Source of the DNA: Ureibacillus sp.
Lineage (GTDB): Bacteria; Bacillota; Bacilli; Bacillales_A; Planococcaceae
NCBI GenBank assembly: GCA_031178355.1
Contig: JAPSJC010000016.1
Coordinates: 1-36,153 of the forward strand
Direction of reading: 5' to 3'
Length of the DNA: 36,153 bases
Positions 1 to 36,153 of the stretch are shown piece by piece. The translations under genes were made by a program, and so were the position numbers. Numbering within the stretch: the stretch's first letter is position 1; the number at the start of each line of letters is the position of its first letter. The notes below the pieces were generated by a model that had not been told where the DNA came from, made no database searches, and saw only the letters and a program-made list of their open reading frames with translations.

Positions 1-193
1 CCAATGCAAAAACGACCCAACGATACCGGTTATTTTGTTTATCCAATGGTATCTACTCCTACTAACCATTTTCCCTTATATATATGTTTTCAAGTAAAGA
101 TTGGGACCATTGTTAATCTTATATTTTGATAGTTTAGACATTCGCATATGAATTTGGTACTTTTCCATTAAGTAAATGAATATTTTCGGAACA
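1..193. other. Left-edge non-coding stretch
   Basis: AT-rich DNA between the window edge and the terminator of the permease remnant. No open frame with a ribosome site and no recognisable RNA or repeat was seen. It could be the 3' flank of a gene lying outside the window. Confidence 0.5.
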
Positions 194-194
194 T

Positions 195-228
195 AAAAAA
201 GCATACTTGCCGTAAGACGCAAGTATGC
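195..228 (-). terminator. Intrinsic terminator of the truncated permease copy
   Basis: A perfect 10-bp stem (201-210 with 219-228) is followed on the minus strand by a T run at 195-200. The stem sequence is nearly the same as the terminator behind the full-length permease at 31592-31619, so the terminator was copied together with the 3' end of that gene. Confidence 0.8.
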
Positions 229-249
229 TTTCGTTGTTTCACATCAAAT

Positions 250-541
250 TTATACAAATATCAACCATAAAACGATCGTAAATGTAATTGTAGTTAACCC
301 TTGTAGTAATGTAGCCATTGTTTGAGCTTTATAAGCTTGTGTAACTTCCATACCACTGTATTGAGTTACTACCCAGAAGAAGCTATCATTCACGTGAGAA
401 ACTGTCATTGCTCCTGCACCAATAGCCATTACCACTAATGCCAAAGGTAGCGCACCTTCAATTCCAGCAGTAACTAACATAGGTGCAACTAATGTAGATG
501 TAATTACAAGAGCTGTAGTTGATGAACCTTGTGCTGTTTCC
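250..541 (-). pseudogene. 3' fragment of a GntP-family permease gene (duplicate)
   Basis: The frame encodes about 97 C-terminal residues that match the end of the intact permease at 31629-32975 almost residue for residue. The only differences seen in the last 76 residues are four near the C-terminus (for example LWLIFV against LWMIFV). Homology extends upstream of the first in-frame ATG (480) and stops abruptly near 541, after the TAQGSSTTALV segment. There is no start codon with a ribosome site at the break. It abuts the stop codon of the DoxX gene. I read it as a promoterless duplicated gene end; it carries its own terminator and may now only end transcription of the upstream operon. Confidence 0.88.
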
Positions 542-553
542 CCCGTTAACTAA

Positions 554-898
554 TTAGATGTTAGCTACACACACAGTGATGGATAATATACCTATAATAA
601 TGGCTGGGGAGATGGATAGAATGGATTCATGTGCCCTCATTCTTAATACAATACCGACCAACATAATCATCGTGATCCAAACTCCGCCTACTACAGCAGC
701 AGTTGTGTACCAAATACCAACTAGCATAAACAGTCCACCCATTAATTGGACGAATCCTGTTACATATCGAAAATAAGCATGTAATTGTAAATGTTTCATT
801 TTTTCTTTTGTATAGTCAGCTCCCGTGAACGCCAGAAAAGAAAGGACCGTGAATAGCGTCCCAATAACAACTTGTATAATTAAAGTGAATAAAAACAT
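554..898 (-). CDS. DoxX-family membrane protein
   Basis: The 114-residue product has four hydrophobic segments (about 3-24, 45-66, 68-86 and 94-112) and the layout of small DoxX/DoxD-like proteins, which often sit with thiol and oxidative-stress genes. The start is fixed by a GAGGAGG site 8 bases upstream. It follows the DsbA-like gene by 13 bases and probably shares its transcript. Known members of this family are poorly defined biochemically; some associate with superoxide dismutase and thiosulfate-handling enzymes at the membrane. Its stop lies about 12 bases from the breakpoint of the duplicated permease fragment. Function beyond family membership is inference. Confidence 0.8.
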   Translation of the reverse strand: MFLFTLIIQVVIGTLFTVLSFLAFTGADYTKEKMKHLQLHAYFRYVTGFVQLMGGLFMLVGIWYTTAAVVGGVWITMIMLVGIVLRMRAHESILSISPAIIIGILSITVCVANI

Positions 899-911
899 AA
901 GTTATTCCTCC

Positions 912-1565
912 TCAGCAAGAATCACCATCAACGGAGCATTGAAAAACATCAAAATTATTTGTTTTTACCTTTTGGCTTTCTTGTTCTATTACTTTTTCAA
1001 ACACCATTTTACTAGCAGCTCCAGAAATACGCTCATTCCCAATAATAAATGTAGGGACTCCAGTAATTTGTGCTTCTTCGTAGGAATGTTTAAGGGCTTG
1101 TTGCTGTGTTTCCTGATATTTTCTTGTTACTAGTGCCTCTTTGAATCTAGTTCCATCAAGCCCGACTTCTGTAGCAAGAGCTGTTAATACCTCAATATCC
1201 CCAATGTTCTTTTCTTCTTGAAAGAAAGCTTTGTACAATCGATCATTATATTCTTTAGCTTTATTGTGTTCTTTTGCGAAGTGGAAACCTTCATGCGCTA
1301 AATCTGTATACGGATGAGGAGAAACATTTGGTAATTTCATGTCTACACCCCACGCTTCAATTCTAGGATTAATTGATTGCTCCCACAAAGCTAATTTAGA
1401 AGGGTCATTTACCGGATCTAATTGTTGGGACGGTCTTGGTCGTAATTCGAACGGCATCCATTCTACCTCAACATCTTTTCCTTCGATTGCCTTTTCAAAT
1501 TGGTCTTTACCTAAGAAACAAAACGGGCAGACATAATCTGAATAAATTTTAATCTTCAATGTCAT
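912..1565 (-). CDS. FrnE-like DsbA-family thiol oxidoreductase
   Basis: The 217-residue cytoplasmic protein begins with a thioredoxin-fold strand and the active-site motif CPFC (Cys13, Cys16), followed by the helical insertion of the FrnE/DsbA group and a cis-proline segment (TGVPTFIIGN, about residue 165). There is no signal peptide. The C-terminus carries two further cysteines (QCSVDGDSC) that could act as a resolving pair, as seen in some FrnE proteins. The start is supported by GGAG 8 bases upstream. It lies between the ywnB-like gene and the DoxX gene, suggesting a thiol or electrophile stress operon. Substrate unknown; members are thought to be disulfide isomerases/oxidoreductases. Confidence 0.88.
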   Translation of the reverse strand: MTLKIKIYSDYVCPFCFLGKDQFEKAIEGKDVEVEWMPFELRPRPSQQLDPVNDPSKLALWEQSINPRIEAWGVDMKLPNVSPHPYTDLAHEGFHFAKEHNKAKEYNDRLYKAFFQEEKNIGDIEVLTALATEVGLDGTRFKEALVTRKYQETQQQALKHSYEEAQITGVPTFIIGNERISGAASKMVFEKVIEQESQKVKTNNFDVFQCSVDGDSC

Positions 1566-1604
1566 TTAATCATCTCCTAACTAAAACTATCAATTTCTAC
1601 TTTT

Positions 1605-1641
1605 TACTAAAAATACCATTAGCCTATGACTAATGGTATTT
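1605..1641 (-). terminator. Hairpin between the ywnB-like and frnE-like genes
   Basis: A perfect 12-bp stem (1611-1622 with 1630-1641), read on the minus strand, is followed by TTTTTAGT. It looks like an intrinsic terminator behind the ywnB-like gene, yet the next gene starts only about 40 bases further on with no clear promoter in between. It probably works as a partial (read-through) terminator that lowers expression of frnE-doxX. Confidence 0.65.
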
Positions 1642-1660
1642 GGGTTTCTAATAAAGCTTT

Positions 1661-2299
1661 TTATTCTGCTTCACCGACAACTGTAAAACGTTCATTTATA
1701 TGTTGTGGATTTTCAATTTCATCCAATACTGCAATAGCATAGTCTGCATAGCTAATATAACTTTCGCCTTTTGAATTAACCAAGAGATTGTCTTTTCCAG
1801 ACTGATATGAACCAGTTCTTTTTCCCTCAGCATCAAACACCGCAGAAGGACTAATAAATGTCCATGTAATATTAGAAGTTTCCTGTAATTCTTTTAAGTT
1901 ACGTCCTTGTCCTTTAGCTGTCGGGATAAATATATCTGGAAAATCTGGAGTTTCCATTACCGTAATTGTTTGGTTTTCGTCTACATAAAGGCTTCCAGCT
2001 CCACCTACAATAATTGCTCTTGTATTTGTTCCTTTTAGCGCCTCAATTAATGTATGACCTGCATCCACATGTGCTTGTTCCTCACCAAGAGGCGCACCGA
2101 ATGCGTTAACAACTACATCAAACTTACTCGCATCATCAGATGAGAGGTCAAATATAGTTTTCTCAATAACCGTAACGTTTCTATCTTCAAGTTTTGAAGC
2201 ATCTCTTACAATAGCTGTCACTTCATGTCCACGACTAACTGCTTCTTTCAAAATAAGACTTCCTGCTTTACCACTTGCTCCAATAATTGCAATTTTCAT
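1661..2299 (-). CDS. YwnB-like NAD(P)-binding protein (atypical SDR)
   Basis: The 212-residue protein has a glycine-rich NAD(P) motif at residues 7-13 (GASGKAG) and the short, atypical Rossmann fold of NmrA/YwnB-type proteins, lacking the classical YxxxK pair of short-chain dehydrogenases. It is divergent from an Rrf2 regulator, the same arrangement as ywnB-ywnA of Bacillus subtilis as I remember it. An AGGAGGG ribosome site precedes the start. Its promoter has a perfect TTGACA -35, 17-bp spacer and TACTAT -10, the latter covered by a predicted repressor site. A broken second copy of this gene lies at 4927-5090. Likely a redox sensor or reductase for electrophiles; the substrate is unknown. 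Confidence 0.85.
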   Translation of the reverse strand: MKIAIIGASGKAGSLILKEAVSRGHEVTAIVRDASKLEDRNVTVIEKTIFDLSSDDASKFDVVVNAFGAPLGEEQAHVDAGHTLIEALKGTNTRAIIVGGAGSLYVDENQTITVMETPDFPDIFIPTAKGQGRNLKELQETSNITWTFISPSAVFDAEGKRTGSYQSGKDNLLVNSKGESYISYADYAIAVLDEIENPQHINERFTVVGEAE

Positions 2300-2328
2300 T
2301 TTTATAATACCCTCCTACGCACACAAGT

Positions 2329-2383
2329 TGTAACCTTTACGATTACTTGTAATCATAGTAATTACAATTTAGTTATTTGTCAA
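2329..2383 (-). promoter_or_regulatory. Promoter of the ywnB-like operon with tandem Rrf2-type operators
   Basis: On the minus strand: -35 TTGACA (2378-2383), 17-bp spacer, -10 TACTAT (2355-2360). A 19-bp dyad TGTAAT-CATAGTA-ATTACA at 2348-2366 overlies the -10. Immediately downstream, 2329-2347 holds a second near-copy, TGTAAC-CTTTACG-ATTACT (11 of 12 arm bases agree). The placement predicts repression, presumably by the divergent Rrf2 protein. Confidence 0.75.
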
Positions 2384-2445
2384 TACTTTTAATAATCTTT
2401 CAATTACGTTAATATTTAATTCATTATTATTAAGCATGAATATAC

Positions 2446-2475
2446 TTGTAATAAAATAAGTTACAGGTGTATTAT
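2446..2475 (+). promoter_or_regulatory. Rrf2 gene promoter with autoregulatory operator
   Basis: A 19-bp dyad TGTAAT-AAAATAA-GTTACA sits at 2447-2465. A possible promoter uses TTGTAA (2446-2451) as -35 and TATTAT (2470-2475) as -10 with 18 bp between. The operator would then cover the -35 and spacer. The dyad matches those in front of the ywnB-like and SnoaL-lipoprotein genes, which points to autorepression. Confidence 0.65.
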
Positions 2476-2507
2476 TATCTTACATCTATTTATGAAAGGT
2501 GAGAAAA

Positions 2508-2942
2508 ATGTCAATTAGTAGTCGATTTTCTGTAGGTATTCATATATTAGCTCTTATCGAGATAAATAAAAATGGAATAAGCACTTCAGAATTTTTAGCA
2601 GCAAGTGTAAATACAAATCCTGTTGTAATCAGGAAAATTATAGGGATGCTTAAAAATGCAGGATTAGTAAAAGCTCGACCTGGCATTGCCGGAGCGGAAC
2701 TCGCAAAGGAGCTATCTGATATAACACTGTTCGATGTGTATAAGGCTGTGAATGTTGTACAAGAGAAAGAGTTATTTACTGTTCATGACAATCCAAATCC
2801 TGAATGTCCTGTAGGTAGGAACATCCAGAAAACTATTGGACCGTTATTTACATCAGCCCAATTGGCAATGGAGAAGGTTTTAAAAAGCCTTACATTAGAA
2901 GATGTTGTGAAGGATATATCTACTAAAGAAAATATCTGTTAG
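2508..2942 (+). CDS. Rrf2-family transcriptional regulator (YwnA-like)
   Basis: The 144-residue protein has the Rrf2 winged helix-turn-helix: SSRFSVGIHILALI at the start, recognition segment around residues 36-50 (NTNPVVIRKIIG), wing near 55-65. It does not have the three-cysteine Fe-S ligand set of IscR or NsrR; instead it keeps a single cysteine in PECPVG (Cys100) plus a C-terminal cysteine (Cys144), as in YwnA/CymR-like members. Cys100 is a candidate sensor thiol. I chose the ATG at 2508 because GAAAGGTGAG lies just upstream; an in-frame GTG at 2499 overlaps that site. It is divergent from the ywnB-like gene, and matching operators lie in front of itself, that gene and the lipoprotein at 5231-6112. 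Confidence 0.9.
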   Translation: MSISSRFSVGIHILALIEINKNGISTSEFLAASVNTNPVVIRKIIGMLKNAGLVKARPGIAGAELAKELSDITLFDVYKAVNVVQEKELFTVHDNPNPECPVGRNIQKTIGPLFTSAQLAMEKVLKSLTLEDVVKDISTKENIC

Positions 2943-3036
2943 AAAAGACATCCTAAGGAATGTCTCAGACTGTAGACAAACTCAAAGAATTATGAGATTG
3001 TTTGCGGTCTTCTTTCTTTATACAATACATATAGAA

Positions 3037-3180
3037 ATCGTCGATTTCCGTTACAGGCGCTACGCTTTCCACGGGCACGGCCTCAGCCTTCTCCCTTGCT
3101 ACGCTCATTCCGGGTGCTTCGGCTCGTGCTGTTCCCGTAGGAGTCTCCACTTTGCTCCTCCTTCTACTCCAATCGACTCA
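3037..3180. repeat. GC-rich block inside the IS remnant
   Basis: This stretch is clearly richer in G and C than its surroundings and contains CTACGCTTTCCACGGGCACG-type sequence. From memory, similar blocks recur at many loci in Bacillaceae genomes, often beside insertion sequences; that is recollection, not a search result. Open frames across it in both directions have no ribosome site and are not called as genes. Confidence 0.45.
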
Positions 3181-3235
3181 TATATCAACTAATACAAAAG
3201 TGTTGTGCTTTTAATAAGCTGAGGTGTGATAGCTA

Positions 3236-3949
3236 TGATGACGAAAATCAAGTCAATGTACGTGAACAACTAAAAATACTAGCAATCGAACAGCTTGTAC
3301 AAAGGACCATCTTGACCGCAAATTAGACGCTGCTATTGATTTTAACTTTAACTATTCCTTAGTTGAACATCTTTACTCTGCTGTAGGGCGACCGAGTATC
3401 AATCCTGTGGTTCTGTTTAAAATGATATTTATTCAATATACTTCCGGCATTCGTTCTATGCGTCAAACGCTTAAAGAGATTGAAACGAACATGGCCTATC
3501 GTTGGTTTTTCGGATTCGGTTTTTATACAGAAATACCACATTTATCAACCTTCGGTAAGAACTATGCACGTCGCTTTCAAGATACCGATTAGCAAATCTT
3601 TTACCACATCTTAGAAGAAATTATGGGTGTTACCAAGTATTTCTACAAACCCGTCCGAATACAAAGGAAAGTTTCTTCCGGAAGCATGAATATGTTTTTG
3701 ATGAGTATCACAATGCTTACATCTGTCCGAATAATCAGTTACGTGGAGGAAACGGAGCACCTACGTCATCATTTTGAAATAAAAGAGATATATGCAAAAA
3801 GTAAAGAAACAATCGAACGTGTCTTTGCCGATGCAAAAAGTAATGCATGATATGCGTTGACAACCCTTCGGGGTCTAAAAAAATTGTCCATGCAGGCGAT
3901 GCTTACTTTTGCTGCCCTGAATTTAAAAAAACTTGCCACTTGGACGTGA
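3236..3949 (+). pseudogene. IS1182-family transposase, broken
   Basis: Pieces of the IS1182-type transposase can be followed in order but in changing frames. An N-terminal start MTKIKSMYVNN near 3239 is stopped at once. The segment with LVEHLYSAVGRPSINPVVLF and MRQTLKEIETNMAYRWFFGF (about 3355-3590) ends in a stop at 3590. The C-terminal block ETIERVFADAK, then MRYTTLRGLKKLSMQAMLTF after a frame change, runs to a stop at 3947. The central catalytic region is mostly deleted. It cannot make an active enzyme. Confidence 0.88.
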
Positions 3950-4042
3950 CAACCTGCATAAAGAGAGGTTTATTCGTCTCGCAGAGACGTATAATACATA
4001 GAATTCAGTGGTAGTTAATAAACTATTAACATAAAAAAAGCC

Positions 4043-4078
4043 AAAATACCTCGAGAGGTGAGACTCTCGAGGTATTTT
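4043..4078. terminator. Strong hairpin at the right end of the IS remnant
   Basis: A perfect 14-bp stem (4043-4056 with 4065-4078) with an 8-base loop and A/T-rich foot on both sides. It can serve as a bidirectional terminator and lies just inside the right inverted repeat, as is common for terminators that insulate transposase genes. Confidence 0.7.
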
Positions 4079-4153
4079 GTCGACACTCTGAGACATTCCT
4101 AAGGAATGTCTTTTCTCTTTGTTCTATATACGATTTTTATTGGCTTTGAATAT

Positions 4154-4188
4154 ATTAAAAAACCGACCTTTCTAAATAAGGTCGGTTT
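4154..4188 (-). terminator. Intrinsic terminator of the second DsbA-like gene
   Basis: An 11-bp stem (4160-4170 with 4178-4188), read on the minus strand, is followed by TTTTTTAATA. It lies 34 bases behind the stop codon of the DsbA-like gene. Confidence 0.8.
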
Positions 4189-4221
4189 AAGTTAAGTTCA
4201 GTTTTGTTGTTTAGGAACTTA

Positions 4222-4851
4222 TTATGCAATGACACTTTCCAGACGAGCCTCAATCTTCTCAGCAGTCATAACGCCACCACCAAGCCCGATATATTCATTA
4301 CCTTTCTTCAAAAGTAATGTAGGATAGCTCTGGACTCCAAGCTCCTGAACCTTCTTAAAGTCAGCTTGGGCATCTTTAATGGAAGCCACGTCCTCAAACA
4401 GTGCTAGGACTGCCTTTGGATCAAGATCATTAGCAATAGCAATTTCTCGGTAAGTCGCTGGGTCATTAAGACTCTTACCTTCATAATAAAATGCACGTTG
4501 CATGGACGAAGCTAAATTTAAAGAACGTTCTGGTGCGAGGGAACGCAATGCAGAAAAACCAATTGCAGCCGCCTCAGAGTCTAAGATAAAAGTCCCTTCT
4601 TTCAACAATGATTGATAGGAATCACCAAACTCTGCACCAGTAAGTTGGCTAATTCGTTTGTTTGCTTCTGGAATGTGTGTGTACGCCCCAATAGGTTGCT
4701 TACCTTCACCAACAAATAAACCGCCAGACAAAACAGTAAGAGGTAATTCAGGGTGGTTCTCATGAAAAGCTTTTAGGCTTTTGGAAAAACCATAACACCA
4801 GCCACAGTAAGCATCCCACACATAGATAAGAGCAAGTTCCTTGTTATTCAT
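4222..4851 (-). CDS. DsbA-family protein with CGWC active site
   Basis: The 209-residue protein starts with a thioredoxin-fold strand and CGWC (Cys16-Cys19), continues through a helical insert, and has a cis-proline segment (VQSYPTLLLKKG) near residue 180, like the cytoplasmic DsbA/COG3531 group. The start at 4851 is set by AAAGGAGG about 7 bases upstream; a longer frame to 4905 adds an unlikely Trp/Lys-rich leader. No signal peptide. It stands alone between the IS remnant and a ywnB-like gene fragment, but shares the thiol theme of the frnE-like gene. Redox partner unknown. Confidence 0.87.
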   Translation of the reverse strand: MNNKELALIYVWDAYCGWCYGFSKSLKAFHENHPELPLTVLSGGLFVGEGKQPIGAYTHIPEANKRISQLTGAEFGDSYQSLLKEGTFILDSEAAAIGFSALRSLAPERSLNLASSMQRAFYYEGKSLNDPATYREIAIANDLDPKAVLALFEDVASIKDAQADFKKVQELGVQSYPTLLLKKGNEYIGLGGGVMTAEKIEARLESVIA

Positions 4852-4926
4852 AGTAAACCTCCTTTCAAACCAGTCGTTACACCATCGCTTCTTACTCCAT
4901 TTCACTTACGACAGTAAAAATTTTTT

Positions 4927-5090
4927 ATGCATTTAAATTTTCAATTTCATCTATTATTACTCAATAGCATAGTCTGCGTAAGTAATATAAACTTCACCTA
5001 TTTGATTAGGCAAAAGATCTTTTCCTGATTGAGATGAACCGGTTTTTTTTCTTTAGCATCAAAGCCTGTAGAAGGACTAATGAATGTCAA
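4927..5090 (-). pseudogene. Internal fragment of a second ywnB-like gene
   Basis: This non-coding stretch aligns with 1701-1870 of the intact ywnB-like gene: both contain the complements of ADYAIAVLDEIEN, YISYA, KDLL and the FISPS/AEGKRTGS region in order, with many substitutions and small gaps that destroy the frame. Neither the NAD-binding start nor the gene's C-terminal end is present. It is a decayed paralogue, and lies next to the SnoaL lipoprotein gene that shares the ywnB operator. Confidence 0.8.
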
Positions 5091-5230
5091 TGTATTCATT
5101 TTATAGTCCTCCGTTAACTTTATTATTATAATTATTTATTTTAGATTACTTTTAGAGAATACTTTCAAATAGAACAGGTAACCATAGTCTAAATATATTT
5201 TACCTAGAGTACCCTTTATATTATAATCTG

Positions 5231-6112
5231 TTAAAACTTCCCATTACTATTTTTCCACTCATCTTCTGCTGGAATTGTTTCTAGAATATCCCAGTGTTCT
5301 GCAATCTTTCCATTTTCCACTCTAAATAAGTCATAGAATGATGTATGAGTGCCTCCTAATGTACCTTCACTTACCGTTAATACAAAATTACCTTCTGCCA
5401 CTACTAAATGAACTTTATCATACTGCATTGTAATCCCTTGTTTTGCCCATTCTTCTAGAGCTTTTCCTAGCCCAGATAAACCGTCGGCAATATAAGGGTT
5501 ATGTTGGATATAATTATCTCCATCGAAATACGAAGTTAATTTATCAGGATTTTGTCCCATCAAAACATCTTTCACAAAATTCTCAACTAGTTCTTTGTTT
5601 TCAGCTGTTTTATCTACATCTTTTATTTCAGTTTCCCCATCAAGCATTGTGTGTCCATTTGCTGTATCCGTAACAAGTTCCTGAATATTATCCCAATGCT
5701 CAACAATTTGTCCGTTCTCAAATCTAAAGATATCAAAGATCGCTTTTGGACCATTAAGTTCATATTCTGAGTGTACCGCTACTAGATCTCCATCTTCGAT
5801 AACACGCTTAACCTCAACCTTTGTTCCAATTGACTTTAGATATTCTAAAGAACCAGTCAGTCCTTCTCTTCCATTTTCAAAATTTAAATTATGTTGTATA
5901 TATGTTTCAGAGCTTACAAAACTTTCGATTGCCTCTTTCTCTCCACTTTCTAGACTCTCCAAGACTGCTACAGCTTTTTCTTTATTCGTCAATTCGCTAA
6001 CCTCCTGGTTTTGATTAGAATTACTTTCTGTTTCTGAGCTATTATTACCACATGCCGCTAATACAATAGCTAAAACTAAGAAAAGACTTATTGATAAAAT
6101 AGTCTTATTCAT
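5231..6112 (-). CDS. Lipoprotein with two SnoaL-like (NTF2-fold) domains
   Basis: The 293-residue product has a lipoprotein signal ending in LAAC-G (Cys21), an acidic/Asn-rich linker, then two copies of a SnoaL-like polyketide-cyclase domain (about 45-150 and 165-285). Each copy has an ...YIQHN... strand and an F.R.ENGKI.EHWD end, showing an internal duplication. The family includes small hydrolases, isomerases and ligand-binding proteins with no single activity. The start is the ATG at 6112, 8 bases after GGAG; the longer frame begins with a GTG right at that site. Its promoter carries operators matching those of the Rrf2 regulator, so it is predicted to be an extracytoplasmic arm of that stress response. 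Confidence 0.85.
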   Translation of the reverse strand: MNKTILSISLFLVLAIVLAACGNNSSETESNSNQNQEVSELTNKEKAVAVLESLESGEKEAIESFVSSETYIQHNLNFENGREGLTGSLEYLKSIGTKVEVKRVIEDGDLVAVHSEYELNGPKAIFDIFRFENGQIVEHWDNIQELVTDTANGHTMLDGETEIKDVDKTAENKELVENFVKDVLMGQNPDKLTSYFDGDNYIQHNPYIADGLSGLGKALEEWAKQGITMQYDKVHLVVAEGNFVLTVSEGTLGGTHTSFYDLFRVENGKIAEHWDILETIPAEDEWKNSNGKF

Positions 6113-6151
6113 TTTACCCACTCCTTAATATTCTATGATGATTTTGTTAAT

Positions 6152-6273
6152 TGTAACTAACTTAGTTACATCTTAGTTAAAAAATTAACTCTCACCTTTT
6201 TATGAGAGAAACTTTTTTGTTATTAGGTTGATCAACCTAATGTAACTATAATGGTTACAGGTTATTTTGTCAA
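6152..6273 (-). promoter_or_regulatory. Promoter of the SnoaL lipoprotein with two Rrf2-type operators
   Basis: Minus strand: -35 TTGACA (6268-6273), 17-bp spacer, -10 TATAGT (6245-6250). A dyad TGTAAC-CATTATA-GTTACA at 6241-6259 covers the -10, exactly as in the ywnB-like promoter. A second site, the perfect 19-bp palindrome TGTAACTAACTTAGTTACA, lies at 6152-6170 in the untranslated leader. Confidence 0.78.
6222..6241. repeat. Perfect 20-bp palindrome
   Basis: ATTAGGTTGATCAACCTAAT is a perfect inverted repeat directly downstream of the -10 of the lipoprotein promoter, sharing one base with the neighbouring TGTAAC dyad. It is a likely binding site for a second, unidentified dimeric regulator, or a strong cruciform/hairpin in the leader. 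Confidence 0.6.
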
Positions 6274-6924
6274 CAACATTTTTAATTTCGTTATAGTTTA
6301 GATAATAAAAAAATCATCCCTTTATTAAAAGAGATGATCATCTATAAAAATTCTTGAAGCATTTTATTATTTAATTCGTTTTGCAGATTGGTACTTTCAT
6401 AAGTAACATCTAATTTATTCTAATCTTGAAGGTTCGCTATGACGAAAAGTAATTTTAGACACTTCTATTGATGATAAACCAATTACCTGTTGAGATAAAT
6501 ACAAGTAGAAAATAAAGAAACAGGATACAAAGTTCAAGTGTATATTGATGTGGATCCGTTAACAATTGGAGAAAAAATATAAAGATGCAGTAGAATTGAC
6601 AAAAAAATAGATTCCTTGGGAATCAAAATTTAATAATGAAAACGATTGATTACTAGTTTTCAAGTTGGTTCAAAGTCATGTTCATTCTTATGATACTTTT
6701 TTAAAAATTGAGTAGGAGACTAGCCATTATTTGACTAGTCGACCTCTAACACCACCGTACGTAAATGTAAAATTAAAAGGAATTTTCCATCCGGAAATAA
6801 ATCGTAAAACCAAGACAGGTCAAGAGTTTATAATGAAACACAATATGAATCGGCAATATTTATTTGTTACATAAGAAAAAAGAGATTAGATTTAAGAAAA
6901 TATTAGAGATATGAATCCTTGCTT
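6274..6924. other. Gene-poor stretch with decayed coding traces
   Basis: No intact gene was seen in this 650-base region. Short protein-like runs survive on the plus strand: VENKETGYKVQVYIDVDPL at about 6500-6560, continued after a frameshift by EKKYKDAVELTKK to a stop near 6610, and VNVKLKGIFHPEIN near 6760-6800. They look like remains of one or two old genes that I cannot identify. A weak A/T-rich hairpin lies near 6313-6340. Confidence 0.4.
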
Positions 6925-7368
6925 TTATACATTTATACTATTTGAAATAGTAAACTTTTGTAGATCCTCAGAAGACAGCCTATAAGAAGCAACTTTCCTC
7001 TTCCACTGTTTGACTACATCAACTTGGTCTTCATCACTATAAACATAGAATTTCATTTCCTTGTTTTTATTTTTTACGTTAATGACAAATGGGATAATAT
7101 CCGTCTCAGGATTTAGAAACATTTCTTCATTACCTGGAAATATATGGTTTCTTTCTAAAAATAGAGCTTCATTAAAAAAGGTCGTAAATTTATTTTTTTC
7201 TTCCTTTTCTAATTGTTTTCCATTATAAGTTACGGTAACGTTTTTTGAATCAAGCTTTGGATGAAGTGCAAACTTACTTACTACCCAGCCTACCACTGCA
7301 CTTGGAGGACTTGTCGCCATTTTAATCAAAATTCCAACTAAGATTAATAAAATTGCCCACCATGTCAT
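6925..7368 (-). CDS. yfmQ: YfmQ-family protein
   Basis: The 147-residue protein begins with one hydrophobic segment (MTWWAILLILVGILIK) followed by a conserved SPPSAVVGWVVSKFALHPKL stretch, and later PGNEEMFLNPE and FYVYSDEDQVDVVKQWKRKV. This matches the B. subtilis YfmQ family as I remember it, both in length and in the order of motifs. Function unknown; probably membrane anchored with a cytoplasmic domain. I chose the ATG at 7368, 9 bases behind AAGGAG; a TTG at 7377 touches the ribosome site. It appears to be monocistronic. Confidence 0.72.
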   Translation of the reverse strand: MTWWAILLILVGILIKMATSPPSAVVGWVVSKFALHPKLDSKNVTVTYNGKQLEKEEKNKFTTFFNEALFLERNHIFPGNEEMFLNPETDIIPFVINVKNKNKEMKFYVYSDEDQVDVVKQWKRKVASYRLSSEDLQKFTISNSINV

Positions 7369-7465
7369 ATATATCAACTCCTTAGATAATATCTAACCAC
7401 CAAATTTACATGTGAGTAATTGTTTAGCATTAAAATAAGTTTGATTGTAAAAGAAAATCTATCTG

Positions 7466-8107
7466 TTATCCTAATATTTCCACAGCAGAACTAGTCCCTA
7501 TTCTTGAAGCACCTGCATCCACCATTAATTTTATATCATCTATGTTACGTACTCCTCCTGATGCTTTAACCCCAACATTTGATCCAACTGCTTTTCTCAT
7601 TATCTCAACATCTTCAACTGTTGCACCCTGCAAGGAAAATCCTGTTGAAGTTTTGACAAAGTCCGCACCTGCGGATACAGCCAATCTGCATGCTCTTTCT
7701 TTTTCTTCATTTGTTAGTAAACAAGCCTCTATTATAACTTTTACTAGAGCCTTTCCACTTGCTGCATTAACTACTGAACGTATATCTTTTTCAACTAGTT
7801 CATCGTTTTTATTTTTTAATGCCCCGATATTAATAACAGTATCTATTTCAGTTGCTCCATTTTCAATGGCATTTATAGTCTCAAATACTTTTGTCTCAGG
7901 TGTGTTTGCACCTAAAGGAAAACCTATAACCGTGCACACATTCACATCCGTATCTTTTAGTAGTTTTGCTGACATGCTTACCCATACAGGATTTACACAA
8001 ACAGATGCAAAGCCATACTGCGTAGCTTCTTTACATAAATTAATTATTTCTATTTCTGTAGTAGTAGGGGAAAGTAAAGTATGATCAATTAATTTTGCAA
8101 TGTTCAT
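7466..8107 (-). CDS. deoC: Deoxyribose-phosphate aldolase
   Basis: DeoC cleaves 2-deoxyribose-5-phosphate to glyceraldehyde-3-phosphate and acetaldehyde. The 213-residue class I aldolase has all key residues: Asp89 (EIDTVINIG), the Schiff-base Lys152 (DFVKTSTGF) and Lys181 (GVKASGGVR). Length is normal. It follows the Orn/Lys/Arg decarboxylase by 34 bases on the same strand, not the usual nupC/pdp nucleoside genes, so it may be serving another aldol reaction, possibly tied to the neighbouring amine genes. That link is inference from position only. Confidence 0.95.
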
Positions 8108-8141
8108 CTATAGACCTACCTTCTCAATTTCAGTTTAGTTT

Positions 8142-9659
8142 TTATCTTTCTTTGATTACACGTATCTTTTGAAACTCTACATCTTCTGTTCCTTGAACAG
8201 GAAGTCCCGCTTCAATATTTTTTCGTGTATATTCCAAATTAGCTTTCGTAATTGTTTCTCCCGGTATAAATATCGGGATACCAGGGGGATATACCATTAC
8301 AAATTCTGCAATAATTCTTCCTTCAGACTCTTCAAAATCTACTACTTCCTTTTCTGCATAAAAAGCATCGCGTGGAGTTAGAGCCAATAAAGGGATTTCA
8401 GGTAGTAAGACAGAGTTATCTGTATCTATACCCAAATGATTTTTATACTCTTGTGATAGCACGGTTAATGCTTTAACGAGTATTTGTAAATCCGTTTCTG
8501 AGTCCCCTGGAGTGATAATACAAAGAATATTATATAGATCCGATAATTCGACCTCTATATTAAATCGGTTGCGTAGCCACTTTTCTACCTCATAACCAGT
8601 TATACCAAGTTCCTTTACTGAAATAAGTAGCTTAGTTGGGTCCATAGATACTGCAGCACTAGATTCTAGGACTTCACGTCCCAGACAATATAGATTATCA
8701 ATTTGATTAATTCTTGCTCGAGTTCTTTCTGCTTTTTGAATCGTTGCATCAAGTAAGGTTTTCCCTTCAGTAGCTAACATTCTTCTGGCAACATCTAGAG
8801 AAGCCAATAATAAGTATGATGTCGAGGAAGTAGTTAGCATATTTAAAATGGATTGTACCTTATTTGGAGACACAAGGTTTCCGCGCAAATTTAGTATCGA
8901 GCTTTGCGTAAGAGAACCACCTAATTTATGAACACTAGTTGCTGCAAGATCCGCTCCTGCCTCCATTGCAGAAAGCGGTAAGGCATCATGAAAATGAATA
9001 TGTGCTCCGTGTGCTTCATCAACAAGAACAGGAATATTCCTTGAATGGGCAATTTCCACTATTTTTTTCAAATCTCCTGAAACACCATAATACGTTGGAT
9101 TAATAAGAAGAACCGCTTTTGTATCCGGATGCAAAATCAATTCTCTTTCAATTGAATCTGGTGTAATTCCATGAGATATACCAAAAAAAGAATCTACTTC
9201 TGGATGTATAAAAATAGGAATAGCACCTGAAAAAACAATAGCACTCATGATTGATTTATGTACATTTCGTGGAACTAGAATTTTGTCGCCTGGTTCACAA
9301 ACCGACATAATCATTGCTATAATTGCTCCACTTGTTCCCTGAACAGAGAAGAATGTATAATCTGCTCCAAATGCCTTAGCTGCTAATTCTTGTGCCTCTT
9401 TAATTATCCCTTGTGGAAGATGTAAATTATCAAGTGGACTGATATTAATTAAATCAATAGAAAGTGCATTTTCACCAATAAATGCTCTATATTCAGGATC
9501 CATTCCATTTCCTTTTTTATGACCGGGAATATGAAATTGCAAAGGATCTTTTTCTGCATGGTTTTTTAAAGCTGTAAATAATGGAGTTTCAAACTGCTTT
9601 TTCTTTTCTATATCCTTTTTCATTGTCGTAAATGATGGCGTTTCATGTAAGTAGACCAA
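8142..9659 (-). CDS. Orn/Lys/Arg decarboxylase, arginine/lysine-type
   Basis: The 505-residue PLP enzyme is of the short Firmicute fold-type I group that includes arginine decarboxylase SpeA and lysine decarboxylase Cad. It shows FHIPGHKKG (42-50), the SVQGTSGA nucleotide-loop region (105-112), the DEAHGAH aspartate motif (214-220), and the PLP lysine Lys245 in SVHKLGGSL. Substrate (Arg, Lys or Orn) cannot be settled from sequence. The start is taken as TTG at 9659, about 11 bases after AAAGG; an internal ATG at residue 13 has no ribosome site. A MocR-type operator lies about 450 bases upstream with no other clear gene between, so this decarboxylase and deoC may belong to the MocR regulon. 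Confidence 0.9.
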   Translation of the reverse strand: MVYLHETPSFTTMKKDIEKKKQFETPLFTALKNHAEKDPLQFHIPGHKKGNGMDPEYRAFIGENALSIDLINISPLDNLHLPQGIIKEAQELAAKAFGADYTFFSVQGTSGAIIAMIMSVCEPGDKILVPRNVHKSIMSAIVFSGAIPIFIHPEVDSFFGISHGITPDSIERELILHPDTKAVLLINPTYYGVSGDLKKIVEIAHSRNIPVLVDEAHGAHIHFHDALPLSAMEAGADLAATSVHKLGGSLTQSSILNLRGNLVSPNKVQSILNMLTTSSTSYLLLASLDVARRMLATEGKTLLDATIQKAERTRARINQIDNLYCLGREVLESSAAVSMDPTKLLISVKELGITGYEVEKWLRNRFNIEVELSDLYNILCIITPGDSETDLQILVKALTVLSQEYKNHLGIDTDNSVLLPEIPLLALTPRDAFYAEKEVVDFEESEGRIIAEFVMVYPPGIPIFIPGETITKANLEYTRKNIEAGLPVQGTEDVEFQKIRVIKER

Positions 9660-9800
9660 TTTTTATACAACCTTTCTAACTCGAGATGTCTAATACTATT
9701 GATGTAGATTAATTAAGGTTAGATAAACAAAATAACCCTTTCTAATCTAATAATTCATAAAAAACAGATATATATTTAATTAAATGTATGGAGCATTTTT

Positions 9801-9935
9801 TTAAAATAAGTAATTTGCATTATCCCTTGATTTAAAAGAGGGCACAATGCCCTCATCCTTTCGTTTTGTTCTTTGATTTCGTAAAGACTCATCAACAATT
9901 TCTAAATTAGTTTCATTCCAAGAACATTCTTCCAC
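9801..9935 (-). CDS. Doubtful 44-codon open frame
   Basis: A GTG-started frame encodes 44 residues, rich in charged residues, with RNQRTKRKDEG in the centre. The only ribosome-like sequence is a weak AGG about 10 bases upstream. The hairpin at 9838-9854 lies inside the frame. I do not recognise the peptide. It could be a leader peptide, a gene remnant, or chance. Confidence 0.15.
   Translation of the reverse strand: MEECSWNETNLEIVDESLRNQRTKRKDEGIVPSFKSRDNANYLF
9830..9854 (-). terminator. Short hairpin with T-rich flank in the decarboxylase leader
   Basis: A 7-bp G+C-rich stem (9838-9844 with 9848-9854) and 3-base loop, followed on the minus strand by TTTTAAAT. It resembles an intrinsic terminator or attenuator about 180 bases before the decarboxylase start. 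Confidence 0.5.
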
Positions 9936-10084
9936 AGTTTATAATCCTATCTATCTGAAAGAATCGTACAAATCGCTACTATTTCTAAATATTATAAACA
10001 ACTGAAATTGTGTATAAGTAATACATTCATTTGAAACCATTAATATTTTCCTAAATGGATTTATAAATAATTATCCATCTCCCA

Positions 10085-10144
10085 TCTTAAAGAGTTTCAA
10101 TTTGTTTATAACCATCCAATGTATCTCTTTTTTCACCATCCATT
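10085..10144 (-). promoter_or_regulatory. MocR-type direct-repeat operator, site A
   Basis: Plus-strand text shows ACCATCCAAT (10111-10120) and ACCATCCATT (10135-10144), start points 24 bp apart. Read on the minus strand, the proximal repeat ends 19 bp before TTAAGA (10085-10090), a poor -10. It would drive transcription toward the decarboxylase-deoC pair. Confidence 0.6.
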
Positions 10145-10154
10145 TACCACGAAA

Positions 10155-10186
10155 AGGAAAAGAATCATGAACAATTCATGATTCTT
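10155..10186 (-). terminator. Intrinsic terminator of the MocR gene
   Basis: A perfect 12-bp stem (10160-10171 with 10175-10186) with a 3-base loop is followed on the minus strand by TTTCCTTTT. It lies about 30 bases behind the MocR stop codon. Confidence 0.85.
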
Positions 10187-10214
10187 AAGTAAGTTTGAGA
10201 ATAATTATAGTTGT

Positions 10215-11645
10215 TTAAATAAATTGAAGTGCTTCTGCAAACCGTTTAATACCTTCATCAATTGATTTTGCATCTTCCCTAGCAAAAGTAAAGCGTACAT
10301 AATTTTTGTTAGACCCCATAGTTGAACCAGGTACATAGATTATGCCCCTTTTAATGGACTCCTCTAGTAATTGCATTTCATTATAGTCTTTTTTAATTTT
10401 AACCCATATATGAATGCCGCCCTGTGGAATGGAGAATTCTACCTGATCCTTTAAATAAAAATTAAGACTTGCAACAATTTGATTTCTCCGTTTTTCCAAT
10501 TTTTTTATTAATCTTTTAATATGAGAATGAAAATTTTCAGAATCCATAAAATCATTAGCAATCCATTGTGTAAAGCTTGAATGACCAAAGTCAATTTGTT
10601 GTTTTGCGTCAGATAATCTTTCTATTACTGAACTTGGTCCAATAATCCAGCCAATCCTTAACCCGGAAGCAACAACTTTTGACAAAGAGCTGATATATAA
10701 AACATTACCGTTAACGTCCATTGATTTAAGTGTAGAAGTTTTTTCTCCGGTAAAAGACGTTAAACTATATGGATCGTCTTCTACTACAGGAATACCATGT
10801 TCAGACGATATCTCTAAAATAGCTTTGCGTTGTTTTTCATTCAATAGAGAACCTGTAGGGTTTTGAAAATCGGGATTTAAAAAAATCATTCGAATTCGAT
10901 GTTTTTTATATAACGACTTTATATCTTCCGGATTTATACCATCCTGATTCACAGGTAAATAATAAACCTTTAAACCAGCTGATTTAAAAATTGGGAGATT
11001 ATAAGTATAAGACGGGTCTTCTATCGCTACAGCATCTCCGGGCTTTAACAAACACTGGACGACTAAGTGTAAAGCTTGTTGTGCACCAGAAGTAATGAGT
11101 ATTGAAGAAGGAATCGTTTCAATACCTCTAAATTTTTTTACATGGCTAGTCAAGGTATTTCTTAGTATATCGTTACCTTGCGGATGATCATATCCTAAAC
11201 TTCCTATATATGAACGTGACGAAGTTATTTCCCGTAAGAAATTCTTTGGAAATAAATCTTCTGACAACTCTCCGCTAGCTAAATTAATTAGTTTATGTCC
11301 AACGGCTTCTTTCCTTATCCTTTGCGTAACGGGTAAGTTTGGCAAAAATGAACCTGCCTCAATATACCTATTCCAGCTTGGAATACGTTTTTTGGTAATC
11401 CCCCATATATCGGTACTAATGGTAGTCCCGCTTCCTCTAGTTCTTTGAATGAGTCCATTAGCTTCTAGTTCATCATATGCAGCAACTACTGTGCTCCTAT
11501 TTACATTCAGTTCCTTTGCTAGATACCTTTCAGATGGTAAAGGTTTATCAGGTGGAAATGTACCATCTTCTATTCCATTTTCTATATATTCAGCAAGTTG
11601 TTTATATATAGCCTTTTTTGCTTTTCTTTCTGGTTTCCAATCCAT
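10215..11645 (-). CDS. MocR/GabR-type regulator (GntR head, aminotransferase body)
   Basis: The 476-residue protein joins an N-terminal GntR winged helix-turn-helix (about 12-70, with PLPSERYLAKELNVNRSTVV) to a fold-type I aminotransferase domain (about 115-476). The PLP lysine is Lys323 in SSLSKVVASGLRIGW; the DDPYS aspartate motif is present. MocR proteins bind PLP and usually an amine or amino acid and act on direct-repeat operators. The start ATG at 11645 lies 8 bases after GGAG. A 24-bp-spaced direct repeat precedes its own promoter and recurs in front of the decarboxylase, PAP2, TrpF-like and aminotransferase operons, so I infer that it controls all of them and itself. Ligand unknown. 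Confidence 0.9.
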   Translation of the reverse strand: MDWKPERKAKKAIYKQLAEYIENGIEDGTFPPDKPLPSERYLAKELNVNRSTVVAAYDELEANGLIQRTRGSGTTISTDIWGITKKRIPSWNRYIEAGSFLPNLPVTQRIRKEAVGHKLINLASGELSEDLFPKNFLREITSSRSYIGSLGYDHPQGNDILRNTLTSHVKKFRGIETIPSSILITSGAQQALHLVVQCLLKPGDAVAIEDPSYTYNLPIFKSAGLKVYYLPVNQDGINPEDIKSLYKKHRIRMIFLNPDFQNPTGSLLNEKQRKAILEISSEHGIPVVEDDPYSLTSFTGEKTSTLKSMDVNGNVLYISSLSKVVASGLRIGWIIGPSSVIERLSDAKQQIDFGHSSFTQWIANDFMDSENFHSHIKRLIKKLEKRRNQIVASLNFYLKDQVEFSIPQGGIHIWVKIKKDYNEMQLLEESIKRGIIYVPGSTMGSNKNYVRFTFAREDAKSIDEGIKRFAEALQFI

Positions 11646-11692
11646 CTTTAACACTCCATACATCCTAATTAGTAATTCATTAAAATTATTAT

Positions 11693-11752
11693 ATTTTAAT
11701 CAATTGCGCCCATACATAACCATCCAATCATCAAATATTTTAACCATCCATT
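11693..11752 (-). promoter_or_regulatory. MocR autoregulatory operator and promoter
   Basis: ACCATCCAAT (11719-11728) and ACCATCCATT (11743-11752) are 24 bp apart. On the minus strand the proximal repeat ends 19 bp before a TAAAAT -10 (11693-11698), and the region of the -35 overlaps the end of the repeat and has no consensus hexamer. This layout fits an activator that replaces the -35. Confidence 0.75.
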
Positions 11753-12109
11753 TTATATTTTAGTCCCCTTTCAAGAAATCATTTCATGCACAAAACCTTT
11801 TGTAGTAATGATTCTTCCATATTAAATCTTAATTAATTTTAACCTAATTTTATTTTCTCGTTTTAGAACATTTTGTGATACATTCGATATTTGCTTGCCT
11901 TTCAAATTTTGAGGAACTAATATGAAAATCGATTGTGTATCCTGTAATACACGAACCAATGATTAGCCTATGAAACTTCTAAGATTACTTGAAAGGGGCA
12001 TGCCTATGAAAAAGATAAAGATAATTTATTCTCACTAGTTCAATTTTTAGTTTTAACATAGCAACTTATTTTTAATTATTCACTTAAATGTAAGGGAAGG
12101 AGTATCTAT
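11753..12109. other. Intergenic region before qoxA
   Basis: The 350 bases hold the qox promoter, which I cannot place firmly. A small inverted repeat GTGTAT-N6-ATACAC (11935-11952) is a possible regulator site. A 10-codon frame with a start at about 12003 (MPMKKIKIIYSH) ends at once and is probably not a gene. The qoxA ribosome site is GGAAGGAG at about 12094-12101. Confidence 0.4.
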
Positions 12110-13039
12110 ATGAAAATCAAATTTCCTTTTTTAGGTTCAATGCTAGCGCTTGTTACTTTTCTTGTAGGTTGTGAACCATTAATGGTTTTGAATCCGAAAG
12201 GTCCAATGGCTGCAAGACAAGCAAGTGACATCATGTTATCTATTGGCATTATGACAATAGTTGTCATTGTTGTGCTGGTTATTTTAACCTTTATCTTATT
12301 CAAGTTCCGTGCTTCAAAACAACCAAACGACTATGAACCACCTCATGTTGAGGCGAATATTTGGGTAGAAGTGATATGTATAGGGATTCCAATACTAATT
12401 GTTGCATATCTGTCTTTTGTTTCAGTTCAAAGTAACTATATTGTAGAATCTGCACCGACTGGTTATGAAAATGAAAAACCGTTAGTTATCTATGCTTCTT
12501 CTTCTGACTGGAAATGGCACTTCAGTTACCCTGAACAAGGTATTGAAACAGTTAACTACTTATATATACCAACGGACAGACCACTTGAATTTAAACTATA
12601 TTCACATGGTCCAATTACAAGTTTCTGGATTCCTCAACTTGGTGGACAAAAATATGCAATGGCCGATATGGTGACAACTTTACACTTAGCTGCAGATGTT
12701 CCAGGGGAATATATGGGACGTAATGCAAACTTCAGCGGTAAAGGATTCGCAGAAAATATATTCAATGTTACAGCAATGTCTCAAAAAGAATTTGATGAAT
12801 GGGTTGAAGAAGTTCATGAAAGAGCAGAACCTTTAACTGAAGATGAATTTAATAAATTATTAGAACCAGGTCATTTAGGACAAATGACGTTTACTGGTAC
12901 ACATTTAGAATTTAGTCCAGCTCCTGAACATAACCACGGTTTGGACATTGACGATCTAGAATCAAATCATATTGATCATACTTCTCATGATAGTCAAACA
13001 GATTCAACAAACATAGAAACTGACCACAGCGGTCATTAA
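12110..13039 (+). CDS. qoxA: Cytochrome aa3 quinol oxidase subunit II
   Basis: QoxA is the quinol-type subunit II of the heme-copper oxidase. The 309-residue product has a lipoprotein signal ending LVGC (Cys21), two membrane spans (about 41-66 and 85-107), and an extracytoplasmic cupredoxin-like domain. The CuA ligands of cytochrome c oxidases are absent, as expected for a quinol oxidase. The C-terminus is an unusual acidic, histidine-rich tail (about ten His in the last 40 residues, ending TDHSGH) that could bind metal. First gene of qoxABCD; 58 bases precede qoxB. Confidence 0.96.
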   Translation: MKIKFPFLGSMLALVTFLVGCEPLMVLNPKGPMAARQASDIMLSIGIMTIVVIVVLVILTFILFKFRASKQPNDYEPPHVEANIWVEVICIGIPILIVAYLSFVSVQSNYIVESAPTGYENEKPLVIYASSSDWKWHFSYPEQGIETVNYLYIPTDRPLEFKLYSHGPITSFWIPQLGGQKYAMADMVTTLHLAADVPGEYMGRNANFSGKGFAENIFNVTAMSQKEFDEWVEEVHERAEPLTEDEFNKLLEPGHLGQMTFTGTHLEFSPAPEHNHGLDIDDLESNHIDHTSHDSQTDSTNIETDHSGH

Positions 13040-13097
13040 TTTTAAATGAAAAACTAGATTCATAGACTAATCTTTGCTCTTGAAAGGAGATACTAAG

Positions 13098-15080
13098 ATG
13101 GAATTCTTTGAACGATTTGCCATTCCTCACCCTAGCCCTATGATTTACGCTTCAATGGTGGCGATAGCGTTAGTATCAATTGGGATTTTAGTTGGGATCA
13201 CATATTTCAAAAAATGGGGTTATCTATGGCATGAATGGTTTACAAGCGTTGACCATAAAAAAATAGGGATTATGTATTTAATCTCAGCCCTAATTATGCT
13301 TTTCCGTGGTGGTGCAGATGCAATCTTAATGCGTGCACAGCTATCTTCACCGGAAATGAAATTATTAGACGCACAGCATTATAATGAGATTTTTACAACT
13401 CATGGAGTTGTCATGATATTTTTTGTGGTGATGCCATTTATCTTCGCCTTCATGAACTTAATCGTACCTTTACAAATTGGAGGACGTGACGTTGCATTTC
13501 CACGCTTAAATGCACTAAGCTTTTGGTTATTCTTTGCCGGAGCGATGTTATTTAATATTTCATTTGTTATCGGTGGTTCTCCAGATGCAGGTTGGACATC
13601 TTACTTCCCTCTTGCAGGAAATGATTTCAGTACATCAGTGGGAACAAACTATTACATGTTAGCTCTACAAATCTCAGGGATTGGTTCCTTAATGACTGGG
13701 ATTAACATGATTACAACAATCTTAAAAATGAGAGCACCAGGAATGACTCTAATGAAACTGCCAATGTTTACTTGGTCTGCTTTAATTACAAATGTCATTA
13801 TCGTATTTGCATTCCCAGTATTAACAATTGCTTTATTAATGGGGACAACTGACCGTTTATTTGGAACAAACTTCTTTACAACGGGTAATGGCGGTATGGA
13901 TATGCTTTGGGCAAACTTCTTCTGGGTCTGGGGACATCCAGAGGTTTACATTTTAATCTTACCTGCATTCGGTCTTTATAGTGAAATTATTTCAACGTTC
14001 TCTGGCCGAAACCTATATGGTTACAAATCAATGGTTGGATCTATGGTATTAATTTCCCTACTTTCATTCTTAGTTTGGACACATCACTTTTTTACAATGG
14101 GTCAAGGTGCATTTACAAACAGTATTTTCTCCATTACTACAATGGCGATTGCAGTTCCAACTGGGGTAAAGATCTTTAACTGGTTATTTACGATGTGGAA
14201 GGGAAAAATCCGTTTCACAGTGCCAATGCTATATTCAGTAGGATTTATCCCATTGTTTACAATCGGTGGGGTTACAGGGGTTATGCTTGCGATGTCAGCA
14301 GCAGACTATCAATACCATAATACAATGTTCTTAGTAGCTCACTTCCATAATACAATAATTCCTGGTGTGCTATTCGCATTGTTAGCTGGACTAACTTACT
14401 ACTGGCCAAAATTCTTTGGCTTCATGTTGAATGAAAAAATCGGTAAATCGACTTTCTGGTTAGTAGCTGTTGGTTTCGTACTTACCTTCTTCCCAATGTA
14501 CATCACTGGTTTAGACGGTCAAGCACGCCGTATGTACACTTACTCAGAGGAAACTGGCTTTGGTCCATTAAACATGTTGTCATTCGTAGGCTCTGCATTA
14601 TTTGCAATTGGCTTTGTAACACTCGTTTATAACCTTTACTATAGTTTCAAAAACTCACCGCGTAATATCGGTAGTGACCCGTGGGATGCACGTTCAGTAG
14701 AATGGGCTACTCATACACCAATACCAGAATACAACTTTGCAAGACTCCCACAAGTTGCTTCAAGTGAAGCTTTCTGGGATATGAAGAAAAAAGGTCACAA
14801 ATTATTTACTGGTGAACTAAAAGAGATCCATATGCCAAATAATAGCGGCGTTCCATTCGTCCTGGGGATTATCTTCTTTATCGCAGGGTTCTCATTCGTC
14901 TTTGCGTTATGGGTACCTGCAGTAGTTGCAGTAATCGGTATATTTGTTTGTATGGCACTACGTTCATTCGAACAAGATCATGGACGCCATATTAATGTTA
15001 AAGAAATTAAAGAGATAGAAGCACAATACGAGGAGGTGCCGGGTAATGAAGATCGATCACACACAACCACTCGAGTATAG
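13098..15080 (+). CDS. qoxB: Cytochrome aa3 quinol oxidase subunit I
   Basis: QoxB reduces oxygen at the heme a3-CuB centre and pumps protons. The 660-residue polytopic protein has FTTHGVVMIF (low-spin heme His), WVWGHPEVYILILP (CuB His cross-linked to Tyr), WTHHFF (two CuB His) and AHFHNTIIPG (axial heme ligands). The start is the ATG at 13098, behind GAAAGGAGA; the longer frame from 13074 begins inside that leader. It overlaps qoxC by 35 bases, indicating translational coupling. Confidence 0.97.
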   Translation: MEFFERFAIPHPSPMIYASMVAIALVSIGILVGITYFKKWGYLWHEWFTSVDHKKIGIMYLISALIMLFRGGADAILMRAQLSSPEMKLLDAQHYNEIFTTHGVVMIFFVVMPFIFAFMNLIVPLQIGGRDVAFPRLNALSFWLFFAGAMLFNISFVIGGSPDAGWTSYFPLAGNDFSTSVGTNYYMLALQISGIGSLMTGINMITTILKMRAPGMTLMKLPMFTWSALITNVIIVFAFPVLTIALLMGTTDRLFGTNFFTTGNGGMDMLWANFFWVWGHPEVYILILPAFGLYSEIISTFSGRNLYGYKSMVGSMVLISLLSFLVWTHHFFTMGQGAFTNSIFSITTMAIAVPTGVKIFNWLFTMWKGKIRFTVPMLYSVGFIPLFTIGGVTGVMLAMSAADYQYHNTMFLVAHFHNTIIPGVLFALLAGLTYYWPKFFGFMLNEKIGKSTFWLVAVGFVLTFFPMYITGLDGQARRMYTYSEETGFGPLNMLSFVGSALFAIGFVTLVYNLYYSFKNSPRNIGSDPWDARSVEWATHTPIPEYNFARLPQVASSEAFWDMKKKGHKLFTGELKEIHMPNNSGVPFVLGIIFFIAGFSFVFALWVPAVVAVIGIFVCMALRSFEQDHGRHINVKEIKEIEAQYEEVPGNEDRSHTTTRV

Positions 15081-15645
15081 TACTGATCAAAATCAGTTAA
15101 ATATTTTAGGTTTCTGGATATTCCTTGGCGCTGAAATTATGTTGTTCGCTACCCTTTTCACGGCCTACTTCACATTAGAAGGTCGTACAGGTAGCGGCCC
15201 TACTCCAGCAGATATTTTTGAAATTACACCCGTGCTGATTGAAACGTTTGTATTATTAACAAGTAGTTTTACGATTGGGCTTGGCGTTCATGCAATGAGA
15301 CTTGGTCGAAAAAATGCGATGTTAACGTTCTTTGGTATTACGCTACTTCTTGGATTAGGTTTCCTCGGTGTAGAGATCTATGAATTCACGCATTATTACC
15401 ATGTTGGGGCAACTTATCAAACCAGTGCATTTACCGCTGCATTGTTAACAACATTAGGGACACATGGTGCCCACGTTACATTAGGTTTATTCTGGGGATT
15501 ATTCATCATCCTACAAGTGAAAAAGCGTGGTTTAACACCTGAAAATGCAAATAAATCATTTATCTTCTCTCTTTACTGGCATTTCTTAGATGTTGTTTGG
15601 ATCTTTATCTTCAGCTTCATCTATCTGAAAGGAATGATGATGTAA
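15046..15645 (+). CDS. qoxC: Cytochrome aa3 quinol oxidase subunit III
   Basis: The 199-residue protein has five predicted membrane spans and the subunit III landmarks LGFWIFLGAEIMLFATLF near the start, the TLGTHGAHVTLGL helix and YWHFLDVVWIFIF near the end. The start is set by GAGGAGG 8 bases upstream inside the end of qoxB. Structural subunit of the quinol oxidase, helping to stabilise subunit I. Confidence 0.96.
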   Translation: MKIDHTQPLEYSTDQNQLNILGFWIFLGAEIMLFATLFTAYFTLEGRTGSGPTPADIFEITPVLIETFVLLTSSFTIGLGVHAMRLGRKNAMLTFFGITLLLGLGFLGVEIYEFTHYYHVGATYQTSAFTAALLTTLGTHGAHVTLGLFWGLFIILQVKKRGLTPENANKSFIFSLYWHFLDVVWIFIFSFIYLKGMMM

Positions 15646-15646
15646 T

Positions 15647-15928
15647 ATGAAAGAATTATTTCCTGCTAAACAGGTGATGGGCTTTGTCTTTTCATTGATT
15701 CTAACTGCGGTTGCATTACTTGTTTACTTTACTAATATGTCATTCGCAGTAGGCATGACGATCCTGTTAGTAACTGCTTTTATCCAAGCATTTCTACAGC
15801 TTGTTGTATTCATGCACGCTGGTGAATCTAAAGATAGCTCAGCTATTTATACAAATATTGTGTATGGTATCATTCTTGCAGCTATAACTATTTTCGGTTC
15901 ATTATTGATTCTGATTTGGGATATGTAA
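15647..15928 (+). CDS. qoxD: Cytochrome aa3 quinol oxidase subunit IV
   Basis: The 93-residue protein has three membrane spans and the subunit IV motif AFIQAFLQLVVFMH. It begins one base after the qoxC stop. Last gene of the oxidase operon, followed at once by a terminator. Confidence 0.94.
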   Translation: MKELFPAKQVMGFVFSLILTAVALLVYFTNMSFAVGMTILLVTAFIQAFLQLVVFMHAGESKDSSAIYTNIVYGIILAAITIFGSLLILIWDM

Positions 15929-15937
15929 AAAAATATA

Positions 15938-15970
15938 AAGCTTGAGAGTGGTTCTCAAGCTTTTTTTAAA
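15938..15970 (+). terminator. Terminator of qoxABCD
   Basis: An 11-bp stem (15938-15948 with 15953-15963), loop of four, then a run of T. It lies 10 bases behind qoxD. Confidence 0.92.
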
Positions 15971-16065
15971 GAGTAAGATATTTTTTGTGATGTTATTAAA
16001 AACTTAGTGTACAGCATTAGGATTTGCGCTATTTACAAGGGAATTAATAAAAAGGGGTTAATTAT

Positions 16066-16653
16066 ATGCGAAAGCACTTATGGTGTACTACTTTTTTACT
16101 CCTTATCCTCGTACTTGTTGGTTGTGGACAAGGGATTAAAAATCCTCTTAATTGGGAAATAGAGAATTTATCAGCTGTTGATGAAGAGGGCCAAGAAATG
16201 GAGCTGGATGATTTAAAAGGAAAAGTGTGGATTGCTGATTTTATCTTTACAAATTGTGCAACAGTTTGTCCACCAATGACTTTTAATATGACAGATCTCC
16301 AAGGACTATTAAAAGAAAAAGGGTTAGATGTAGAAATTGTTTCATTCAGTGTAGACCCAGCTATTGACACACCTGATAAGCTAAAAGAGTATGTGTTAAA
16401 TTTTAATGCTGACTTATCAAACTGGCACTTATTAACGGGTTACACACAAGAATTCATTGAATCTTATGCCAAAAATAATTTTAAAACCATTGTAAAAAAA
16501 CCAGAAACAGATAATCAAGTTATACACGGTACATCCTTTTATCTAATAGATAAAGAAGGGAAAATAGTAAAACAATATGATGGGATTAACGTTCCCTTCG
16601 ATGAAATTATCAATGATGTTAGATTACTAATCTCAAGTGGAGTGAACTTATGA
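16066..16653 (+). CDS. Sco1/SenC-type cytochrome oxidase assembly lipoprotein
   Basis: Sco proteins deliver copper to, or keep reduced the thiols of, heme-copper oxidases. The 195-residue protein has a lipoprotein signal (LVGC, Cys20), a thioredoxin fold, the CATVC metal-thiol motif (Cys64, Cys68) and the third ligand His154 (VIHGTSF). Behind qox it probably serves oxidase assembly. That is slightly odd, because the quinol oxidase QoxA lacks the CuA site that Bacillus Sco (YpmQ) is known for, so it may act on CuB, on another oxidase, or in thiol redox control. It has its own leader behind the qox terminator. Confidence 0.92.
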   Translation: MRKHLWCTTFLLLILVLVGCGQGIKNPLNWEIENLSAVDEEGQEMELDDLKGKVWIADFIFTNCATVCPPMTFNMTDLQGLLKEKGLDVEIVSFSVDPAIDTPDKLKEYVLNFNADLSNWHLLTGYTQEFIESYAKNNFKTIVKKPETDNQVIHGTSFYLIDKEGKIVKQYDGINVPFDEIINDVRLLISSGVNL

Positions 16654-16982
16654 GGAAAAACAAAAAAAGATTATTATGGTTAGTTGTATTTATTTTTATA
16701 ATGGCTATTGCTAGTTTATTTATCCGAAGAGAAACTCATCCGTCCGGAGACACAAGGATTATTCTAGAACATACTTATAAGACTTATATTGCCCCTTTAT
16801 GTTTTGAAACTGCAAATGCAACCAATTTTCTTGGTGAATCTACTCTACAAAATGCACAAGATTTAGAGTATAAACCACACTCTTCTTGTACAGAGAATGC
16901 TTTAAAAGCGGAAAATGACACACTTTTTTTAAGCATTTTAAAAGAAATAGGGATTATAGATAAAAAGTGGGATAACTGGTAG
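16650..16982 (+). CDS. Small membrane-anchored protein paired with Sco
   Basis: The 110-residue product overlaps the sco gene by four bases (ATGA), so the two are translationally coupled. It has one N-terminal anchor (about 8-24) after a very basic start, and an outer domain with two cysteines (PLCFETANATNF and SSCTENAL). The cysteines could form a disulfide that Sco reduces. I do not recognise a named family, and the function is not known. Confidence 0.75.
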   Translation: MRKNKKRLLWLVVFIFIMAIASLFIRRETHPSGDTRIILEHTYKTYIAPLCFETANATNFLGESTLQNAQDLEYKPHSSCTENALKAENDTLFLSILKEIGIIDKKWDNW

Positions 16983-16990
16983 ATAAATGT

Positions 16991-17032
16991 TGGTTGACCA
17001 GAATTAGTTACTTAATTAATTCTAGTCAACCA
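16991..17032. terminator. Bidirectional terminator between sco and PAP2 genes
   Basis: A long inverted repeat (TGGTTGAC... paired with ...GTCAACCA, about 15 bp with one mismatch) lies between the convergent genes ending at 16982 and 17079, flanked by A/T-rich DNA. Confidence 0.8.
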
Positions 17033-17078
17033 TTAATTTACTTCTCATTCATAAAGACGTTCGTTTAAATGTCCTTTT

Positions 17079-17924
17079 CTAATGACCATGCCCTGATGGC
17101 CCTTGCTGAATTTCTTCATATTGTAATGGCGCATTATCATCTTTCAAGCTCTCAATAATATCAGAAGATACTGCCTTTGCTAATTGTAAGGACGCTTCAT
17201 GATCACTTCTAAAATGGACACCTGCTAACATTCTTGAATATGTAGCTTCCTCTGCAGTTCCTTCCAACATCTCCATTTCGTTAGGGAAAATATAAGACAA
17301 AATATAAGCAACAGTCCAAGCTGTAGATGCATGACTATTCGGATATGCAGGATGAGATGGGACTGGAACGTCCTCAACTAACTTTATTGAAGGTTCTAAT
17401 TCAGTTGGTCTTTTCCGTAAATATTCATATTTTTGTCCCCATGCTGCAGTAGTAGTCGTATAGATTGCCCCATTGACAATAGCATGTAACCTTGCGGCTT
17501 CAGGTATACTTAAGTTATACTTTATTATTAATTCCTCTGTGATGGCAAACCAATTTGTGTTTGGACTTGGTGTTTTAGCCCAGTGTTTAACGATTTCTTC
17601 CTCTTCCTCTGTACGTTCGTTTGTTATCTTAACCAGTTCTTCTAATTCTTGTATTGTTTTATCTGCATCATCTTGAAGCGGTGCATCCACTTTATACGTA
17701 TTCCCGTCTTTAAATTCAAGTGCGCTCCAATTACCTGCTGTAGGTGCCATTGGGGTGTTATGAGTCCATCCCATTCCTTCATTACTTATATGTTCACTAT
17801 TCTGCATGGCTTCAGTATCAATTAGCGTCTCCTGACTTGTCTCTTGTTCTGAATTACATGCTGATAATACTAAAACTATCACGAAAATTAATGGTAAGAT
17901 TAGTTGATATTTTTGTTCCTTCAT
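17079..17924 (-). CDS. PAP2 / vanadium haloperoxidase-like lipoprotein phosphatase
   Basis: The 281-residue lipoprotein (VLSAC, Cys23) has the acid-phosphatase/haloperoxidase signature: K...KRP (Arg172), PAYPNSHAS (193-200, where the usual PSGH has Asn-Ser before His) and SRMLAGVHFRSD (Ser230-Arg231, His237, Asp241). It is likely an extracytoplasmic phosphatase; haloperoxidase activity cannot be excluded from sequence. The ATG at 17924 lies 8 bases after AAGGAG. A MocR-type direct repeat and a TATTAT -10 stand upstream, so it is predicted to be co-regulated with the amine cluster. Ends with a His-containing tail (GPSGHGH). Confidence 0.85.
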   Translation of the reverse strand: MKEQKYQLILPLIFVIVLVLSACNSEQETSQETLIDTEAMQNSEHISNEGMGWTHNTPMAPTAGNWSALEFKDGNTYKVDAPLQDDADKTIQELEELVKITNERTEEEEEIVKHWAKTPSPNTNWFAITEELIIKYNLSIPEAARLHAIVNGAIYTTTTAAWGQKYEYLRKRPTELEPSIKLVEDVPVPSHPAYPNSHASTAWTVAYILSYIFPNEMEMLEGTAEEATYSRMLAGVHFRSDHEASLQLAKAVSSDIIESLKDDNAPLQYEEIQQGPSGHGH

Positions 17925-18024
17925 GTTGTCCACTCCTTTTTTAATAGTACGAACACTAATACCTATTTACGCGTTTTTTGTCCAACCATTTTTTAGGTAT
18001 GTGAATTATTTGTACCCTACTACT

Positions 18025-18085
18025 ATAATAATGGATTTAGATGTAACATTAATCATCCACTTTAACAATTATTTACTCATCCATT
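18025..18085 (-). promoter_or_regulatory. MocR-type direct-repeat operator, site B (PAP2 gene)
   Basis: ATCATCCACT (18052-18061) and CTCATCCATT (18076-18085) are 24 bp apart. On the minus strand the proximal repeat ends 20 bp before TATTAT (18025-18030). The PAP2 lipoprotein gene is the first gene downstream. Confidence 0.7.
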
Positions 18086-18152
18086 GACTCATAAAAGTGT
18101 ATAAGTAATAAAGCATCATACCATTAATTCCCTAGTAAATTTATTGAAGTCT

Positions 18153-19307
18153 TTATTCATAAAGCTTTTCTAATAAAAATCGTGCACTTTCTATATTTAC
18201 TTCACATGGTGAATTTCCAGCAAATCTTTCTGATACAACACTTTCGGCATTACTTAGTAATTCTACTATGCTAATATTTAAATCACTAAATGGGCTCATT
18301 CCTAAAACATTATCTCTAAAATGACGAAAAGCCTTTGCCGTAATATTTCCAATTTCTAAATCGGTAGAGTTTTCAGGATATGCTGCACCTAATAACAAAC
18401 CAATTTCTTTGACTTTTTTAGATTCAACAGGAGAAATATATTCCAAAACTCCTGGTAAAGCATAGGAACAAGCCATTCCATGTGGAATATGATATTTAGA
18501 ACCTACTATATGAGCGATAGAATGACCTAAATGAGTACCGGCATTATTCAGCATCCAACCAGCAAGTGCAGCAGCAACCATCATTCGTTCTCTTGCTTCT
18601 CTATCATTCCCATCCTTTACAGCCCTTGGTAAATACTTCACAATTAAATACATAACCTTTTCACATATAGCATCGGTTATTGGACTCGATAAATTAGATG
18701 TATAACCTTCTGCTGCATGAGCAAACGCATCTAAGCCAGTCATAATTGTCATGTGTTTTGGTAAGGTTATGACTAAATCTGGATTTAATATTGCGTATTC
18801 ACTAACAGCATGATCAGACAGCACGGCTAATTTAGACTGCATACTACTATCCGTTACGATTAAGGCATTTGACAATTCACTGCCTGTGCCTGAAGTAGTT
18901 GGAACTGCAATCATGTCATAACATGGTTTTATTTCTTTATGTGGATTAACATAGTCCGTAATCTTTCCACCATTCACCCTTAAAATATTAATTCCTCTAC
19001 CAACATCAATAGTACTTCCTCCACCAATAGCTATAATGCAATCACATTGATTCGAATTAAATAATGAAGCTCCTTCATCTACCACTTCTGTTGGTGGATC
19101 AGATACCACTTTATCATATACTACATACTCAAGATTAAATTTCTGAAATTGCACTAGTAAACTTTTTATAATTGGTACAGAACTTATAAATGACCCCATA
19201 ACTATAAATGGTTTACGATACTTTTTTTCTTCTAAAATAGATAAAATAGCATTTGATAAATTATCCGTTACAGTTACTTTTACATTTTGAATTAGTTTAT
19301 AATCCAT
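18153..19307 (-). CDS. Iron-containing alcohol dehydrogenase (group III)
   Basis: The 384-residue NAD(P)-dependent enzyme interconverts an alcohol and an aldehyde or ketone. It has the nucleotide motif GGGST (95-99), PTTSGTGSE (136-144) and the four iron ligands Asp193, His197 (GLDAFAHAAEG), His262 and His276 (HLGHSIAH...YHIPHG). The start follows AAGGAGG. It lies 26 bases behind the TrpF-like gene, forming a two-gene operon under MocR-type site C. The true substrate is unknown; the context suggests an aldehyde in amine or amino-acid metabolism. Confidence 0.92.
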   Translation of the reverse strand: MDYKLIQNVKVTVTDNLSNAILSILEEKKYRKPFIVMGSFISSVPIIKSLLVQFQKFNLEYVVYDKVVSDPPTEVVDEGASLFNSNQCDCIIAIGGGSTIDVGRGINILRVNGGKITDYVNPHKEIKPCYDMIAVPTTSGTGSELSNALIVTDSSMQSKLAVLSDHAVSEYAILNPDLVITLPKHMTIMTGLDAFAHAAEGYTSNLSSPITDAICEKVMYLIVKYLPRAVKDGNDREARERMMVAAALAGWMLNNAGTHLGHSIAHIVGSKYHIPHGMACSYALPGVLEYISPVESKKVKEIGLLLGAAYPENSTDLEIGNITAKAFRHFRDNVLGMSPFSDLNISIVELLSNAESVVSERFAGNSPCEVNIESARFLLEKLYE

Positions 19308-19333
19308 TTAAAAACCTCCTTGGAGAATTTGAT

Positions 19334-20029
19334 TTATTTACCTTCCAATTCACGAGCTGCCTTGTCTGCTCTTTCACAAAACTCTCTTACCTTTTGTATA
19401 TCTTTTTCCATATGCCCACCTTCATACTTAATGCTAGTTTTCGTTAATGAATCCACACCATATGGTCTAATTTTTTTGATTGCTTCTTCTACATTATCAG
19501 GACCTAATCCACCAGCGATAATAACAGGAATATCCACACTACTTACAATTTCAGTATCAATGGACCAATCATGTGTCTCTCCACTAGCTCCAATTCCAGT
19601 ATCTTCAGCTAACCCTGAGTCCGTTAATAAATAGTCGCAAAACTCTGCGTAATGTTTCGCCCGATTTATGGCTTCTGGTCCATCGATTAAAATTGCTTGC
19701 ATGAGCGCCGTATTTGGGCATAACTCTTTTAAATGCTTTGCAAATTCAGGGGTAGCACTATATTCCATACCTGCTATATGAAGAATATCGGGTTGAATCT
19801 GTTGGGAGATATTTAGTATTTCATTCGTGTCATTAGTTAACATTATGGCAACAGACTTAACATGTCTTCTTTTTGCTTCTATAAAAATTTTTTCAACTAC
19901 ATCTAACTGTACCCTATGAGCTGGTACTCCTCCGTTTTGCATAGGTACTAAACCAATATGATCTGCCCCTGCTTCCATTGTCTTAATACTTTCTTCATAG
20001 GTTATTAAGGAATATATTTGTTTAATCAT
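19334..20029 (-). CDS. TrpF-like (phosphoribosylanthranilate isomerase family) barrel protein
   Basis: The 231-residue TIM-barrel resembles TrpF: AGADHIGLV near the start, LLTDSG (Asp137, position of the catalytic Asp), GASGETHDW (147-155) and PVIIAGGLGPDNVEEAI. The catalytic cysteine of TrpF, in the KxCG motif of the first strand, is missing: here it reads KQIYS. No other trp genes are near. So it is probably not a tryptophan enzyme but a paralogue with another isomerase or lyase activity. The ATG at 20029 follows GAGGG; a GTG at 20044 touches that site. It leads the operon with the alcohol dehydrogenase and has a MocR-type operator upstream. Confidence 0.8.
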   Translation of the reverse strand: MIKQIYSLITYEESIKTMEAGADHIGLVPMQNGGVPAHRVQLDVVEKIFIEAKRRHVKSVAIMLTNDTNEILNISQQIQPDILHIAGMEYSATPEFAKHLKELCPNTALMQAILIDGPEAINRAKHYAEFCDYLLTDSGLAEDTGIGASGETHDWSIDTEIVSSVDIPVIIAGGLGPDNVEEAIKKIRPYGVDSLTKTSIKYEGGHMEKDIQKVREFCERADKAARELEGK

Positions 20030-20115
20030 TCTCTTTTCCCTCACTTATCTAAATGTTGAAACTATCAAATTAAATTTGACATAATTTTTTTAGGATTCTA
20101 TAACCTAAGCCTTTT

Positions 20116-20175
20116 ATTATAATGAGGTTGAATTATTTTAAATCATCCACTTTAATATATTTTTAACCGTCCATT
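20116..20175 (-). promoter_or_regulatory. MocR-type direct-repeat operator, site C (trpF-like/ADH operon)
   Basis: ATCATCCACT (20142-20151) and ACCGTCCATT (20166-20175) are 24 bp apart. The proximal repeat ends 19 bp before a perfect TATAAT (20116-20121) on the minus strand, with no consensus -35. Confidence 0.75.
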
Positions 20176-20187
20176 TACACCAGGAAC

Positions 20188-20226
20188 ATAAAAAAAGAGA
20201 ATCATGAATGAAAACATGAATCTCTT
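20188..20226 (-). terminator. Terminator behind the nspC-like gene
   Basis: A 12-bp stem with one mismatch (20195-20206 with 20215-20226) is followed on the minus strand by a run of seven T. It separates the aminotransferase operon from site C. Confidence 0.85.
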
Positions 20227-20345
20227 CTTTAACCAATCGAGTCTAGTGAACCTCAAAAAAATTTTAGTAGTATATTAAGGAATGTTTAGAATCTTAATAA
20301 TCCAATAATTTTAGAGTTAGTGGGGATTATTCAAAAACCAAAAAT

Positions 20346-21473
20346 TTATGCCAATCTCATTTTAAAATCTTGATAACTAAATTGTTGTGTAATATTGTAA
20401 TCTCCATTCTTATCTTTTATGCAGATTGCGGGTAGTGCCATCCCATTAAAAGTTGTCGTTTTTACCATTGTGTAAATTGCCATATCCTCAAAAATAAGAC
20501 GATCCCCATCCATTAATGGTCGATCAAAAGAATAATCTCCAATTACATCACCTGTTAGACAAGTTTGTCCGGTAAGTCGATACATAAATGGCTTCTCTCC
20601 AACTTCCCCTGACCCTATAAGAGGAGGTCGATACGGCATTTCTAACACGTCTGGCATATGACATGTTGCAGAAGTGTCTAGAATTGCAATGTCAATACCG
20701 TTTTTATGTGTATCAAGTACTGATGTAACTAGATAGCCTGCATTCAGAGCAATAGCTTCTCCTGGCTCAAGGTATACTTCTAAACTATATTTATTCTGCA
20801 TTTGTTTAATACATGATTCTAATAAAGAAATATCATAATCTTCCCTTGTAATGTGGTGACCACCGCCAAAATTAATCCATTCCATTTGTGACAGCCATTG
20901 GCCAAACTTTTCTTCCACAGCATCGAGCGTTATTTTTAGATCATCAGAGTTTTGCTGACAAAGTGTGTGAAAATGCAAACCTGAAACTCCATCAAGTAAA
21001 TCAGGACGAAAATTCTCTAGCGTTTCACCGAATCTAGAACCTGGTGAGCATGGATCATAAATTGCATGTCCAATTTGAGTAGAGCATTCTGGATTAATAC
21101 GTAAGCCTACTTTTTTACCAGCTTGAAGGGCTTTATCTTTAAATTTCTCTAATTGAGAGAAAGAATTAAAGATAATATGATCACAAATATTTACAATCTC
21201 ATCAATTTCATCTTCTCGATAAGCAGGTGCAAAAATATGATTTTCCTTCCCCATCTCTTCGTATCCAAGGCGGGCCTCGTATAAGCCGCTTGCAGTTGTA
21301 CCACTTAAATACTCTCCAATGAGAGGATAGAGCTTATACATTGAGAATGCTTTTTGTGCTAAAACAATTTTACACCCTGTACGCTCCACCACCCCATGTA
21401 GTATTTTAAGATTTTTTTCCACTAGACCTTCATCGATTACAAAACATGGTGTAGGTAATTCTTCAAATTTCAT
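20346..21473 (-). CDS. nspC: Carboxynorspermidine/carboxyspermidine decarboxylase family protein
   Basis: NspC removes CO2 from carboxy(nor)spermidine in the alternative polyamine route. The 375-residue fold-type III PLP enzyme has the PLP lysine Lys41 (LAQKAFSMYKLYPL), LHFHTLCQQNSDD, FGGGHHITRE, EPGEAI, CHMPDVLEMPYRPP and the catalytic-cysteine motif TCLTGDVIGDYSF, all strongly as in the family. Yet no carboxyspermidine dehydrogenase, its normal partner, is seen in the window. It lies 140 bases behind the ChdC gene with a hairpin between. Either polyamine synthesis is completed elsewhere, or the enzyme acts on a related carboxylated amine made by the neighbouring aminotransferases. Confidence 0.92.
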   Translation of the reverse strand: MKFEELPTPCFVIDEGLVEKNLKILHGVVERTGCKIVLAQKAFSMYKLYPLIGEYLSGTTASGLYEARLGYEEMGKENHIFAPAYREDEIDEIVNICDHIIFNSFSQLEKFKDKALQAGKKVGLRINPECSTQIGHAIYDPCSPGSRFGETLENFRPDLLDGVSGLHFHTLCQQNSDDLKITLDAVEEKFGQWLSQMEWINFGGGHHITREDYDISLLESCIKQMQNKYSLEVYLEPGEAIALNAGYLVTSVLDTHKNGIDIAILDTSATCHMPDVLEMPYRPPLIGSGEVGEKPFMYRLTGQTCLTGDVIGDYSFDRPLMDGDRLIFEDMAIYTMVKTTTFNGMALPAICIKDKNGDYNITQQFSYQDFKMRLA

Positions 21474-21537
21474 TTTTTGTTCACCAGCTTTTAAATAAAG
21501 CTTCCTTTCTTTCTATTAGCACGAGTACTTATGTGAA

Positions 21538-21568
21538 AAAAGAAGAGACAAAGTTGCATTCCTGTCTC
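21538..21568 (-). terminator. Hairpin between chdC and nspC-like genes
   Basis: GAGACA (21545-21550) pairs with TGTCTC (21563-21568); the minus strand continues with TTCTTTTTT. It looks like a weak terminator that may reduce nspC expression within the operon. Confidence 0.5.
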
Positions 21569-21613
21569 AAATTTTTTTTAATCAAAATCACTATCTAATA
21601 TTATGAAAAAATA

Positions 21614-22357
21614 TCATAATTCTAAAAGTTGATCTAATTGTTCATTAAGCAAGTATCTTCCAATGTAAAAGGAACCAAATTCCCCAAAACGAGCACTTAC
21701 TTCATCAAAACGCATTTCATAAATTAACTTTTTGAAGTAAATTGGATCGTCAGCAAATAGTGCAACTCCCCATTCATAATCATCCAGTCCAACAGAACCT
21801 AGAATAATTTGTTTTACTTTACCAGCATACTGGCGACCAATTAAGCTATGGCTCCGCATCATATGATTACGTTCTTCGCTAGATAGCATATACCAATTAT
21901 TCACTTCACTACGAAGCTTGTTCATCGGATAAAAACAAATATACTCCTTATTTGGAATTGCTGTATATAATCGTGCTCTTATTTCAGGTCTACTATAAGG
22001 ATCTTCCCCTTTAGGAAGGTAATTACTAAGTTCAATCACTGATACATACGAAGTCGTCTGCACTGTAAACTCTGCAAACTTTGTCTTATTAAATGCTAAT
22101 TCTATTTGTGCTAATTCCTTAAGGGTTGGTCGTAAAAACATGAACATAATGTCTGCTTTATGTCCTAAAATTTGAAAGATGGCATGGTCACCTTCAGCAT
22201 TTTGCTCATAAACAGTCCATGTGTTTAATAGATCAGTTAGCTCCTCAAGTACTTTTAGACGTTGTTCTACACTTAATAGCTTCCACCTCGTCCAATCTAT
22301 TTTGCGAAAATCGTTAAAGCAGTACCATCCTTCAAGTGTTTCTGTATTATTAGACAC
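21614..22357 (-). CDS. chdC: Coproheme decarboxylase (ChdC/HemQ)
   Basis: ChdC converts coproheme III to heme b in the Firmicute heme pathway. The 247-residue chlorite-dismutase-family protein has the catalytic tyrosine and lysine in YPMNKLR (Tyr143, Lys147), the proximal His170 (MMRSHSLIGR), and the SVGLDDYEWGV and FGEFGSFYIGR segments. Nothing needed for catalysis is missing. It starts 4 bases after the stop of the upstream aminotransferase gene, so the two are tightly coupled. In Bacillus it usually neighbours pta; here it sits in an amine-type operon, either by relocation or as a second copy with a new role. It may also link to heme supply for the qox oxidase. Confidence 0.9.
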   Translation of the reverse strand: MSNNTETLEGWYCFNDFRKIDWTRWKLLSVEQRLKVLEELTDLLNTWTVYEQNAEGDHAIFQILGHKADIMFMFLRPTLKELAQIELAFNKTKFAEFTVQTTSYVSVIELSNYLPKGEDPYSRPEIRARLYTAIPNKEYICFYPMNKLRSEVNNWYMLSSEERNHMMRSHSLIGRQYAGKVKQIILGSVGLDDYEWGVALFADDPIYFKKLIYEMRFDEVSARFGEFGSFYIGRYLLNEQLDQLLEL

Positions 22358-22361
22358 AAGT

Positions 22362-23663
22362 TCACACTCCCTTTGTTAGAAAATTATCAATACCTTGATA
22401 AATAAGTTCAAAAAGCTCTTCTAGGTCTTCTTCTTCGACACAAGAGAAGGCAATCCTTAAATCTGTTGAATTTATTGCTAAAGTACCTATTCCGTATTCA
22501 TCTAGCAAGTGAATTCTAAGCTTTTCTGCATCAACTGTTAAAAATTTTAAGCATATAAAATATCCGGAATTAAAAGGATATAGTGTCCACAAATCCCTAT
22601 ATTTTTCTTTACAAACAATCTCTTTGACCTTGATTGCCCGATGACACATTATTTCATATTTTTGCTGTTTTTCTTTTTCATACTCATTAGAAATTAATGA
22701 TTGTAAAATAATCGTTTGTGACAGATGGGAACTGTTAGACAATACTGCTCTTATAAGCCCCATTGTTTTTTGTTCTAATACTTCTAATACTTCAAAAGAT
22801 TTAGATGCAAATGTAATAAAGCCTACTCTAAGTCCCCAAACATAACTTTCTTTCGTTGCTCCATCAATTTTTATGGGTAAAATGTTCGGATGAAGTTCTG
22901 CTAATCTACCAAATAATGATTCTTTTATGGAGTCTTCATAGAACAATCCAAAGTATGCATCATCAAGGATAATCACCAGTTTTATTCCTGATTCCGCTGC
23001 TTCCAAAATGGCTTGAACAATCCCATGAGCTTCTTCTTCACTAGGTGTATAACCTGTTGGGTTATTTGGAAAATTTAAAATGACTACTGCCTTTCCGACA
23101 GCCTGTTGTTCAAGTAGACGTTCTTTAAGTCCTTCCACATTAAATTGTTTATTTTTATCAAAAAGCTCGAATGTTTTTAAACAACCACCTCTACGAATAT
23201 GAAAGATTGATTCATAATTCTCCCAATATTTATCGGGAAGAATAATACAATCGTCTTCTTCTACAAATAGGTCAGCAGCAATACTTAATCCATGAGTAAT
23301 ACCATTCGTTACGATTGGAATTCCGAATCGTTTATTATTCAATGATGGATTTTCCCTTAATAGTTTAAGGCTCCACTTTTCTCGTAACTCAAATTTTCCA
23401 GGAGTAGGTGCATATGTATAAACATCCTCTGGAGAATATCCTCTTAATTTTTCTTGAATATGATTAAAGTGCATTGGAACATATTGTTCAGTGGCAATTC
23501 CAATTGTTGCGTTAAAATGATATGCATTTTTACTTGCATCATTCCCTTGACTAAGAATCCCCTTAGGATAAAATAATTTTTTCCCAAGATTTGACAACAT
23601 GTGATAAATAGTCGGATTATATTTGATTAAGTCATCATTTAATTTCTTTGCAAGCTCGTTCAT
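22362..23663 (-). CDS. Class I/II aminotransferase-like PLP enzyme
   Basis: The 433-residue fold-type I PLP protein has FPNNPTG (198-204), the aspartate motif DDAYFG (234-239) and the PLP lysine Lys271 (DGATKESYVWGLRVGF). It is longer at the N-terminus than typical aspartate aminotransferases. The best guess is an amino-acid aminotransferase, but a decarboxylase or lyase of the same fold is possible. It lies 25 bases behind the HisC-like gene and 4 bases before chdC, in the operon driven from site D1. Confidence 0.85.
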   Translation of the reverse strand: MNELAKKLNDDLIKYNPTIYHMLSNLGKKLFYPKGILSQGNDASKNAYHFNATIGIATEQYVPMHFNHIQEKLRGYSPEDVYTYAPTPGKFELREKWSLKLLRENPSLNNKRFGIPIVTNGITHGLSIAADLFVEEDDCIILPDKYWENYESIFHIRRGGCLKTFELFDKNKQFNVEGLKERLLEQQAVGKAVVILNFPNNPTGYTPSEEEAHGIVQAILEAAESGIKLVIILDDAYFGLFYEDSIKESLFGRLAELHPNILPIKIDGATKESYVWGLRVGFITFASKSFEVLEVLEQKTMGLIRAVLSNSSHLSQTIILQSLISNEYEKEKQQKYEIMCHRAIKVKEIVCKEKYRDLWTLYPFNSGYFICLKFLTVDAEKLRIHLLDEYGIGTLAINSTDLRIAFSCVEEEDLEELFELIYQGIDNFLTKGV

Positions 23664-23688
23664 TTTGTTTCTCCTCTTAAGCTTCTAA

Positions 23689-24795
23689 TTACTTTTTTGC
23701 TAAAATAGTACAAATTGCAACAATTAATTCGCTATTTTCTTCAGGAGTGCCAATTGATATTCGAATATGCTCCGGCAATCCCCAAGTGTCTCCGTATCGA
23801 ACAATGACACCATGATTGAGAAGCTCCTCGTATATTTCTTTGGCTTCTGCACCAAATTCAACGAGAATAAAGTTACTCATGCTTTCTGTATATTTTAAGC
23901 CTATCGCGTTAAAGAATTTATAAAACAATTCCCGTCCTTCAGAATTGATTTGTATAGATTTCGTTACATGTTCTTCATCTGTAATAGCAGCGGCGGCAGC
24001 AGTTTGAGCTAAACTATTAACATTAAACGGTTCTTTTACCCGTAAAATACTTTGAATAATTGGCTCAGAGGCAACTCCAAAACCTACTCTAATCCCTGCA
24101 AGTCCATAAATTTTAGAAAACGTTTGTAACACAATGATTGGATAACCAGAACGAACAAATTCTAAACCGTCTGTATAATCTTCATTCGTTGCAAAATGAC
24201 GATAAGCACTATCAAAAACAACTAAAATATTCTCAGGTAGTGATGTTAATAATGTTTTTAATTTAGATTTTTGTAGGTATGTACCCGTCGGATTATTTGG
24301 AGAACAAATATAAATCAATTTCGTTTTTTCTGTAACTGCAGATAAAATTGAATCAATAGTAAACTGATAGTTGTGATCAAGTGGTACGGGAACTACCTTT
24401 GCACCCATTAAATGTGCCCCAAAATCATACTCACTAAAAGAAGGACTTGGAACAATAATCTCATCTCCAGATGTAAGAAACGTCTCTGATACTAGAGTTA
24501 TTAACTCGTCCCCCCCATTTGTGATAATGAGCTCATTTGAGGATATAGACAAACGGGACGCAATAACATTTTTCAGTTTCACAGCATGAGCGTCAGGGTA
24601 TCTATTAATATCATTAACAGCATTTTTTATAGCCGTAAGTGCTTTTGGTGATGGGCCAAGAGGATTTTCATTTGAAGCTAATTTAATAACCTTTTTTAAA
24701 CCTAGTTCCTTTTGTACTTCCCATAATGATTTACCTGGTGTATAGGGTTTAATTGCTTCTAATTCTTTACGGTGAATGACTCTATTTCTATTCAT
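23689..24795 (-). CDS. Histidinol-phosphate aminotransferase-like protein
   Basis: The 368-residue protein is of the HisC type: SNENPLGPSP (41-50), CSPNNPTGTY, FDSAYRHF (195-201) and the PLP lysine Lys228 (QTFSKIYGLAGIRVGF). No histidine genes are nearby. HisC-like enzymes also act on phenylalanine/tyrosine and in natural-product pathways, so its substrate is open. The ATG at 24795 follows GGAGGGAAGGG; a longer frame to 24810 starts on the ribosome site. First gene of the operon with the second aminotransferase, chdC and nspC; MocR-type site D1 lies 140 bases upstream. Confidence 0.88.
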   Translation of the reverse strand: MNRNRVIHRKELEAIKPYTPGKSLWEVQKELGLKKVIKLASNENPLGPSPKALTAIKNAVNDINRYPDAHAVKLKNVIASRLSISSNELIITNGGDELITLVSETFLTSGDEIIVPSPSFSEYDFGAHLMGAKVVPVPLDHNYQFTIDSILSAVTEKTKLIYICSPNNPTGTYLQKSKLKTLLTSLPENILVVFDSAYRHFATNEDYTDGLEFVRSGYPIIVLQTFSKIYGLAGIRVGFGVASEPIIQSILRVKEPFNVNSLAQTAAAAAITDEEHVTKSIQINSEGRELFYKFFNAIGLKYTESMSNFILVEFGAEAKEIYEELLNHGVIVRYGDTWGLPEHIRISIGTPEENSELIVAICTILAKK

Positions 24796-24910
24796 AACCC
24801 TTCCCTCCATTTCTTTTCATTCAATAGTTAAATATCTTTCTATAAAGAGAATTGTGAGTTCACCCCATATATGAAAGCACTACTCTTAGAAATTATTTTT
24901 CTACTTTATT

Positions 24911-24970
24911 ATCATAATGAATTTCAATTTTATAGAACCATCCAATCTAATAGATTTTTAACCATCCATT
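24911..24970 (-). promoter_or_regulatory. MocR-type direct-repeat operator, site D1 (aminotransferase operon)
   Basis: ACCATCCAAT (24937-24946) and ACCATCCATT (24961-24970) are 24 bp apart. The proximal repeat ends 19 bp before TATGAT (24911-24916) on the minus strand. Confidence 0.75.
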
Positions 24971-25016
24971 TATGAAAAAAGGAATCATTTATAATGTGAA
25001 AGTGTTGATGATTATA

Positions 25017-25064
25017 AATTGATGGTTAGATTATTAAAATTGGATGGTTGAAGTTATATAACCT
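25017..25064 (+). promoter_or_regulatory. Divergent MocR-type operator, site D2
   Basis: The same motif in plus orientation: AATTGATGGT (25017-25026) and ATTGGATGGT (25039-25048), here 22 bp apart, with a further weak copy (TTGATGAT) just upstream. It faces the mocR remnant at 25104. The altered spacing fits loss of selection after its gene decayed. Confidence 0.55.
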
Positions 25065-25103
25065 ATAATAAATACAAAATTCCAATGATAAGGACTGTTA
25101 TAG

Positions 25104-25193
25104 ATGGACTGGATACCAAACGAAACGCCAAAAAAGCCGTATTTAAACCTGTTAACATGCTATATTAGTTATTTCAAATTGCTTTCTATTTAA
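25104..25193 (+). pseudogene. 29-codon N-terminal remnant of a second MocR gene
   Basis: A short frame starting MDWIPNETPKKP lines up without gaps with the start of the MocR protein at 10215-11645 (MDWKPERKAKKA) through residue 21, where both read YI. It is preceded by an AAGGAC ribosome-like site in the same position as in the intact gene. After residue 22 similarity ends and a stop follows at 25191. The rest of the gene has been lost, and a two-component system begins 50 bases on. Confidence 0.65.
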
Positions 25194-25243
25194 ATCCGTG
25201 ACAGAATTAGTACATTCGAACATTCATGAAAGGAAAAAAGTTT

Positions 25244-25933
25244 ATGGACTCAAAAGTAACTGTTCTAATTTGCGATGATAATGTTGCAGTTCATGAAAGC
25301 ATTAACGCATATTTGCAAGCTGAAAACATGAGTAGTGTATCAGTTTTTGATGGTGTACAGGCTCTTGACCTTCTAAAAAAACAGGAATTTGATTTAGTAG
25401 TGCTTGATATTATGCTCCCTGGTCTTTTTGGGACTGAGGTTTGTAAAGAAATTCGTAAAACTAGCGATATACCTATCATTATGCTAAGTGCACGTGGAGA
25501 AGAAATGGATCGAATCATTGGATTAGAAATTGGTGCAGATGATTATTTAACAAAACCATTTTCCCCTCGTGAAATTGTAATTAGAATTAAAACCATTCTA
25601 AAAAGAGTACAACCTAAACTAGTTACATCAAATATTCTTAAAACTGCTAATCTATTCATTGATGTTGATGGTTATGAAGTTTTAGTTAATGATGAAAAAG
25701 TTGACCTCACAGCCAAAGAGGTGGAATTATTAGCATACTTAGTTAAAAACAAAGGAAGAGTTATCGATCGTGAGGAGCTATTGTATAAAATATGGGGATA
25801 TAATTATAACGGCGATACCCGTACAGTTGATACTTTGATAAAACGAGTACGACAAAAAATAGCTAAGAAACGACCTGAGTTTTCTATCAAATCCATTTAT
25901 GGAGTAGGATATAAATTTGAGGAAGTCGTATGA
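25244..25933 (+). CDS. OmpR-family response regulator
   Basis: The 229-residue protein has a receiver domain with acidic pair Asp11-Asp12, phospho-acceptor Asp55 (LVVLDIMLPG), Ser82 and Lys104 (LTKPFS), then a winged-helix DNA-binding domain (about 130-228, with TRTVDTLIKRVRQKI and IYGVGYKF). The ATG at 25244 follows GAAAGGAAAAAAG; an ATG at 25226 overlaps that site. It overlaps the kinase gene by four bases. The likely target is the DUF4822 lipoprotein gene downstream, by position only. Confidence 0.93.
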   Translation: MDSKVTVLICDDNVAVHESINAYLQAENMSSVSVFDGVQALDLLKKQEFDLVVLDIMLPGLFGTEVCKEIRKTSDIPIIMLSARGEEMDRIIGLEIGADDYLTKPFSPREIVIRIKTILKRVQPKLVTSNILKTANLFIDVDGYEVLVNDEKVDLTAKEVELLAYLVKNKGRVIDREELLYKIWGYNYNGDTRTVDTLIKRVRQKIAKKRPEFSIKSIYGVGYKFEEVV

Positions 25934-27177
25934 AAAAATTTATTACTAGTAAAACGGCCATTGCACTAATTATTTTAGCAATATTTATTTTAGGACAACT
26001 ATTAGGTGCAATGGCTATAAAACACTATTTTATCAAATCAAAAATTGATGAATTTCAACCCCAACTTACTCGATTAGCAGAAGAAATTTCTGAAGGGAAA
26101 ACAGTTACACAAAATGATGCATATTTTATAAAGGCATATAATGTATATGGAGATCAAATCACTATTTATAAAAAAGAAGATAGCCCAAAAAACTCATATG
26201 ATGAAGCAGAAATAAATGAATTTTTAATAGAATATTTACCAAATATTATTAGAGACAAATCAACTGTCGCAGAAATAAGGGAAATTCCTGGATTCACTAC
26301 AAAAGCACTAGTAATTGGTCAGCCTATAATGGAAAATAATCAAACGGCTGGTGGCATCTTTCTTCTCAAACCTGCTCGGTCTTATGTAGCTGCACTAAAT
26401 GGCTTTGATCTTGTTTTCTTTACTACTTTGGCTATTGGGACTATCATCATTGTAATTTTTTTAAGCTTCTTTATAAAAGAAAAAAACCAACTTGAACAAA
26501 TGCGAAAAGACTATATTGCGAATATAAGTCATGAGTTAAAATCTCCACTTGCATCAATCAAGGCATTGACTGAAACACTATCAGATCGTGTAGTGACGGA
26601 CCAAGCGAGAACTAATCACTATTACAATATTATTTTAAAAGAAAGTGCACGTCTCGAAAAACTTATTGCTGATTTATTAGAGTTGTCTCGCTTGCAGAGC
26701 AAAAAAATGGCATTTCATAAGACAGTTGTTGACACGAATCAATTAATTAAACGAGTATCAGAACCTTTTTCAGTTCTAGCAGATGATATGGGTCTTCAAT
26801 TTATCATTACGGACCAAGTAAAAAATCTCCCACCAACATATACAAATGAAGACCGGATTATACAAGTACTTACCATTTTATTGGATAATGCATTTAAATT
26901 CACTCCAGAAAATGGATATATTGAAATTGATGCTACATCCGCGAATAAAAAAATAGAAATACTAGTTTCTGATAATGGGCCAGGTATTTCAAAAGAGTTC
27001 CTTCCCTATATTTTTGAAAGATTTAAACAAGCTGACATTTCACATAATGCGGTAGGTAGTGGCCTTGGGCTATCTATAGCTCATGAAATTATGGAACAAC
27101 TTGGTGAAAAAATTAGCGTTAAAAAAAGTAAGTTTCGTTCAGGAACGACATTTACGATTTCCATAAAAAGAATATAA
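25930..27177 (+). CDS. Membrane sensor histidine kinase
   Basis: The 415-residue kinase has a short N-terminal tail, membrane spans at about 9-30 and 159-182, an extracytoplasmic sensor region of about 125 residues between them, and a DHp domain with the phospho-acceptor His201 (NISHELKSP) directly after the second span with almost no HAMP domain. The ATPase domain carries DNAFKFTP, DNGPGIS, FERFKQAD and GSGLGLSIA. Partner of the regulator at 25244-25933. Signal unknown. Confidence 0.93.
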   Translation: MKKFITSKTAIALIILAIFILGQLLGAMAIKHYFIKSKIDEFQPQLTRLAEEISEGKTVTQNDAYFIKAYNVYGDQITIYKKEDSPKNSYDEAEINEFLIEYLPNIIRDKSTVAEIREIPGFTTKALVIGQPIMENNQTAGGIFLLKPARSYVAALNGFDLVFFTTLAIGTIIIVIFLSFFIKEKNQLEQMRKDYIANISHELKSPLASIKALTETLSDRVVTDQARTNHYYNIILKESARLEKLIADLLELSRLQSKKMAFHKTVVDTNQLIKRVSEPFSVLADDMGLQFIITDQVKNLPPTYTNEDRIIQVLTILLDNAFKFTPENGYIEIDATSANKKIEILVSDNGPGISKEFLPYIFERFKQADISHNAVGSGLGLSIAHEIMEQLGEKISVKKSKFRSGTTFTISIKRI

Positions 27178-27186
27178 ACATACAAT

Positions 27187-27225
27187 GGCAGAAAAAAGTT
27201 CGTTTTCCCCCTTTTTTCTGCCACT
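27187..27225 (+). terminator. Terminator of the two-component operon
   Basis: GGCAGAAAAAA (27187-27197) pairs with TTTTTTCTGCC (27212-27222) across a 14-base loop, followed by ACTTTTA. It lies 10 bases behind the kinase gene. Confidence 0.75.
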
Positions 27226-27285
27226 TTTATGCCACATTGTTTGGTTATTATTGAGTTAGACCAAACGACATAGGAGTGACATTAA

Positions 27286-28272
27286 ATGAAAAAACCGTAT
27301 ACTTTATTTTTATCCATATCTTTATCTGCTGCAATAATAGCTGCCTGTTCATCAGAGAATACTGAGACTACCGCGACAAATAAGTCGGATGAAGCTACAA
27401 CTGAAATTAGTCCAGCAACTAAATCAAATCCATTAGAAAATTCTAATGCTATATCAGATGGTAATGAGGTCGCAAACATTCTAGGAAGTACTTTGTGGCA
27501 AGGAACAAAAGTTTATGACAAAGATCAAAATGATGTAACAGAATACAATTTAAACTTTATTGCAATTGCAAAGTATGACAATGAAGCATCTCAATACGAA
27601 TTCTTTGATCTAGAATCAAAAGAGAGTCGCGGTGATTACGGGACTTACTTTATTTCAAATGATGGGAAATTCCGTGTATTAATTTCAGAATCAAAAGGGA
27701 CTCAAGGAGTTGTAGAGTTAACAGAAGTAACGGAAGAAAAATATATATATAAAAGAATTGGGAAGGATGCAAACGGCAATGATGTAGAAGTTTTCGTTGA
27801 ACATGTACCTTATACTGATTCAGATCTTGCTTTTACTTCACCAGAAAAAACGTTTGATACATTCACAGGAGAAGTTAACACTCAAGTAGATGGAGATACC
27901 ATTTTAGCAAATACATTATGGGTTGGAACAATTGCTTTAGATGAAAATGGATCAGATGTATCTGAGTACAACCAAAACTTCTTTGCTCTTGCAAAATATG
28001 ATGCTAAAACTAGTCGTTATGAATTTTTCGATAAACTAACGGGCCAAAGTCGTGGCGATTATGGTTATTATAATGTATTGAATAATAATAAATTAAGAGC
28101 GCATGTGTCTTTAGGAGATAATAAGTATGGAGCAGTTCTTGAAGTTACAGAATTAAATGAAAATAAATTTACTTATAAACGAATTGGTAAAGATCAAGAT
28201 GGAAATGAAATTCTAATTACAGTAGAGCACGTTCCTTATAATGGGGAATTAAATCCAAAATTCACTAAGTAA
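27286..28272 (+). CDS. Lipoprotein with two DUF4822 domains
   Basis: The 328-residue lipoprotein (IIAAC, Cys21) has a Thr/Ser/Glu-rich linker and two copies of the same domain (about 62-185 and 205-320). Each copy repeats LGSTLWQGT/LANTLWVGT, VTEYNLNF/VSEYNQNF, RYEFFD, SRGDYG, YKRIGKD and VEHVPY. I assign them to DUF4822, whose function is unknown. The repeated domain arose by duplication within the gene. It follows the two-component system by about 110 bases with its own ribosome site (AGGAG) and terminator. Confidence 0.82.
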   Translation: MKKPYTLFLSISLSAAIIAACSSENTETTATNKSDEATTEISPATKSNPLENSNAISDGNEVANILGSTLWQGTKVYDKDQNDVTEYNLNFIAIAKYDNEASQYEFFDLESKESRGDYGTYFISNDGKFRVLISESKGTQGVVELTEVTEEKYIYKRIGKDANGNDVEVFVEHVPYTDSDLAFTSPEKTFDTFTGEVNTQVDGDTILANTLWVGTIALDENGSDVSEYNQNFFALAKYDAKTSRYEFFDKLTGQSRGDYGYYNVLNNNKLRAHVSLGDNKYGAVLEVTELNENKFTYKRIGKDQDGNEILITVEHVPYNGELNPKFTK

Positions 28273-28362
28273 CTTGGTATTTTCAATATTCAAGCTCCCC
28301 TAGTTTTCGTAAATCAGGTCTTAATTTACAGCCACTATTAAATGTGGTTAAAAGATAATAAG

Positions 28363-28400
28363 TAAGCTACCTATCCTCTAGGTAGCTTGCTTTGTTTTTT
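28363..28400 (+). terminator. Terminator behind the DUF4822 lipoprotein
   Basis: AAGCTACCT (28363-28371) pairs with AGGTAGCTT (28379-28387), extended by flanking pairs, and is followed by a run of T ending at 28401. Confidence 0.88.
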
Positions 28401-28718
28401 TATAGTACTATGTTTTGATCATTTCGATACTGACTTAACTTATAAGCGGCTTGAACTTCTTCCATTTTAATTTTAAATCCGACAATGCCTTTTAGTTGCT
28501 ATTCTAATAGCTGAGGGGATAATTTATCCCATAAGATTGGGTTTTCACCATGTTTCTCATACTTTTCTAATAACATAGTTAAATCTTGTTTTAACTCTTC
28601 TTCACCTAAAAGACTTGCTTGACCATATACATGTACTGCTTGATAATTCCAGGTTGGTATATTTTCATGCCCATACCATGAAGTTGAGATGTATGCATGT
28701 GGTCCCTGATGGCTGAAA
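28400..28718 (-). pseudogene. 3' part of a paiB-like gene
   Basis: The minus strand encodes a PaiB C-terminal half, with the run QGPHAYISTSWYG, IPTWNYQAVHVYG, EKYEKHGENPILW and a final QLKGIVGFKI, in line with the intact PaiB at 29098-29718. It has an in-frame stop before QLKGIVGF, and its N-terminal half is missing. At about 28718 it joins directly to a lysE-like fragment, so a deletion fused the two genes. Confidence 0.82.
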
Positions 28719-28895
28719 AACCAATAGCTGCTAATAACACATGAATTAAATCACCTGTTGCTATGCCTAGACCAGTTATAATTCCTGTTTTCATTCCCCT
28801 ATGTGTCGACTGAGTTCGATTAACAAGACAGCGGGTCCTGGTATTAAAAACAATCCGAGGACAACTATAATAAATGCACTCAATCAGCAATACTT
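28715..28895 (-). pseudogene. 5' part of a LysE-family exporter gene
   Basis: Fragments of the first LysE helices are readable on the minus strand: a hydrophobic start with LGLFLIPGPAVLL (in a shifted frame) and then THRGMKTGIITGLGIATGD and LIHVLLAAIGFS. One frameshift interrupts it, and it ends in the paiB remnant. LysE exporters next to PaiB and MocR regulators are common in Bacillaceae. Confidence 0.72.
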
Positions 28896-29097
28896 ATCAT
28901 CGAATACTCCCTATCCGTTTAATTTTTTCCATAATCACTTTTTTCAATTTTACAATTTTGAATGTTCTTGGATTTCCATATGGAAAAAATACCTGAATAA
29001 AAGAGAGAATATTTTTCTACAATCGATTAGACTTTACAAGCAATTATCTGATAAATATCGTTTCCCTTTTATACACCGGTAACTAAACGAAGCAAAA

Positions 29098-29718
29098 TTA
29101 GATGCTTTTATTTACAAGTTTTTTCTTCATTAAAGATGCAATCTGTAAATTTTCATGATTAGATGTGTTTTCTAAATGCTTAATAATTAACTCTTGTCGT
29201 TCTATAGGGTGATTTTGACTTAATTTAGCTTTTGCTTCAATTTTTGTTATGTTTATTTTGAATACTACAATCCCTTTATTCATTCCCTCGATATATTTTG
29301 AATCTACATCTTTTAAATTGTACGAGCTATCTGCTCTTTCATATTTGTTTACCATGTCATTTAAAGAATTGAATATTACGTTTGGATTTTCCACAATCTC
29401 CATATTTCCATATAAATGGATAGACACATAATTCCAAGTCGGTACTGCTTTAGATGTTTCGTACCAAGATGGTGAGATATAACAGTGTGGACCCTGAAAA
29501 ACTATAAGAACTTGTTGGTCCTGAATATCCTTCCATTGTTCGTTCTGACGTGCAAAATGACCATATAATACATTTTCAGATTTATTCAGTGTGAGTGGTA
29601 AATGGGTAGCGTATGGTTCTCCATTGTGCTGAGAAAATAAAGTGGCAAAACTGTATTTTTCGATAAAATCATAAATAATTTCTTCATCATTAACTTGGAA
29701 ATGTTTAGGGATATACAT
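29098..29718 (-). CDS. PaiB-type FMN-binding regulator
   Basis: The 206-residue protein is of the PaiB family (split-barrel flavin-binding fold): [11 protein letters not shown] start, [44 protein letters not shown] and KLSQNHP. PaiB was named as a negative regulator of sporulation and protease genes in B. subtilis; direct DNA binding is doubtful and it may be an FMN-dependent enzyme or sensor. It is divergent from the MocR gene at 29844 with 125 bases between. A broken paralogue lies just downstream. Confidence 0.9.
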
Positions 29719-29843
29719 ACTTTAATTCCTCCTTGAATTCCTCTTGATATTATAAAGATTCGATATGGAAAATTTTATAATGAATTCTGGCATTCAAAAA
29801 GGTACAATTATAAATAATTATACATGTCAAAGGGTGGTTATAA

Positions 29844-31226
29844 ATGAAGAATACCATTTTTGCTTTTAACGATGACTCACCGAAATACAAACAAATTTAC
29901 GAGCAGTTTAAATTATTTATTGAGAGGGGGGACATTCCAGCAAATCATCCACTGCCATCTATTCGTCAACTTGCAGAATCCCTTCAAGTAAGCCGCAATA
30001 CAACACTTAGCGCATATGAGCAACTTGTAGCAGAGGGCTATATCCGTGGTGAAGGGCGAAAAGGATACTTTGTTAATGAATTAGAACCCCTTTTATTTCA
30101 AAACGCTTTAATCCCTCCTATGAACAAGAGAACAAAGTCGCAAACAAAATCCCTAATTGATTTCCGAGCAGGAGCCGTAGATCAATCCCATTTTCCACTG
30201 AAAATTTGGAGGAGAATAGCAAATCAAGTTTTAGCATTACAGGAAAGTTTCAGATACGGACATCCTTTTGGTGAAGAAAGCTTACGTGAACAAATCGCAA
30301 CCTATTTACTTCAATCTCGTGGGGTCAAAACAGATCCAAGTGCCATTATCATCGGAAGCAGTACTCAGCAAATGTTGATTTATCTTGGACAAATTTTGAA
30401 GGATGATTTCCCTAGCATAATTGTAGAAGATCCAGGGTATGATGGGGCTAAGGAGGCTTTTCAATTTCATCGTTTAACTCTTGAAGCTTTACCAGTTTAT
30501 GAAACAGGTGCTGACTTTTCGAAATTAAAACAAATGGAGTCACGGTTAATCTACGTAACCCCCTCCCATCAAAGTCCAATAGGGGTAAGTATGTCAATTC
30601 AAGAGAGACAAATGCTTATTCATTGGGCTAACAAGATACAAGGGTATATTATCGAAGACGATTATGATAGTGAATTCCGTTACACGCAACAACCATTTCC
30701 AGCACTAGCTTCCATCGATTCAACTAGAGTCATATATCTAGGGAATTTCTCAAAGTCCTTTCTTCCAGGAATCCGTCTAAGTTATATGGTGCTACCAAAG
30801 CAACTGATAAATCATTATAAAAATCAATTTCTCCGTTTTGAGAGTACCACTTCACTTCTTAGCCAACTTACAATGGCTAAATTAATGGAAGAGGGAGAAT
30901 GGAACCGCCATATTAAACGAATGCGCCTTGTTTATAAACGAAAAATGCAGTGTATCGTTTCAGAGCTACGAAAGCATTTCAAACAAGAGGTAACCATTAT
31001 CGGAGAGCAATCTGGATTGTACTTACTAATTAAGGTACATGTAAACCATTCTGAAGAATGGCTAATCGAGCGTGCTTCCTTACATGGAGTTAAAGTGTAT
31101 CCTACCTCCATCTATTTCATAAAAAATCATTCTAATCAACCAATTATTAAACTGGGATTTAGTAATCTGACTTGTGAGGAAATTCAATTTGGGGTGGAGC
31201 TTTTAAAAAAGGCGTGGTCTAAATAA
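29844..31226 (+). CDS. MocR/PdxR-type regulator
   Basis: The 460-residue protein has a GntR winged helix (about 14-78, LPSIRQLAESLQVSRNT) and an aminotransferase-like domain with PLP lysine Lys304 (LGNFSKSFLPGIRLSY) and EDDYDSEFRY, typical of the PdxR/LysE-associated MocR branch. It clearly belongs to another subgroup than the regulator at 10215. By position it probably controls the divergent PaiB gene and formerly the lost LysE exporter. The start follows AAAGGGTGG. Confidence 0.9.
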   Translation: MKNTIFAFNDDSPKYKQIYEQFKLFIERGDIPANHPLPSIRQLAESLQVSRNTTLSAYEQLVAEGYIRGEGRKGYFVNELEPLLFQNALIPPMNKRTKSQTKSLIDFRAGAVDQSHFPLKIWRRIANQVLALQESFRYGHPFGEESLREQIATYLLQSRGVKTDPSAIIIGSSTQQMLIYLGQILKDDFPSIIVEDPGYDGAKEAFQFHRLTLEALPVYETGADFSKLKQMESRLIYVTPSHQSPIGVSMSIQERQMLIHWANKIQGYIIEDDYDSEFRYTQQPFPALASIDSTRVIYLGNFSKSFLPGIRLSYMVLPKQLINHYKNQFLRFESTTSLLSQLTMAKLMEEGEWNRHIKRMRLVYKRKMQCIVSELRKHFKQEVTIIGEQSGLYLLIKVHVNHSEEWLIERASLHGVKVYPTSIYFIKNHSNQPIIKLGFSNLTCEEIQFGVELLKKAWSK

Positions 31227-31587
31227 TAATATTATTTGAACCATAAATAACTAACAGATAGTTATTTACGGTTACACTTTCAATTGAATTACTACAATTA
31301 GAGTTTCTCTCATTTTTACTCTACTTCAGAAAAGGGGAAATCAAGTATAATCCATTACAACCTTAATTATTATTCTGCTTGAATACATGAAAGCGTTCCT
31401 CAACAATCTGGTCCGATTGTTGAATAAGAAAAAATCGTGCATATAAAGGATCCTAATCATACTAATATTAAAATTATCATTCTTGATTCAAACAATTGGA
31501 CTTATTATAAAACTACATTAAGGAAACATTACAGAAATATTCATTCCTCACTTTATTAATCCTTATCTATGAAATTGAAAACTAGAA
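31227..31587. other. Intergenic region between MocR and the permease
   Basis: No gene was seen in these 360 bases. A short hairpin CAACAATC/GATTGTTG lies at 31401-31422. Some codon-like stretches follow it but with frequent stops. Confidence 0.4.
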
Positions 31588-31619
31588 AAAACATACTTGC
31601 AGTTTTAAATGCAAGTATG
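31586..31619 (-). terminator. Terminator of the permease operon
   Basis: A 10-bp stem (31592-31601 with 31610-31619) is followed on the minus strand by TTTTTTC. Its arm sequence is the same as the terminator at 201-228. Confidence 0.85.
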
Positions 31620-31628
31620 CCTTGACTA

Positions 31629-32975
31629 TTATACAAATATCATCCATAAAATGATTGTGAATATAATCGTAGTTACACCCTGTAAAAGCGTTGCCATTGT
31701 TTGTGCTTTGTAAGCTTGTGTAACTTCCATACCACTGTATTGAGTTACTACCCAGAAGAAGCTATCATTCACGTGGGAAACTGTCATTGCTCCTGCACCA
31801 ATAGCCATTACCACTAATGCCAAAGGTAGCGCACCTTCAATTCCAGCAGTAACTAACATAGGTGCAACTAATGTAGATGTAATTACAAGAGCAGTAGTTG
31901 ATGAACCTTGTGCTGTTTTAAGTGCAGCTGCAATAATAAATGGTACGAGTAAGAATAATGAACCTTGAGCTAATGTCCCTAGATCCATTTGCTGTAATAT
32001 TTCGCCTACGCCAGTTTCTTTTATTACCGTACCGAATGAACCGCCTGCTGCAGTTATTAATAAAATTGGAGCTGCATCTTTTAAACTATCCCCAATCCAC
32101 CCTGTTAATGTTTCTTCATTTAACTTTGGTAGTAATGGGAATGCCGCAAACAAACCTAATAACAAGGCAACAATTGGACTACCTAGGAAGCGTAAAACCA
32201 TAACCAATGTAGACTCTGGATCCCCAACTAATGCTGCAATAGAACCAATACCTATTAAGGCAATTGGTAAAACAATTGGTAAGAATGCTTTAAACGTTGA
32301 TGGCATTTTACCAAACGTTTTGATTACTTCTTCATAGTCTAGAGCCTCTTCTTGATCTAGTGGAACTTCAATTTTTGAAGCAACTTTTACTGCCCATAAA
32401 TATCCTACAAATGTAGCTGGAATTGCGACAATTAAACCTACGATAATAATTGTGCCTAAATAATCAGTAGCACCAATATTTCCTGCTGCTGCTATTGGTC
32501 CTGGAGTCGGTGGAACTAGTACATGTGTTGCATATAATCCTGTAGCTAATGCTACACTCATCGATGCAACTGTAACTTTTGCACGTTTTGCTAATGATCT
32601 TTTTAAGCTAGATAGAATTATGAATCCTGAATCACAAAATACTGGTATTGACACGATATAACCGATAATTGACATTGCTAATTGAGGATGCTTAGGTCCT
32701 ACAATTCTTAGTACAACTTCCGCCATACGAAATGCTGCACCTGAACGCTCTAAAATCACACCAATCATTGTTCCAGCTACAATAACTATCCCAATGCTCG
32801 TCATTAAACTACCGAAGCCAGTATTAATATTCGTTACAACATCTAATAATGGCATACCACTTGCAATCCCTACAAAGAAAGCACTAAGTATCAATGACAA
32901 AAATGGATGTAGTTTTAACTTTGCTGTAGCAAATACTACAAACAATACCCCTAACAAAATAACGATAAATAACAT
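31629..32975 (-). CDS. GntP-family gluconate/glycerate:H+ symporter
   Basis: The 448-residue polytopic permease shows GntP features: FCDSGFIILS, THVLVPPTPGPIAAAGNIGA, GSSTTALVITSTLVAPML and SHVNDSFFWVVTQYSGM. Typical length with about 12-14 spans. Only 12 bases separate it from the glycerate kinase gene, so D-glycerate or a sugar acid that yields it is the likely substrate rather than gluconate. Its 3' end is duplicated at 250-541. Confidence 0.93.
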   Translation of the reverse strand: MLFIVILLGVLFVVFATAKLKLHPFLSLILSAFFVGIASGMPLLDVVTNINTGFGSLMTSIGIVIVAGTMIGVILERSGAAFRMAEVVLRIVGPKHPQLAMSIIGYIVSIPVFCDSGFIILSSLKRSLAKRAKVTVASMSVALATGLYATHVLVPPTPGPIAAAGNIGATDYLGTIIIVGLIVAIPATFVGYLWAVKVASKIEVPLDQEEALDYEEVIKTFGKMPSTFKAFLPIVLPIALIGIGSIAALVGDPESTLVMVLRFLGSPIVALLLGLFAAFPLLPKLNEETLTGWIGDSLKDAAPILLITAAGGSFGTVIKETGVGEILQQMDLGTLAQGSLFLLVPFIIAAALKTAQGSSTTALVITSTLVAPMLVTAGIEGALPLALVVMAIGAGAMTVSHVNDSFFWVVTQYSGMEVTQAYKAQTMATLLQGVTTIIFTIILWMIFV

Positions 32976-32987
32976 ACCTTCTCCCCC

Positions 32988-34115
32988 TTAATCTATAAAT
33001 CGTTTAATTGTTTCATATGCCCTTTGAGACAAATATTTAGAAGCTTCCCGCATAGCCATGTCTACGGAAATCGAATCATTCACTACTGATGCAATATCAT
33101 GAAAATATTGCCCCAATATTAACTTGTCTTGATCATCTATATTGCCAGAGATTAGAATTGTTGGAATACCAAGATTGTTTGCACAATCTAACACACCCAT
33201 GGGCGCTTTTCCATGCAATGTTTGACGATCTGATTTACCTTCACCCGTAATAATGACTTGGGCATCTTGAATCTTTTCACGATAATTCATGACATTTAGG
33301 ACCAATTCAATTCCTTGGTGGAATTTTCCCTGTAGAAATGCAATGAGTGCTCCGCCCATACCACCAGCGGCACCTGCTCCCTTATAGTCATGTAATCGAA
33401 TTCCTAATTGTCTTTCCACAACATTTGCCCAGTGTGTTAAAGCTTGATCAAAATAATGAACTTCATCAGCTTTTACACCTTTTTGAGGACCAAATACTGC
33501 TGTTGCACCATTTTCACCTACTAGTGGATTATTTACATCACATGCAATGGCAATGGTTGAATCTTTCAATCTTGTATCCCAATTTGTAAAATCTAGACGA
33601 TTTACATCGTATAAACCATCAATGGCCATTTGTACATCCTGTCCATATTCATCTAGTAAACGTAATCCTAATGCCCTTAACATCCCAACACCCGCATCAT
33701 TTGTAGCACTTCCACCTATACAAATGATAAAGTCTCTATAGCCTTGGTCTAATGCAGTTTGAATCAGTTGCCCAGTCCCAAAAGATGATGCGATTCTTGG
33801 ATTTCTTTCATTGTTATGTAACAGTGTTATTCCTGATGCTGAAGCCATTTCTATAACACAAGTTGACTCGTTACCAAGTACACCAAAGGATGCTTCAATT
33901 TCACGCCCAAGAGGATCGAGTACAGTCGTTTTGACATTGTGGCCATTTGTTGCTAAGACTAGCGCCTCCATCGTCCCCTCACCACCGTCGGCAACAGGTA
34001 GTAAAAGCGTTTCTATCGCGGTGTTTGCTTGCTTTATTCCTCTTTCGATGGCTTGTGCTGCTTCTAATGCTGTTAATGTTCCTTTAAAAGAGTCTGGACT
34101 TATTACTACTTTCAT
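32988..34115 (-). CDS. glxK: Glycerate 2-kinase
   Basis: GlxK phosphorylates D-glycerate to 2-phosphoglycerate. The 375-residue protein has the N-terminal SPDSFKGTLTALEAAQAI, LPVADGGEGTMEAL, CIGGSATNDAGVGML and GEGKSDRQTLHGKAP motifs. The ATG at 34115 follows AAAGGGGG; a frame extending to 34250 would run through the promoter and is rejected. It is first in the operon with the permease and divergent from the CdaR regulator. Confidence 0.94.
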   Translation of the reverse strand: MKVVISPDSFKGTLTALEAAQAIERGIKQANTAIETLLLPVADGGEGTMEALVLATNGHNVKTTVLDPLGREIEASFGVLGNESTCVIEMASASGITLLHNNERNPRIASSFGTGQLIQTALDQGYRDFIICIGGSATNDAGVGMLRALGLRLLDEYGQDVQMAIDGLYDVNRLDFTNWDTRLKDSTIAIACDVNNPLVGENGATAVFGPQKGVKADEVHYFDQALTHWANVVERQLGIRLHDYKGAGAAGGMGGALIAFLQGKFHQGIELVLNVMNYREKIQDAQVIITGEGKSDRQTLHGKAPMGVLDCANNLGIPTILISGNIDDQDKLILGQYFHDIASVVNDSISVDMAMREASKYLSQRAYETIKRFID

Positions 34116-34131
34116 CCACATCCCCCTTTCG

Positions 34132-34145
34132 ATTAAGCGCTTACA
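34132..34145 (-). promoter_or_regulatory. Candidate CcpA (cre) site
   Basis: On the minus strand TGTAAGCGCTTAAT fits the cre consensus TGNAANCGNWNNCW at all defined positions but one. It lies between the probable -10 and the ribosome site of glxK, where CcpA would block transcription when glucose is present. Confidence 0.6.
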
Positions 34146-34148
34146 ATA

Positions 34149-34184
34149 ATTATAATGACAGACTATGGAAAAAAGCATTATAAT
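34149..34184. promoter_or_regulatory. Overlapping divergent promoters of glxK and cdaR
   Basis: For cdaR (plus): ATGACA (34155-34160), 18 bp, TATAAT (34179-34184). For glxK (minus): TGCTTT (34172-34177), 17 bp, TATAAT (34149-34154). The two promoters overlap face to face, so one regulator bound here could affect both. Confidence 0.55.
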
Positions 34185-34240
34185 AAAAGTACAAATTAAC
34201 TGTATTAGTACAGATATATTTTTATACGAGGTGTATAAAT

Positions 34241-35314
34241 TTGCTTTCAATTAAATTAGCCGAAGAAATTGTTCACCAAACGATGATGAGACTACATTAC
34301 AATATCAATGTGATTAGTACGGACGGTGTAATATTAGCATCAGGTGATAAAGAACGAATTGATTCAATACACGATGGAGCCATCGAGGTCGCGAAAACAG
34401 GTTTACCACTTTTAATTGATGCAAGTCTTTCTGTGGAATATCCAAATTGTAAACCTGGTATAAACTTACCAATAAGATTTCACGAGAAGATTATAGGAGT
34501 AATTGGAATTACGGGACATCCCAATGAACTCCAAGATATTGCAAATTTAGTTCAGTTAACGACAGAAATGATTGTGCATCAGGTTTTAACTGAAAGTAAA
34601 AGTGAATGGCAAAGAAAAAATGGCGATTTTATTTTTAAAGCATTAATTGAAGATGTACCAATGGACAGTTCATTCACAGAGAGAATTCAAAAACTCCCAT
34701 TCCAATTGGAAGGACCCTTTCAAATTATATTAATCAAGCAAATCAGTGATGTCTCATCAAACACATTATCTCTTAACCTAGAAAATATTTTGTATCGTCA
34801 ACCTGCTCTCTTTGGACAAATTCAATTAAATGAATACTACCTTTTGTTATGTGGACATTCAGTTAAAATGTCAAAGGAGACATTACAACAAATTATTAAC
34901 CTCCAGAAAAAGTTTGGAATTTATATTGGGATTAGTCCAACTGTCAGTGAATTAAATGAATTGTCTTATGCCTATACAGGGGCAAAAACTGCTCTCTCAT
35001 TTTCAAATGATAGTCAAAAGATTACTAATTTTGAGGAAGTAGAGGTATATACTTTATTTAAGAAAAGTAGTAGTTACGAGATCGGTAAATTTTTAAGAAA
35101 GCTAGATGGGTTAACTGAAAAATTAACTAACACCTTAGTTACCTATTTTGATAGTAATTTACAGTTAAATATTTGTGCTAATCGATTAGGGATACATCGT
35201 CATACATTAACTTATCGCCTAAATAAAGTTTTTGAAATAACAGGCTATAATCCTCAGAATTTTGAAGATGCATTTTTATTAAAGTTAGCACTAACATTGA
35301 GTAAACAACGTTAA
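34241..35314 (+). CDS. CdaR-family sugar-diacid regulator
   Basis: The 357-residue activator has the N-terminal diacid-recognition domain (LAEEIVHQTMMRLHYNINVI, VEYPNCKPGINLPI, IIGVIGITG) and a C-terminal PucR-type helix-turn-helix (about 305-355, LNICANRLGIHRHTLTYRLNKV). The start is a TTG 8 bases behind GAGG. CdaR members respond to glycerate, glucarate or galactarate. Being divergent from glxK-permease it is very probably their activator. Confidence 0.93.
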   Translation: MLSIKLAEEIVHQTMMRLHYNINVISTDGVILASGDKERIDSIHDGAIEVAKTGLPLLIDASLSVEYPNCKPGINLPIRFHEKIIGVIGITGHPNELQDIANLVQLTTEMIVHQVLTESKSEWQRKNGDFIFKALIEDVPMDSSFTERIQKLPFQLEGPFQIILIKQISDVSSNTLSLNLENILYRQPALFGQIQLNEYYLLLCGHSVKMSKETLQQIINLQKKFGIYIGISPTVSELNELSYAYTGAKTALSFSNDSQKITNFEEVEVYTLFKKSSSYEIGKFLRKLDGLTEKLTNTLVTYFDSNLQLNICANRLGIHRHTLTYRLNKVFEITGYNPQNFEDAFLLKLALTLSKQR

Positions 35315-35433
35315 CGAACCTCTATTCACTCTATGATTCTAATACTTACAAAATACTGTAATAAAGTAAAAAGGAGTCATTTGGACCCCTTGTCTTACTA
35401 ATTTAATTATAAAACTAACTTCAAGTTAGTATA

Positions 35434-35466
35434 AGGTTGTTGGGTAGCGTTCCAACAACCTTTTCT
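35434..35466 (+). terminator. Terminator behind the cdaR-type gene
   Basis: AGGTTGTTGG (35434-35443) pairs with CCAACAACCT (35452-35461), followed by TTTTCTGT. A smaller hairpin CTAACTT/AAGTTAG lies at 35416-35429. Confidence 0.85.
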
Positions 35467-35515
35467 GTGTCTCCCATGAGATTTAACCGAAGGCATTTTA
35501 ACTAGGATTATTCTA

Positions 35516-36153
35516 TTAAATACCAACGGGTTTATGTTTATTTAAAAAATCAATGAAATCAACACCCACTTTTGACAGTGGTTTTGATTTTTTCACATAT
35601 AACAGTATATTTCGTTTCGAAAGTTCATCATTAATTTTGTAAAAATATACTTTATCAGTTTCTTCTAAATAACGTGTTAGTCCAGCACGTACAAACGATA
35701 TCCCTTTCCCATTACATGCAAGATAATAGGATGTTAGCAACTGATCGAGGTACATTGATACTTTAGGAGTAAAACCGGCTTTTCGACACATTTTCAATCC
35801 TCTCTTATAAGAATCATTTCCTTTCTTCATCAGTAGGAAATTTTCATTTATAAATTCACTTAAGCAAACTTTAGGATACACTTCACTCATGAAGTGACCA
35901 CTACTTACTTCTTTAAAAGTAAGACGATAGTTTCTCAATTTATTATTAATTTCATATTCGCTTGGTACGGCCAGTACAATCTGTTCTTCTGCCCACACAA
36001 ACGAATCAAAAACCTTCGGATCTCTATTTTCAACATCGATGATAATATCAACCTCTCCAGATCGCAGGTTTTTCATTAAATCATCTGCATTTCCCTCAAT
36101 AAGATTTACCGTATAATCGGGGTATTCTCTTTTAAACTCTTGAACTATAGTTG
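35516..36153 (-). CDS. LysR-family regulator, C-terminal part (cut by window edge)
   Basis: The frame is open to the window edge and encodes about 212 residues of a LysR substrate-binding domain: IVQEFKREYPDYTVNLIEG, LRSGEVDIIIDVENRD, a central effector-domain segment with two cysteines, and LACNGKGISFVRAGLTRYL near the end. The helix-turn-helix part lies outside. The internal ATG at 36076 is not the start. Target and effector cannot be told. Confidence 0.85.
   Translation of the reverse strand, partial: TIVQEFKREYPDYTVNLIEGNADDLMKNLRSGEVDIIIDVENRDPKVFDSFVWAEEQIVLAVPSEYEINNKLRNYRLTFKEVSSGHFMSEVYPKVCLSEFINENFLLMKKGNDSYKRGLKMCRKAGFTPKVSMYLDQLLTSYYLACNGKGISFVRAGLTRYLEETDKVYFYKINDELSKRNILLYVKKSKPLSKVGVDFIDFLNKHKPVGI

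Follow-up and report, generated by a model that had tools for sequence, protein, structure and literature searches.

It is still not settled how bacteria sense cyanide. In Pseudomonas pseudoalcaligenes/oleovorans CECT5344, mocR is clustered with cioAB and with the genes for HisC, SerC, ArgD, DapA, CysI, CysM and Nit4, and the proteins of this cio cluster are induced by cyanide-containing waste, as far as the available parts of the reports tell (PMC11049912, PMC8567248, PMC5333837, PMC6989483). In Pseudomonas aeruginosa, according to a partly available account, the predicted PLP lysine of MpaR (PA4132) is required for ccoN4 expression and full activity needs cyanide; that cyanide-modified PLP is the MpaR ligand is a hypothesis of its authors (PMC10790758). 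Finally, the accessible portion of Suvorova and Rodionov (2016) describes MocR regulons, among them those of PdxR, TauR and GabR, with direct-repeat operators that mostly have a TGT or TGG core (PMC5320631).

The window analyzed here is a 36,153-nucleotide stretch of Ureibacillus sp. DNA that encodes a MocR-type regulator. The original prediction was that direct repeats at five of its promoters mark a MocR regulon. In the absence of any experiment, we consider it probable that these repeats are a MocR operator and belong to an activated stress regulon that answers cyanide. No published report of a Gram-positive cyanide-response MocR regulon was found; the motif alone may be present in RegPrecise or in the supplementary tables of PMC5320631.

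Direct-repeat pairs and promoter geometry

The regulator combines an N-terminal GntR winged helix-turn-helix domain (PF00392, 20-82) with a fold-type-I aminotransferase-like domain (PF00155, 124-474), and its PDB matches include GabR structures. It shows two hallmarks of the MocR subfamily in that the domain fusion is present and the PLP-binding lysine, K329, is kept. No substitution of K329 or Y299 is seen in any of the 77 aligned orthologue rows, some of which come from overlapping loci.

All five predicted pairs of direct repeats, spaced by 24 bp, are present at the positions claimed and share a common orientation, i.e. the minus strand, which is the direction of the genes downstream (Table 1). 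Read on that strand, they follow AATGGATGGT-N14-ATTGGATGGT or a near variant. TGGAYGR-N17-TGGAYGR occurs five times in the window, compared to a mean of 0.002 and a maximum of 1 in 1000 dinucleotide-preserving shuffles, and a scan of spacings 8-59 in the window finds TGGAYGR pairs at 24 only. A genome scan had also been proposed. In the assembly of the same genome (2.83 Mb, 76% complete), five of the seven matches to a looser variable-gap pattern are the window sites, and the reversed control gives none.

A diverged plus-strand copy at 25017/25039, absent from the original prediction, was also seen. We do not count it as a sixth site because its repeats are spaced by 22 bp, TATAAT follows after just 15 bp and the 145-site matrix misses it.

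Table 1. Putative MocR sites and associated genes in the window
Feature	Position	Strand	Remarks
YfmQ-family protein	6925..7377	-	commonest target besides mocR
DeoC-family aldolase, regulon copy	7466..8107	-	other copy elsewhere, 66% identical
Orn/Lys/Arg decarboxylase, regulon copy	8142..9659	-	other copy elsewhere in genome, 64% identical
MocR direct-repeat site, 24-bp pair (putative)	10111..10144	-	before decarboxylase-deoC-yfmQ; -10 TAAGAT 10084-10089
mocR	10215..11663	-	GntR-type HTH and aminotransferase-like domain
MocR direct-repeat site (putative)	11719..11752	-	mocR promoter; -10 TAAAAT 11693-11698
qox operon	12110..15928	+	divergent from mocR
SCO1/SenC protein and small gene after it	16066..16982	+	relatives preceded by a site in L120 and L144, two other genomes
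PAP2-family lipoprotein	17079..17933	-	relatives behind sites in two other genomes
MocR direct-repeat site (putative)	18052..18085	-	before PAP2 lipoprotein gene; -10 TATTAT 18025-18030
Iron-containing alcohol dehydrogenase	18153..19307	-	
TrpF-like (PRAI-family) protein	19334..20044	-	
MocR direct-repeat site (putative)	20142..20175	-	before trpF-like/Fe-ADH; -10 TATAAT 20116-20121
NspC-type carboxynorspermidine decarboxylase	20346..21473	-	
ChdC-type coproheme decarboxylase, regulon type	21614..22357	-	
PLP aminotransferase (PRK08637 family)	22362..23663	-	
HisC-type aminotransferase, regulon copy	23689..24810	-	other copy elsewhere, 36% identical
MocR direct-repeat site (putative)	24937..24970	-	before hisC2-aminotransferase-chdC2-nspC; -10 TATGAT 24911-24916
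Diverged pair, spacing 22	25017..25048	+	upstream of response-regulator gene; doubtful function; from pair scan

A good -10 element had been expected 19-20 bp past the proximal repeat at four of the five sites. The element is indeed there, but at all five, as a TAnnAT hexamer with a gap of 20-21 bp (Table 1). Across genomes, TAnnnT is found at the same distance (+53 to +56) in 140 of 145 distinct sites, and in 105 of these 140 the -35 position differs from TTGACA at 3-4 bases, in line with the predicted lack of a -35 consensus. Judged from sequence, this layout resembles that of activator-dependent promoters. The pairs could also be a repeated mobile or sporadic element with no regulatory role, for which there is nothing in favour beyond the repetition itself. 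Only three of the 145 sites are flagged as coding and, since the promoter geometry is fixed by the constant distance to the -10-like hexamer, we regard such an origin as extremely unlikely.

Sites and MocR orthologues across Bacillales

A pair is found beside mocR in 65 of the 72 loci with an intact mocR, where site density is 33-fold above that in the rest of the loci. Every one of the 44 searched Bacillales genomes with a MocR orthologue contains the pair (103 matches vs. 4 for the reversed control); it should be noted that some of the 103, by eye, resemble chance matches in coding sequence. The pair is present in 13 of 13 genomes whose MocR is at least 74% identical, own genome counted, and in 2 of 3 with a MocR at 54-58% identity. 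Against this linkage, 32 of 105 relatives that lack such a MocR have the pattern as well. For the plasmid-borne mocR homologues of B. badius (73%), N. taxi (60%) and P. cellulositrophicus (51%), annotation and ORF lists reveal no recognised adjoining target genes.

The same target families are observed behind sites in distant genera. In Lysinibacillus sphaericus, a site about 1.4 Mb away from mocR is immediately followed by a DeoC copy, and the putative operator is a marker of targets far from mocR as well. The comparative support for a MocR regulon, namely the linkage of site and mocR, the geometry and the shared target families, is strong. Without binding data, we hold it very likely that the direct repeat is the operator bound by the neighbouring MocR.

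The sites might instead belong to another regulator and merely travel with mocR. The candidate, encoded at 25226-25933, is a response regulator of OmpR type that has the diverged pair upstream of its gene and is also found near mocR in two other loci. It occurs in only 2 of 73 named loci (approximately 10 kb on each side), compared to the frequency given above for a site beside mocR. The response-regulator gene does not follow the sites and was rejected as the binder, and this assignment is very improbable.

Target genes and the candidate signal

A theme that the original prediction did not contain is that the targets include second copies of enzyme kinds vulnerable to cyanide. Four enzymes were checked, and another copy exists in the same genome for HisC, the decarboxylase and DeoC, and in other genomes only for ChdC. 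Regulon and other copies of the decarboxylase separate with 100/100 support. That the second copies tolerate cyanide is an inference only. The trpF-like/ADH pair is behind a site in this window only, and the PAP2, TrpF-like and NspC proteins as well as a small membrane protein are without evident link to cyanide. A possible remnant gene between the site ending at 10144 and the decarboxylase was rejected, as a search with regulon proteins matched well only the decarboxylase's own start. By eye, apparent HisC remnants are seen at the matching place, before the decarboxylase, in other genomes.

We know of no function for YfmQ. It is present in 9 of 13 genomes with this MocR (at least 74% identity) and also in 12 of 108 other genomes, all without a MocR at that level. 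Its predicted structure has N-terminal helices and a beta-rich domain (mean pLDDT 78.9), and the model has no PDB fold match at E ≤ 0.001.

Across the genomes, the first gene behind the site encodes a nitrilase in six cases and a BenE-type transporter in three, and HisC lies behind five sites. For DapA, sulfite reductase (CysJ/CysI) and cytochrome bd, such a placement is limited to a single genome each, the sulfite reductase genes being apparently truncated or split. SCO1 and YtkA-like proteins were identified among the site-linked genes, alcohol/aldehyde dehydrogenases belong to the target set, and in L121 a site precedes an ECF transporter component of unknown substrate. No single genome combines nitrilase, HisC, DapA and sulfite reductase behind sites, and of these the window has only HisC. 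Behind 38 of the 142 non-coding sites there is no called gene, or just one outside the ten recurrent families.

NIT4 is the nearest match for two of the three tested nitrilases (E of 1e-99 vs. 1e-58 and of 2e-96 vs. 1e-53 for the next chain), and the third (L116) is of another type. Nitrilase genes occur in 12 of 50 genomes with mocR vs. 4 of 30 without, and none was found in the window's own, 76% complete assembly. In the close nitrilase clade, 7 of 8 members are inside the regulon cluster.

The qox operon is part of a recurrent mocR neighbourhood, as 14 of 73 named loci, in addition to the window, have it close to mocR. No 24-bp site in the window reads toward it. Further QoxB copies are present in the genomes, including a QoxB 92% identical from another qox on contig C60 of the same genome. 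In the QoxB tree, the mocR-adjacent copies need 5 changes and form no separate clade, which speaks against qox as a simple dedicated oxidase of the regulon.

We propose that a MocR dimer would bind two 10-bp boxes (consensus AAnTGGATGGT) head-to-tail, 24 bp apart, with the proximal box reaching the -35 position, and would recruit RNA polymerase to a good -10 without a -35, thereby activating its own gene and operons nearby and elsewhere. The regulon would be a stress set of conditional second copies of imine/PLP enzymes (HisC, aminotransferase, Orn/Lys/Arg decarboxylase and DeoC, with DapA elsewhere) and of haem-handling proteins (ChdC, with sulfite reductase and cytochrome bd elsewhere), to which several genomes may add a 3-cyanoalanine nitrilase of NIT4 type, all of this close to a spare quinol oxidase. 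Cyanide would be the most plausible signal, perhaps sensed through its adduct with the PLP that K329 is expected to carry. This signal has not been shown experimentally, and we judge it rather likely.

MocR might also bind the repeats in response to another agent that affects haem and carbonyl/PLP chemistry, such as hydroxylamine, nitric oxide, sulfide or aldehydes, with the nitrilase and oxidases being incidental. The alcohol/aldehyde dehydrogenases would suit such a signal, as would the failure to find a nitrilase in 38 of the 50 mocR genomes; the NIT4 type of two of the three tested nitrilases, the placement of most of the close nitrilase clade in the regulon cluster and the detailed overlap with the cyanide-induced CECT5344 cluster do not. 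We consider it possible, if on the whole unlikely.

A PdxR-like regulon, which would sense the PLP level and adjust PLP-dependent enzymes and B6 supply, seems unlikely and deserves little weight. The window MocR does pass the NCBIfam PdxR cut-off (341.9 vs. 320), several targets are PLP enzymes, and BenE-type transporters also occur in the PdxR regulons described in the accessible text of PMC5320631. However, the second MocR of the window (29844-31226), adjoining an FMN-binding protein, scores far higher as PdxR (473.8), and haem and oxidase genes fit poorly. In addition, pdxS, pdxT, pdxK and pdxU were not recognised behind sites among the families named, the operon proteins having been only partly scanned. 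The regulon does not look like one for vitamin B6 synthesis, and naming mocR a B6 regulator, as the NCBI PdxR model probably would, looks wrong.

If cyanide is the signal, this would be a second, Gram-positive cyanide-sensing system, whose clear operator and defined gene set would open the sensing question to direct tests. The second copies of hisC, chdC, deoC and the decarboxylase in several Bacillales would then be explained as well, and both YfmQ and a so far unnamed small membrane protein would gain a first role.

Comparison with known MocR systems

We see an even chance that PLP-bound MocR proteins are cyanide sensors in two phyla, with a dispersed Bacillales regulon marked by the 24-bp repeat, in which stand-in enzymes and a NIT4-type nitrilase keep histidine, polyamine, lysine, sulfur, haem and respiratory metabolism running under cyanide. 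Partial parallels to the CECT5344 cluster, as far as its published description was available, are a terminal oxidase in the neighbourhood of the MocR-type gene at some loci and, spread over different genomes, HisC and further aminotransferases along with DapA, sulfite reductase and a nitrilase of the 3-cyanoalanine type. The Bacillales system differs in phylum, in having Qox where CECT5344 has CioAB, and in its several dispersed promoters with one common direct-repeat operator. The cluster list, as available, lacks ChdC, DeoC, the decarboxylase and YfmQ, and MocR there appears, from the same partial sources, to be a repressor, which counts against the cyanide reading.

The regulons of PMC5320631 likewise have direct repeats, and regulators of PLP enzymes and of oxidases in unknown pathways; the Bacillales regulon and the cyanide theme are absent from the main text, insofar as that was accessible. 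With MpaR, on the partial account cited above, the traits probably shared are a MocR-type activator and positive autoregulation, both inferred from sequence for Bacillales, a spare terminal oxidase subunit, paralleled here by an oxidase near mocR at some loci only, and a lysine and a tyrosine at the predicted PLP site (PMC10790758). The ccoN4 promoter, however, requires a short palindrome, which likewise counts against the cyanide reading, whereas the putative Bacillales operator is a 24-bp direct repeat.

Repeat pairs and promoter architecture

The five direct repeats, each made of two 10-bp boxes with starts 24 bp apart, lie in the window exactly where the original prediction placed them, and all five point to a minus-strand gene, in line with the common orientation that it had also claimed. 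The pattern TGGAYGR-N17-TGGAYGR has 5 matches in the window vs. 0.002 on average, and never more than 1, in 1000 dinucleotide shuffles, and no TGGAYGR pairs are found there at other spacings from 8 to 59. When the Ureibacillus sp. assembly (2.83 Mb, 76% complete) was scanned with a variable-gap pattern, 7 matches were obtained, 5 of which are the window pairs; the reversed control gave none. A -10-like hexamer had been proposed at four sites, 19-20 bp past the proximal box. Such hexamers are present at all five, namely: TAAGAT, TAAAAT, TATTAT, TATAAT and TATGAT, and the distance is 20 or 21 bp.

The profile of 145 distinct sites, drawn partly from stretches that were fetched because of a pattern match, reads AA(G/A)TGGATGG(T)-n-AAAA-...-AA(T/G)TGGATGGTT, followed by a TATAAT-like hexamer; three sites are flagged as coding. 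TAnnnT occurs at +53 to +56 in 140 of the 145. Among these 140, mismatches to TTGACA at 16-18 bp number 3 or 4 in 105 sites, two in 32, one in two and five in one, in agreement with the predicted absence of a -35 consensus. Judged from sequence, the layout is that of a putative activator taking the place of a -35, with activation itself being inferred. The two inverted repeats near mocR (see table) are possible terminators, one of them within a 450-nt leader.

Coordinates of individual features (L numbers denote mocR-bearing or site-bearing loci from other genomes)
Feature	Location	Position	Strand	Observation
MocR	Window	10215-11663	-	GntR HTH and aminotransferase-like domain
Inverted repeat	Window	9838-9855		Hairpin-like, between mocR, site and decarboxylase gene; by eye, sequence only
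Inverted repeat	Window	about 10158-10190		Same
OmpR-type response regulator, histidine kinase, DUF4822 protein	Window	25226-28272	+	
FMN_bind_2 protein	Window	29098-29718	-	Divergent from second MocR
Second MocR	Window	29844-31226	+	Strong PdxR-model match, 473.8 bits
YtkA-like small gene	L143	7644-8042	-	Behind a site; relative in L142
Sulfite reductase genes	L019	18034-21106		Behind a site; cysJ looks truncated, cysI split

Linkage of the sites to mocR

A contig scan for MocR relatives yielded 74 loci: 73 at 59-86% identity and one distant match (L081), which was left out. Spacing 24 is dominant in the 73 loci: of the pairs that score 22 or more, it accounts for 113, and none of the other spacings between 11 and 59 exceeds 7. 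Where mocR is intact (72 loci), a site is found up to 700 bp upstream of it in 46, up to 300 bp past its stop in 43, and in at least one of these two places in 65. Sites are 33x denser within 1 kb of mocR than in the remainder of the loci.

At the genome level, the pattern matched in 44/44 genomes, a search that took in 46 of the 73 loci, with 103 matches vs. 4 for the reversed control. A relaxed pattern matched in 52/52 (150 vs. 17). By eye, part of the 103 matches resemble chance matches in coding sequence, and this caveat extends to the 150. Among 121 genomes (the Ureibacillus genome and its relatives), MocR of at least 74% identity is encoded in 13, and in each of them a site lies no more than 105 bp from the matched stretch; at 54-58% identity it is encoded in three, with a site near MocR in two. 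The pattern matched somewhere in 32 of the remaining 105 genomes. With 10 of the 121 genomes also matched by the reversed control, the bare pattern has some background, by eye mostly coding and without the A-rich spacer. Linkage in the 72 loci and 13 genomes, which is comparative and comes without binding data, backs the MocR regulon that had been claimed. Control of these promoters by MocR is, in our judgement, very likely, in the absence of binding or expression data.

The second MocR of the window and the FMN_bind_2 protein likely form a true B6-type MocR pair. Relatives of the response regulator, histidine kinase and DUF4822 protein occur near mocR in L011 and L072.

Genes behind the sites and their other copies

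In the operons that follow the 142 non-coding sites, the genes include mocR itself (50), a YfmQ-family protein (31), DeoC (11), an Orn/Lys/Arg decarboxylase (8), nitrilase (7), the PRK08637 aminotransferase (7), ChdC (6), HisC (5), a BenE-type transporter (3), the PAP2 lipoprotein (3) and NspC (2). The first gene belongs to one of ten recurrent families at 104 sites; at the remaining 38, either a single unrelated gene follows or no gene was called within 750 bp. DapA, CysJ with CysI, a cytochrome bd pair and a zinc alcohol dehydrogenase are each found behind sites in one genome, an aldehyde dehydrogenase twice (one copy whole, the other a short piece), and SCO1 once in the census and again in L144. 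The hisC-aminotransferase-decarboxylase-deoC run is complete, with nitrilase adjoining, in L078 and L121. Targets also lie far from mocR: deoC is directly behind a site ~1.4 Mb away in L. sphaericus and ~73 kb away in Gottfriedia solisilvae. The YtkA-like gene of L143 adjoins aldehyde dehydrogenase and cytochrome bd genes, each with its own sites.

A conserved but unnamed small protein, some 65-75 residues long, contains two hydrophobic segments and a GK(G/S)DENYSSSTKRNxTNLTLIY-like motif. It was found in 24 rows from 21 distinct places, among them L013, L015, L022, L068, L145 and L148; Neobacillus and Peribacillus are among the bacteria that encode it, mostly between a site and mocR. The L145 copy has no Pfam match. 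Recognized by eye, cydABCD is directly followed by a site and this gene in Peribacillus loiseleuriae (L145) as well as in Paenibacillus sp. FJAT-29882 (L146).

Enzyme copies were compared, as identity ranges, in 16 genomes including that of the window. The regulon HisC is present in five (our genome, and four at 66-80%), and a HisC of 34-41% in all 16. The regulon-type decarboxylase is found in our genome and six others (79-86%), is broken in genome G001, and is of unsure placement in G030 (74%); a 64-73% copy is present in all 16. Regulon-type DeoC occurs in nine genomes besides ours (73-84%), with 62-72% copies in all 16; these ranges nearly touch, and the split rests on identity without a tree. 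Regulon-type ChdC occurs in five besides ours (69-82%), and a ChdC of 53-60% in all except ours. Our genome has a further copy of HisC, decarboxylase, DeoC and QoxB; a further ChdC was not found in this 76% complete assembly. We infer that the other copies are housekeeping versions. The decarboxylase tree fully separates 11 regulon rows (one gene being present twice) from 8 others with 100/100 support. In the QoxB tree, mocR-adjacent copies intermingle with some distant ones (5 changes), and the spare oxidase is therefore a neighbour rather than a proven regulon member. No site in the window reads toward qox. A decayed second cluster was observed in Cytobacillus citreus (L144, contig C11 of G008, also the genome of L016): it holds qox, remnants of mocR, DeoC and nitrilase, and the SCO1 gene behind its site, and the sites persist.

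Cyanide and related MocR systems

Cyanide attacks imines and haem. Three nitrilases behind sites were compared with solved structures. By far the nearest to those of L041 and L133 is the plant enzyme NIT4 (6i00; E 1e-99 vs. 1e-58 and 2e-96 vs. 1e-53, respectively), and that of L116 is of another type. A nitrilase is present in 12/50 genomes with mocR vs. 4/30 without. Members of its close clade, with at least 74% identity, or 84% where two broken copies matched piecewise, occur in 8/50 vs. 0/30, with 7 of the 8 within the regulon cluster by position. NIT4-type enzymes use 3-cyanoalanine as a substrate, according to the abstract of PMC8567248. The lysine and tyrosine of the predicted PLP site are kept in MocR in 77/77 rows. 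We lean toward cyanide as the signal of the regulon, without expression data. Our preference for the full statement, i.e. a Bacillales MocR regulon with the 24-bp repeat as operator and cyanide as signal, its inferred steps included, is equally modest in the absence of binding or expression data. No published description of the present regulon was found among titles, abstract starts and the passages cited here, with supplements and RegPrecise outside the scope.

MocR regulons with direct repeats are of a known kind (PMC5320631). The cio cluster of P. pseudoalcaligenes CECT5344 comprises mocR, cioAB, SerC, HisC, ArgD, DapA, MetF, CysM, CysI, MaeB, a glucose transporter and Nit4 (PMC11049912), and a MocR mutant of this strain is cited, as unpublished data, to express the cluster constitutively (PMC8567248). 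In P. aeruginosa, PMC10790758 describes MpaR as a MocR-type activator that depends on the lysine predicted to bind PLP and reaches full activity only with cyanide; according to that paper PLP reacts with cyanide, and cyanide-modified PLP is proposed by its authors as the MpaR ligand.
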